From: Thalassia testudinum
Taxonomy: Eukaryota > Streptophyta > Magnoliopsida > Alismatales > Hydrocharitaceae
Reading direction: 5' to 3'
DNA length: 64,000 nucleotides
Assembly (NCBI GenBank): GCA_037157565.1
Contig: JAZHRO010000013.1
Location: 33,298,501 to 33,362,500, forward strand
How positions within the stretch are numbered: position 1 is the first letter of the stretch; the number at the start of each line of letters is the position of its first letter. Position numbers and translations under genes: made by a program. The notes beneath the pieces are model-generated. The model was given only the letters and a program-made list of their open reading frames with translations, was not told where the DNA came from and did not search any database. This document shows positions 1 to 64,000 of the stretch, in pieces.

Positions 1-860
1 AATTTAACTACCAATGAGTTATTTTTTTGGCTTTCAGAATTAAGTAGTGGTCCAAACAAGTCAAACAACACCACTAATTTGAATAAAATCAAAAAAGGAT
101 TCCATAAAAGATTTTTGTAAGATTTTAGGAATTCGTTTGATAATTGTTTTGAATTTTTAATTGTACTGGTGTCAAAGTCCAGAAATAATACCCGTGGGTA
201 TTATAGACTTTTCAGTATTTCCACCGACCTCAGAAAATTTTTATGATTTTATATGATATGTAAAATTTCACAGGGATTCCAAAAAGATAAATTTCACAAA
301 AATTGGATGAGTATAAAAATTCTGAAAATTCACGGACAGTAGCAAAACAGGAAGATTAGAGGGTGTGACCCCTCTGTAATCCACGAATTTTTAAAAATTA
401 AATACAAATCCAATTGATCTGAAATTTGGAAAAGATGTTCCAAACTTAATTGGGAATCACTCTATGAAATTTTATGATTTTAGGAGGCCTGTGGTGTTAG
501 GAATCGATTTTTCAAGTCTGGACAGAAATCTAGACCCGAAAAACAGAACACCAATACTTGCAATGGAATGGTGCTAAAGAAGCATACAAGCAAACAATGA
601 TTTTAAAATGCACCACTCCACTTAATTTAAGTGTTTAGGGTCCTGAAAGCCAAGTTTAATATATTTTTGGTAGTTTTAATTAATTATGTGACTAGAAAGA
701 GGAACCAACCTGAATTTTCGCGAGAAGAAAAGGATCTTTAAGCTCTCGCTTCCAGATTCCTGCTTTCCCGCTGTAGTTCCTGCACACACAAAAGGAAGAA
801 AGAGAAGGGGATGAGATCCACTTCAAGCAAGAGATAAATGAGTTAATGCAAAGCCATGCC
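1..860 (-). mobile_element. Element E: internal leader region next to the 5' LTR (partial)
   Basis: This is the part of a minus-strand LTR retrotransposon just inside its 5' LTR. It is placed by the primer-binding site at 861-878 and the LTR that begins at 884. The stretch is AT-rich and has no convincing coding region; the 74-residue frame at 692-916 crosses the primer site and is not a gene. Either this is a long untranslated leader or the element is non-autonomous. The rest of the element, including its 3' LTR, lies outside the window on the left. Confidence 0.6.
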
Positions 861-878
861 TCCCCGGCAACGGCGCCA
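861..878 (-). other. Primer-binding site of element E
   Basis: On the minus strand this reads TGGCGCCGTTGCCGGGGA. It is separated from the LTR end (TGG at 884 on the plus strand, CCA on the minus) by a short C plus T run. This is the primer site known from Athila/Calypso-type Ty3/gypsy elements, reported as complementary to the tRNA-Asp 3' end. It fixes the strand of E and the inner edge of its LTR. Confidence 0.8.
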
Positions 879-2170
879 AAAAGTGGCAGCGAAATACGCG
901 TGATTTGTAAAAGCAATTTTTTAACGTCGTTGTAACACGCGAATCCGCTTTCGCTTTTAAAATTTATATCCTAGATAGGGGAGTATCTAGGGTCGTCCAA
1001 GGAGGCAAAAATTGCAATAATGATTCTCTTGCTTGGAATACAATCTCAACTTTCTTTTTAATATTTTTCAATATGTAATTTTTTTTTGTATTTTGAAAAG
1101 ACGAGGGCAAACGGCAGATTGTAGCGAAAAGAACTAACACCTACAAATGATTAAAAATCTAAAAGATAGAAATATCTTCTTCCTAAGCTCACTCTAGGCA
1201 AGTGTAGGCCTAGGGTAATTAGGAAGAAGAGGTGAAATAAGTGCTAGAACCAAAACAAACAACTGCAATAAAAAGCTTAAAAGAAGGCAATTTTTGATTG
1301 AGTAGAATGAGTGTTCTTTTCAAGGACAAGTAGAGGAAAGCTTCTACTAGAATTGAACAATTTAAAAGCAAGAAAAGAAACACAAATCCTCTTGTAACAA
1401 TGGTGAAGAAGGTTGTCTTCTTGCTCCAAGCCTAGCTGCTCCTTGGCTTGAAAAGAGGGCCTCCTTCTTCTCCTTCCTTGAGAGCTCCTCCAAGGTGGAA
1501 GCTACCACCTTTAATGCTCTCTCCAAAGGGGTGGGCGTGCACCACCCTTAAAACTCCTCCAAGGTGGCGTGACCACCTTCAAGATCTCCTCCAAGATCTT
1601 CCTTGCCTGGCTTCTCCTTTGGCTGGTGAAGTCGGTTGGTGTGACGACCGGGTTTTGGTTTGTTATAACGTTGTAGTATAGCCGGTTATTACCAACATTT
1701 CAAATATATAAATTTTTCTCGGAAAATAAAAGAGTTCCCGAGGTCGAACTCAGGGAGCAAGTTGTATTCTAGAGATATACATGTTTCTTTTACAAAATAA
1801 AGAAAGAGAGAGGGAAAGAATTTGTTGTTCTCTTTGTTTTCTCCTCGTGATGTTCTTCTTTCTTTCTTTCTTCAGATCTCCTTCTTCTTCTTCTTTGTTC
1901 TGCAGAGGTGATGCTCCTCTTTCTTTCTTCAGATCTCCTTCTTCTTCTTCCTTGGTTTCTGTCTTGGCCTCTCTTCTTCTTTTTCTGCAGTCTCTTCTGT
2001 GAAGGTTTCTTCTTCCTTGGCTCTGCTGTACTTCTTCTTTGCAGCCTTTGCTCAGCCTCTTCTTTAGAGTTTCTTCTTGTTTCTCCTCCCTGCGGTTAAG
2101 TGTCAGCTTCTTCTTTTCTTTTTCAGCCAGGGACGTCACGCGAAGCTTTCTTCCTTAGCTGCTTCAGGCC

Positions 2171-2196
2171 GTCGTCTGATTTCCAAATCAGACGAC
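2171..2196 (-). other. GACGTC-type hairpin in LTR F
   Basis: GTCGTCTGATTT (2171-2182) pairs perfectly with AAATCAGACGAC (2185-2196) across a 2-base loop. It lies downstream of the TATA box, so it would be in LTR-initiated RNA. Sister LTRs have the same stem with different bases. Confidence 0.6.
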
Positions 2197-3593
2197 TTAA
2201 CTACCTGTTGCTACAGTTAGCTTCCTTCTTCCGCGGGTCTTCTTCTTCGCCTGTGCCTGCACACTTCAGAGTTTTTTCGTCAGAGGAAAAACCTACTCTA
2301 CCCTCCCCCCCCCCCCGCGTCTCTCTTTCTCTCTGAAACCACTCTTGGGAAAGCTCTCCCAGAGCTACCGGGTAACCGGGTTCGGGTCAGGCCCGGGTCC
2401 AGGCCCACCGGCGTGCGTGGTGGGCGAGGAGTGCAGGTCAGTCTTGAGTCGGGTCGGGTCGGTTCGGGTCAGGTCCGCGGGGCGTGAGCGCGGACGAGAC
2501 CAGGTAACCGGGCGGGTGAAGGGGACCTCACCCCGTGTGCTGAGGCAGTAAGCCTTCAGCACTTTTGCATCTTATGTTGCTGCGACTCTTCAGGCGTTTC
2601 CGAGGTGGGACTAAACGGCCCACCTCAATTGCGCGCCCGCAGCGGGGAATTCAGCAGGAGATGGCGGCGTCACGCGAAGCTTTCTTCCTTAGCTGCGAAC
2701 CTGGTGTTTTGCCAAAACTCCTCGCAAGGCCTGGGAGTGAATCTGGGCTTGGCGCTGAGCGTGGCGCGCCTGTAGCTGCAGGCGGAAGCAGTTCCTCCTG
2801 CGCGTCAATGGCGGCGGAGGTCGGGTGGCCTGTTCACAAGAAAACGGCCTCTCGGCCTAATCAGAGAGTGCCAGGAGCTTCGCCATGGGGCGGCGAAGCT
2901 CGTGTGGGTGGTGGCGAGGCGCGGGGCGGCGGGCGAGGGCTGCCCTAGGTCGGACTGTGGGTCGGAGGATGGGTCTGTTCGGTGGGGTTGCAGAGGGTGA
3001 TGTGGGGGGAGTGGCAGGGCGGAGGTTGATCAGGGTGAGGAGGCGGAGGTCCTGCGGTGGTCGGCGAGCCGTGTGGGTCGCTGAGGTGATGGGAGCGGCT
3101 CGCCGGAGGGTGGTCGGAGGCGAAGGGGGTGAAGGTGGTCAGGGTCGGTCGAGGGCTTAATTGAATAAATTGAAAGCGGGGAAAGAAAGAGGAGAAGGGG
3201 AGTAGCTCTAGCTTACTTGCAGGGACGAAGGGGGAGGAACAGGGCGACAGTCGTATCGACTGTCGCCGGAGAAGAAGATGCTCAGGGAAAGGGGCGGCAG
3301 CGAGCAGAGAGCCGGAGAGGCGCCAGCTGGGTGCGGCGTGGCGCGGGAAGAGCAGGGGAGGAAGTCTCTGCTGCTGGTATTGCGGCAGAGCGAAGAGGTG
3401 GAGGGGGAGGAAACCGCCGGAGCTGGTGAGCGTCTGCCGGAGGAAGAAGAGAAGAAAGTTGGGGATTTTCTCCGTCAGATCCAGGCTGCCCCGGTCGGTG
3501 GAGCAACGGGGGGTATTTATAGGGATCAAACAGGGAGGAAGGAGGAGGGAGACGACGTGTCTCCCTCGCCGGAGGATGGTCGGAAACAAGAAC

Positions 3594-3627
3594 CCATACC
3601 GTCCGTGCGTTCGCACGGCCGGTATGG
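3594..3627 (-). promoter_or_regulatory. Palindrome upstream of the TATA box in LTR F
   Basis: CCATACCGTCCGTGCG and CGCACGGCCGGTATGG are 16-base arms with one mismatch and a 2-base loop. The TATA-like TATTTATAG at 3514-3522 lies about 72 bp downstream on the minus strand. Position matches the palindromes in LTRs A, B, C, D, H and K, although the sequence differs. Confidence 0.6.
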
Positions 3628-5049
3628 TGGGTTACAACGACCAGGGGGGTGTCCCTGCGACGGCTGACGACGCAGGGCACCCCCGGTTTACTTGCCAGGT
3701 CCCCCACCTCACCCTGCGCGGCGCCATGCTCCGCGCAAGGTCGCCGAAGCATGGTGCTGGCAGGTTTTGCAGGAGGGACCTGATTGCAAAGAACGAAGGA
3801 GAGTTAGGGGCCAAAATGCGAGGGTTCAAAAGTTGAGGGCCAAAGAGTAAATATATGAGGACCAAAGTGTAAAGTCGGTCAAGGAGGTTTCTTCTTAGGC
3901 TCAAGTTTTTATACATGACTAATTAGGACCTAAGGAATCTGATGGTGAATTTCATTTTCATATTAAACTTTGTTTGACCGGTCAATTTGCGCAAAAACCC
4001 AAATTAAGTTATTAATTGGGCATGGTTCTCAATGTAGGTCAAAATGGGTTCTAAAGGCCAAATTGAAGGTTCTAAACCCTAGAGATTATTTTTCTATGAA
4101 TTTTAGAGGGTTTATTCTATTTTTACTTTGCCTCGAACCTTGTGAATTGAAGTGGTTTGTTTTAGGGTTACAGATTTATCATTTAGTTTCTTGGAATTGC
4201 TGTAGCCCTTGCTAGATCATTTCATCCCACTTTTATTCTTATTAAGCTGCTTTGACCTATGTTTGGGTCCTGAATTACCCTGTATGCAGATTATACTGGT
4301 GAAATTGCATTTTTACCCCTTATGACTTGTTTTCTCCTTAAACTCAGAATTCTCTGAGTTAAGCCTTTCCTTGAGTTATGTAGGAGCTTTTATCCTTTGT
4401 ATTGGGTCAAAATGAGCTAGTTATGGCTCATGATGAGGTTCTCATCAGCTGGCGTGACCCAAGAGAGAAGGGAAGAGGGGAAGGCACCAAGGGGACAGAA
4501 TATCCCCTTAATCTTCTTCTTCTTCTTCTCTCTTGGACGTGGGATTCTTGGTGGAATATGAGAGTGAAATGGCTAGCCAAGGATGGCTTGAATGGTGGTG
4601 GGTAGTGGTCTTTTTATAGGGTAGGATGGGGGGTTAAGGTACCCCTTGAAATGGAGGGCTAGGATGGAAGGATGAGGGTGGTTGGTGATCCTATGGCTAG
4701 GGTTAGTTGGCGCCACCCCAAGGGGTGTTAAAGGGGGTGGTTATGGTGGTGTTGGTGTCTTTTGGTGGTGGAGAGACACCCCCATGTTGGCGCCAACATG
4801 GGGTCTTCTAGAAGGAGGGTTAGGTGGATGGTGGAGATGGATTCAAGGAGGATTGTGTGGTGGAGATGAGGGGGGGATTTTGGAGGGAAAAGTGGCGCCA
4901 TTAAGGGGTGGTTATGGGTAGTTTTTGGCACCACTTTTAGGTGTCTTTTGGAGGGGGTGGGTAGGTTAGGTTGGTGCCAAGTAGGTTAGCTTATGTGGAG
5001 CTTAGGTGGAGCTAGTTGGGTAGAGTTGGTAGGTGGGTTTTTGGGGTAG

Positions 5050-5760
5050 TACAAGCCAAGGAAGTTGGAGCATAGCTAAGCTAAGCTAAGATAAGCTAGC
5101 TTAGCTAATGGAGGAGTAGAGGAGAAGGTGTTGGAGCTAGGGTTTGGAGGAGGGAGCTGAGGAGAAGAAGTCTGGAGCTGGAGCTGGAGCTGGCTGCTGC
5201 TGAAGAGGCTGGCATGGGGCTACTCTAGCTGGCTTAGCTTGCTAGTTCTTTGCTAGTTGCTAAGCCAAGCTAAAGTGAGCTAGCTTCTACCAAAATGAGC
5301 TAAGGTGAGCTAGGTCTAGTGCTCCCGGGGAGAATCAAGCTGGTTGAGGAAGCTAAGGTAGCTTAGCTCAACTGAGATGAGCTAAGCTGAGTCCCCGGGA
5401 GCTGGACTTGAGCTTCCTGAGCTGAGATGAATTCTTCTTCAGCTGGCTGGAGTTGAGTGGAGCTGGATGTAGCTGGATCTGAGCTGGGGTGAACTCCTGT
5501 CAACTCAGCTGAGCTAGCTAGAGCTCCCTGTGAACTAGTGGGAGCTGAGATGAGCTAGACTCAGCTAAGTTGAGCTGGATCTGAGCTGACTTGAGCTAGG
5601 GTGAGCTAAGGTGAACTCTCTTGAGCTGCCATCCAGCTGAGATTAGCTGAATGGAGCTGGGATGAGCTAACCCTAGTTCAAGTAATCTAGGTTCCAGCTG
5701 TGGTGAGCTGGATCAAGCTGGGTTCCAACTAGTCTGGGCTTCTCCTTCACCATTTGCCTT
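5050..5760. repeat. AGCT-rich low-complexity stretch in the LTR of E
   Basis: AGCT tetramers recur every few bases in variants such as GAGCTAAG, GAGCTGGA and TAGCTTAG. The unit is not a fixed-length tandem repeat. It lies in the outer (U3) part of the LTR. No reading frame of interest is present. Confidence 0.75.
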
Positions 5761-5962
5761 CTTGAGTGTTAGGGTTTTAGGGATCTGTGAATCTGTACAT
5801 CCCTAACACTCACAAAAACGCATTAAAACAACAATAAAAAATGCAATGCATGCCTATCCTAATTTATGCCTAAATGCAGCCCAAAAATCTGTTTGCGGAG
5901 TAAAATCCTAAGAGCTAGGTTAGTTTTAAAACATAAAAATGACGATAAACTGACGTTTATCA

Positions 5963-8150
5963 TAACTGTAGTGTCACCTCGGTCGGTTCCAGCTCAGATT
6001 CTTCTAGGTGATTGAGTAAGGATGTGGGTATCAAGTTTATGGAGCCACCTAAGTCTAACAATGCTCTGTCGAACTAGGTTTCACCGATCTTGCATGAAAT
6101 CAGGGGAGTGCCTGGGTCTTTCGCCTTGGGTGGGAGTCTACTCAGGATTACAAAGCTGGCTTGCTCTGACAGTATAATTGGACTCCCGCTCTTGGTTCTC
6201 GGCTTACGCTGAGGTGTACACACGTTTTTCAAGAATCGTGCGTAAGCCGGTGCGTGGTGGATCGCATCTATCAAGGGGATGTTTATTTGGACCTGCTCAA
6301 AGAGCTTGACCAGGTCCTCAGGAGCCACGGATTTGGTTATCTTCTTTCCTTTGGTCAAGGCCTCGGGAAATGGAACCTTGGTTGGTTCCTCTAGGATAGG
6401 TCCAGGTTTTTGTTCTGGGATAGGGATAGGAACATCCTGGATAACTGTCCTAGAATTCGGGTCACTATCAGGCTTGGAGTGGTCTAGATTAGGTGGATCT
6501 TAGGTTGTCTTACCACTACGGGTTGTTACGGAGTTAAGACCTGCCTGGTTCGGGTTAGGGGTTGGTAGAATGGGCTGTTGCTGTTGATAACCACATAAGA
6601 AGTTGAAGCTTCCATCCCGTCAGGTGAAGGAATAGAAGGGGCCTAATAAACCATGTGTGCTTGGCCTGGGTTTGGGTTCATAAAACCTACTGGGTCGACA
6701 CACTATTAGGGTTGGGTAGAGGCTGAGAAGGAAGCATGTCTGGTTGGCGAGAATTTGCCAAATAAGCCAGTTGGTTTCGAACCTCTGTGATTTCGTCCTT
6801 ATGTTGCTTTCGAATAGCCGCATTCGTTCTCTGAATGTCAGCCAAAGTTTGGAGGATGAGGGACATTTGGTCTTGGTTTGGCCCGGATGGATAAGTGGGG
6901 TTGGGCCGAGGCTGAGGCGGCTGGTAAGGACGAGGTGCTTGTGGACGGGGCTGAAAGGGTGGTCTTGGATTCTGGGAATTCCCCGCCCACTGAAAGTTGC
7001 AATGGTTTCGCCATCCAGGATTCTAGGTATTGGAAAATGGGTCATTCTGGATGGCATTGAGGTCCTCGCAGGTCTGAGGAGCCTCAGAAAAGTCAGAGAA
7101 TGGGGGAGTAGAATTCCCCCGGCTAGAATAGAAAGGATCGGAGGTTCCTCTGATCCGAGAGTCAGATGGGGGTGGATACGAGTCTACCCTAGGAGAAGGT
7201 CGGTGGAAAATGTTCTGCACAGCCTCCCGTGTGGGAAGAGGCTGTGCAAAGGAGTTCTGCGCAGAGGTGGCTCACTGCAGATGCTGAGTCAGCTCATCCA
7301 CCTTCGTCTCAATAATAAAGACCTTGTCCAATCGACTGGACATTAATTCGAGGTCGACTGATGCGGACAGTCCCTACGTTTCATGTGCTCCCCTAAGGTC
7401 CGTCAATGCGCGGGTATTCGTCCTGTCGAATAGTCCCATGGAGTCATTATTGATAGAGTTCTCGCACATATTCTCGAGAATCTCCCACACGGTGTCTTCA
7501 TGCTGACCCATGATATTCCCTCCGCAAGTTGCATTAACGAACTGTCTAATATCCTCACGGGATCCCTGGTAAAAAGGCTGGACTTGTTCCCATTTAGGAA
7601 CTCCGTGATGGGGGCACTTCCTCATGAGATCCTGAAAATGATCCCATGCCTCATGAAGAGGTTCTCCCGTCTGTTGCGTAAAGTGAGTAATCTAATGGTG
7701 CAAGGCATTGGTCCGACCAACAGGGAAGAACTTTTTCAAGAACTCGGATTGAAGTTCCTCCCAAGTGTTGATCGAACGGGTCTGGGTCTAATACCAATGG
7801 GTTGCCTTGTCCAAAAGGGAGAAAGAGAACATCTTCATGAGTAAGATATCCCGATTATGTGCATCGGACCCGAAAGTTTGGGCCAGATGCTTTAGCTGTT
7901 TGATGTGCTGGAAGGGGTCTTTAGAATTAAGCCCATGAAATTTAGGTATGTCGTGAATCATGTTGAGCTTCAGTTCAGAATCAAGTCCTCCAGTCGGGAT
8001 TCTGACTCGAGGCTCAATTGCCACCATAGCGAGATTGTAGTGATCTCGCATCATGGGATGCTGCGGTGGGTTCATGAAGTTCTGGAAGAGGCCATTGAGT
8101 CACTGGAGCTGGTGCTCAAGATTGTTCTCTTCCTCAACTAGCTGAGCCAT
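5963..8150 (-). pseudogene. Element A: Athila-type gag and partial protease, decayed
   Basis: The gag start codon is at 8150 on the minus strand. Recognisable gag core peptides follow: PKFHGLNSKDPFQHIKQL (about 7950), then MRKCPHHGVPKWEQVQ (7625) and FVNATCGGNIMGQHEDTVWE. This matches Athila-lineage Ty3/gypsy Gag. Downstream, 6358-5963 encodes the gag-protease linker and the aspartic protease region, where the usual DLGAS active site reads DLGGS. Several in-frame stops interrupt it; one falls after HWY, where a Gln is expected. The frame is cut at 5963 by insertion of element E, so reverse transcriptase is not in the window. Not functional. Confidence 0.8.
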
Positions 8151-9211
8151 TGTGGAAGAAGAAGGTGAGTTGGGTTCGGAATCAGCGGAGAGGTCTATGT
8201 GAAGAGTTGGTTGCACAAACAAGGGTACCGAGGTTCAGCCTCGGGGAGAGTGAATTTCTAGAGGAGGTTTCAAGGACCTCCTACCAAACATGCACCGATG
8301 GATTAGATGAGGTTAACAGGTGCTGGACCCAATCAAGACACCCAAAATGTTGGGTGACTATAGAGGTTCAATGTGGATGGACCCCTTAATCAGAAGGTCG
8401 TCCACCTGAGAAGTACCTGGGCAGCCAGAGAGGGTGAGTCCCGCGAAAACCCTTACACGGTAGAGCGCCCCCACGGGTTACAGGACTTCCCCCACCCAAC
8501 CTCTCTTGTCACTGAGATTCCAGGTAGACTAAAATGGGGACCTTGACCTCTTAAGTCTACCACTTTTAGTTAGGATCAAGGTGCTTAGGGTTTCACTTGA
8601 ACTTTAACCTTTTGAGTGCAAAGAGTGACCTAAGTTAAAGGTTGGTTGATCCAAGGGATCAACTTCACCTATTAGTTTCTTTGAGAGCTTATTAGGCCTT
8701 GTCTTTTAAGGTTCAAGTGTTTTAAGAGCCGAATTGCTTAGGGTTTTTCTTGATAGATGTTTTCAAGCAATGGCTTGGGCACACTTCTTTTGGGAATTCT
8801 CAATTCTTGATTAGAAAGCGTGTCTCTAAAACCCTAGCTTTGAGTCTTAGGTTGGCTCTAATTGGTCTAGTTAGTTGCCTCAAGATTGGGTAATTTGGGC
8901 TCAAGCAAGAATGTTTTAGCCCTAACAACCTTTAATGGATGTACAGATAGAATGTGTTGAAATTGAAAACAAACAACTTTTGTGATTTACTAGGTATGGA
9001 AGACAGGTTATTCCTAAATTGCTTTTTTCATTTTCTTCCTCTTTAGAATTTCAGGGGCTTAAGAGAGGATAGAAAATTACCTGTCCTTGGTGTGGTTGTT
9101 GTGCAGCTGCTTGTTTCCTTCTTGATTTCCTGTGCATGCACAATCAAAGAGAAGAGATTAAGTCAGTAGTAAAAAAAAATTGTGAATTAATAGCTTCTAG
9201 AATGGCCGTTG
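8151..9211 (-). mobile_element. Element A: untranslated leader between primer site and gag
   Basis: About 1.06 kb separates the primer site from the gag start. It is homologous, in part nearly word for word, to the leaders of elements B (25407-26471) and C (38019-39085). No coding frame is supported here. Confidence 0.7.
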
Positions 9212-9230
9212 CTCCACGGCAACGACGCCA
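9212..9230 (-). other. Primer-binding site of element A
   Basis: The minus strand reads TGGCGTCGTTGCCGTGGAG, a variant of the Athila-type primer site. It follows the LTR end (CCA, complement of 9236-9238) and a GTTTT spacer. Confidence 0.75.
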
Positions 9231-10240
9231 AAAACTGGTGGTCGTTGTTGCATTTCTTGCTCTTGGCGGTGTTATAATGATTAATTCGTTATAGTATATT
9301 ACAAAAAAATAGTCACCAGTTTACAATTTATTACTCGGAATTAAAAGTTTCCCGAGGTCGAACTCAGGGAGCACACGTCATTCTAGCAACATAAAGGTTC
9401 ACAATTCTGTTACAAAAAGAATAAGAGAGAGAGAGAGGGAGCAAAAGTTTTCTTTTTTGGCTTCTTCTTCTTCTCGCTTCTTCTCTTTTCTTCTTCTCTT
9501 TTAGCCGGTTCTTCTCTTCTTCAGTCTGCCTTCTTCTTTCTTCTTCTTTGCTTTGCTGCGACTGCCTCTTCTTCTTTCTTTCTTTAGCTGCTGCCTCTTT
9601 CTTCTTTCTTCTTTTCTTCTACGTCTTCTTTTCTTCAACAGCTCCGTCCTTCTTCTTCTTCCTTCTTCTCCTCTTCTCTTCTTCTCTGATTTTCTTCTTT
9701 CTCTTTTCTTCCTTGATTCGGACGTCTGATTCTTCGCGTCGGACGCCTTATCGACACTGTTGCTACAATGCCTCCTTCTCTTCTTCTGTTGTGTTCTTTT
9801 CTTCTTCAGCTTCTTGGTCTTCTTCTCTTTGCTGCAGCTTCTCCTTCACCTTCTTCTTCTGCTGCGGGAGCTCTACGACTAAGTCCTCGTCGCCCGCTCT
9901 TCCTCTTCTTCTTCCTCACCTGTTCCCTGCACACACGCGATGCAAAACCTACCCCTACCCTTTCCCGTGTCACTCTCTCTCTGAACCTCTCTTGTGTACG
10001 GTCTCCCAAAGCTGGGTAATCGGGTCGGGTCTCGTGCCCGGGTCCAGGTGCACCGGCGTGGGTGTGGTGCGCGAGGAGTGCTAAGGAGTGGGGTAATCAG
10101 GTCGCGGGTCAAATCCGCGTGGCAGTGCCGCGGACGAGACCTGGTGAATAGGTGAGGGACCTCACCGCAGTGTTATCGGAGGCAACCAACCTAGAGCACT
10201 TTTTCCTCTTATGTGTGGGCACGCGCCCACACACTTCCGA

Positions 10241-10260
10241 GGTGGGACTAAAGTCCCACC
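10241..10260 (-). other. GGTGGGACT / AGTCCCACC hairpin in LTR A
   Basis: This is a perfect 9-bp inverted repeat with a 2-base loop. A second one, GTGTGGGC / GCCCACAC, lies just beside it at 10213-10232. Equivalent sites are seen in C (40001-40020), K (23106-23126), H (near 18874-18893) and, weaker, F (2604-2624). Confidence 0.6.
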
Positions 10261-11655
10261 TTCGTTCTCGGGTGCCTACGGGAGGGAAATTAGTCCAATT
10301 GGGGCAGCAGCAGAGGCTTGCGACCCCAATTGGAGTCCTGAGTGCGTGCGCAGATCCCTTCCGCGCGACCTGTGCTACAGATCTGGAGCTGAAGAGGCTT
10401 GGAGCTACTTGCAAGCTAACTCCAAGCTTCCTGTCAATGGCGGCAAGGAGGCGAAACTTGAAACCACCAATACGGCCTCGCAGCGCTGTCAAAGTACTTG
10501 GTGAGTTTCGCCAGAGCACGGCGAAGACAGTGCGGGGATCGACGTGGCATGAGGAGACTGGAGTGTGCATGCCTAGGGCACACTGTGTGCGTAAGAGTGG
10601 GTGTGTTCGGGGGGCATTCTGGGTGTGTGGAGTGGGGATGTAAGTAGGGGGAGACGTTGAGTGGAGTGAGGGGATGCTTGTGGGCTTGTCGGCGAGGGGT
10701 GGAATGGCCTGTGGAGGTGGAGCAGCCTCGCCGGAGTTGGTGGCCGGAGGTGGAACTGATGGTGGTGGTAGTGGTAGCCAAGGGGTTAAAAGGGATAGTT
10801 GAAGAGGGGGAAATTGAGAGGAGAGTAAGGTATGATGAGAGCCTCATCATGAGCTATAACTAGCTCATTTTGACCCAATAAAGAAGATAAAAGCTCCTAC
10901 ATAACCTACAAGAAGGCCTAACTAAAGGAACAAGTGCTCTGAGAAGAAAACATGAAATAAAGGTTAAAACTGCAATTTTACCATTGCAGTACGTAAACGG
11001 GATTTCTCAGAGGCAAAACATAGGTCAAATGGTATAAATGAGATAAAAAGAGGGTTGAGTCAATCAAAAATGGGTTCATGTGCAATCTAAGAACTAAATG
11101 ACACTTGATAACCCTAAAATAGACCCGCTTAAATTAACAAGGTTCCGGTCTGAACAAAAAGCAAGTAAACCCTCTACAAATCATGGAAAAACATACTCTA
11201 GGGTTTAGAACAATTAATTTGGCCATTGGAACCTAGTTTGACCTAGATTAGGGTCATAGCTCTTCAATTAACCTAATTTGGGTTTTTACGCAAAATATCC
11301 AGTCAAACTTGGTCAAACCTGAAATCAAACTTCGCCATTGGATTCCTTAGGTCCAAATTAGGCTTATACCAAAATTTGGACCTAAGGAGAGGTCATCTTG
11401 ACCTACTTTGCAATTTAGTACACCCAAAATCACAAATTGGTCCCTATCTTTTGAATACCGTTGCAGAGAACCCCCTAGGTTCTTCGCCTCCTTTGCAAAC
11501 CGGTCCTGCCGCCATTGCTAGGGCAGAACCGAGCTTCGGTGAGGTTCGGAGAGGGATTGCTCTCTAATCCCTCAGAGATTCCCTCCCAGAAATGGAAGGA
11601 GGATTCTCTGAGGAATTCCCTTCCATTTAAGACCGATCTCGAGCCCTGGTGTGAA

Positions 11656-11690
11656 CCCAATCTCTCGTGCGAACGCACGAGAGATTTGGG
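11656..11690 (+). promoter_or_regulatory. Palindrome upstream of the TATA box in LTR D
   Basis: CCCAATCTCTCGTGCG and CGCACGAGAGATTTGGG pair with one bulged base and a 2-base loop. The TATA box lies about 82 bp downstream. Confidence 0.6.
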
Positions 11691-13304
11691 TATCCTAACT
11701 CCTTTCCATCTCCGGTGACCAACCTCAGGCAATTACGTGCCCTTCACGCCCTGCACACCCAGTCCAGCGCCTATATAAGAACCCACAACTCCGGCCGAAG
11801 AGGCGGAGCTGGATTTGGCCGAGTTTCCCCCTTCAATTCCTCTCCTCCTGCCTGGCCAAATGTCCCAGCTAGCTCCAGCAAGCCCCCCTCCCCTCCCTCT
11901 TCGCACTTCCACAAAACCAGTGGCAGAGTTAGCTTCCTGACCGCCCTCCGCATCGCGCAGTACCAGCGCACGCCACCTCAGCCCCGTCGTCGCCGCCGTT
12001 CTCCCCCCACTGGGCGTCATCTTCTCCGGCGACAGCAGGTACTGCTGTCCGCCTTCCGTCCCCTTTCGTCCTTACAATTAGGTTAGAACTCTTCTCCACC
12101 CTCTCCTCTCTCTTTTCCCCCAACTATTTTACTTAATTACCCCTCGACAGTACCTAATAGCCTCCATCTTCCTCGCCTCCGACCGCACTCCGGCGAGCCG
12201 CCCACACCACTCCGCCACTCCACACGGCTCGCCAACCACCTCGTGAGCTTCGCCTCACCACCAGGAACCCATTCCACCCCATCACTGCCACTCCAGACCT
12301 CTACAAGTACCCCCCGACCAACCCACCATCTCCGGCCACAGGTTGACCTAGGTGCGCATGCCTAGGCCGACCGGCAACCTACAGCATCACCCACCGCCTT
12401 CGCCGTGCTACGGCGAAGGTTTCCAGCTATTCTGATTGGGCCAACAGGCCGTTCTATGGAATCTCAGGTGAACGCCCCGGCCGCCATTAACAGCCGAAGC
12501 AGCAGGAAGCTTGGAGCAGCAGCAGGCGTCAGGCTTCCCAGGCGGCAAGTGCAGTAGACTCTCGCAAGTGTCGCGAGGTGACTGAGTTCAGCGAGGAGCA
12601 CCAGCAGGGCCTTCAGCGTGGGCAATTGCACACGAGAGTCTGCGGGCGCGCGTGAGGGAAGGACGAAACCTTTAGTCACACATCGTGGGATTACAAACCT
12701 CAGGTACACTATAAATTGTTTTTGTGATACACTCTTATCGCCTCAGTAAGCACAGGGGTGAGGTCCCTCACTGGCCCCACCCGCCTCGTCCGCGACCTGA
12801 CCACGCGGACTGGGCGGATCCGCGACCCGACGTAAGCCTACGCACTCCTCGCGCATCACACCACCTGCAGGTGCGCCTGGTCCCGGGTACTATCCGACCC
12901 GATTATGGCTGTGGCTCTGGGAGAGCGTCCCTGAGTGAATTGCTTGAGAGAAAGAGTCACGTGGGTAGAGGGAGAAGGGTTAGGTTTTGCTCCTGTGCAG
13001 GCCAGGCTGAACGCAGGAGAAGGACTTGGCCGCTACAGAAGAAGAAGAAGGAAAGGCAAGGCGAAGAAGAAAAGAAAGAAGGAGCAAGACAGAGAAGAAG
13101 ACGAAAGAAAGAAGCCTTCGCACGAGAAAAGGAAAGCAGAAGAAGAAGGATCAAGACACAGAGAAGAAGAGAGGCAAAGAAAAGATTAGAAGATCAAAAG
13201 AAGAAGAAGAAGGCTTCGCAAGACAAGAAAGAAAGCAGAGAGAAGCAAAACGAAGAAGAAAATGAGAGACTGCAGAAGAAGAAGAAAAGGAGAAATACTT
13301 TTAA

Positions 13305-13330
13305 GACGTCTGATCTTGTGATCAGACGTC
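13305..13330 (+). other. GACGTC hairpin in LTR D
   Basis: GACGTCTGATC and GATCAGACGTC form a perfect 11-bp stem with loop TTGT, directly after the purine-rich tract and about 240 bp before the LTR end. Confidence 0.65.
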
Positions 13331-13976
13331 CAATTTCATATTTTTGTCCTAATAACTTTTAATTGCATACATTCACATTTGAATTGATATTTTGAGTAAA
13401 TTAGAGTGTTCAATTACATTTTGACTAGTAGTAAATTCCATTTGCTCCCTGTGTTCGACCTCTGATACTCCGATTTTCGAGTAATAAAAATCTTTATTTG
13501 TTTTGAATGCTTTAGCGGCTATACTACAACGCGATATTATCTTTTAACAAACCGCACAAAAGCGTGACAAACAGAAAGGTTTTGACCTATTTAACGGACG
13601 AAAGGGGGGAAGGAGGCGCTCGGCACGTGCCTGCCGGCGCCAGAGACGAAGATGCCCAAAAGGGGGGTAACGACGACGAGGAGGGGATCTGGAAGACACC
13701 ATCTGGTGCGGCCTAGCACGGGAGGACGAGGCGAAGTAAACTCTGCTGCAGGTGTGGCAGTAGAGCAACGAGGGGGAGGAGGAAAGGTCGCTAGAGCCTG
13801 TGGGCGCTTGACCAGAGGAGGAGGAGACGAAGATTAGGGGTTTCCTTCTGCCAAAACAGGCTTGAAGGAAACGACTACCCCTGCCGCTCCTTATAAAGGT
13901 GCTGGCGAGGAGAGGATCTCGAGGGGGCAACGTGGGGAGCTCGCCGGAGAATGGTCGGAGAGTAGACCCATTCCTC

Positions 13977-14002
13977 TCGTGCTTTCGCACGAGAGGCATG
14001 GG
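13977..14002 (-). promoter_or_regulatory. Palindrome upstream of the TATA box in LTR A
   Basis: CCCATTCCTCTCGTGC and GCACGAGAGGCATGGG: 16-base arms with one mismatch. The TATA box TTATAAAGG at 13891 is about 77 bp downstream on the minus strand. Confidence 0.6.
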
Positions 14003-14823
14003 CAGTTGCAAGGCAAGGGGGAGGGTCCCTGCGAAAGAGGACGATGTAGGGAACCCCCTTTCGTTCCTGAGAGCGGCCCCCATACCCTGCGCGACGCCAT
14101 CCTCCACGTAAGGTCGCCGGAGGTATGGCTGGCTGCGTGGGGTGGCTGAGGGACCGTTCTGCAAAGAACGAAAGAGAAGTTGGGGGGCAAAATGTAAGGT
14201 TTTAGAAAGATAAGGGTCAAAAAGTAATTAAGAGGACCAATTTGTAAAGTCAGTCAAGATGGCTTTCCCTTAGGTCCAAATTTTGGTATAAACATAATTT
14301 AGACCTAAGGAATCTAATGGTGAGGTTTGATTTTAGGTTTGACCACGTTTGGCCGATCAATTTGCACAAAAATCTAAATTAGGTCAGAAATTGGGTATGA
14401 TTCTCAATTTAGGTCAAGATAGGTTCCAAAGGCCAAATTGAAGGTTCTAAACCTTAGTGCATATTTTTCCATAAATTTTAGGAGATTTAGTTGATTTTTA
14501 TTCTGCCTAAAACCTTGTGAATTAAAGCAGGTTTGTTTTTAGGGTTACAAAATGTCATTTAATTCCTAGAAGTTGCTATAACCCTTTTCGGATCAGGTTA
14601 TCTCACTTTCTTTCTTATTAAGCCCATTTGACCTATGTTCAGACCCTTAGACACCCTGTTTGTGTCCTGCATTGGTAAAATTACAGTTTTACCCCTTATG
14701 AATTATTTTATTCATAAATTTGGAATTCTCTGAGTTAGACTTTTTCTTAGATTTTGTAGGAGCTTTTGCACACTTATTTAGATCAAATTGTACTAGTTAG
14801 GGTTTATGATGAGGCTCTCATCA

Positions 14824-16971
14824 CTTGCGCACCTCAAATTCGAGTTTTGAGCACTCTTTGAGTGAAATCAAGCATCACCACCTGAGATGTGAAAGTGGTG
14901 AGTTTAGTAGATCAAATCAAGAGTTCCTAATCATAACTAAATCCAATTCAAGATTCCTAAATTCCTATTAAAGCTACTAGTCCTATTGCTAGAATTAGAA
15001 GTGGTCTAATTAGGCCACCACAGCTCCACCGGAGTTGAGGAAGATGATGTCCAACAGAGAATATTACTCATTAGAACACAAATTTATTCACTGATTCATG
15101 ATCATATGATCATAAAGAAGCAGTCTGGAGCTTCTCAAAGAATTCTAGAGGCTGAGGCTCTATTTTAGTTCGCTGGAGCTCACCAAAGCTCCGATGAATG
15201 CCATTCAGATTCGCTAGAACTGAAACTTCCATTAAACAAACCAAGAATGGTCTCAAATGACTCCTGAGGTCTCAAGAAACCTCAGGATCATGTCAATTGA
15301 TCCAATTATAAATTAGATACACAGATTGATCAAAAACTCAATAAAGGCATCTATTGAGTTCGCCTGAACTCAATAGTCAACCTCTCACTCGATTGAGTGA
15401 GGGGAAAGACTAAGTGGAGTCTGGCGATGGTGTAGGAGTGATTGATTAGGCACAAGAACTACTCCTAAGCTACCATTGACAGCGAGCTCAGGAGGTTGAA
15501 GTGATTTAGTCGCTTACTGTGTAGGTGTTAATCAAGCTAATTAAGAGGTGCATAGGGGCCCTGTAGTCATGGAAAGGCGATGGAGGGACCCTTATAGCCA
15601 TGATCTAAGCTGCGGACCTCCGCCATGGATAGCGGAGGTCTTCGGTGGAGGTGACATGGTAGTGGTAGTAGGCGTATAAGCTGGTAGGGTAGAAGGAAAA
15701 GTAGATGATCATGGAGTGGTAAAGAAAATGATCAGATGATTGAAATCGAGGATCGAAGTCCAGCGAAGTCAGAATTGACCTCGCTGGAGTCGGAGATGAA
15801 GAACTGAAATCTACGCTAAAGCTAAACTAAACTAACTAAATCTAGTCTAAACTAAGATCTAATCTAAGCTACAATTTCCTATACGAAGGAGATGAGAAGA
15901 ACTCCATTGAAAGTAATTAACGGAGGAGGAAATCAGAGGGTTGAAGGAGAGCTCCGACAGAGAAGAATGCAACATGTAGGAGGAGGAGGATGGTAACGCA
16001 ACCTCGTCGCTAGATGCTACGGACGGTGGCAAAGATCGGGGGAAGGTTTGGATCTTCAGAGAAGACTGGAGGAATGACGTAGAAGTCGCCGAAGGTTGGG
16101 GAGGAAAAGCCTAATGAACGATCAATTAGGGGAAGTAAGAAAGGGATCGCTCCTCGAGATCAGAGTCTAGGTGGGTATTTATAGGTGGCGAAGAGGGGTA
16201 GGGGGTTGTATCAGGACGTAGGAGAGTTTAGGTGCATCGTACTCACCAGCGTCGTCTCCGACACCGGTGAGGTTATACACCTACACTAAATAGGATTTGA
16301 GAAGGATTGGGACTGTCAGATGAAGAGCTGAAGGTGAACATAAGTCGGGCGATCATGGCAAGGATGCTATAACGTCAGATGGGTAGTGATCGGGCGGTGT
16401 CAGCATCAAACCTCCTCGGCCATTCAAAATTGAGGAAAAGGAAGAAGTGAAGAAGAAGACGATGTTGTTCATAGGGACCTTTTTGAAATATAAAAGTAAG
16501 GACTTAAATATAATAAAAGGACTCACTTGACATAGAAGCTAAGGACCTAAACATAAACAGTTAGTTTTTATGCTTATTTTAATTTATTTCTTTTTCAAAT
16601 TTTTATATAAAATTATAAATTAGGTGAATATTATATTTATGACTCGAATTTATGTTTTTTCCCTTTTTAGCTATATTTAATTAAGTGATTAATTTACTTA
16701 AGTTAATTAAGTACTTAGCTCATAAAATTAATTTAGTTTAGATATTAAATAAATATCTAAGTGGTTATTATTTGAGTCCAATTTATTAATTAAATTATAA
16801 TTAAGATTAATTGATATTTAATTTAGTATAGTATTTTTAACTTATTTTGAAGGTCCTTATTATTTAATCCCCTATATTATAATTAACCCTATATTTAGTA
16901 TATTCTTAGCTAATTAACAAGGGAAACTAGTTAATTAGGGTCAATTAAGGGCCATGATGAGTCTCTCATCA
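14824..16971 (-). mobile_element. LTR-like fragment G
   Basis: The right edge carries the family-type terminus: TGATGAG...CTCATCA on the plus strand at 16955-16971, so on its own strand G starts TGATGAGAGACTCATCA. A TATA-like TATTTATAGG near 16177 fits a minus-strand promoter. The rest of the sequence is not clearly alignable by eye to LTRs F, D, H or K, so this is probably a related but distinct family. The left part abuts the LTR end of A with no LTR-like terminus, suggesting A landed inside it. About 2.1 kb with no supported gene. It is followed by 101 bases (16972-17072) of AT-rich sequence with nothing recognisable. Confidence 0.45.
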
Positions 16972-17894
16972 GCATCCTATTTGCATCATAGTCAATTGCT
17001 AGCTTTGTAAATAAAAATCCTATATTATGTTCTAATTAAGAGGTAATAATAATTGCAGGTAATTTGGGACCGTGATGAGAACCTCATCATAAGCCCTAAC
17101 TAGCTCTTTTTGACCAAAGAAAGTGAACAAAAGCTCTTACATAACCTAAAGGAAGGCCTAATTCGAGGGATTACTGTTCTGGGGAGAACACATGAACTAA
17201 AGGGTAAAACTGTAATTTTAATATTGCAATACATCAACAGGATTTCTCAGGGGCTAAACATAGGTCAATTGGACTTAAAAAGAGGAAAATTAGGATGGTT
17301 CAGTCAGAAAAGGGTTATTGTGAGATTTAAGAATTAAAGGACATTCGATAACCCTAAAACAAACTCACTTAATTTTACAAGGTTCTGGTTAGGATAAAAA
17401 TCAACTAACCCCTCTAAAATTCATAAAAAAAAATCCCCTAGGGTTTATAACCTTCAATTTGGCCTTTGGAACATGTTTTGACCTAGATTGGGGTCCTAAC
17501 TCAATATTTGACCTAATTTGGGTTTTTATGCAAAATATCCAGTTAAACGTGGTCAAACCTAAAATCCAACTTCACCATTGGATTCTTTAGGTCAAAATTA
17601 GGTTTGTACCAAAATTTAGGCCAAAATAAAAGTCACCTTAACCTACTTTGCAAAATAGTCCACCCAATTACATTTTAGCTACTAACTTTTGAAAACCTTT
17701 GCGTAGACCCCCCATCTTCCTCGTCACTTTTTGCATTTTGCTCCCTCTATGATTTCAGCAGAGGAGCCATACCTCCGGCGAGGTTTCGAGGAGGATTTCT
17801 CCTCGCTTCCCCAGAGACCTCCTCTCAAATTTAGTAGGGGGATCCTCTAAGGAATCTCCTACCGTCTGAGCACAATCCCATAACCTAGTTTGCA

Positions 17895-17932
17895 CCATAT
17901 CCCTTGTGTGAACGTGCGAACGACAGGGCATG
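17895..17932 (+). promoter_or_regulatory. Decayed palindrome upstream of the TATA box in LTR H
   Basis: CCATATCCCTTGT and ACGACAGGGCATGG still pair partly (CCAT/ATGG, CCCT/AGGG). The position, about 77 bp before TATAAAAAG at 18009, matches the other copies. This is the most degraded of the set. Confidence 0.4.
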
Positions 17933-19437
17933 GTGACCGCTGCATCCTCCGACGAGGTTCTTACACTTGGAATCTTGCCTTCCGAGCACAAGGACCTCTG
18001 CCAGCAGCTATAAAAAGATCCCCGGTCCTAGACGCATCTTGCAAGCTTATTTTGGTCACGGATACCCCCTGAATTTCATCCTCCCTAGTTTCCGGCCATC
18101 CCTCCTCCCTCTTCTCGCTGCTCTGCCAACATACCAGTGGCAGAGTCTTCTCCGCCGTGCTCCTCTACGTCACGCCGTACCCACGCACGCCTCTCCAACC
18201 CCTTCCTCGTCGCCGTCATCCTCATCTCAGGGCTTCTTTTCCAACGAAGTCACCTACGCGCCGTTCGTCCTCCGCCTTCCCCCCTTCATCCAACTACCCT
18301 TAATAAATTCCCCTCTCTACTCTTCATTTCCCCTCTCTTAATTTTCACTTTCGACCCCTCGACGCCACAGACCACCACCACCTTCCTCATCTCCTGCAGA
18401 CCACCGACGAGGTGAAACCGTCGCTCCACCCCTCCGCACGCGTCGCCACCTACCTCAGAACCTCTGCCATCACTCACTGATCACCATCCACTCCATCAAC
18501 CGCCAACACCTCCCTAAGTGTCCACCGTACACACGCACCTTCACAACCGCAGTCCAACCTAGGCACGCACGCCTAGGCCGTTCTGCGCCACGCCACCCCC
18601 TGCCTCACCTTCGCCGTGACACAGCAAAGCTCCCCAAGTGATTTGATAGGGCCGCAAGGCCGTATTCATGAAGTGCAGGTTCGACCCTCTTCCGCCATTA
18701 GCGAAGGCGTGAAGGAGCTTGCTAGTGAGCTCCAGGTCATCCCACTCCAGGTAGACGCATCCCAGGTGCATGAAACCCTTCAAAGAACCAATCGTACCCA
18801 GCAATCAAGGGCTTCATCGACTGCTGCTACCCCAATTGCACGAGAGTTCACCCTACGGGCGCGCGAAGAAGCGGGTGGGACGTTACTCCCACCTCGGAAA
18901 TGCCCAGCGCAGGTGAGTGGTTTTTATTGTTTTTGTGTTTCCCGCTTAACACCTTAAGTCACGGGGTGAGGTCCCCTCGCTCACGCCTACCTCATCCACG
19001 GCCACTCCTACGTGGACCTAGCTGACCCGTTTACCTTGCACTCCTCGTGCACCATCCACACCAGTGTGCCTGGACCCGGGCACGCGTAACCCGACCCGTT
19101 TACCCAGTTGGCTCTGAGAGAGTGAAGAGAGAAATAGAGAGAGAGTGATGCGGGGGAGGGTAGGGGTAGGTTTTGCTTCGGTGTGCAGGCAGAGAAGAAG
19201 GAGAAAGGAGCTAAGGTAAGGTGCAGCTGCTGAAGAAGAGGCTGAAGAAAGAAGAAGGAAGCGACGCGGCTGAAGAAGAAGGACAGAAGAAGCCAAGGAA
19301 GGAGAAGGAGCTGAAGGCAGAAGAAGAAGGAGATGCAGAGACAGAAGGAAAGGAAGAAGAAAGAGAAGACAGAAAGCAGAAGAAGAGAAGAAAGAGAAGG
19401 AGAAGGAGCTGAAGGCACTGTAGCAATTGCAAGTTAA

Positions 19438-19464
19438 GACGTCTGATTCACAAAATCAGACGTC
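19438..19464 (+). other. GACGTC hairpin in LTR H
   Basis: GACGTCTGATT and AATCAGACGTC form a perfect 11-bp stem with a 5-base loop. Another GTCTGATT follows directly. Confidence 0.65.
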
Positions 19465-19825
19465 TGATTCACAAGGAAAGAGGAAAATCAGAGAAAGAAA
19501 GGAGAAGGTGCGGCCAAGCAGAGAAAGAAAAGGAAGAAAGAAGTCAACAGAGAGAGAGAAGAAAGAAGAGAGAATATTCAATTTTCTCTTGCATTTCTAT
19601 TCTCTTTTTAGTTTTCATATACATTGAATCTCATTTATATTATTGTTAAATATCACATTTTGAGATTGTGATTTTAGTTTTTAAAATACCAATTTGCTCC
19701 TTGTGTTCGACCTCGGATACCAAGGTTTCCAAGCAATAAATTCTTATTTGTTTTCGAGGCGATTTCAACTATACTTCAAAGTGACATCTTCTCTATTTTA
19801 AAACCACGATTTCACCCTGTTAACA

Positions 19826-20449
19826 GGCTGCGAATGATAAATCCAACTATACAGATCTATTTAGGACAATGACAGAAGTCCAACGCATCCAAGATCGTCT
19901 TGATCAGACTTATGTAGCATCTTATGAGGTCCGCAGAAGAGCAAAGGCCAAGAAGCAAGGTGACGTAAATCCAAACCTCAGATGTCAAATCCGATTGCAC
20001 AGATGGATTCGGATCAACGATCGCAATCCAACGGCGGAAAAATCAACTCAATCAGAGCCCTACAGCACCATCTTCAATGCAAAGAAGATGGACGGCCACA
20101 ATGGCACGATCATAGCCACTCAAGACCACCGCCCCTATCCACTGAAGCACTTGCTATAAGCCTTGTGGATCGTTCGATCGCCATCCAATGGCCACAAGCG
20201 TGCCACATCCACCGGTCTCCACGCGCTTCAACAAGGACAAGATCATCTCAGTCGTTAGATATCCATCTAATGACTGAGGGTAGCCAAGCGTCAAAGTAGA
20301 ACTGTGACCATCCAAGGCCATAGTGCAGCAGTTAGCGCGCTCACACAAGAGTAAACGACGCAAGGTTGAGGTGCGAGGAGGGGAAAACTAGAAACGTGGT
20401 GCGCGCAAGCAAAATTGAGTTGTGCGATGGCAATCGAACGGTGTGAACG
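19826..20449 (+). mobile_element. Element I: left part of an older LTR element, cut by B
   Basis: This 0.6-kb stretch lies between H and element B. B's ends carry a near-perfect duplication (GAACG at 20445-20449, GAAGG at 42529-42533), so this sequence should continue at 42534. The first 300 bases have a coding feel; the frame from 19869 includes VQRIQDRLDQTYVASYEVRR. I cannot name a protein family. The later part resembles the upstream region of an LTR. Its link to 42534-43364 is inferred from B's ends and similar composition. Confidence 0.4.
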
Positions 20450-21270
20450 TGATGAGAACCTCATCATGAACCCTAACTAGCACATTTTGACCTAAATAAG
20501 TGTACAAAAGCTCCTACAAAACCTAAGGGAAAGCCTAAATCAGAGAATTACAAATTTGAGTATAAAGCAATTCACAAGGGGTAAAACTATAATTTTACCA
20601 TTGTAGTGCATCAACGGGAAATCTAAGGGTCTATACATAGGTCAAGTAAACCTAATAAGAGAAAAGTGGGGTGATTTGGTCTGAAAAGGGTTATAGCGAC
20701 ATCTAGGAATTAAATGACATTCTACAAACCTAAAACAAACTCACTTTAATTCACGAAGTTTCAAGTAAGATAAAAATCAACTAAATCCTATAAAATTCAT
20801 GGAAAAATATCCCTTAGGGTTTAGAACCATCAATTTGGCCTTTGGAACCTGATTTGACCTAGATTGAGGTCCATACCCAATTTTTTATCCAATTTAGGTT
20901 TTTATGCAAAATTTCCAGTCAAACGAGGTCAAACCTAAAATCAAACTACACCATTGGATTCCTTAGGTCGAAATTTGGTTTGTACCAAAATTTAGACCTA
21001 AGAGAAGGTCATTTTGACCTACTTTACAAATAGGTCCTAAATAATTACTTTCTGACCCTTAACTTTTTGAAGCCTTGCAAATACCCCATCAACTTTTCCT
21101 TCATCTTTTGCGAACCGGTCCCTCTGCCACCCACAGCAGCAGGCCATACCTCCGGCGACTTTGCGCGGAGGATGGCGCCACACAGGGTATGAGAGCCAGC
21201 CCTAGAAACGAGAGGAGGGTCCCTTGCATTGTCCTCTTCCGCAAGGACCACCTCCCATGTCCTGCCAGCA

Positions 21271-21304
21271 CCCATACTTCTCATGCAAATGCGTGAAAAG
21301 TATG
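21271..21304 (+). promoter_or_regulatory. Palindrome upstream of the TATA box in LTR B, broken by insertion of K
   Basis: CCCATACTT (21271-21279) would pair with AAGTATG (21298-21304) plus the GG at 24115-24116. Solo LTR K landed in the 3' arm; its target duplication GTATG is part of that arm. The TATA box near 24183 is about 70 bp past the insertion. Confidence 0.55.
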
Positions 21305-22111
21305 TGATGAGAACCTCATCATGAACCCTAACTAGCACAATCTAACCTAAATATGTAAGAAAAAGCTCCTACATAACCCAAAGAAAAGCTTAACTCAGAG
21401 AATTCTGAGTTTGAGAAGAAAACAAATCATAAGAGGTAAAACTGCAATTTCACCAACGCAGTTTGCGAACAAGGTAATTAAGGATCCAAACAAAGGTCAA
21501 ACAAGCCTAATAAGAAGGAAAGTGGGATGGTCGGATTTAAAAAGAGTTATAGTAACTTTAGGAAATTAAATGACATTCTGTAACCCTAAAACAAATCCAC
21601 TTCAATTAATGAGGTTCGAGGTAGGATAAAAATCAACTAAACCCTCTAAAATTCATAGAAAAATAATCTCTAGGGTTTAGAACCTTCAATTTGGCCTTAG
21701 AAACCCATTTTGACCTACAAAGAGAACCTTGCCCAATTAATGACTTAATCTGGGTTTTTACGTAAATTGGATGGTCAAACATGGTCCAACCTAGAAATAA
21801 AATTCACCATTAAAATCCTTAGGTTCAAATTAGTCTTGTATAAAAATTTGAGCCTAAGAGGAGACCTCCTTGACCGACTTTTCATTTACTTTTTGAAACT
21901 TATCTTTCGAAACCCTTGCATTTTGGCCCCCATCTTTTTCGTAGTTCTTTGCAGAATGGTCCCTCCTACAAAACTTTGCGCAGCACCATGCTCCGACGAC
22001 TTTGCGCGGAGCATGGCGCCGCGTAGAGAGGGGTGACCGCCCTACAAAGCAGACGCGGGGTTCCCTGCGACATCCTCTGTCGCAGGGACCCAGCCATGCT
22101 CTCTGCCGGCC

Positions 22112-22147
22112 CCCATACCTTCCGTGTGAACATGCTGAAGGTATGGG
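22112..22147 (+). promoter_or_regulatory. Palindrome upstream of the TATA box in LTR K
   Basis: CCCATACCTTC (22112-22122) pairs perfectly with GAAGGTATGGG (22137-22147). The TATA box near 22218 is about 71 bp downstream. Confidence 0.65.
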
Positions 22148-23581
22148 TCCCCTCTCTAGCCACGCTCCGGCAAGGCTGGCACGTCGCCAGCCCGCGCCTC
22201 CCTCTGCGCCAGCCCCTTTATAAGGACCGGCACCCCCTGCTGATTCCCCTAAGCTCTCTTTGATGGAGAACAACCCCGCACTTCATCCCCTCCTCCTTCG
22301 TCAGACGGCCCGCAGCTTCTGGCGACTCCCTCCTCTTCCTCCTCGTCACTCTGCCGCCTTACCTGCAACAGGGTTCTCCAAGCCCTCTCGTCTGTGTCGT
22401 GCTGCACCCACCGGCACCCTCCGCCTGCTTCCTCGTCACCGCACTTCTCCTCCAGGGCCCTTTCTTCCCCAGCTCCGGCAGGTATGAGCCGGTGGCTCCA
22501 CCCTCCCCCTTCGTCCAAAACCTAGGTAACTAGCTTCCTCTCCTCCTCCTTTACATTTTCCCTCTCTCAATTTGTCTTTTTGCCTCACCGCACACGACTC
22601 CCACCTCTGCCTGCTCCGTCTCTGACCACCCCCATCGGCGACCTCATCCCACCTCCACAGACCTTCTCACCCCTCACCGGCTACCCTAAAAGCTCCCCCT
22701 CACTCCACTCAACAAATCCCCCCTTTCCATCCACTGCCAGACGTCACCCGACGACCCCCCGAACAAACCCATCTCTCTGGCCACAGTCCGACCTAGGGCT
22801 ACTATCACACGCCGCCTCACGCCTCGCCACCACCCGCACTGCCTTCGCCGCACTCCGACGAAGCTCCCTGCATCCTCTGATTAGGCCGAGAGGCCGTATT
22901 CTTGTTTTCAGGTTGACGACCCTTCACCCCCATTACTGAGCTTCTGGAGCTCCAGCACCTGCAGCTGCAGGTGCTCTCTCACCCAAGCTCACGCCCCAGG
23001 ATGCGCAGCTTGTCTCCGCGAAGCGTCCTAGGCTTGCAGCTGGGGCGAAGGCCTCGCACGCTGCAACAATTGCCTGCAGCTTCCTCAGCTGCAAGCGCCA
23101 ATTTGGGTGGGACATTTAGTCCCACCTCGAAAGTTATGGAAGCGCCGTAGCCAAATAAAGGGAAAAGTGTTGTAGGCTTATCACCTTTGAACACAGGGGT
23201 CAGGTCCCTCACGCACGCTGCACACCACACGCTCGCCCTCACCCGCGCTCACGCCCCGCAGGTCTGGGCCGGATCCAACTATCCTAACCCGCGCACTCCT
23301 CGCCCACCACCGCACGTCGATGGGCCTGGTCCCGGGCACGATACCCGTACCCGAATACCCGGCTCTGGGAGAGCGATACTATGAGAGAAATCTGAGAAAG
23401 AGAGAGACGCGGGGAAGGGTACGGGTAGGTTTTGCTTTCTGATCCTTGTGTGAGCGTGCAGGAGCAGAAGGAGAAGGAAGGAAGGCGGCCGAAGCCTTAG
23501 CTGCTCAGGGCAGAGAGGAAGAAGAAGAAGCAAGAGAGAAGAAATAGAAGAAGAGAAGAACTGTAGCAGACCTATAGTTAG

Positions 23582-23607
23582 GTCGTCTGACTGCTGCATC
23601 AGACGAC
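23582..23607 (+). other. GACGTC-type hairpin in LTR K
   Basis: GTCGTCTGA (23582-23590) pairs with TCAGACGAC (23599-23607). Compared with D and H, the outer bases differ in both arms. Confidence 0.55.
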
Positions 23608-25144
23608 GGTTGAGCAGCGGCCAGAGGAGATAAAGTAAGAGAAGAAAGAAGAAGGCAGAAGAAAAAGAAGAAGTTAGAAGAAGAAAACTGTCACAGCCGC
23701 AGAAGAAGAGAAGAGAAAGAAAGAAAGAGAAGAACAAAGAAAGAATAGAAGAAGAAGAAGAAGAAGAAGAAGAACTCTACAGAAGAAATGAAGAGAGAAG
23801 ACGCAGCCGTAAGCAGAGAAGAGAAAGAAGAAAAGAAGAGCAGTTGAAAGAAGGAGAAGGAAAAGGAGAAGAGAAGAAGAAGAAGCCAAGACAAGCTCCC
23901 TCTCTCTCTCTCCCCCCCTTATTTTTGTAATCTAATAAACAAACTTTGTATTTCTAGAATTCCAGTAGCTCCCAGAGTTCGACCTCGGGAAAACATTTCC
24001 GAGTAAAAAATTTTGTAATGATAACCTGGTAGCTTTATTATTACTATAACAACTATAACTTGACATACAACAAACACAAACAAACTCTACCAGCCAGACC
24101 AGGCCATCAGTATGGGTCTCTTTTCCGACCACGTCTTCGTCAACCAGCCCACGCCTCCCCGTGTTTCCCTCCCTACCAGCACCTATTTAAGGAAAGGCAG
24201 GGTCTGCCGTTTCCTTCAAGCTTGACTTGGCCAGAGTTCCCCCCCAATTTCGTCTTCTTCTCCTCCGGCCAAGTGGTCCAGCAAGCTCCGGTGAGCCGCC
24301 CTCCTCCTTCTCGTCACTCTGCCACAATACCAGTGGCAGAGCTGTCCTCACCCTCTTCCTCCGCTTCGTGCAACACCTACGCGAGCACCTCTCGTCCCGT
24401 CGTTGTCGCTGTCTCCCTCCACTGGACATCATCTTCTCCGGCGATAGCAGGTACTGCTAGTCGCCGTCTCTCCCCCTTCGTCCACTTAATCAAGTTAGAA
24501 GCACCCCGCTCTATCCCCTCTTCAATTCCCCCCAATCCATTTCACGAATTATCCCTCGACTGCCACTGTCCACCATCACCATCTCCACCTCCGGCCAAAC
24601 CTCCGGCGAGGCGTCCCCGCCGCTCCACACCTCCATCCGCCTCGCCAACCGATCCATGAGAATCATCACCACCCACTGATCACCCGCTTCACCCAGCCTC
24701 GTCCGCGACCACCCCTGCGGACCTGGCCTGACCCGTATACCCGACCTGCACTCCTCACCCACCACCGCACACCGATGGGCCTGGTCCCGGGCGCATACAC
24801 CCGACCCGTATACCCGCGAAGGCTCTGGGAGAGTGAACCTGAGAGAGAAATAGAAAGAGAGAGACGCGGGGAGGGTAGGGGTTAGGTTTTGCCTAACCTT
24901 ACACTGTGCAGGGAAGCAGGAGAAGAAGAAAAGTGAAGGAGCGGCTGAACACATAGCTACATAGAGGAGCAGAAGCAGAAGAGAAGGAGGGAGTGCAGCA
25001 GAGAAGAAGAGATGCAGCTTAAGAATAAGAAAGAAGAAGGCAGGAGCAAAAGCTGAAGAAAGAGAAGCCGCAGAGAAGAAGAGAAGAAGAAGAAGCCAAG
25101 AGGAAGAAGAACCAGCAGAAGCACTGTAGCAAGTGGCAGTTTAA

Positions 25145-25170
25145 GTCGTCTGACATTGAAGTCAGACATC
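25145..25170 (+). other. GACGTC-type hairpin in LTR B
   Basis: GTCGTCTGAC and GTCAGACATC pair with one mismatch. The 3' LTR copy at 42291-42316 has a second difference (GTTAGACATC), so the stem is decaying. Confidence 0.5.
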
Positions 25171-25387
25171 TGGAGAGAGAAAGACAGAGGAAGAAGGAAG
25201 AAAAGAAGACAAGAAAAATTTTATTCCCTTTCTCTAATTTTTTTGTAAAACAGTATATATCCGAATTGTAAATTGTGATTTTGTACGCTTTTAAAATCAA
25301 GTGTTGCTCCCCGAATTTGACCTCGAAAATTTCCTATTTTTCGAGTAATAAAAACAAACATACTTGCTGGAACCAAACAACATTTTT

Positions 25388-25406
25388 TGTCGCCATTGCC
25401 GGGGAG
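25388..25406 (+). other. Primer-binding site of element B
   Basis: TGTCGCCATTGCCGGGGAG follows the LTR end CA (25381-25382) and a T run. It is a mutated version of the Athila-type site seen in E, A and C. Confidence 0.75.
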
Positions 25407-26471
25407 CAACGGGCATTCAAGAAGTTATTAAATCACAATTTTTGATTGGCTACTGACTTAATCTCTCTTTTGTTGTGCAGGCACAGGAAAGCAAGAAGGA
25501 ACAAGCAGCCGCACAACAGCCACACCAAGGGATAGGTAATCTTCTATCCTCTCTTTTAGGCCCCTTAAATTCTAAAGAGGAAGAAGAAAAATAAAAGCAA
25601 TCTAGGAATTACCTATCTCTTATACATAGTAAATCACAAAAGTTGCTTACTTTTAATTTCAACACATTCTATCTGCATATCTACTAAAGGTAATTACGGC
25701 TAAAACCTTCTTGCTTGAGCCCTAGTTACCTAATCCTGAGGCAACTAACTGGACCAATTAGAGCCAACCTAGGATTCAAAGCTAGGGCTTTAGAGACACA
25801 CCTTCTAATCAAGAACTAAAAATTCCCAAAAGAAGTGTGCCTAAACCATTGTTTGAAATGACCTAATAAAAAGAAACCCTAAGCAATCCGGCTCTTAAGT
25901 CACTTGAACCACAAAAGAAAGGACCTAATAAGTTCTCACGGGAACTAATAGGTGAAGTTGATCCCTTGGATCAACCAACCTTTAAATTAGGTCACTCTTT
26001 GCACTCAAAAGGTTAAAAGTTCAAGTGAAACCCTAAGCACCTTGATCCTAATTAAAAGTGGTAGACTTAAGAGGTCAAGGTCCCCATTCTGGTCTACCTG
26101 GAATCTCAGTGATAAGAGAGGTCGGGTGGGGGAAACCCCATAACTTGTGAGGGCGCTCTACCATGTAGGGGTCTTCCTGGGACTCACCCTCTCTGGCTGC
26201 CCAGGTAATTCTCAGGTGGATGACCTTCTGATTAAGGGGTATCATCCACCCCGAACCTCTATGGTCACCCAACATTTTGGGTGTCTTGATTGGGTCCATC
26301 ACCTTCTAAACTCGTCCAATCCATCAGTGCATGTTTGGTAGGAGGTCCTTGAAACCTCCTCTAGAAATTCACTCTCCCCAAGGCTAAGCCTTGGTACCCT
26401 TGTTTGTGCGACAACCACTTCACATAGACTGCTCTTCTGACTCTGAACCTAATTCCCCTTCTTCTTCCACA
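25407..26471 (+). mobile_element. Element B: untranslated leader
   Basis: About 1.06 kb separates the primer site from the gag start, with close homologues in A and C at the same place. There is a TTGTTGTGCAGG stretch near 25470 that resembles a 3' splice site; whether it is used cannot be judged from sequence alone. Confidence 0.7.
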
Positions 26472-27440
26472 ATGGCTCAGCCAGTTGAAGAATAAAATAA
26501 TCTTGAGCACCAGCTCCAGCGACTCAATGATCTCTTCCAAAACTTCATGAACCCACCGTAGCGCCCCATGATGCGAGATCACTATAATCCCGCTGCGGTG
26601 GCAAGTGAGCCTCGAGTCAGAATCCCGACTGGAGGACCTGATTCCGAATTGAAGCCCAACATGATTCACGCCATACCTAAATTCTATGGGCTTAACTCTG
26701 AAGACTCCTTCCAGCACATCAAATAGCTTAAGCATCTGGCTCAAACTTTCGGGTCAGATGCGCAGAATCGGGATATCTTACTCATGAAGATGTTCTCTTT
26801 CTCCCTTATGGACAAGGTGGCTCATTGGTATCAGACACAAACCCGCCCAATCAACACTTGGGAAGAACTTCAGTCCGAGTTTTTGAAGTTCTTTCCCGTT
26901 GGTCGGACAAACGCCTTACACCATCAGATTACTCACTTCACGCAGCAGACGGGAGAACCTCTTCATGAGGCATGGGATCATTTTCACGATCTCATGAGAA
27001 AGTGCTCCCATCACGGTGTTCCTAAATGGGAACAAGACCAGTCTTTTTACCAGGGACTTCGTGAAGATATTAGATTATTCGTCAATGCAACTTGCGGAGG
27101 AAATATCATGGGTCAACATGAATACACCGTGTGGGAGATTCTCAAGAATATGTGCGAGAACTCCATCAACAATGACTCCATGGGATTATTCGACCGGACG
27201 AATACCCGCGCAACGACAAACCTTAGGGGAGCATATGAGACGCAGGAACTGTCCGCATCAGTCGACCTAGAATTAATGGCCAGTCGATTGGACAAGGTCT
27301 TAATCATTAAGAAGAAGGTGGATGAGCAGACTCAGCACTTGTAGCGAGTCACCTCTGCGCAGAACTCCTTCGCACAGCCCCCTCCTGCACGGGAAACTGT
27401 GCAGAACGCTTTCCACCGACCTTCTCCTGGGATGAACTCG
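26472..27440 (+). pseudogene. Element B: Athila-type gag, N-terminal part, decayed
   Basis: The start codon at 26472 matches the gag starts of A (8150) and C (38018). The readable core includes KMFSFSLMDKVAHWYQTQTR, FFPVGRTNALHHQITHFTQQ, PLHEAWDHFHDLMRKCSHHG and LREDIRLFVNATCGGNIMGQ. This order is typical of Athila Gag. In-frame stops occur at 26724-26726 and 27342-27344, where C has CAG (Gln). A further stop lies a few codons after the start. The frame is cut at 27440 by solo LTR L and resumes at 30255. No intact Gag can be made. Confidence 0.85.
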
Positions 27441-30249
27441 TGTTACGAACATGGGCGTCAGACATGGTTTAAGACGTCTGGGAAGTGGCCCAGACATCTG
27501 GAACCCTTCCCAAAAGTCTGGTATTAAATTTTTTCGGCGTACGGGTTCGCGTCTGCGCGCTTGCGCGCGCAGACTGAATCCGCTGCCTTCGTCCTGCTCT
27601 TCCTCTCCCTCACTGCAGATGCGTCGCTTCTCTTCTCTCTCTCCCCGCATTGCCTTTAAATACCATCTCCCTCTCCCTCACCCTCACTCCACCGCCTTCC
27701 TCTTCTCCTTCTCCCTGCCAGCAAGAGCGCGAGCGAGTGAGCGACTGCGGCAGCAGCGGGCGCGGCGAACGTGCGGGAAGGAGTGTTGCGAGAGGAAGGA
27801 AGAAGCTCGACCATGAGGGTGCGAGCTTACCGAGGCAGCTAGAGCCGGCCGGCGGGGGAGCAGCGGGCGTGGGGTGTCGCGGAAGGGCTGCTGCAGCTCG
27901 GGCAGCAGGTAGACACGGCGCGGCGCGGCCCTACGTCGTGGGCGGAGAGCGAACCAAGTCCTGATTCTGGGAAAATTTCCCAGAATCAAACGTCTGGACT
28001 TACGTCCAGACGACACCGAAGACGTCTGGAGGACGGCCCAAACGTCTGACGGGTATAATAATTTCCTATCTTCTCCTTTTTACGCGTGTACGGCCATGCA
28101 TCCGTCCGCCGCGTCCTTCTGCGCCTCTTCGTGATGAGAGCGGGTACGTGTGTGCAGGTGTTGTTCGGGAGGGCACGAGGGCTCACCATCCCACACGGAT
28201 CAGATGTCTAGCCACAGTGCCAGACGACGGAGAGGACCTCCAGACGTCCGGGGTGACAATCGGACGTCTGGAAACTAAGGCCAGACGATCCAGCGGACTT
28301 CTGGACGTCTGAAGGACTGCGCAGACCGAGGTACGACATGACCAACCTTTTAAGACGTCTGGAAGAGGTTCCAGACGTCTGATTTTGGGCAGATTCATCG
28401 TTTTTGACCCGTTTAGGGTCTGTTCGGAGTCCGTTTTCCGTGTTTCAAGTTGCGTTCTTTCCAGATTTATTTCCTCTACCTGTTTGCAGTAATTGTATGC
28501 TATTCTGAGTAACCCCTTGTGTTGATCCTTGTGTTAGGCTCTAGGAGTTGCAGAGATACGCGGGATTGCCGACCACACCCCCAGTTCTTCCGATTTCGCG
28601 GGTAGAGTGGCCCTTGCAATTATTTATCAAATAAAAATTATGCATTTGTGAAATAATTAATAGAGTCTAGGGCATTGCATGAACCTTAGGGCTGAAAATT
28701 AGATTGAATGATAGATCCTAGGGTATTACATGAATCCTAGGACTGGAAAAACTAGATTGAATGATAGATCCTAGGGTATGGCATGAATCCTAGGAACATA
28801 GAACATGGAAACAAATGTCCTGAATGCCTGAATTGTAGTCGTGGATAAGTGGATAAAATAATGATAATTGCCTGTAATTGGATAACAGCTACCTATGAAA
28901 TGTAGAGTACTGTTACTAGTAACTGTTGCATGTAATTTCTGTTGATTGAAATTAAATACGAGCTGCTTGTATACAAATTAGAAAGAAAAAGAAGTTGAAT
29001 GTTGGAAAACGTACTATATGCGAATCAACTTGAAATGATGAAACCTAGTATGGCTTGGCCTGAGAAACATGAGCATGAACCCTACCGGGAATTAGGAGTA
29101 GAACTCCTGGAAATAAATGGGATGGAATTGGAAAAGTGAATGGGAAAGTTTGTTGTCTCTTGGGCACATAGTACAAGGGAAAGCACCAGTTACCTCTTAG
29201 TGTAGAGGAGAGCCAGACGCCCTAGGGACTTGGGGTTAGGTCTGGCCACTTTGTACTGACTCTTAGCCCTCGCGTACACTGTACCGGGGAGATCTACTAG
29301 TGTAGGGAGGGAGCTAGCCACCCCACGAGCCCCGGAGTTTCAGCTAGCCATCCTACACCGACTTGTTAGGCCCACTGGGCAAACCAGGGTAGTCAAGCGA
29401 GGGTGCACGGACTGTGGAGGGGCAAGACCCCTGTTTGGTTACTGTGGAGGGGCTGGACCCCTGTTACTGATAGGGCTCTGCCCTATACTGGTTTCGTGCT
29501 GTGCTTTAGGCGCACCTGTTAATGGAAACAACTGACCGCGTGCAAGTGCGGGATAGTGACCCGTGCGTTTATCGCGCATGCCGTAGTCACCGTTACGTCT
29601 GTCAGCGACCTTGGGGTGGTTGACTAAGGGTAGGACCACCACGGGGAACTCTCCCAGCCAGGAGAGCACCACGTGTTACTTCTACTTTTCGGAAAAGACT
29701 GCAATCAAGATCGTTCCCACGAGGAACATTCGAGATCAAGACAAAGATCTGAGAAATAATCAATAGTGAATAAATGGAAAAATATAACAACTACTGTACA
29801 CTCTACTGTTTCTTTTAGCTTTTAGTTGCCTCTCTATTCAGCGTTTCGCTGACGTGTCACCCTTGTTACCTTTTCAGGACCAGGTGTTGAGCAGCCAGAG
29901 TCAACGGCTACAGAGGGCGCTGGGCCTAGTAGAGCCCAGTAGTGCTACTTGCAGTACCAACTATACTTTTCTTTCCGCTGTAGTAAGTAGTTTCTGTTAC
30001 CTCTGTACTCTTTTTGTTGTAAGCTTCATGTTAATGTGCCTGTTTAATTCTCTACTGTTGTGGTGGTGTATACTGTAGTATTTCTTTTCTTTACTGTTGT
30101 ATTTTGTTACTGCTAGTTATATACATGGTGAATGTGGTTTATTTTACTGCTCTTTTGGTTACTTTCTCGTTGGACGACTGTGGTCTTGGGATCAGTCGAG
30201 TCGTTCCGATTCTCGTGTCTCGTAGGGATTCGGGAATCGGGTCGTTACA
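27441..30249. mobile_element. Solo LTR L, unrelated to the Athila LTRs, inserted in gag of B
   Basis: This 2,809-bp block starts TGTTACGAACATGGGCG and ends GGGTCGTTACA. Its flanks are ACTCG (27436-27440) and ACTCA (30250-30254), a 5-bp duplication with one difference. Gag is continuous across it. The complement of its end, TGTAACGACCC, is a start often seen in Del/Tekay-type Ty3/gypsy LTRs, so the family is probably that, but orientation is unsure: TTTAAATACC at 27655 would be a plus-strand TATA. It has no genes. GACGTC occurs seven times (first near 27473, last near 28372), partly as a hairpin (AGACGTCTGGAA / TTCCAGACGTCT, about 28351-28380). Confidence 0.7.
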
Positions 30250-30254
30250 ACTCA

Positions 30255-31202
30255 TATCCACCCCCATCTGACTCCCGAACCGGAGGAACCTTCGATCCTT
30301 TCTACCCTTGCCGGGGGAGCCCGACTCCCCCATTCTCCAACTTTTCTGAGGCTCCTCAGACCTGTGAGGACCTCAACGCCATCCAGAATGACCCATTTTG
30401 AAACACCTACAATCCAGGATGGCGAAACCATCACAATTTCCAGTGGGCTTGAAATTCTCAGAATCCAAGACCACCCTTTCAACCCCATCCGCAAGCCCCT
30501 CATCCTTATCAGACGCCTCAGCCTCGGCCCAACCCCACTTATCTATCTAGGTCTAACCAAGATCAAATGTCCCTTATCGTCCAAACTCTGGCTAACATTC
30601 AGAGAACGGATGCGGCTATCCAGAAGCAACATAAGGACGAAATCACAGAGGTCCAAAATCAACTTGCCTAGTTGGCAAATTCTCGCCAACCTGGCACTCT
30701 TCCTTCTCAGCCTTTTCCTAACCCGAATAGCATGCCAACCCAGCGGCTCGTTATGAATCCAAACCCGGGCCAAGCACACTTGATCTATCAGGCCCATTCT
30801 GTTGCATCACTTGATGGGATGGAAGCATCAACCTCCTATGCGGGTTACCAACAGCAGCAGCCCATCCTACCAACCCCCAACCAAAACCAAGTAGGAATAA
30901 ATTCAGTCACAACCCGTAGTGGTAAGGCAACCCAAGATCCACCTTATCCAGACCACTCTAAGACTGGTAGTGACCCAAACCCTAAGACAGTCATCCAGAA
31001 TGTTCCCATCCCTGTCCCAGATCAAAAACCTAGACCTATCCTAGAGCAACCAACCAAGGTTCCATTTCCCGAGGCCTTGACCAAAGGAAAGCGAACAACT
31101 AAACCCGTGGCTCCTGAAGAGGACCTGATCAAGCACTTTGAGCAGGACCAAATAAACATCCCCTTGATTGATGCGATCCGCCATGTACCGGCGTACGCAT
31201 GA
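30255..31202 (+). pseudogene. Element B: gag C-terminal part and gag-protease linker
   Basis: The frame resumes after L. Frameshifts split it, and the clearest piece is 30672-31202. It has a Gln- and Pro-rich section (GYQQQQPILPTPNQNQVG), then INSVTTRSGKATQDPPYP and the KGKRTTKPVAPEEDLIKHFE linker found in Athila polyproteins. It stops at TGA 31200-31202, where element C has an Arg codon (CGA), so a single C-to-T change ended this frame. Confidence 0.75.
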
Positions 31203-31205
31203 TTT

Positions 31206-32207
31206 TTGAAGAATGTGAGTACACCTCAGCCTAAGCCGCGAACCAAGAGTAGGAGTCCAATTGTACTGTCAAAGCAAGCCAGCTCTGTAATCCTGAGTAG
31301 ACTCCCACCTAAGGCAAAAGACCCAGGCACTCCCTTGATTTTATGTAAGATCGGTGAAACCCAGTTTGATAGAGCATTATTGGACCTAGGTGCCTCCATA
31401 AACTTGATACCCACATCCCTACTTAACCATCTAAAAGAATCTGAGCTGAAATCGACCGAGGTGACATTGCAGTTAGCAGATCGATCTATCAAGTCATCTA
31501 AGGAAATTCTTGAGGATGTTATTGTTAGGGTGCAGGATTTCTACTTCTCTGTAGATTTCATAGTTTTAGATATGAACGCACCTGAAAATCCAAGGGATAC
31601 ACCAATCATACTAGAAAGGCCTTTTCTAGCCACTGCAAGGGCCAACATAAGTTGTGAAGTGGGCCAAATAGAGCTAAAATTTGGGAATAAGACTCTCAAA
31701 ATTGATATCTTTAAGGCCTAACAAAGGATCAACTGCGGCGTCGTTGAACAAATTTGTGATATCAGAGCCATGGTTGATGAACCATAACTTGAGGACATCA
31801 TGATTATCCCTCACCAACCACAAGAAAATCTCAAACCGCAATTAAAGGAGTCAGAACTTGACCTAAGCAGACCCATAACTCCTACCCTTGTACCCCACAC
31901 TCACTCTGAACCACCCGCTGCTGATGATAACCCCATTCTTGAACTCAAACCCCTTCCCGAACATTTGAAATACGTATTTTTGGGTTCCAATCAGACGCTT
32001 CCTGTGATTATAAACTCCAAACTCACACCTGATCAAGAATCCCGTCTGATTGTTGTTCTCCAGCAACATCGTAGAGCCATTGGTTGGACTCTCGATGATT
32101 TGACTAGAATAAGTCCCTCTTATTTCACACACCACATCTATTCTGAAGAGGGTGCACAACCTTCACGTGAAATGCAAAGATGTTTGAATCCCAATCTGTA
32201 GGAGGTC
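31206..32207 (+). pseudogene. Element B: aspartic protease and linker to reverse transcriptase
   Basis: The protease active-site motif is DLGAS within FDRALLDLGASINLIPTSLL, the form normal for Athila proteases. The flap-side and C-terminal parts follow (FIVLDMNAPENPRDTPIILE). Stops at 31719-31721 and 31785-31787 (both TAA for CAA in C) and 32199-32201 (TAG for CAG in C) break the linker. The linker piece at 31800-32201 ends in the conserved IGWTLDDLTRISPSYFTHHI segment that precedes reverse transcriptase. Confidence 0.8.
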
Positions 32208-33612
32208 GTGAAGAAGGAGATCATTAAGTGGTTAGATGCAGGGATCATCTACCCGATCTTTGACAGTCGATGGGCAAGCCCCATCCAGGTTGTGCCTAAG
32301 AAGGCAGGGCTCACCACTATCACGACTGAAATCGGAGAAGTTATACCTACCCGTATAGCCAACTCGTGGAGAGTCTGCATAGATTACCCAAGACTTAATT
32401 CCTCCACGAAGAAGGATCATTTCCCACTACCATTTATTGACCAGATTCTTGAGAAGTTAGCGGGAAATAGATTCTTCTACTTTCTTAACAGGTACTCCGG
32501 TTACAACCAAGTGGCGATTCATCCTGAGGACCAAGAGAAGACCACATTCACTTGCCCCTTCAGGACGTATGCGTTCCGAAGAATGCCTTTCAATCTCTGC
32601 AATGCACCCGCGACTTTTCAGCGGTGCATGCTTGCCACATTCTCTAATATGGTAGGTAAATATCTGGAAGTCTTCATGGATGACTTCTCAGTTTTCGGGG
32701 CATCATTTGACAATTGCCTCCAGCGCTTGGTTCACATACTTAGGCATTGCATTGACGTAAATCTGGTTCTTTCCTGGGAAAAGAGCCACTTTATGGTGCC
32801 TGAGGGGATCGTCCTGGGACACTTAATTTCTGAGAGAGGCATTAAGGTGGAACGAGCCAAGGTTAATCTAATTTCTAGACTTCCAATGCCTAGCTCGATC
32901 AGGGACATCCAATCTTTTCTGGGGCACGTCGGTTTTTTCCGTCATTTCATTCCTGATTTCTCAAAAATTATGCACCCCCTGACTACTCTTCTCTCCAAGG
33001 ATGTACCCTTTGAGATCCTTCGTGACCGAGTCATCCAAGCCCCTATCCTAGAGTCCCCTGATTGGTCTCAACCCTTTGAGATCATGTGTGATACATCTAA
33101 CTTCTCTGTAGGAGAAGTTCTGGGGCAGAAGATTGACGGGAAACCCGTGGTCATTTACTACGCTAGCAAGACACTTGACGAGGCTCAGCGTAACTACACG
33201 GTTACAGAGAAAGAGCTGCTAGCGGTAGTATTTGCCCTTGAAAAATTCAGATCTTATCTCCTGGGTTCCCACGTCATAATCTACTCGGATCACACAACTG
33301 TGAGGCATCTCCTTGCTAAGAAGGACACGAAGACTTGATTAATCCTATGGATCTTGCTACTGCAAGAATTCGACCTTGAGATTCGCGACAAGGTGGGAAG
33401 ACAAATTGTGGTAGCTGACCATTTGTCTCACCATCCTTCTGAGATCATCGACCCTTCTGGACCCATCGCGGAGCATTTTCCTAATGAGCACCTCCTGACT
33501 ACTGGTACCAGGCTTCCATGGTTTGCTGATATAGTAAACTACTTGGCATCACACCAGATCCTGTCTGATTGGCCAAAGGCCAAGAAAGATAAGTTGCACT
33601 CCGATGCCAAGT
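32208..33612 (+). pseudogene. Element B: reverse transcriptase and RNase H, truncated
   Basis: The 376-residue frame (32208-33338) is the longest retroelement coding piece in the window. It contains WASPIQVVPKK, WRVCIDYPRLN, FPLPFIDQILEKLAG, FRRMPFNLCNAPATFQRCM and the catalytic FMDDFSVFG (the Athila form of YxDD), then the connection and RNase H domain (VIYYASKTLDEAQRNYTVTE). Oddities: the RNase H start reads CDTSNFSVGEVLG, where CDASDFAVGAVLG is the family norm. A TGA at 33336-33338 replaces CGA of C. The frame continues with LLLQEFDLEIRDKVGRQ and stops matching the family after SDAKY at 33612, before any integrase. Confidence 0.85.
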
Positions 33613-33671
33613 ACCTACCTGGCACCTCCCATGGAAAAGGTACAGGTCTTCCCAGATATAGTACTTGGCAT
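33613..33671. other. Centre of the B/C inverted repeat
   Basis: GATGCCAAGTA ends the left arm (33603-33613), and its complement TACTTGGCATC begins the right arm (about 33661-33671). Between them are about 47 bases: 20 or so of unmatched filler (CTACCTGGCACCTCCCATGG) and about 27 that are the continuation of C's pol (YIWEDLYLF on the minus strand). The two elements therefore meet within about 27 bp of the same pol position. Confidence 0.7.
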
Positions 33672-35133
33672 CAGAGCACAACTTATCTTTCTTGGCCTTT
33701 GGCCAATCAAACAGGATCTGATGAGATGCCAAGCAGTTTACTATATCAGCAAACCATGGAAGCCTAGTAACAATAGTCAACAGATGCTCATCAGGAAAAT
33801 GCTCCGTGATGGGTCCAGAAGGGTTGATGATTTCAGAAGGAAGGCGAAACAAGTGGTCAGCTACCACGTTCTGTCTTCCTTCCTTGTCGCGAATCTCGAG
33901 GTCGAATTCTTGCAACAGCAAGATCCATCGGATTAATCGAGGCTTCACGTCCTTCTTAGCAAGGAAATGCCTCACAACTGTGTGATACGAGTAGATTATG
34001 ACGTGGGAACCCAGGAGATAAGATCGGAATTTTTCGAGGGCAAATACTACGGCTAGCAGCTCTTTCTTCGTAACCATGTAGTTACGCTGAGCATCATCAA
34101 GTGTCTTGCTAGTGTAGTAGATGACCACGGGTTTCCCATCAATCTTCTACCCCAGAACCGCTCCTTCAGCAAAGTCAAATGCATCGCACATGATCTCAAA
34201 GGGTTGAAACCAATCAGGAGACTGTGAGATCGGGGCTTGGGTGACTCGGTCACGAAAGTTCTCAAAAGCCTGAGTGCATTCCTTAGAAATTTCAAAGGGT
34301 ACATCCGTGGAGAGAAGAGTAGTCAGGGGGCGTGCGATTTTCGAGAAATCAGGAATGAAATGACGGTAAAAATCGACGTGCCCCAGAAAAGAACGAATGT
34401 CCCTGATCGAGCTAGGCATAGGGAGTAGAGAAATCAGATCAACCTTGACTCGATCCACTTGGATGCCTTTCTCAAAAATTAAATTACCTAGGACGATCCC
34501 CTCAGGCACCATTAAGTGGCTCTTTTCCCAAGAAAGAACCAGATTTACATCGATGCAACGCTTGAGTGTATGAACCAAGTGCTGGAGGTAATCATCAAAT
34601 GATGCCCCGAAAATTGAGAAGTCATCCATGAATACATCCAGAAAATCACCTACCATATCAGAGAATATGGCAAGCATGCACCGTTGAAAAGTCGCGGGTG
34701 CATTGCAGAGACCGAAAGGCATCCTTCGGAACGCGTACGTCCCAAAGGGGTAGGTGAATGCGGTCTTCTCTTGGTCCTCAGGATGAATAGTCACTTGGTT
34801 ATAACCGGAGTACCTGTCAAGAAAGCAGAAGAATCTATTTCCCGCTAATTTCTCGAGAATCTGATCAATGAATGGTAGTGGGAAATGATCTTTCTTCGTG
34901 GAGGAATTTAGTCTTCAGTAATCTATGCAGACTCTCCACGAGTTGGCTATATGGGTAGGTATGACTTCTCCGGTTTCAGTCGTAATGGTGGTAAGCCCTG
35001 CCTTTTTAGGCACAACCTGGATTGGGCTCACCCAATGACTGTCAGAGATCGGGTAGATGATCCCTGCATCTAACCACTTAATGATCTCCTTTTTCACGAC
35101 CTCCTGCAGATTGGGATTCAAACGTCTCTGCAT
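33672..35133 (-). pseudogene. Element C: reverse transcriptase and RNase H, truncated
   Basis: Minus-strand pieces in order: EVVKKEIIKWLDAGIIYPIS (from 35133), RMPFGLCNAPATFQRCMLAI and FMDDFSIFGASFDDYLQHL (34794-34147), then RNase H with VIYYTSKTLDDAQRNYMVTK (34128 down). The product is about 80% identical in residues to that of B by eye. Unlike B it keeps the KECTQAFENFRDRV segment, lost in B. Stops and frameshifts break the frame (for example around 34915 and 34147). It ends after SDAKYYIWEDLYLF; integrase is absent. Confidence 0.8.
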
Positions 35134-36229
35134 TTCCCGGGAGGGTCATGCGCCCTCTTCAGAATAAATACGGTGTGTGCAATAAGAGGGACTTATTCCA
35201 GTCAAGTCATCGAGAGTCCAACCAATGGCTCTGCGATGTTGCTAAAGCACAGTAATCAGACAGGATTCCTGATCAGGTGTGAGCTTGGAGTTTATAATCA
35301 TAGGAAATGTTTGATTAGAACCCAAGAAGACATATTTAAAATGATCGGGAAGGGGTTTGAGTTCAAGAATGGGGTTATCAGCAGCAGCGAGTGATTCAGA
35401 GTGAGTATGAGGTACAAGGATAGGAGTTATGGGTTTGTCCATCTCAATGTATGCCTCCTCTAATTGCGGTTCAAGATTCTCTTGTGGTTGATGAGGAATG
35501 ATCATGTTGCCCTCAAGTTGTGGTTCATCAACCAGAGCTCTAACATCACAGATTTGTTCAAGGACACCGCAACTGATCCCTTGTTGGGCCTTAAAGATAT
35601 CAATTTTGAGAGTCTGATTCCCAAATTTCAGTTCTATTTGGCCCTTTTCACAACTTATGTTGGCCCTTACAGTGGCCAGAAAAGGTCTCCCTAGTATGAT
35701 TGGTGTATCCCTTGGGTTCTTAGGTGCATCCATATCTAAGACTATGAAGTCTACAGGGAAGTAGAAATCCCGCACCCCTACAAATAACATCCTCAAGAAT
35801 CCCTTTTGGTGACTTGATAAATCGATCTGCTAACTGTAGTGTCACCTCGATCGGTTTTAGCTCATATTCTTCTAGATGGTTGAGTAAGGATGTGGGTATC
35901 AAGTTTATGGAGGCACCTAAGTCTAACAATGCTCTATCGAACTGGGTTTCACCGATCTTACATGAAATCAGGGGAGTGCCTTGGTCTTTTGCCTTGGGTG
36001 GGAGTCTACTCAGGATTACAGAGCTGGCTTGCTCTGACAGTACAATTGGACTCCCACTCTTGATTCTCGGCTTACGCTGAGGTGTACACACGTTCTTCAA
36101 AAATCGTACGTAAGCCGGTACGTGGCGGATTGCATCCATCAAGGGGATGTTTATTTGGACCTGCTCAAAGAGCTTGACCAGGTCCTCCTCAGGAGCCACG
36201 GGTTTGGTTGTCCTCTTTCCCTTGGTCAA
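35134..36229 (-). pseudogene. Element C: aspartic protease and linkers
   Basis: The minus strand from 36229 encodes the KGKRTTKPVAPEEDLVKLFE linker, the protease with active site DLGAS in FDRALLDLGASINLIPTSLL, and FLATVRANISCEKGQIELKF. A frameshift near 35780 joins two frames (35720-36229 and 35242-35796). This is the least damaged protease in the window. Confidence 0.8.
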
Positions 36230-38018
36230 GGCCTCGGGAAATGGAACCTTGGTTGGTTCCTCTAGGATAGGTCCAGGTTTGTGATCTGGGACAGGGATAG
36301 GAACATCCTGGATGACTGCCCTAGGATTCGGGTCACTACCAGGCTTGGAGTGGTCTGGATAAGGTGGATCTTGGGTTGCCTTACCACTACAAGTTGTTAC
36401 AGAGTTAAGTCATGCCTAGTTCTGGTTGGGGGTTGGTAGAATGGGCTGCTACTGTTGATAACCCGCATAAAAAGTTGAAGCTTCCATCCCGTCAGGTGAA
36501 GGAATAGAAGGGGCCTGATAAACCATGTGTGCTTGGCCCGGGTTTGGGTTCATAACGCGCCGTTGGGCCGGCACGCTATCAGGATTAGGTAGAGGCTGAG
36601 AAGGAGGCGTGCCTGGTTGGCGAGAATTTGCCAACTGGGCAAGTTGATTTCGGACCTCTGTGATTTCGTCCTTGTTTTTGAATAGCCGCATTCATTCTCT
36701 GAATGTCAGCCAAAGTCTGGAGGATGAGGGACATTTGGTCTTGGTTTGGCCCAGATGGATAAGTGGGGTTGGGCCAAGGCTGAGGCGGCTAATAAGGACG
36801 AGGTGCTGGTGGACAGGGCTGAAAGGGTGGTCTTGGATTCTGGGAATTCCCTGCCCACTGGAAGTTGGGATGGTTTCGCCATCCAGGATTGTAGGTATTG
36901 GAGAATGGGTCATTCTGGATGGCGTTGAAGTCCTCTCAAGTCTGAGGAGCCTCAGAAAAGTCAGAGAATCGGGGAGTAGAGCTCCCCTGGCTAGAATAGA
37001 AAGGATCGGAGGTTCCTCCGATCCGAGAGTTAGATGGGGGTGGATACGAGTCCACCCCGAGAGAAGGTCGGTGGAAAATGTTCTACACAGTCTCCCATGC
37101 GGGAGGAGGCTGTGTGAAGGAGTTCTGCGCAGAGGTGGCTCGCTGCAAATGCTGAGTCAGCTCATCCACCTTCTTCTCAATAATAGAGACCTTGTCCAAT
37201 AGACTGGACATTAATTCCAGGTCGACTGATGCTGACAGGCCCTGCATCTCTTGTGCTCCCCTAATGTTCGTCGCTGCGCGGGTATTCATCCTGTCAAATA
37301 GTCCCATGGAGTCATTATTGATGGAGTTCTCGCACATATTCTCGAGAATCTCCCACACGGTGTCCTCATGTTAACCCATGATATTCCCTCTGCAAGTTGC
37401 ATTGATGAACAGTCTAATATCCTCACGGAGTCCCTGGTAAAAAGATTGGACTTGTTCCCATTTAGGATATCCGTGATGGGTGCACTTTCTCATGAGATCC
37501 TGAAAATGATCCCATGCCTCATGAAGAGGTTCTCCCATCTGTTGCGTGAAGTGAGTAATCTGATGGCGCAAGGCATTGGTCCGACCAACGGGGAAGAACT
37601 TTTTCAAGAACTCGAACTGAAGTTCCTCCCAAGTGTTGATCGAACTGGTCTGGATCTAATTCCAATGGGCTGCCTTGTCCATAAGAGAGAAAGAGAACAT
37701 CTTCATGAGTAAGATATCCCGATTATAAGCATCTGACCCGAAAGTCTGGGCCAGATGCCTTAGCTGTTTGATGTGCTGGAATGGGCCTTCAGAATTAAGC
37801 CCATGGAATTTAGGTATGGCATGAATCATGTTGGGCTTCAGTTCAGAATCAGGTCCTCCAGTCGGGATTCTGACTCGAGGCTCAATTGCCACAGCAGCGG
37901 GATTATAGTGATCTCGCATCATGGGACGCTACGGTGGGTTCATGAAGTTCTGGAAGAGGTCATTAAGTCGCTGGAGCTGGTGCTCAAAATTATTCTCTTC
38001 CTCAACTGGCTGAGCCAT
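36230..38018 (-). pseudogene. Element C: Athila-type gag, decayed
   Basis: The start codon is at 38018 on the minus strand. Pieces: PNMIHAIPKFHGLNSEGPFQ (37922-37656), KKFFPVGRTNALRHQITHFT and LHEAWDHFQDLMRKCTHHGY (37607-37371), MCENSINNDSMGLFDRMNTR (37358-37083), then the Pro- and Gln-rich part and TRPGQAHMVYQAP-like text near 36520. Stops and frameshifts separate them. Layout matches gag of A and B, and no insertion equivalent to L is present. Confidence 0.8.
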
Positions 38019-39085
38019 TGTGGAAGAAGAAGGTGAGTTGGGTTCAGAATCAGAGGAGAGGTCTATGTGAAGAGTTGGTTGCACAAACAAAGGTACCGAG
38101 GCTCGGCCTCAGGGAGAGTGAATTTCTAGAGGAGGTTTCAAGGACCTCCTACCAAACATTCACTGATGGTTTAGACGAGGTTAACAGGTGCTGGACCCAA
38201 TCAAGACACCCAAAATGTTGGGTGACTATAGAGGTTCGGGGCGGATGGTACCCCTTAATCAGAAGGTCGTCCACCTGAGAATTACCTGGGCAGCCAAAGA
38301 GGGTGAGTCCCGGGAAGACCCCTACACGGTAGAGCGCCACCACGGGTTACAGGGTTTCCCCCACCCAACCTCTCTTGTCACTGAGATTCCAGGTAGACCA
38401 GAATGGAGACCTTGACCTCTTAAGTCTACCACTTTTAATTAGGATCAAGGTGCTTAGGGTTTCACTTGAACTTTAACCTTTTGAGTGCAAAGAGTAACCT
38501 AATTTTAAGGGTTGGTTAATCCAAGGGATCAACTTCACCTATTAGTTCCTTTAAGAGCTTATTAGGTCTTATCTTTTAAGGTTCAAGTGACTTAAGAGCC
38601 GGATTGCTTAGGGTTTCTCTTAATAGATGTTTTCCAGCAATGGTTTGGGCACACTTCTTTTGGGAATTCTCAATTCTTGATTAGAAAGTGTGTCTCTAAA
38701 ACCATAGCGTTGAGTCTTAAGTTGGCACTAATTGGTCCAGTTAGTTGCCTCAAGATTTGGTAATTAGGGCTCAAGCAAGAAGGTTTTAGCCCTAAATACC
38801 TTTCGTGGATGTACAGATAGAATGTGTTGAAATTTGAAAACAGGCAACTTCTGTGATTTACTAGGTATGGACGACAGGTTATTCCTAAATTGCTCTTTCT
38901 TTTTCTTCCTCTTTAGAATTTTAGGGGCTTAAAAGAGAGGATAGAAAATTACCTGTCCCCTGGCGTGGTTGTTGTGCGGCTACTTGTTTCCTTATTGTTT
39001 CCCTATGCCTACACAACAAAAGAGAAGAGCTTAAGTCAGTAGTAAATCAAAAATTGTGAATAAATAGCTTCTAGAATGGCCGTTG
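38019..39085 (-). mobile_element. Element C: untranslated leader
   Basis: About 1.07 kb between gag and primer site, homologous to the leaders of A and B. No coding frame is supported. Confidence 0.7.
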
Positions 39086-39104
39086 CTCCCCGGCAACGAT
39101 GCCA
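39086..39104 (-). other. Primer-binding site of element C
   Basis: The minus strand reads TGGCATCGTTGCCGGGGAG, one change from the E-type site in the first ten bases. It follows the LTR end CCA (complement of 39110-39112) and a GTTTT spacer. Confidence 0.75.
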
Positions 39105-39109
39105 AAAAC

Positions 39110-41830
39110 TGGTCGAGTCGTAGTTTGCAGTATTTTAATGATATATTCGTCGCAGTATATTACAAAAAATGATCACCAGTTTAATTTATTTATTACTCGA
39201 GATTTAGATTATCCCGAGGTCGAACTCAAGGAGCACACATCATTCTAGAAACATATAAGTTCACAATACTGTTACAAAAATTTAAGAGAGAGAGAGTGAG
39301 CAAAAATTTCCCTTTTTCTTCTTCTCTCCTTTCTCTTGACTTCTTCTTCTCTCTTTTCGCAATGTGCATCTTTTCCTTCAGCAGTTGCGGTTCCTTTCTT
39401 TCTCTTTTCCTTCCCTTCTTTCTCTTGGCTTCTTCTTCTCCCTTCCCTTACTGTGCCTTCTCTTCTTCAATCAGCTTCTCTGCCTTCTTCTTCTCCTCTG
39501 CTGCAGTTCTTTTTCATTTCCTTTTCTCTGCTGATGCTTCTTCTTCTTTCTTCTCAACTTCTCCTTGCAGCAGCTCCTCCTTAACCTTCTTCTTTCTTCT
39601 TTGCGTCTAAGTCCTCGCCTCCTTCTTTCTTCTTCTTCTTGCGGCCAAGTCTTCGCCACTTCCCTTCCTTCTCTTCTTCACCTGCTCCCTACACACATGC
39701 GAATGCAAAACCTACCCCTACCCTTTCCCGCATCTCTCTCTCTCTGAATCTCTCTTTGGTACGCTCTCCTAAGGTCGGGTAATCGGGTCAAGTCGCATGC
39801 CCGAGTCAAGGCGCATCGGCATGGGTGGTACACGAGGAGTGCATAGGCAGGATAGTCGGGTCGGGTAACCAAGTCCGCGTGGGCAATGCCGCAGACGAGG
39901 TGTGTGAATAGGTGAGGGACCTCACCCCTGTGTGACTTGAGGCGAATAGCCTCAGTCACTTTTTCACTTTATACTGATGCAGGCGTGCGTCAACTTCCGA
40001 GGTGGGACTAAAGTCCCACCTTCGTTTTTAGGCATCTGCGGGAGGAAGGTTCGTCCAATTGGGGCAGCGACAGAGGCCTGCGACCCCAATTTTGAACCTG
40101 AGTGTGTACGCGAGGAGGTTCCGCACCTGCTGGTCCTGGGCTCCTGGAGTGCTGCAGCCTGGAGCAGCTTGCGAAGCAGCTCCAACCCGCTCGTTAATGG
40201 CGGTGAGCCGCGCTGTCCCTGAAACACGCACACGACCTCGTGGCCTTGTCAAATACCTTGGGCGGCTTCGCCACAGTGTGGCGAAGGTGCAGAGGTTGTC
40301 GGAGTGGTGCGAGGGTGTCTGTGTGAGTGTGCCCAGGACACACTGTGTGCGTGAGAGTGGGTGTGTTCAGGGGGTGTGGAGTGGTAAATGGAGTGCGGAT
40401 TTAGGGTTAGTGAGGTGTCGCAGTGCTTAAGGGGTAGCTGGCGAGGCGGATGGAGGCGTGGAGCGGCAGGAACACCTCTCCGGAGGGCGACCAAAGATGG
40501 AGAAGGTGGCGATGGACAGTGGTGGTCGGTGGGTGGAAATAGCAAATTAATTAGGGGGAAATAAAGAAGAGAGTAAGGGGAAAAGTGTTTACCTACTTAA
40601 CTGATGAAGGGGAGGAGGAGGTGCTCGGCGCGTTCCTGCCAACGCTGGAGATGAAGATGCCCAGAGGGGGGGTAACGGCGACGAGGAGGAGGTCAGGAAG
40701 GTGCCAGCTGGTGCGGCCTGTCACAGGAGGATGAGGCGGAGTGTACTCTGCTGTAGGTATGGCAGCAGAGCGACGAAGGAGAGGAGGAAGGGTCACCGGA
40801 GCCTGCGAGCGCGTGACCGGAGGAGGAGGAGACGAAGTTTGGGGGTTTTCCTCGGCCAAAACAGGCTTGAGACAACCGGAAACCCCTGCCGTCCCTTAAA
40901 TAGTAGCCGGTGAGAAGAGGGTCTCGAGGAGAGATCATGGAGAGCTTGCCGGAGAAGGGCCGGAGAAGAGACCCATTCCTCTCGCGCGTTCACACGAGAG
41001 GAATGGGCAATGGCAGGACATGGGAAGGGGTCCTTGCGAAAGAGGACGACGCAGGGAACCCCCCTTTCATTTCTGAGAGCGGCTCCCATACCGTGAGCTG
41101 CGCCATCCTCCACGCAAGGTCGCCGGAGGTATGGGCAGCTGCGTGGGGTGGCAGAGGGACCATTCTGTAAAGAACGAAAGGGAAGCTGGGGGCCCAAATG
41201 CAAGGGTTCAAAAAGATAAGGGTCGAAAAGTAATTCAAGAGGACCAATTTGTAAAGTAGGTCAATATGGCCTTCCCATAGGTCCAAATTTTGGTATAAAC
41301 CTAATTTGGACCTAAGGAATCCAATGGTGAAGTTTTATTTTAGGTTTGACCACGTTTGACTGGTCAATTTGCATAAAAACCCAAATTAGGTCAAAAATTG
41401 GGTATGGTTCTCAATTTAGATCAAGACAGGTTCTACTGGCCAAATTGAAGGTTCTAAACCCTAGGGGATATTTTTCCATGAATTTTAGAAGGTGTATTTG
41501 ACTTTTATCTTGCCAGAAACATTGTAAATTAAAGCAGGTTTGTTTTTAGGATTACAGAATGTCATTTAATTCCTAGAGGTTGCTATAACCCTTTTCGGAT
41601 CAGGTCATCCCACTTTCTTCCTTATTAAGCCCATTTGACCTGTGTTTAGACCCGTAGACACCCCTTTTGCATACTGCATTGGTAAAATTGTAATTTTACC
41701 CCTTGTGAATTATTTTATTCTTAAATTTAGAATTCTCTAATTTAGGCTTTCCCTTAGGTTTTGTAGGAGCTTTTGAACACTTATTTAGATCAAAATGTGC
41801 TAGTTAGGGTTCATGATGAGGCTCTCATCA
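39110..41830 (-). mobile_element. Element C: 5' LTR, uninterrupted
   Basis: This is the cleanest full LTR attached to an Athila body, 2,721 bp. On its own strand it begins TGATGAGAGCCTCATCA (41814-41830) and ends CGACCA. It serves as the reference for the split LTR of A. Features: second palindrome (41103-41133), TATA-adjacent palindrome (40972-41007), TATA-like TTAAATA near 40896, GGTGGGACT hairpin (40001-40020), and a long pyrimidine-rich plus strand (39280-39690). The GACGTC hairpin expected near 39600 is not recognisable. Its outer edge abuts the middle of B's 3' LTR (TCACCCGCTT), so C jumped into that LTR. Confidence 0.8.
40972..41007 (-). promoter_or_regulatory. Palindrome upstream of the TATA box in LTR C
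   Basis: CCCATTCCTCTCG (40972-40984) and CGAGAGGAATGGG (40995-41007) pair perfectly over 13 bp. In LTR A the corresponding pair at the fifth-sixth base is mismatched (T opposite C), here it is T-A. Confidence 0.65.
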
Positions 41831-42528
41831 TCACCCGCTTCACCCGGCCTCATCTGCGACCACCCCCCGCAGACCTGGCCTGACCCGTATACCCGACCTG
41901 CACTCCTCGCCCACCACCGCACGTCGGTGGGCCTGGTCCCGAGCGCGTACACCCGACCCGTATACCTGCGAAGGCTTTGGGAGAGTGAACCTGAGAGAGA
42001 AATAGAAAGAGAGAGACACTGGGAGGGTAGGGGTTAGGTTTTGCCTAACCTTACACTATGCAGGGAAGTAGGAGAAGAAGAAAAGTGAAGGAGCGGCTGA
42101 ACACTTAGCTGCACAGAGGAGCAGAAGCAGAAGAGAAGGAGGAGGGAGTGCAGCAGAGAAGAAGAGACGCAGCTAAAGAAAAAGAAAGAAGACAAGAGCA
42201 AAAGCTGAAGAAAGAGAAGCCGTAGAGAAGAAGAGAAGAAGCCAAGAGGAAGAAGAACCAGCAGAAGCACTGTAGCAAGTGGCAGTTTAAGTCGTCTGAC
42301 ATTGAAGTTAGACATCTGGAGAGAGAAAGACAGAGGAAGAAGGAAGAAAAGAAGACAAGAAAAATTTTATTCCCTTTCTCTAATTTTTTTGTAAAACAGT
42401 ATATATCCGGATTATAAATTGTGATTTTGTACGCTTCTAAAATCAAGTGTTGCTCCCTGAGTTCGACCTCAAAAGTTTCCTATTTTTCGAGTAATAAAAA
42501 CAAACATACTTGCTGGAACCGAACAGCA
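41831..42528 (+). mobile_element. Element B: remaining end of the 3' LTR
   Basis: This 698-bp block matches 24680-25382 of B's 5' LTR closely, including the purine-rich tract, the GACGTC-type hairpin (42291-42316) and GTTCGACCTC at about 42460. It ends GAACAGCA and is followed by GAAGG, near-identical to GAACG before B's 5' LTR. Its upstream part was lost or replaced by C. Confidence 0.75.
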
Positions 42529-42533
42529 GAAGG

Positions 42534-43364
42534 CGAACATGTGGCGCACAGAGGTGTGTCTGGTCAGGTGGTGCGGCGAACGTGGGGATGCATGCGCGTG
42601 TCCACGCGTCGTTGTACACAGGTCTAATAAGGCAGTGTGGCTCGCGTTTTACAATCGGACGACTAAGGTGAACTGCGAGCAAACATGAGAGATGAAGATT
42701 CAAAGGCGGTTAGCGACGCGCTCTCAACCACACGATCACGATCTGAAGGCCCAACGCACGCCATGTGGCGCAATCTGAGGCGACGTGCATGTGTAAGGTG
42801 TTATGAAGGTATCTTGGGATGCAATCTAATTCGTTGATTTCTCGATTGATGGATTTGATGGCTCCATGGGTGTTGCACAAGTTAGGGACCTAAATACCAG
42901 TTTTTCCTCTCATTTTTGCTGTAAAAAGGACCCTAGAGCTCTCATTTGAAGGCATCTCATCCATCAGTGAACAGATCTCTTCCTCCATCTATCCCTCCAG
43001 ACATCTCCAAGTGATCTCTTCCTCTAAGGCATCCATCAAGATCACCTTGGTGCTTTGCTGCTACTCTCCCCAATCTCTCCAAAGGCTACCAAGAACCACC
43101 CTTGGTGCCCTTGTTCTAGTAGATAAATCGTTGTTTTAGTTCTAGTTTTTCTAGTAATTCTTCTAGTTCTACTTATTCTTCTGTCTAAACAGCTTGATGA
43201 CTATCTAAATAGATTTGCATTATGTAAATATTATATTATTTTAGTTCTAGTTAGTTCTAAATCTGTATTACAATCAAGTCATTTTCTGCCTCCCTCAGTT
43301 TGACTGGGACTCACTATTTTATTATATTTATTTGTTTAGACGTATTTTCGCACTATATTACAAA
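42534..43364 (+). mobile_element. Element I: right part, ending in an LTR
   Basis: This sequence continues past B. It ends with TCTGCCTCCCTCAGTTTGAC and GTATTTTCGCACTATATTACA, a layout like plant Ty3/gypsy LTR ends but different from the Athila LTRs here. Its 5' part is GC-rich and rich in CG-containing palindromes such as GCATGCGCGTG. Family unknown and the outer boundary approximate. Confidence 0.4.
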
Positions 43365-44144
43365 CAAAGACATAATCCTCTTTCCTGGGATTCTTAAGGC
43401 CTATCTGTAGACTTAAAAGCCTCTAAAAACTCTCAAAAATCTTTAAAATTTGTAGCAAAGGAATAACAGGTTGTTTTAAGGTCAAAACAACTCTTAATCC
43501 CATTAAAACTCTAAGTTTTAGCCTTTCGTCTTATATATATACCATTACTTAGCCTAAATGAGCATATTTCTTTTTTTTTATCTAAATGCCTAAATAGATC
43601 CATAAAAAATATTCTCTTTAATTTTTTGTCATCTTTTAAGCCTTTTGTTGTCTCGTCTATGATATAAGAATAAAAAAAATGTCATTATTTAAAAAATATA
43701 AAAAATGTCTCAATTTACTAACTTTATGAAATAAATAATAAAAAATAACAATAATTAAGCACATGATTTATATGAAATTATTACTCAATTACTTTTCCTT
43801 TCCCTCTTATTCCTTTTACATTTTATTTTACAAGTTCTACACGTTGTTATCACGTGAAAATTGGTACAATGCTTCCTTTTTTTTTAATTAAAATGGGAGT
43901 TACTTTTATTCATTATCACTCTTTGGAGGTAAAAGAAAAGGACACGAAGATTAGATCAAAATCTACTCTTACAAGAGAAAATAAGACGGACCACAACTCG
44001 TAACCTTACAACAGATCTAAATAAAAAATCAGGCAAGACCCCCCTAAATCAAAACATAAGGAAACTGCAGCTTATCCAAAAAGATAATGCCCCGAATACG
44101 ATAAGGAAGGTCAGAATAATGATAATTGTGGGAGGAAGTGACAC
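43365..44144. other. AT-rich intergenic DNA
   Basis: No gene, LTR terminus or repeat was recognised in this stretch. Confidence 0.6.
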
Positions 44145-44500
44145 CTATATGTACCAGATGGAGTGATAGCTTATTCGCCTCAGCACATATGAAGTTGAGA
44201 GAATTAATGTGATGCCTAAACTGCTAAAGCTTGAAATAATCCTTCCTAATGTTCCACGAAACAAGGATCTTCTCATTCCACCAATTATATAACAATGAAG
44301 AATATGTATCAATATGGAGAGTAGAATCACAAGGCAAAAGACTGATGGCATGGATGATAGCATCAATAATAACCTTCTCTTTGATACCCGTATCAATCCT
44401 GCAAGATGCGCCAATAACGAAGTCTCCTTTGAAATCACGAGCAACCCTTCCAACCTTAAAAAAAGAGCCATTAGCTACGATACTTTGGTTGTTTTATTAC
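44145..44500 (-). pseudogene. RNase H-like domain remnant
   Basis: On the minus strand one frame reads ANGSFFKVGRVARDFKGDF, then HIDTYSSLLYNWWNEKILVS and LNFICAEANKLSLHLVH. The order (Gly-rich start, RDFKGDFVIGA, a central DTYSSLL in place of DS.., and a final AEANKLS..LVH) resembles the RNase H domain at the end of plant LINE-type retroelements and related nuclear RNase H-like proteins. No neighbouring reverse transcriptase was seen, so this is a fragment. The 108-residue frame at 44145-44471 is a different frame of the same strand and not the real one. Confidence 0.45.
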
Positions 44501-45253
44501 TTCTACTAATTTTCTTAAAATTTTAAATTAACGTAAAATCATTTCTGCATAAATTATATTTAGGTCCCTATATATACTACTTACTAGTCCTTATCTTTCG
44601 GTTTCAATTACTTTCTCTTAATCAAAAATATTAACAAAATCTTAAAATTCTAAAATATAAAAAATACATCAATGTAGATAGGTAATTAACGATTTGGCTG
44701 ATTTGTTTTCCTGGACTTGGGCTCCCAACATATGTGGTCGGTGCTTTTCTATATTTAGGAGTTTGAAATTAATTAAATGGTCGTTGTTTCGCAGCACAAC
44801 GACGATTATCATTCATAGGACCTTGTGATCATAGAACAAATGTGGTTGAAGCATTAATTTGTGGAACTATTCTCCGGCATACTTCAGTTATTGTTTGTTT
44901 CCTTAATGTTTTCCCTATGTTTTTAATGGAAATAATTGAGAAAAAAAAGTTTCAGATGTTATAATGGAAATGAAATTGTTAGGTTAAACTTGTAATTGCC
45001 ACACTTGGGAGTCTGGGAATCCGGTGACAGAATGAGAGGCAAAAACGCAATTCCCAACGATGGTAACGGAACTCTTTGGAATTACAAAAGTGATACAATT
45101 TTTCTAGAAGCAACGTAATATTTTTCTTGCAAAATTTGGTTCCTGTGGTAAACATGCTGACTGACTAGCAAGGATCTTGCTGCACGTTAAGGTAATCTTC
45201 TAACTCTTCCCAAGGTACGTAATAGCTTCTTAAAATTTTCGTACAAGTGCCTT
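44501..45253. other. Intergenic DNA
   Basis: AT-rich, no gene or repeat recognised. Confidence 0.55.
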
Positions 45254-45560
45254 GTGCAGGCTCTCCATTCCACCTATGGGTTGTCAACTTGGCATGTTGC
45301 ATCTAACCCCCTTTGCACAGCTGTGATGATGGTAGTTGAACCTAAGTCCCTGATTAAAACCAATTACTTCACTCAAGCATTAAGAAACCACTGCCAAGAT
45401 ACTAAAGATTCAACCTCAACTATAGCAAAATCTACAGGAAACAACCCATTAGCTGTATCCAACGTTGTTGTGGCTATCAAAGTCCCTAGATACCTCCCTT
45501 CAAATGGTAGCCATTTAGCCAATGCAAGGCCTATATCTCCCTACATATCCATCAATTAAC
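45254..45560 (-). pseudogene. MULE (Mutator-like) transposase core remnant
   Basis: The minus strand encodes FEGRYLGTLIATTTLDTANG and LFPVDFAIVEVESLVSWQWF, the conserved segment around the second catalytic Asp region of MULE transposases (family form G.Y.G.L..A...D.N..LFP.AFAIVE.E...SW.WF). It is followed, after a frameshift or stop, by LIRDLGSTTIITAVQRGLDA, which fits the next block. The expected first DG(T/C)H motif and the zinc-finger C-terminus were not found. It is decayed by stops and shifts. Confidence 0.55.
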
Positions 45561-46087
45561 GGATATACCTTCAGCACACACAAAAAAAAAAAAAAAAAAC
45601 CTTGCAGAAATGAATCATCAGGCTCGGATCATGACACTAGTAGAGTTTCTAGCGCCCAGTTCGTATACCAATGTATGTAATTTCTCACAGTAACTTCCCC
45701 AGCATTTCAAATATTAATTGCATCCAATGATGCGTCTGCCTTGCCCCTAAAACACCTCATGGATCATGTTATAGATGTCCTTGACAATCATGTGTTTGGC
45801 CTTTCCGTCAACCTCTCGATGTTCTTTGCATGCATGGCTCATTCCCAACTGCATTTAACTGATAGACATGCATGTTCACCTGTAATAGCTTACACCCTAA
45901 AGATCACATCACCTTGCAATTTGGATGTATCTACTACCGGCATCTGCTGGATGCCCCCGGCCAGTGGATCCCCCCCGTAGGGAAGTCGGTTGGGATCCTG
46001 CTAGGCTATCTTAGTGGGAAGGATTTGCCAATGTCTTTATCGAGTCGGGGCGTAGCAGATGATACTGTCGGGGACCTTCTACCGGTA
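45561..46087. other. Intergenic DNA with an 18-base A run
   Basis: It holds a poly(A) run at about 45582-45599. Frames at 45741-46117 show no recognisable family. Confidence 0.5.
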
Positions 46088-47041
46088 GGGGTGCACACAG
46101 GTCAAGTTAAGATTTAATCCAGATCCTACCCACTATTCTTAGATTGAGAATCTTTTTTTTAATTGAACCTATTACACTATCAAATCCAACCTAAGTTATA
46201 AAATCAGATCGGGTTCAATTTGATTAAGTAGGTTGTTAACTAATTAAAATTTATGTTTTTTTTTTATATATATTTGTTTTATTTCGTAACAAGAATTTTG
46301 AATAAAATAAGTAAAAACTCAAAAAAAAACTTATAAAAAGAAATTGATACAATCTAAACGTAACGGAAAAAAATAAAGACATATCTAATAATTAATTTAA
46401 TAGATACATGTAAAAGTTTAGATCCATACTTGATGCATGTAAGCTTAATGGAGTGGGCTGCCAAGAGGGGTCGGGAAAGCGGTGGCAGGGCATCCGGGAA
46501 AGGGTTCATGGAGTGTGGTACGTGGTGGGGGTTTAGTGAAGGGCTAAGTGGGGTGGTGGTTTAGGGGAGGGGTGGAGGGGCCTGGAAAGGTGTTGAAGAC
46601 GGGATACCTTGCAAGGAGCAGAGGCTAAAGTTGATGGATGGTACCGACAAGGAGCAGATGAGATGGCAGCAACAGAGGTGACGAGGGCCTGGGAAGAAGG
46701 AAAGGTTTTGTTTTATTTGGTTGAATGGTAAGAAGGTAGGGTGGGGAGGGAGTTAGATTGGAAGTAAAATTTTTATTTTATGGGAGGGGGAAATTAATGT
46801 GAGGAGAGGGAGGGAAATATTCCATTCAAGCCTCTCTCATTTTTTCACCCTTACCGCATTACTTTCCAAATAAATATTGATATATATAATATGATTACAT
46901 TCATAAATATTGGTTGGATCGATTCCCGATCGAGTCAAGTTGATCGAATCTCAAATCTAACATAATCCATTACAACTCTCAATCGAATGCAACTACGGTG
47001 GGTCAAGTCGAGTTGTGGGTTAGACTTGACTTCTATGCACC
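46088..47041. mobile_element. Possible non-autonomous hAT-like element
   Basis: The ends form imperfect terminal inverted repeats: GGGGTGCACACAGGTCAAGTT at the left, and GGTGCATAGAAGTCAAGTC as the complement of the right end. Plant hAT-type elements often begin with a GGGGTGTGCA-GGGTCGGGTT-like terminus. No transposase is present and an exact 8-bp duplication was not found; CTACCGG on the left and CTATCGG on the right are suggestive but offset. The interior at 46440-46860 is G-rich. Confidence 0.35.
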
Positions 47042-47219
47042 ATTTCCTATCGGATCCTTACAATCCAATTTTAGGTCGTCTGAGCTAGATTGTTGGTGAG
47101 CCTCTTGGGTTTTAAGCCCACCACAATGAGCTTTATGGGCCTCTTGAAGCTATTATGTAGGTATCAATTTTTCCGCCAAGCAATCCTTATTGTTAGAATC
47201 TCTTAATTCATGTAGCTAC

Positions 47220-47770
47220 ACTCTAACATCCGGGTCTTCTTCTTAACAACAAAACCACTATCATCTAAATCATCATCAATGACACATACTTCAAGATTTT
47301 TTCCATTGCTTTCCCTATGTCTAACCTCCAATGTCTTCCCACCTCCACACTATTCCCATGCCCAACTCTTTTGTTCACACTGTCGCTAATTATCATCCTT
47401 CCATGTGGCTATACTCCACCATTTTCCCCCAACAACACCCTTCTCACTTGTTTCAACTACCATTTTTTCCCTATCCTTATCTTCATCAACCTCAACGGCC
47501 ACTTCACAATTCACTACTTTCCTTTGATTCATAAGCCTTTATATGTCCTTTACATTAAGTAATTGTCCTACATCAACAATCCTTTCATCTCTAGTGCTTG
47601 CATTCACAGTCTCCACCTCGACAAAACCTACCACATCCATGTTCTCCCAAATAGAACCTATTACGTCCACATTCTCCTTAATACTTCCAACTCCTATATC
47701 AACATCATCAACGATACTTATGAATATGGCATCAACTCCCTTATCAACATTCCTCAACCCATCATAACAT
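47220..47770 (-). pseudogene. Possible decayed coding region, maybe the N-terminus of the MULE
   Basis: The minus strand reads like broken protein-coding sequence: VDDVDIGVGSIKENVDVIGS (47757-47539), then after a stop MNQRKVVNCEVAVEVDEDKD and KNLEVCVIDDDLDDSGFVVK. Val/Asp/Glu-rich text like this is common before the transposase core of MuDR-type elements, and the core lies on the same strand 1.7 kb further on. The assignment is inference; I recognise no domain. Confidence 0.25.
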
Positions 47771-50700
47771 TCTCACCTCACCCCTACCCACACTTACATC
47801 CCCTTCACGATCATACACAATAGAAAGGACACCATCTCTCTTCATCTTCTCCCCGAATTTCCTTCTCAACAACTCATGATCATGATCTAACTTAATGCAT
47901 TAATGTTGAAAAAATCGAACAACAAGTTCAACAGATATGCCATCCATGTGAGCAATTCAACATCTCCATCATATGTTTCTCATTTGTAACATTGATGTAC
48001 TTTGACTCTTTTGCATGCAAATCCTTATATTTCAATCAAAATGATTCTTTGCCTACCGATGGCAACATTGGTTCAATGTCTTTAATAGATCAAATCGGTA
48101 TGTCATATTCTGATTGATCCCTAATGCCTCTTACACCCTTGCTTATATTTCCCCATTTGCATCGCATTAAGTTTGGTTGAAGTACCCACCATATACATCC
48201 GACGTTGATTGTAAGAATTCTTCATGGCTAGTAAAGCACACCATCCTACAACAACTATGAAGCAAAAACAACCCTATGTGAAGATGCATGTCCTCCATAA
48301 CCAACATTAAACACGTAACTATCCATAAAAGCCTTAGGAATGCACCTACTAAGAGAGGACAGGGATGACCTTGGCTTCAATATATTGCGGAGTGCTCCTT
48401 AGATGAAGTAAAGCTCCAAGGGACCCTTTGCTTCAAGATACGGTAGTCCCTACCCACCCCCTCTTGCAATTAATGCGATGTGATCCCCTTCAACTTGATA
48501 TACGAGAACCGACATTTTGCTTGAGCAATGAGAGGGGTTAATGGTGAATGGAGAAGAGAATAAGGATTGGGAAAAAAAAAAACAAAGAGAGGATGGAGTA
48601 TGTTAAGGACATTAATGGCACATCTGGTGACAAGAGAAGTAGTTATATAGCAGGAATGAAGGCATATAATGGCAGGAGGAGGGTCTTACCATCTGGAAGA
48701 CATGATTTAACGGGGGTGAGTGACATCTGCAGGGAGGTGTGATAAACCCACTTTATGTTAACCCTAATCAAATATCGGTTAAGCATTCTAGCATTTGACA
48801 ACATATTGGGTTCAAGGTTAATAGACTCATCGCCGTAACCCAAAATCCGTTTAAAACTTTTGCTATAAACTATGATCAGCTATCATATTAGCAAACAAAC
48901 ACATCCCTAACCTAACGCATAGATCCAATAGGAAATTAGCTGATGGAATAGTAAAAGAAGGTTTTTAATGGCAACGCGATTTTTGTACGTAATAAAAAAC
49001 TTAAAAATGAAGTCCATTTGTTTGAAATATTCCAACTATGGTAGTACCTACAAAAATCGAAAATAAGAGAGCCAACAAAGTGAAGCTATTGGACACCATG
49101 TCCTGGGGATAACAAAGAGGTCAAAATAACCAAGATGCAAGGGAAAAACTTTGCTCCACACAAGCTATCAACTAATATTCCTCATCACTGTAGCTATATC
49201 TAAGTTTTAATAGGTTTTCAACATGGTACCATTTTCAGGGACCCTTGCAACCTTCCCTAATGTAATGTTCTTATCATGATTCCGCGTAATAACTTTCCTA
49301 CTAGTTTTCTATTTTTGATAATAGATCTATGTTTCATGTGTCCGTTACTTCTACCATAAGGGGTTATGTCTAATACATTTTTAAAGATTTAAATCTAAAC
49401 TTACACATAATTATCTATAATTAATCTTAACAACGTGTTGTCTAACTCCATATTTTAAATGAATATCTTCCTATGGTTGCGACCATGTCTCTCTTTTCAT
49501 GAGTTTTCTCATATCTTAATATTTTGGGAAAAGCGACGACGCGTCCTCTCTTTCTCTTGTCTGACCTGTCGGAGTAAGGATCACTCCTTGATACTTACCT
49601 CGTGCGCCCTTTCTTCTTGGTCCATCAAACAAGTCCCCCCATTGTTGATTTTTTTTTTTTTTCTTTTGGATATTATTACAACATAAACTTTGCAAATTTA
49701 ACGACAATTTCTTCCATCTTAACACGCTATAATGAACATTAATCAAGGTGAACGTATGACCATGTCCAAATGTGTAATGGGAGAAGGGTGGGGTGGGCCC
49801 AAATGACCTCCATTATTAATGGTATGGTGTTGAACTAAATCATGCTTCCAATTACATATGATATTTCGTTAACAACTCTTTTTCCCTTTCGCAAAATTCT
49901 CCAAAAGTTACTCTAAAGGTCATGCGATTAGCTAATGCTGCTTGATTCATTTGATTATGGTGGGATTATAAGAATAGGCACAAACAAACCCGTCAAAATC
50001 ATTTGATTTTAGGTGATTTCAACCACTCGAAAGGGCAAGGGTCTTGGATTTCATAGATTTTTATGATATTCTTCCACCTTTTTGGAAGCAAAGTAGGACC
50101 TAAAAGGGCAAAAAAAAAAAAAAAAAAAAGATGCTCGTACCAGAACATTATTCTAGCTAATTCACGTACTATAGCCAGTCAGTCTAAAATTCTAAATCAT
50201 CAGCAACTGGACCAATTAACTAAGCATTACATCTTATCGTTAATTACAAAATCAAAAAAGAAAAAGAAAAAAGGTGCGGTCGCCAGCAGTGTCCCGTACG
50301 CAGAAAGGCTCATCTACTATTTTGGGCTGTGGGAAGAATGCCTCCAGCTAGTGCGGACTACAGCAGCGGACATAACTGACGTCCACGTGGGCAATCAAAT
50401 TCCCCCCCCCCCCCCCCCCCCCCCACTTCCACCCTTCCATCGGCAGTGGTAACTAAGAGGTGCCAAGATGGATTCTGAGCCCCCATAATCCAACTCGAAC
50501 CCGATCTGATAAGTAGATCTGAACTCGACCTGATAATGTTGGATGTCAAATTGTGTCAGGTTCAATCCTTGCTTCGCTATGTATCCGACGAACCCAATAA
50601 AGAAGATCCCTTTGTTTCGAAATAAAAAAAAGAAAATAAAGAAGATCCCTTAGACCCACGGTAGACCTGGTAGACCAACGACTCCGTTAAATCCACTCGA

Positions 50701-51779
50701 CCTGCATAAAATCTGACCAGTGTAGCTCGGATCGGATCCTTTAATTTCTTATCGGGTTAGGTCTCAAGTTAGAAATTTAAGACTCATTTGCTTCTAAGTA
50801 CGACCCGACGTGAGTGGACCCAATAATTTTTAAATTAAATAAAATTTGGTGAGTCCTCGATTGGGACCTCTGGCCCTGGTGGTAACCGTTGGTCCCAAAC
50901 GCATCCAAGATAAGAGCATTAGCGAATAACCGAAGATTAAAACCTTCTAACTCATGGTCTTAATGATCCACCTTTATCGTTCTCTTATTCTCCGATTGGA
51001 ACAGTTCACCAGCGCCCCTCGACACGTGGACCGATGCGGTGGTCGCCTCGCTGTTACGACGAAACCCCCGAGTAACACACCCCACCCCTTCCCGACTTGC
51101 CCTCCTCCACTGGTGCCCACAAAGCCTCCGCGGAGAATTTACCAATTTACCCGTCGCACTCTCAACTTTCCTCGGGCCGCCCCATAAAAATCCAAAAGAG
51201 CTTCTTACGGGAATAACGATGTAGATGTTCATGATGCATGAACTCCCCCTATGTTATACATATTTCGACAGCACCCTATAAACATTGCTTTGTCTGCACA
51301 TATGCCCCTCCCTCCATATCGTGTCGAAGTTCTGAGCACATACTCTAATTCTAGCTCATGTCAGGTTATCGCATAATCCCAATGTCAACGAAATGCCTTC
51401 GTAGGCATTCTACGCATAAAATCTGCTATTTAAGTGAAGAGAATCACACCAATCTTAACATCAATGGGGATACATCATCAATCGGTGCAAAAGCATTAAG
51501 GCGGCTAGTCAAACTTAATAACAATATGGTGAAATGAAAAGAATCACATTGTTCCCGAGATTGGTCGGGATAAATTGGCAAGCATAATCCAAGGGGTATT
51601 TACGTAAAATACATAGAATTTAATCACACTTTGCAATAACAAAATTTTGCTGGAGTCCATACATGAAAGAAAGGGTCAAAACAGATATGTGAAACAGAGG
51701 AAAAGTAGGGGGAGGTGGGGGATGAGATGAGGCGTGCAGTGAATGAATGTCATGCATGACTTGAGGTGTAAGCGTTTTC

Positions 51780-51780
<1 letters not shown>
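47771..51780. other. Gene-poor region upstream of the zinc-finger gene
   Basis: Nothing coding was recognised. It holds homopolymers (A run about 50110-50129, C run 50402-50424, T run about 49649-49662). A G-box CACGTG lies at 51023-51028 within GACACGTGGA, about 1.24 kb before the start codon of the zinc-finger gene; such boxes bind bZIP/bHLH factors, but its use here is unknown. Confidence 0.55.
50402..50424 (+). repeat. Poly(C) run of 23
   Basis: An uninterrupted C run, followed by CACTTCCACCC. Length may be affected by sequencing or assembly error. Confidence 0.8.

Positions 51781-51844
<64 letters not shown>
51781..51844 (+). repeat. (TA)12 followed by (GA)20 microsatellite
   Basis: Alternating TA (51781-51804) passes directly into GA (51805-51844), about 420 bp before the zinc-finger start codon. 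Confidence 0.9.
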
Positions 51845-51847
<3 letters not shown>

Positions 51848-51896
51848 GGGTGTTTTTATCAATCAATCCAGAGGCAGATCTCTCCCTATCTCTCCG

Positions 51897-51912
51897 CCCC
51901 CCCCCCCCCCCC
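51897..51912 (+). repeat. Poly(C) run of 16
   Basis: It lies about 350 bp upstream of the zinc-finger start codon, in the probable promoter region. Confidence 0.8.
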
Positions 51913-51978
51913 ACCCACATCCCCACCTTGATTTCCTTCCCTCTATTTCCTCGCTGTAATTAATACCCCAGGGCTACC

Positions 51979-51985
51979 TTTAAAT
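51979..51985 (+). promoter_or_regulatory. TATA-like box of the zinc-finger gene (candidate)
   Basis: TTTAAAT within CTACCTTTAAATCCCC is the only TATA-like site in the last 300 bp before the gene. It would place transcription start near 52010 and give a GA-rich 5' untranslated region of about 250 bases (GAGAGA runs at 52145-52200). Confidence 0.35.
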
Positions 51986-52262
51986 CCCCAACCCCCTAAT
52001 TACGGTTATCCAGTGCAATTTAATCAAAATTCGCTCCATTTCTTTTATTTATTTTTTCCTTTCTTTTTCTCGGGTTTCCGGTAGAGGAATGCTTGCCACC
52101 TACTCCTTTTAGTCCTTTCCCATCCCATTTCCCATCACAACACCGAGAGAGAGAGGACACAACACGAGAGAAGAAGCGAGAGAGAGCGGCAACAGAGAGC
52201 GAGCTCGCGCTGCTGGAACTCGAAACGAAAACCACAGGGGCGTAATCTGCAAAATTCCCTCC

Positions 52263-53345
52263 ATGGAGAAGCACACCTGCAAGCTCTGCTCCCGGCGGTT
52301 CTCCAATGGCAGGGCCCTGGGCGGCCACATGCGCTCCCACCTCACCACCACCACCAAGCAACCACCACCACCACCCTTTCCTCATCACCACTACCACCAC
52401 CCATCTCCGCCATCGTCTTCGTCGTCGGGTTTGCCCGAGGAGGGGAAGGCCCACCAGAAGATGGGCATCATGGGCAGCTACAGCCTCCGGGAGAACCCGA
52501 GGAAGAGCTTCAAGGTGTCGGATCCGGAGTTCTCGGACTACGGCGTCTTCTTCTCGAGCTCCGGCAACTCCTCCTCCATGGTCGTGCAGGACGGCGAGAG
52601 CGACACGGAGGAGTCCACCAAGCTGATGCTGCTGCAGCAGCCCAATTCCCAACCCCGCCGCCGTCGCCTCGCCCTCGACCACGAGCCCGTCGTCAGCTCC
52701 TCCGTCTCCGACGCGTCCCCCGACGAGGACGTCGCCCTCTGCCTCATGATGCTCTCCCGCGACGTCTGGCCTCGTCACCACCGACCACAAGACCTCGACG
52801 ATGAAGAGCAGGAAGAAGAAGAAGAAGTAGAGGAGGAGGAGGAGGAGGAGGAAGAAGATGAGTATTACTACCAATCGGAGGAGTCGGAGGGGATCGTGGC
52901 CGTCGGACCGAGGAAGGCCGGGAGGAGCAGGTACCAGTGCGGCACGTGCGGGAAGGTGTTCAGGTCGTACCAGGCGCTCGGCGGGCACCGTGCGAGCCAC
53001 AAGAGGGTCAAGCACCACCACCACTATCAACTGAAGCGAAAGGAGGAGCAGGAGAGGAGCTCAGATGGGTACGAGGAGGAGGACCCACGTGACGACCCCA
53101 CCACCAAGGCCCACCACCACCAGTGTCCCTTCTGCTTCAGGGTCTTCGCCTCCGGCCAAGCCCTCGGCGGCCACAAGAGGTCCCACCTCATCTCCTCAGC
53201 TGCTACTCCTGTGGGAGCTCCCGCCGCTGCTGATGCTTCTGTTGGGGACGCGAGCGGGAGGTACGGGGAGAGCTTCATAGATCTCAACCTTCCCCCCGCG
53301 CCCATGGAGGAGGCCTCTGCTCTCTCCGACACTGGGGGCAGCTGA
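52263..53345 (+). CDS. C2H2 zinc-finger transcription factor, ZAT4/ZAT9-like repressor
   Basis: This is an intact single-exon gene of 360 codons. Three EPF/ZAT-type fingers are present: residues 6-26 (C6, C9, H22, H26; core NGRALGGH), 226-246 (C226, C229, H242, H246; SYQALGGH) and 288-308 (C288, C291, H304, H308; SGQALGGH). The QALGGH core is a plant hallmark. Between them is VALCLMMLSRDVW (157-169), conserved in this subfamily, then a Glu-rich run (about 179-200). Near the C-terminus FIDLNLPPAP (338-347) holds a DLNLP EAR-type repression motif. Known relatives are nuclear, bind DNA and repress stress- and growth-related genes. The start was chosen because finger 1 begins at residue 6, in a good context (CTCCATGGAG). 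High GC, often ending codons in G or C, unlike flanking DNA. The 336-residue antisense frame is its shadow. Confidence 0.93.
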   Translation: MEKHTCKLCSRRFSNGRALGGHMRSHLTTTTKQPPPPPFPHHHYHHPSPPSSSSSGLPEEGKAHQKMGIMGSYSLRENPRKSFKVSDPEFSDYGVFFSSSGNSSSMVVQDGESDTEESTKLMLLQQPNSQPRRRRLALDHEPVVSSSVSDASPDEDVALCLMMLSRDVWPRHHRPQDLDDEEQEEEEEVEEEEEEEEEDEYYYQSEESEGIVAVGPRKAGRSRYQCGTCGKVFRSYQALGGHRASHKRVKHHHHYQLKRKEEQERSSDGYEEEDPRDDPTTKAHHHQCPFCFRVFASGQALGGHKRSHLISSAATPVGAPAAADASVGDASGRYGESFIDLNLPPAPMEEASALSDTGGS

Positions 53346-55971
53346 GGCGACACCCACCCGTCTATCAAGATCCGATCTTTACGCGCTGGTCGTGGTTGGG
53401 ATCGGGAAATCTCAATTGGGTCTCTCTTGGATTTCCAAGTAAGCATCGAAAAGGTTAGAATCTCGAATTGGTTCTCTGTTTCTGTTCAAAAGGCTGACAG
53501 TGGAAAAAGGAGGCAAAAAAAAAACAGAGACTGCAAATCTGTTCTTTTCCCTCGCTCTCTCTCTCTTTTTGTTTGTTCAATTCTTCTGATAAGTAGAATT
53601 GTTAATTCTGGGGTTGTATTCTGCCATTGCACCCGAGCAGTATTACTTCAGCAAGTGGTGTCGAGTAGCACTGTTGGATTAGCGGATCGTCGACACGCAT
53701 GTCTGGATTTGTGCTTCACACCATGCTTTGAACGGTTCATGTGAGTCGATCCGAGTAGAGCATAAGTTGGGTAGTATGGTTCTGGAACCGTTGGCGATGA
53801 ATTGGATTTGATTGGACTGGTTCGGATTGGATTGGATTGGTTGGCGATTGGAATGACGGGAGTGGCGGTGGAGGGGGCTGTGGTTGATGGGAGGGAAGAG
53901 AGGTGGTGATGGTGGCGGCGGCGGCCATGGGGCTGGTGGTTCCAGCTGTGTTTCGTAACTGTTTTCCCACCTTTACCCCGTTATATTATGCGCGGTTTCC
54001 TTTCTTGGTCCTCCCAAGCAACAACCTGCCCACAATAATAACACCAAGTCCTTCGCCCCGTTGCCATCCCTTGCCAGTTGCTACCGTACGCTACCACCCT
54101 ACTCCCTCTCGATTCCCTTCTTTTGTTCTTGTTATCATAATTAATATACGGTATTGTATTATATTTCTAGCTAGTATACACTCACAGTGGAATACGTACA
54201 CAAAGTAGGACTTCAGTAGGAGTGGAGAAAATATCTCGTACTCTTCTCCGTATTGGAAGGTGTAGAGCGAGCAATAGCACCAGTGGAATACGTACGTACT
54301 AGTACTACTACCGTGTGGGCGGCGCGGTTCTCTCTCTCGATCAGTGGCGAAAAGGGTGAGTCTCGTCAGGAGGACAGGCGGCATCTATTCCCGCTCCTAA
54401 GGTCCAGTGGACGACTCCATCATCACAGCGATCGGATCGGATTTGGGGTGTGAACATGGAGGGATCTCTTTCCATATTTGAAGCCGAGCCGAAAGGCAAC
54501 CGATCTTGGGATCCTGGAAATCAATCCCACCATCCGATACGCATGCGACACTTGTAATGCACACAAAGATTTCACCCTTTTTCTCTTTTTCTAATTTATG
54601 GGTTTTTTTTTCCTTTTATTTTTTACTCATTTATTTCGTTATCCTTTGTTGGGATTGAGACCCGGTGAACGGGATGACCGGTTCCGGTTGGAGGAGGCTC
54701 GTAGGTTACTTCATTAAGGCCTCAAACAAGGTTGGGACAATTGAGCCTTAATGCTCAAAAATAGAACGACCCAAAGCTACAACGGGTACGTACACACAGG
54801 CTTAATTTGTGTGGTTGTTTATGGGCTAAACAAGTTGGACAGCACATTAATCACGTTCATCTCCTTGATTCACGTCACATGTACTTTTACCCCTCCCATC
54901 CCCATACAATTTGCAAGGAGCGTCCGCAAGGTCATCTGACTGGCGTGCGTCCTCTTCCGATGAGGTTCGAATTGGACTTTGACCTGGAAGGGGCATTTAA
55001 AATGCTTGTGGGGCGTTTTTTTTTTTTTTTTTTTTTAACGTAACGGAGGGCGCCCATCTACTGGTCTAAATTGGTTTGCATGCAAAAGGAGACCACCCCA
55101 CACCCCCCCCCCCCACCCCCACCCCGACCCCTACCCCGGCGGCATCTCGCGTAAGCGGGGAGAGGGGTGAGAGAGTGGGGGGACGAATTCCACGCAACGA
55201 GTGGGGTGCGTGTGGACCAAACCGAGGCGTTCACGTGTTCGTCCACGTTGGTGAACGGGTTGGAGGTGGGATTTCGCGGGAACGATAAGGGGCTGAATGC
55301 AAGTTTCCCAAGGTAAGGTCTTGCACGTGGCCTTGGGGTTCGGATAGACGTCTGCTTTGGCCCTGTCTGTGGCTCCCCGTCGCGTTATCGGGGCTCGTCG
55401 CTTGGTTTGCATGCAGTTGTGGTGATGCGGCGTTATCCTCGTCTTGGTTGCCTCTTATCTTTTCCTACTTGATTTGTCCTTTCTTTTTTTTTTTAATATT
55501 AATGTATATTAATGAAAATTTTATATAAAAGTTTACTTTTTGTTTTTGAATAAATTATATCAGTAATATTTTGATATGGATAAATGATATTAAAATTTTA
55601 AATCAAATATCAATCGATGATATTTAAATATTTAAATTTCAAATCAGATTTTACATTATCATTAATATAATATAAAAAATATCATCCATCATTTTCATTT
55701 TTTAAAGGATATGTAAATTATTACACTTTTAAATCAGGCTACTTTTTAAAAATGTTATTCAAATTAATTATTAGATATTTACTTGACAGCAAAACAAAAA
55801 ATTGGGCAGTATTAATATAATCGTGGGATCTGTGGACCCCTGGATGTTGGATGGCGTGTTAGATCTTCCATGGCACACTTACGTTGCAATACTTCTTTTC
55901 TTACAGGACATAATCTGTGTATCTCGTCTGGGGCGAGCGTTATTTATCTTCTTGGGAGGTTGGGTTCTCTC

Positions 55972-56016
<45 letters not shown>

Positions 56017-58012
56017 GAGGGGGTGGTATTATAATGTAAGTTGATTCTTTTTCATCAAAGAAGTTTTCACCCAGGTTAAAACAAACAAATAACACTCCAT
56101 GCATCTAAGTGGCAATATGTGATACCAAGGCATGATATTTTGGTGTGGTGAAGTTGGAATTTGAAATGTAATGCATTCTAAAGTAGAGATTGATCAGAGG
56201 AATTGCAATGCGCATCCTCTTTGAATGAAAATTTGCATATGTACTTCTTGGAAATTATTGTCTCCACGTACATCCCTCCTATATATTCATATTTATTTTC
56301 ATATACCTATAAATTCGTTGCCCAGACCTACTTAAGTTAGTTATTATTAAGATTAAGTTAACCATTTAACAACTTTAGAGGGTTTGACTAAAGTGTACTT
56401 GGTGGTACGCCGATCCCTATTACAATATGCTGCGTAATGAGTATGTATGACCAGGGTGGCATATGGAGGGTATGTGTGCCAATTGTGCACAAGAAGGATA
56501 GGTATGTAATTCACACCATTTGACCTTCGGATAAACATATGGAGTTTTCAATTCTTTTTTTTTTATGGGGTGTTTCATTCGAGGGAATTATTCTACTCCT
56601 TTTTCTCTTTTACTTATCGCCTTAGAATCCCTCGGGGTAAACGAGGGGTGAAATCAATAGTCAAAAACTACGTCCCTTGGGCAAGTTCAAGGGGACTCAA
56701 ACGGGATACTTCTAACCTGTCACAGTTAGGTGACGTGGGCTTTGCCACCGTCCACACATATGAAAGGTGTTAGGGAATGATCGTATTTGGAGGGAATAAC
56801 TTTGTACTTTAATTCAACTCCACGTATGATGCCTTTGACATCATTAAGTGAGGGGATTATCCCACGATAGACGATAGCAGAGGATTGTGAAAGAAATTAA
56901 ATTTAAAGTCGAGAAATATAATTTATCTTACTCTATTGCTCGATATCAACATCAAATTATTACATTACATCATATCAATACTGATATATATTAAAATACA
57001 TCTATTCTAACATAATATATCTATTAAAATACATTTACTATATCACATCAATTTACTCACAATCATATCATAATATTAAACATATACTCATTAATATTAT
57101 ATCAATGTACCCATCATTTACCAAATAAACATTCCTCTTCTTTTATTCCTACAATATTTTATCTTGTGACAACACTTGTCACACTGGCAAATGAAGCCTC
57201 AGAGAAATCCTTGGTGCCGGAAAGTTAGCCTCTTCTTTGGCAACTAATGTTACGCAAATTGAACATATCCATTTGAAGCTATGTAGTATCCAATTTTGAA
57301 ACTTAGAAGTGCATCTAAACCATCTAGGCAAACAAATAAGAATCCAATATAAACCCCATTGAACAATACCAGAAAGTATTCCTCTTTTAATAGGGTCATG
57401 CATATATATTTGAATGCACTTATGGGTCCCAAATCAATTTCCCTCGAAGATAAAATTAGAGCACACATACTATTTACATGATCTGAGCTAAGTTATGCAG
57501 AGGTTTGCCACAATTGAAGAGTGTAAACATAGATCTCTTATACCAAGCATTTATATCTTAGGCCAAGCCTGACAAGAGATCTAAAACTAGATGCTCTGGA
57601 GTGCGTTTGAGTTTTTAGACAAAGTCATGTTCTTCTTTATAGTAGTTTGTCTGCTTATTGTGCATTGATAATGGTTGAAAACTTCCATATTGTGACTTAA
57701 ATGAATAATATTTGCTTTAGTAAAGAGAAAAACTTTCTACGTGAATCAAGGATATATAAATTGCATTAATAAATACCCATCTCCCTTACGCAGGTACTCC
57801 CTTTACTAGAATGGGATCCATCAACAGAATATACTTATACATTTAAAATATCACTAGTGATATTTACTATTGTCACGTAAAAAGTCACATATCCCTTACA
57901 GTACACCTGATAATATCTACCACTCACCAAAAAATAAGAAATCATTAGCGGTTTTCATATATAACTGAAAATCACCGGTGATATTTGAAATATCCTGGTG
58001 ATATCTGGTTAG
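53346..58012. other. Downstream region of the zinc-finger gene and intergenic DNA
   Basis: The first 0.4 kb probably holds the 3' untranslated region; no AATAAA was noticed. GGATT-type microsatellite-like text lies at 53790-53860, a T run at 55016-55036, C-rich text at 55104-55140, and a very long T run at 55977-56015. From 55490 to 55760 the DNA is highly AT-rich. Short frames (for example 53903-54208 and 57179-57403) show no known family. Confidence 0.55.
55977..56015 (+). repeat. Poly(T) run of about 39
   Basis: An uninterrupted T run, flanked by CTCTATGA and GGAGGGGGTGG. It could be the tail of an antisense retroposed sequence or an expanded homopolymer; no target duplication was seen. 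Confidence 0.8.
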
Positions 58013-59568
58013 TGTTGGTGCAAATGCACCTTGGTCCTTGGTTTTAATGATAATAAATCAAATATATATTTAGCAATTGCATTTGAGTTGTGAATTCTCA
58101 TGTTAATGCAATTGATTTAGAACATTTGGAAGGTGCTCAAGCTCATAGTCCATGGAGATGGAAAAGCTTAATGAAGAACAAATGCATCAGGAAGCAATGG
58201 AGCTAATGCTTAAAGTTAAAGCTTAAAGACAAAGAAGAAAGAAAAATAGAATAGACTATTTTGTTTATATTCTATGTATTTATTTTCGTTATTTTCTTTT
58301 CATTAAATAGTTATTAAAGAGACCAAATATAATAACCAAAGTCCCAGATACACTCACTTAACCATTGGACACTTAGGTAAATCTTAGAATCAAGTTAAAA
58401 AACCAAAATAGCAAACAACCTACCTTATCAGAAGTTCAAATATCTTATCAAACATCCAATAACCTATCTTAAGATGTCTAAACATTTGACAAAATTTCAA
58501 TGAGTCTATGGCATTTACTTTCGAACATCCATACTTTGTGTCAGATGTCCATTGACATTCCCAGACGTCCAATAGTTCACCATTGTGATTAAATTTGACC
58601 CAAATTTTGTTATCAGACCAAATCATGATTTCTCAATAAATAAAAAATTAAATTCTTAGCAACACACCTTACATCAAACGTCCAACACTATGATCAAACA
58701 TCCAATGGTTAAGATCATGTACCTTGCACAAGATTCAATTCAATTCCAAGGAAACCACCTTAAAGAATCAAACCTCTAATTTTCTTATCAGACATCTAAC
58801 ATACCACGATCAAAAGTTTGATCAATTTATCAGATATCCAAATATCCTGTTAGTTGCAATAATTGATCTGTTGTTAATTAGATTTTGGCCAAATCTTCTT
58901 GAATTTAGTTCCAACGGCTAGGAAACCTCTCCCAAGCCCTCTTGAACCTTTCTAAGACCTCTATAAATAGTCAAGAGCCTCTCCTTTGTACAAGATACCT
59001 AGGAAATAATTCTTTCTACCATTATACCCATTATGAGAGCATCAAAAGAGAGAAGAAACTCTACCCTTGCTCTCAACTCTTTATACTTCGATACTAGAGC
59101 ACCGTTGCACTACATAATTACACCCATCAGCTTCCACATTAAGAGAGTACCCTTCACACCTATAATAGCTAGTTGTAGTCTTTATTCTGGGCTTTATAAG
59201 TTATTTATATTTTCATTTTTGTTGGGTATTCGCATTGTAAATTTCTATTTCTGCATGAGACCAAATATTCTTCATAAAGAAGAGGGGTTTTGAGAGACAC
59301 TACCCTCGATCAAAGTAGTGTGGTTGTAATTAAAGTTGTATCACCCTCATTTAAGTGTTAGGTTAGTGAGCTTGTTTGATCAACTAGGTCGATCGAAAAA
59401 TCCTAAGTCAGGGTAACTTAGGTGGTGGTTTTTACCCTTAGAGTTAATTTGTACCTGAAAATACTTGTCTCATTGTCAGGATTGATTTTGTGGGATTGTT
59501 TTTTATTTCTCAAATTCTTATCGATTTTATTTCCTACACTATTCACCCCCTCTCTAGTGCAAATCACA
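58013..59568 (+). mobile_element. Old solo LTR M, SIRE-related (Ty1/copia)
   Basis: It starts TGTTGGTGCAAATGCACC, close to the start of the young SIRE-type LTR at 59780 (TGTTGGTGCTAGAGCACC), and ends with CACCCCCTCTCTAGTG... CACA, parallel to that LTR's CACCCCCTCCTAGTAGG...TTTCA. It is flanked by GTTAG (58008-58012) and ATTAG (59569-59573), one difference. A TATA box CTCTATAAATAG lies at about 58960, as in the young LTR (60840). Length 1,556 bp. It has the same motif string as the young LTR but in decayed forms such as AGATGTCT, CAGATGTCC and CAGACATCT. Confidence 0.65.
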
Positions 59569-59779
59569 ATTAGTAACTAAAATCAATGATACGTTTTAAT
59601 TTAGAACTAAAAATCACTTATGCATTTCCATTTAAAGCTAAAAGTTATCAATGTATTTCCATTCAAAACAAAAAATCACTCGTGCATTTCTATTTGAAAT
59701 CAAAAATCATTGGTGATTTCTTCACTCACAAGTAATGATAATTATTTGAGTGTTGATAGAGTGCACCACATGGCAATAT
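59569..59779. repeat. Degenerate short tandem repeats
   Basis: Several units of about 45 bases follow the pattern AAAATCAC.. TGCATTTC. ATTTGAA. Similar AATCACCGGTGATATTT text lies on the other side of LTR M (57960-58005), so M probably split this repeat block. Confidence 0.45.
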
Positions 59780-61497
59780 TGTTGGTGCTAGAGCACCACG
59801 ATCATTTGTTTTGATGATAACAAAACACGTGTTATTTAACATTTGCAATTTGAGTCCTAGATTTCAGGTCAATTGCAAATGAAGACGTGTTTAGACGGAA
59901 CTCGAGCTCGCATCCAGGACGGATTGGAGGAGCTTGACGGAAAATAGAGGAGGTTCGCGTGGAGCAAAAGATTGGAGATGAAAGACAAGAAGAATAGGAT
60001 AGATTCTTTTTTATCCTTTCATGTATCTCTTGTATTTATTTTCTTGCTCTTTTTGATTCCTTAGAACATTATGTTAAAGAGCCTCAAAGAACCCTAACAG
60101 TAGTCCTAGGAACACCTGCACAACCCTAGGATACTTAGGTTTTCTGTAGAACACTTAGAAAACCAATATAGGGTTAAAATAGAATCTCAAGACGTCTAAT
60201 TCACGAATCAGACGTCTGATAAAGAATTTTAAGACGTCTGACTGTTGTTTCAGACGTCTGATAACTGTTAGGCTGGACATAGTTGGTTCTGTCTGATGAA
60301 ATCAGACGTCCATACCTTAGACCAGACGTCTTAGGAGACGTCTGATGACTTTGCCAGACGTCCAATTAGTGGACCGTTGGCTGGCTTAGAAGACACTCAA
60401 GAATATGACCGTTAGAGCCTTATCAGACGTCCTTAGGACTTACCAGACGTCTGATAAATGACCGTTTTGCCTCGGCTGACCCAAAATCTCTTCTCAGAGA
60501 TTTTCTAGCCGTTGCAACGTTTGGAAATCAATTCCCACAGTAAAAGTAGGTTTCCAGACGTCCAGACATAGTACCAGACGTCCTGTATGTCGTCTGATAG
60601 ACTTGCACAAAAACCCTGTTTAGATCTGATTCAAGTCAGGGAGAAACCCGCATAGAATCAGACGTCTGACCTTGGAATCAGACGTCTTTAAGTGGCCTTC
60701 CAGACGTCTGATGCCAGAGTTAGACGTCTGATAACCCTGTCAAATGCAATCATTGTCCTGATTTCGGCCTGATTCTCTTGGGCTTTGCACCCAACGGCTA
60801 TGGAAGCTTTTCCAAGCCTTCCAAAACCTTCCTAAGGCCTCTATAAATAGAGGGGAACCTTTGTAACACAGATACACACCAAGAGAAACAAGAGACACAC
60901 CTAAGCAACTTAGTTCCACTCTTTTGTGTCCAATTGAGGCCCTTGCTCTCCAAGCTCTAGTTTCATTCTCTTGAGAGCATCAAGCCTTCGCGCGCCCGCT
61001 CTCCCGCTGTTGATAACGAGAGCGACGTAGCGCCGTCGCGTGGCACACGCACCGCGTCATCATCGACGCACTCCTTGCAAAGGGGAGTTTCCTATTTCCT
61101 ATAGAAGCTAGGTTTAATTTTGTTGGCTCTATAGGACTGTTGTTTTATTTTATCTTTGTATTTTGGTTGGGTATTCGCTTTGCGAATTCCCGTCTCCTTC
61201 GTGGGACAAAATCCTTCTCGTGGAGAGAAGGGGTTGAGGAACGCTACCCTCGTACTTGTAGCGTGGTTGTATTGAAGTTGAATCACCCTCGTTCAAAGTG
61301 ATTCGGTTAGTGGATTTGATCAACTAGGTTGATCGGAAAATCCTAACTCGAGAGGGTTAGGTGGTGGTTTTCACCCGGTTTGGGTTTCCACCTAAAAATA
61401 CCTGTGTACATTGTGTGATTGCTTAATTTCTTGTGATATTGCTTTATATTTTTATTTTCGCAATTATTACGTCACCCCCTCCTAGTAGGGACTTTCA
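59780..61497 (+). mobile_element. Young SIRE-type element: 5' LTR
   Basis: The LTR is 1,718 bp, TGTTGGTGC...GGGACTTTCA, followed at once by the primer site. A TATA box lies in CTCTATAAATAGAGG near 60842. The left flank is AATAT (59775-59779); the matching duplication is beyond the window. It carries a dense GACGTC cluster. Its first 982 bp look identical to the 3' LTR at 63019, with no difference noticed by eye. Confidence 0.88.
60191..60728 (+). repeat. Cluster of 16 GACGTC palindromes in the SIRE-type LTR
   Basis: GACGTC occurs 16 times in 538 bp, mostly as CAGACGTCTGAT, CAGACGTCC or AAGACGTCT. Pairs can form hairpins, such as AGACGTCTGA near 60230 with TCAGACGTCT near 60250. It lies upstream of the TATA box, so in U3. 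GACGTC is the core of C-box-type sites known to bind plant bZIP factors; binding here is not shown. The cluster recurs at 63430-63967. Confidence 0.8.
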
Positions 61498-61499
61498 AT

Positions 61500-61511
61500 T
61501 GGTATCAGAGC
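61500..61511 (+). other. Primer-binding site of the SIRE-type element
   Basis: TGGTATCAGAGC, followed by AGG, is the classic initiator tRNA-Met primer site of plant Ty1/copia elements. It starts 2 bases after the LTR end. Confidence 0.92.
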
Positions 61512-61555
61512 AGGTCTCGCGTAATCGGCGTTACAAACCGGCGAGGATCTAGATC

Positions 61556-62698
61556 ATGGAGGGAAGCATAGCCGCAGTCAGAATCTCCGAAGGGCAATCC
61601 ACCGTCCGACCACCCTATTTCGACGGGAGGGACTTCGGATATTGGAAGTTGAGGATGAAGACGTGGCTTCAAGCCACGGACTTCGCTCTATGGGGATGTT
61701 GCGAAACCCCATACGAGATCCCGAAGCGACCCCAAGGAGGCTACTCGCAGCTGCAGATTCAAGATCTCTCACTCAACGCAAAGGCAATGAATGCCTTGTA
61801 TTACGCGTTGAGTCTGGAAGAGTTCGAGAAAATCCAAGAGTGCACCACCGCCCACGAGATATGGAGGAGGTTGGAAGGCACTCATGAGGATTCCAGCTCA
61901 GAGGAAGAAGAAGAAGAAAAAGAAGAAGAAACCACTTGCTTTGGTTTCATGGCAATCGGAGAAAGCGACAACGACAACGAAAGCGACTCCGACAATGAGG
62001 TAAACCTAGATTTACAAGAAGCCTTTAATGAACTTTTTGAGATTAGTAAATCACTTAGGGTAGAAAATAAAAGCATTAAAAAGAACCTTAGTTTTCTTAG
62101 AAATGAAAATGATAGGTTAGAAAAATAACTCAAGGATATAGAGACTAGTCCTAAGGATAATAACCTGTTATTAGAAAATCAAGACCTCATCAATGAAAAT
62201 AATAAGTTGATTGAGGAAAATGATAGTCTTAAGTTAGAAATTTCTGATTTAAAGACTAAAATGAACATTATAGAAAAAGAAATTGCATGTCTTAGGGAAA
62301 ATTCTAACAAACTAATCAACAAAGTAGATGATTTTTATAGCCCTAAGGTTGAGACAGGATCTCCATCAAGGAGACCTTCTAACAAATCCGGATCCAAGCT
62401 CACTTGGATACCGAAGAAAAAATTAGAATCTTGTTTTGTAGGGTTCAGGGATGACTACAACATAAAGGACTGGACCTACAAGCTCAAGGCTGGTCAACTT
62501 AAGTTGGGAGAACCAATGAGTAGACCAAGGAGGAGAAGAAGAAGACCGACGAGACGGCGAACAAATGACGGACCCGCCGCACGTCGACCACCAGATTGGA
62601 GACCGGCGCCTATGCCCGGGCCTCCAAGCTACGGATGGGAGCCCCATCCAATGTGGCATCCACCACCACCATTCGGGCCATTTTATTGGCCATGGTAG
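61556..62698 (+). pseudogene. Gag-derived protein of a non-autonomous SIRE-type element, one stop codon
   Basis: One reading frame of 380 codons is broken only by TAA at codon 191 (62126-62128). Residues 20-48 hold the DUF4219/UBN2-like start of copia Gag (YFDGRDFGYWKLRMKTWLQA), then MNALYYALSLEEFEKIQEC and AHEIWRRLEGTHE. An acidic run SSSEEEEEEKEEE follows directly. A Leu/Asn/Glu-rich coiled coil spans about 150-255. After LTWIPKKK comes an Arg-rich run (about 323-335) and a Pro/Trp-rich tail ending PFGPFYWPW. The CCHC zinc knuckle normal for SIRE Gag is missing, as are protease, integrase and reverse transcriptase. Such gag-only elements move with enzymes supplied by relatives. Whether the basic, Pro-rich tail is captured or degenerate env-like sequence is unknown. 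Confidence 0.75.
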
Positions 62699-62740
62699 GT
62701 GAGGTAAAATTCTTAACCCTATCCTTTTTATAAGCATTTA

Positions 62741-63018
62741 GATAGGGGGAGTTAAAAATGATGAGCTTATTGTCAATTTTTAAGGGGGAGATACAAGTTA
62801 GCTAAATTTCCTTTAGTAAGGGGGAGAAAAATAATAGCTATCTTGTTGTTATAAAAAGGGGGAGGACATTACCTTTGTTAAAATAAATAGAAGAGCATGT
62901 TTTAAGGGGGAGTAATAGGAAATATAAAATCAATCAAACCTTTTTGATAATGTCAAAAAGGGGGAGGATTTTTATGCATTATTATTTACGGTTTTGTCAT
63001 CATCAAAAAGGGGGAGAT
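62741..63018 (+). repeat. Seven AAGGGGGAG-type polypurine tracts before the 3' LTR
   Basis: GGGGG cores lie at 62745, 62784, 62820, 62858, 62906, 62960 and 63010, 36-54 bases apart, mostly as AAGGGGGAG. The last ends 5 bases before the 3' LTR and is the one expected to prime plus-strand synthesis. Repeated tracts here are characteristic of SIRE/Maximus elements. Confidence 0.85.
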
Positions 63019-64000
63019 TGTTGGTGCTAGAGCACCACGATCATTTGTTTTGATGATAACAAAACACGTGTTATTTAACATTTGCAATTTGAGTCCTAGA
63101 TTTCAGGTCAATTGCAAATGAAGACGTGTTTAGACGGAACTCGAGCTCGCATCCAGGACGGATTGGAGGAGCTTGACGGAAAATAGAGGAGGTTCGCGTG
63201 GAGCAAAAGATTGGAGATGAAAGACAAGAAGAATAGGATAGATTCTTTTTTATCCTTTCATGTATCTCTTGTATTTATTTTCTTGCTCTTTTTGATTCCT
63301 TAGAACATTATGTTAAAGAGCCTCAAAGAACCCTAACAGTAGTCCTAGGAACACCTGCACAACCCTAGGATACTTAGGTTTTCTGTAGAACACTTAGAAA
63401 ACCAATATAGGGTTAAAATAGAATCTCAAGACGTCTAATTCACGAATCAGACGTCTGATAAAGAATTTTAAGACGTCTGACTGTTGTTTCAGACGTCTGA
63501 TAACTGTTAGGCTGGACATAGTTGGTTCTGTCTGATGAAATCAGACGTCCATACCTTAGACCAGACGTCTTAGGAGACGTCTGATGACTTTGCCAGACGT
63601 CCAATTAGTGGACCGTTGGCTGGCTTAGAAGACACTCAAGAATATGACCGTTAGAGCCTTATCAGACGTCCTTAGGACTTACCAGACGTCTGATAAATGA
63701 CCGTTTTGCCTCGGCTGACCCAAAATCTCTTCTCAGAGATTTTCTAGCCGTTGCAACGTTTGGAAATCAATTCCCACAGTAAAAGTAGGTTTCCAGACGT
63801 CCAGACATAGTACCAGACGTCCTGTATGTCGTCTGATAGACTTGCACAAAAACCCTGTTTAGATCTGATTCAAGTCAGGGAGAAACCCGCATAGAATCAG
63901 ACGTCTGACCTTGGAATCAGACGTCTTTAAGTGGCCTTCCAGACGTCTGATGCCAGAGTTAGACGTCTGATAACCCTGTCAAATGCAATCATTGTCCTGA
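63019..64000 (+). mobile_element. Young SIRE-type element: 3' LTR, cut by the window end
   Basis: The first 982 bp of the LTR are present, aligned without gaps to 59780-60761. It includes the second copy of the GACGTC cluster (63430-63967). Confidence 0.9.

What the first reader, a model, noticed from the sequence alone, without database searches (positions are those of the whole stretch)
27473..63967. The GACGTC palindrome is shared by three unrelated retroelement families and amplified to 16 copies in one
GACGTC-centred AGACGTCT occurs as a hairpin in the Athila-type LTRs, 7 times in solo LTR L (27473-28377), and 16 times per LTR in the young SIRE-type element (60191-60728 and 63430-63967). 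The flanks agree too: CAGACGTCTGA(T/C) in all three, and L and SIRE both start a hairpin with TTAAGACGTCTG. These families (Ty3/gypsy Athila, a probably Del-like LTR, Ty1/copia SIRE) have no other visible similarity. CpG-containing sites decay quickly in methylated plant DNA, so such density suggests recent amplification or selection. GACGTC is a known bZIP (C-box) core. Convergent capture of one host regulator by different retroelements is possible.
Basis: partly seen in the sequence, partly recalled or inferred. Interest (0 to 1): 0.8.

Follow-up and report, generated by a model that had tools for sequence, protein, structure and literature searches.

The report
Paired palindrome shared by plant retrotransposons
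A ten-letter DNA palindrome, set in pairs exactly 20 letters apart, recurs in the control regions of at least three unrelated families of jumping genes in one large plant genome, which suggests that they all use the same DNA-binding factor.

Summary
GACGTC: 51 in the window against 6.8 expected. The unit is a PAIR of decamers, (T/C)CAGACGTCTG(G/A), 20 bp centre to centre with unconserved spacers: 8 of 8 pairs in the Sirevirus LTR, again in solo LTR L and in Athila-type LTRs, one of them at 21 bp. In the 4.26-Gb genome GACGTCTG-N10-CAGACGTC occurs 223,699 times (reversed control 1); N0-N9 together give 20,107, N11-N40 133,360. A T/A-swapped form without ACGT occurs 21,150 times. In diverged L copies decamers and CpGs are kept better than matched blocks. 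With decamers masked the families do not align.

Palindromic boxes are known in Sirevirus LTRs (PMC2829016). New here: sharing with two Ty3/gypsy lineages, fixed pair geometry, scale. Most likely these are binding arrays for a dimeric or tetrameric DNA-binding protein, unidentified, exploited by several lineages. The bZIP C-box reading is not supported; exchange of a module of about 40 bp between families is not excluded.

The parts
59780..61497 (+). 5' LTR of a young Sirevirus-type (Ty1/copia) element, TGTTGG...TTTCA, followed by the primer-binding motif TGGTATCAGAGC at 61500
   Evidence: LTRs differ at 2 of 1,718 bases; TSD AATAT on both sides (3' end read in L048)
60190..60729 (+). U3 array of 16 decamers in 8 pairs (pair starts 60191, 60233, 60305, 60337, 60426, 60557, 60661, 60703), each pair exactly 20 bp centre to centre
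60842..60849 (+). TATA box (tataaata), about 112 bp downstream of the array
   Evidence: read; inference from sequence
61556..62128 (+). gag-like ORF; no pol ORF between the LTRs, so read as a non-autonomous element
   Evidence: (PF14223, E 6.9e-9)
62740..63018 (+). seven polypurine tracts (..GGGGGAG) before the 3' LTR, as described for Sireviruses
   Evidence: PMC2829016 abstract
63019..64000 (+). 3' LTR, cut by the window end (continues in L048); same 8 pairs at 63430-63967
27441..30249 (+). solo LTR L (TGTTACGA...TCGTTACA), Ty3/gypsy type, inserted in an Athila-type gag; TSD ACTCG/ACTCA
   Evidence: internal region of a relative in L047
27473..27498 (+). L pair upstream of the TATA-like box tttaaata (27655); second decamer GACATC
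27989..28379 (+). L second array, downstream of the TATA-like box: units at 27989, 28021, 28203, 28223, 28243, 28304 and 28354
   Evidence: up to 3 mismatches
13305..13330 (+). Athila-type LTR hairpin, exact pair
19438..19464 (+). Athila-type LTR hairpin with an 11-bp spacer (21 bp centre to centre)
2171..2196 (-). Athila-type LTR hairpin, GTCGTCTG...CAGACGAC form
23582..23607 (+). Athila-type LTR hairpin, GTCGTCTG...CAGACGAC form
25145..25170 (+). Athila-type LTR hairpin, about 210 bp before the LTR/internal junction near 25378
42291..42316 (+). the same hairpin in the LTR copy 93% identical to that at 25145
58544..58569 (+). decayed pair (GATGTC/GACGTC, 20 bp apart) in an older Sirevirus-like LTR

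Best explanation
The repeated unit is a composite binding site for a sequence-specific DNA-binding protein. Each palindromic decamer (T/C)CAGACGTCTG(G/A) would be bound by a symmetric dimer. Two decamers 20 bp apart (about two helical turns) would be bound together, and neighbouring pairs often repeat at 32 or 42 bp (about three and four turns). The arrays lie in LTR control regions: upstream of the TATA box in the Sirevirus, on both sides of the TATA-like box in L, and once per LTR in the Athila types seen. They most likely act as promoter or enhancer elements, or as sites that keep the LTR from being silenced. At least three lineages (Ty1/copia Sirevirus; a Ty3/gypsy lineage, L; Ty3/gypsy Athila type) respond to the same factor, and tandem duplication plus selection multiplied the sites inside LTRs. 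Shown: motif, spacing, genome-wide number, presence in unrelated LTRs, better retention than matched sequence in L. Inferred: that a protein binds, that it is the same one for all families, and that binding raises transcription or resists silencing.
For: Fixed geometry: pairs at 20 bp in 8 of 8 Sirevirus units and again in L and Athila-type LTRs. Sample not chosen for the motif (15 stretches of 10 kb): decamers with up to 2 mismatches lie at 12 (4), 20 (26), 32 (10), 40 (6) and 52 (7) bp; of 8 control palindromes none gave more than 10 pairs within 130 bp. 44 N10 pairs against 0.18 in shuffles, in 10 of 15 stretches. Whole genome: N10 223,699 (control 1), N0-N9 together 20,107 (control 14), N11-N40 together 133,360 (control 252); of 100 listed N11-N40 places, 92 are at centre spacings 32, 40, 42 or 44; of 50 listed N0-N9 places, counted by eye, 43 are N2 and 7 N9. 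The listed places are the first ones of contig 1, not a random draw.

Constraint: among 11 L LTR copies motif blocks are 0.877 identical against 0.765 for matched non-motif blocks that also carry a CpG; CpG kept 0.818 against 0.642; in the 3 copies from the sample 0.852 against 0.701 and 0.873 against 0.582. Spacers are unconserved: 49 distinct ones after thinning. Unrelated families: no Sirevirus-L match left after masking decamers.
Against: No protein, binding, expression or methylation data. The copies compared come from one genome and from related elements, so site numbers are not independent events; overlapping blocks and pairs of related copies are counted. 8 of the 11 L copies were found because they carry the motif. 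In 5 close Sirevirus copies the retention is hardly above the rest: identity 0.943 against 0.905, CpG 0.868 against 0.852. Part of the 12/20/32/52 lattice is explained by tandem duplication: a 32-bp unit is gained or lost between L copies and a 52-bp unit between Sirevirus copies. The Athila-type LTRs seen have one unit only and show covariation of the two arms, which fits a hairpin as well as a protein site; one of them has an 11-bp spacer.
Confidence: 0.55

Rival explanations
1. RNA or DNA hairpin: the unit works as a stem-loop in the retroelement RNA (leader, packaging, dimerisation, or as a source of small RNAs), not as a protein site on duplex DNA.
For: 9 of 10 folded stretches are more stable than shuffles, z -3.7 to -9.0. 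In 12 Athila-type LTR hairpins 91.7% of cells pair, 4 pairs change on both sides (shuffles 2.0; 8 of 500 reach it), covariation 0.197 against 0.114 +/- 0.019, 0 of 500. In all 230 units unthinned, symmetric changes exceed independence at positions 2 (6 against 3.7) and 7 (17 against 10.7). Maize Sirevirus palindromes are small-RNA hotspots (PMC5311732, PMC10760457, passages).
Against: Over 45 thinned units of all families, symmetric changes do not clearly exceed independence (4 against 2.9 at position 7, 1 against 0.6 at position 2), and the Athila-type changes are few events in related sequences, for which the tool warns that shuffles can be exceeded without structure; further pair types are not in excess (240 of 500). 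One of the ten folds has no structure (z 0.28). A loop should tolerate length change, yet N10 has 223,699 copies and N0-N9 together 20,107. In the Sirevirus the array lies in U3, upstream of the TATA box. Each decamer is itself a palindrome, which a hairpin does not need.
Confidence: 0.18
2. VANC-like anti-silencing: the arrays are targets of a protein encoded by a transposable element that strips silencing from LTRs that carry the motif.
For: VANC targets in Arabidopsis are short motifs at high density in non-coding TE regions that multiply by tandem repeats (PMC5735166, passages; PMC10398659, abstract). The arrays here vary by 32- and 52-bp duplications.
Against: The VANC motifs reported are restricted to a TE family and its relatives, in one orientation, and the sequences given are not palindromes; here one palindrome is shared across Ty1 and Ty3. 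No such gene was sought.
Confidence: 0.12
3. Neutral by-product: slippage and gene conversion inside LTRs multiply a palindromic minisatellite without function; high element copy number does the rest.
For: Unit gain and loss by tandem duplication; 16 sites per Sirevirus LTR and two LTRs per element inflate the genome count.
Against: Spacers have diverged while decamers and CpGs are retained; the same decamer and spacing recur in families with no other similarity; within one LTR all 8 units keep N10.
Confidence: 0.1
4. Host bZIP factor using GACGTC as a C-box.
For: GACGTC is a bZIP C-box core (recalled); ACGT palindromes are dimer sites (recalled).
Against: Retained positions extend to CAGACGTCTG; the GTCGTCTG...CAGACGAC form has no ACGT yet has 21,150 exact genome copies and recurs at the homologous place in Athila-type LTRs.
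Confidence: 0.08
5. Origin by exchange: one hairpin module of about 40 bp moved between retroelement families by recombination or template switching and was then amplified in each, so the sharing is descent rather than convergence (compatible with any of the functions above).
For: Best unmasked matches are 36 bp at 83% (Sirevirus-L) and 42 bp at 83% (Sirevirus-Athila type); L-Athila type gives 15 bp exact or 40 bp at 75%. A TTTTAA 5' flank occurs in L, Sirevirus and Athila-type units.
Against: Nothing aligns beyond the unit; the units within one LTR do not share spacers; similar palindromic boxes exist in Sireviruses of distant plants with very low sequence homology (PMC2829016).
Confidence: 0.3

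Closest known systems
Sirevirus repeated-motif (RM) boxes (Bousios et al. 2010, PMC2829016; abstract, passages and section 9 read)
   Same: Palindromic boxes, at least eight per element, most LTR copies beginning 200-400 bp into the LTR and running 300-500 bp, upstream of the TATA box. The Usier box GTCGGACGTCCGAC differs from TCAGACGTCTGA in its core by two CpG-type transitions.
   Different: Their core is CGG-CCG, here mostly CAG-CTG; no fixed pair spacing is mentioned in the parts read; they call it Sirevirus-specific, absent from classic retrotransposons (their set was Ty1/copia), whereas here Ty3/gypsy LTRs carry it.
Maize Ji/Opie/Giepum LTR palindromes and small-RNA hotspots (Bousios et al. 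2016, not held; known here from passages of PMC5311732 and PMC10760457)
   Same: Clusters of palindromes in the LTR regulatory region, secondary structure, rapid change; the maize palindrome is also found in Helitrons, so sharing across superfamilies has been seen.
   Different: CACCGGACNNNGTCCGGTG, another palindrome; [quoted passage not shown]
VANC target motif arrays of Arabidopsis VANDAL transposons (PMC5735166, passages)
   Same: Short motif at high density in non-coding TE sequence, evolving by tandem repeats.
   Different: Motifs in one orientation, tied to a DNA-transposon family with its own VANC gene.
Repeated U3 activator elements of Tnt1/Tto1 retrotransposons (recalled)
   Same: Repeated, partly palindromic cis elements upstream of the TATA box that bind host factors (recalled).
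   Different: Few copies, one family; other sequences and no lattice of pairs (recalled).

Membership tests
Sirevirus RM box array (Sirevirus LTR 59780-61497) | palindromic box in at least eight copies | tested here: met
   16 decamers, 8 pairs per LTR
Sirevirus RM box array (Sirevirus LTR 59780-61497) | cluster starts 200-400 bp into the LTR, runs 300-500 bp, upstream of the TATA box | tested here: met
   starts 410 bp in and spans 540 bp, both slightly over the stated range; TATA at 60842
Sirevirus RM box array (Sirevirus LTR 59780-61497) | CGG-CCG core | tested here: not met
   core is CAGACGTCTG; CGG/CCG only in a minority. One of their 13 boxes (Tnd-1) lacks it too
Sirevirus RM box array (Sirevirus LTR 59780-61497) | confined to Sireviruses | tested here: not met
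   same unit in Ty3/gypsy L and in Athila-type LTRs
Sirevirus RM box array (Sirevirus LTR 59780-61497) | forms a CpG island | not tested
   no island call was run
Sirevirus (element 59780-64736) | multiple polypurine tracts before the 3' LTR | tested here: met
   seven ..GGGGGAG tracts at 62740-63018
Sirevirus (element 59780-64736) | Ty1/copia gag and pol | tested here: inconclusive
   copia-type gag PF14223; no pol, so RT cannot be placed
Ty3/gypsy Tekay/Del-like chromovirus (L) | Ty3 gag, zinc knuckle, protease, RT and RNase H between two L-type LTRs | tested here: met
   L047: PF03732, PF00098, PF08284, PF00078, PF17919 on the same strand as the L-type LTRs on either side
Ty3/gypsy Tekay/Del-like chromovirus (L) | chromodomain behind the integrase | not tested
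   that part was not fetched; the lineage name is recalled from the look of the RT
Athila type | gag and RT of the Tat/Athila lineage | tested here: inconclusive
bZIP C-box | ACGT core in every functional copy | tested here: not met
   21,150 copies of the GTCGTCTG...CAGACGAC form lack ACGT in the arms, if these copies are functional
VANC target | VANC gene and binding | not testable with these tools
   no binding data; gene not searched

The most novel reading that the evidence does not exclude
A genome-wide retroelement regulon: several unrelated Ty1 and Ty3 lineages of one plant have converged on the same trans-acting factor, which reads paired palindromes with a strict 12/20-bp lattice, so that one factor switches on, or shields from silencing, a large part of a 4.3-Gb genome.
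Probability: 0.4. Interest if true: 0.88.

Novelty: new variant of a known kind. Interest (0 to 1): 0.72.

Why it matters
Palindromic boxes in Sirevirus LTRs were described in 2010; that paper asks for experiments on their regulatory role, and I know of no binding factor. A motif with this many copies, exact geometry and presence in unrelated lineages offers a sharp probe for fishing out the factor and for testing whether retroelement families compete for one host activator or share one escape from silencing. It also bears on how plant genomes grow, since the carriers are abundant: 10 of 15 sampled 10-kb stretches hold at least one unit.

Tried and rejected
Rejected: the single GACGTC as the unit (the pair is the unit). 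bZIP C-box. Compensatory change as general proof of a hairpin: not clearly above independence over 45 thinned units, only in Athila types. Spacer self-complementarity: significant in 138 unique spacers at the first three positions, but in 49 thinned ones only weakly at the first (p 0.049). The L part of the first conservation test included flanking DNA outside the LTR and is not used; replace it. In one search a line labelled reversed control was built with a wrong word and is not used. Searches took the hairpin at 23582 in the wrong orientation; repeat them rightly, with nearly the same result. The viral-contig hit L001 is read as a chance match in phage coding repeats. Paper searches for the motif letters gave nothing relevant among the rows listed (1 of 1, 20 of 163, 40 of 90).

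What I did not get: genome counts of the one-sided form GACGTCTG-N10-CAGACGAC and of the Usier box; the tool did not complete. The Pfam search for a plastid gene to name the plant also did not complete.

Full report
Observation. The window (64 kb, 45% GC) has 51 GACGTC sites against 6.8 expected. Sixteen lie in each LTR copy of a Sirevirus-type element and seven in solo LTR L. Exact AGACGTCT is rarer than the finding says: 11 per Sirevirus LTR and 4 in L.

The real unit. In the Sirevirus LTR every site has a partner exactly 20 bp away: 8 of 8 pairs. The inner spacers differ from pair to pair. L has two such pairs intact and others with one decayed or altered partner; of the Athila-type GACGTC pairs one is at 20 bp and one at 21 bp. 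Scanning for GACGTCTG-N10-CAGACGTC with up to three mismatches gives 31 matches in the window against 0.13 in shuffles and brings in four more Athila-type sites that lack GACGTC on both sides (2171, 23582, 25145, 42291). After thinning 188 instances by spacer to 37, the profile of a half-site is (T/C)CAGACGTCTG(G/A). None of the 31 lies in 42600-57900, the stretch around a zinc-finger gene.

Genome scale. The window lies in a 4.26-Gb assembly. The exact N10 pair occurs at 223,699 places, the reversed pattern at 1. All ten spacings N0-N9 together give 20,107 (control 14); by eye 43 of the 50 listed places are N2 and 7 are N9. All thirty spacings N11-N40 give 133,360 (control 252); of 100 listed places the centre spacing is 32 in 34, 42 in 30, 40 in 23 and 44 in 5. 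The listed places are the first of contig 1. The T/A-swapped form GTCGTCTG-N10-CAGACGAC occurs 21,150 times (control 0). The tool warns that counts of repeats may be lower bounds. The counts are of places, not of independent origins: each element can carry several units in two LTRs.

Sample. Fifteen 10-kb stretches, from base 10,000,001 of fifteen contigs (20 asked for, 5 contigs too short), were not chosen for the motif. They hold 44 pairs with up to three mismatches against 0.18 in shuffles; 10 of 15 stretches have at least one. Decamer distances cluster at 12, 20, 32, 40 and 52 bp, with a further 7 at 112; none of 8 control palindromes behaves so. Of the 13 clusters, 5 match L types (L035, L041:6742 and L045 well, L034 at 68-74%, and L039:5351 distantly over 76-94 bp), 5 match Athila-type LTRs with one unit each, L041:5408 is a single three-mismatch site, and L043 and L044 stay unassigned.

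Families. The Sirevirus-type element has LTRs at 59780-61497 and from 63019, 2 differences in 1,718 bases, TSD AATAT on both sides, seven polypurine tracts, a copia-type gag and no pol. L is a 2,809-bp solo LTR with TSD ACTCG/ACTCA. Between two L-type LTRs on contig 1 the same strand encodes Ty3-type gag, zinc knuckle, protease, RT and RNase H, so L is Ty3/gypsy and its sense is the + strand of the window; relatives of this polyprotein are widespread in plants. Tekay/Del is my reading of the RT from memory. With decamers masked, no Sirevirus-L match remains and nothing significant between the two Athila-type LTRs compared and either (best E 0.043, to L). Unmasked, the best matches are 36 bp (Sirevirus-L) and 42 bp (Sirevirus-Athila type), both 83%, and 15 bp exact or 40 bp at 75% for L-Athila type.

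Constraint. Eleven L LTR copies were compared: 8 found because they carry the motif (7 contig-1 copies and the window's), 3 from the sample (L034 and L039:5351 of the sample were left out as partial or distant); a twelfth was dropped because its 5' part is not L. Blocks that are motif in the other copies are 0.877 identical against 0.765 in matched CpG-bearing blocks, CpG kept 0.818 against 0.642; in the three sample copies 0.852 against 0.701 and 0.873 against 0.582. Blocks overlap and copies are related, so no p-value is claimed. In five Sirevirus copies, which are close to each other, the difference is small: identity 0.943 against 0.905, CpG kept 0.868 against 0.852. Tandem duplication is seen directly: a 32-bp unit differs between L copies and a 52-bp unit between Sirevirus copies.

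Protein site or hairpin. Nine of ten stretches fold better than shuffles as RNA, one does not. In 12 Athila-type hairpins the two arms co-vary: 4 of 11 pairs change on both sides, covariation 0.197 against 0.114 in shuffles, though further pair types are not in excess; these are few independent changes in related sequences. Over all families symmetric changes exceed independence in 230 unthinned units at two positions, but not clearly in 45 thinned ones. The rarity of neighbouring spacings such as N9 argues against a simple loop. Fixed spacing near two helical turns, unconserved spacers and a palindromic decamer fit a dimeric protein that binds in pairs. I put this at 0.55. No step beyond sequence was tested.

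Known background. Bousios et al. 2010 (PMC2829016; abstract, passages and section 9 read) describe palindromic RM boxes in 13 Sireviruses, absent from classic retrotransposons of their Ty1/copia set, upstream of the TATA box; the Usier box GTCGGACGTCCGAC is the nearest. Maize work (PMC10760457, passages and section 10; PMC5311732, passages) reports that such palindromes are small-RNA hotspots, that a maize palindrome is shared by Copia and Helitrons, and that Ty3 elements generally lacked an obvious structure peak. VANC targets (PMC5735166 passages; PMC10398659 abstract) show that motif arrays can serve anti-silencing. Among the rows listed I found no paper reporting this motif, its pair spacing or its sharing by Ty1 and Ty3 elements; the library held is partial and long listings were cut.

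Verdict. Confirmed observation, a variant of a known kind, with an unexplained and testable cross-family geometry.

Noticed in passing
59780-64736 (last part in L048): Young Sirevirus-type element with a gag-like ORF but no pol, LTRs 2 of 1,718 different, perfect TSD AATAT; presumably moved by proteins of other copies.
   Followed up: partly
24679-42525: Athila-type bodies in opposite orientation (30250-33016 against 34289-37051, 88% complementary) between two LTR-like direct repeats (93% identical), with solo LTR L inserted in one gag.
   Followed up: no
52263-53345: Open reading frame for a ZAT-like protein with three C2H2 zinc-finger stretches; best match 47% to Magnolia sinica, so the plant may not be close to a well-covered genome.
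   Followed up: partly
L043:8226-8320: Two units, one with CGTCCG...CGGACG arms, in sequence that matches none of the LTR types compared; possibly a further carrier family.
   Followed up: no
60191-60728: Pairs are themselves arranged in larger palindromes (spacings 20-22-20 and 20-12-20); 60650-60740 folds as one long stem, z -9.0.
   Followed up: partly
50402-50424: A run of 23 C, 12 bases after a GACGTCCACGTG (50378-50389); a second run of 16 C at 51897.
   Followed up: no
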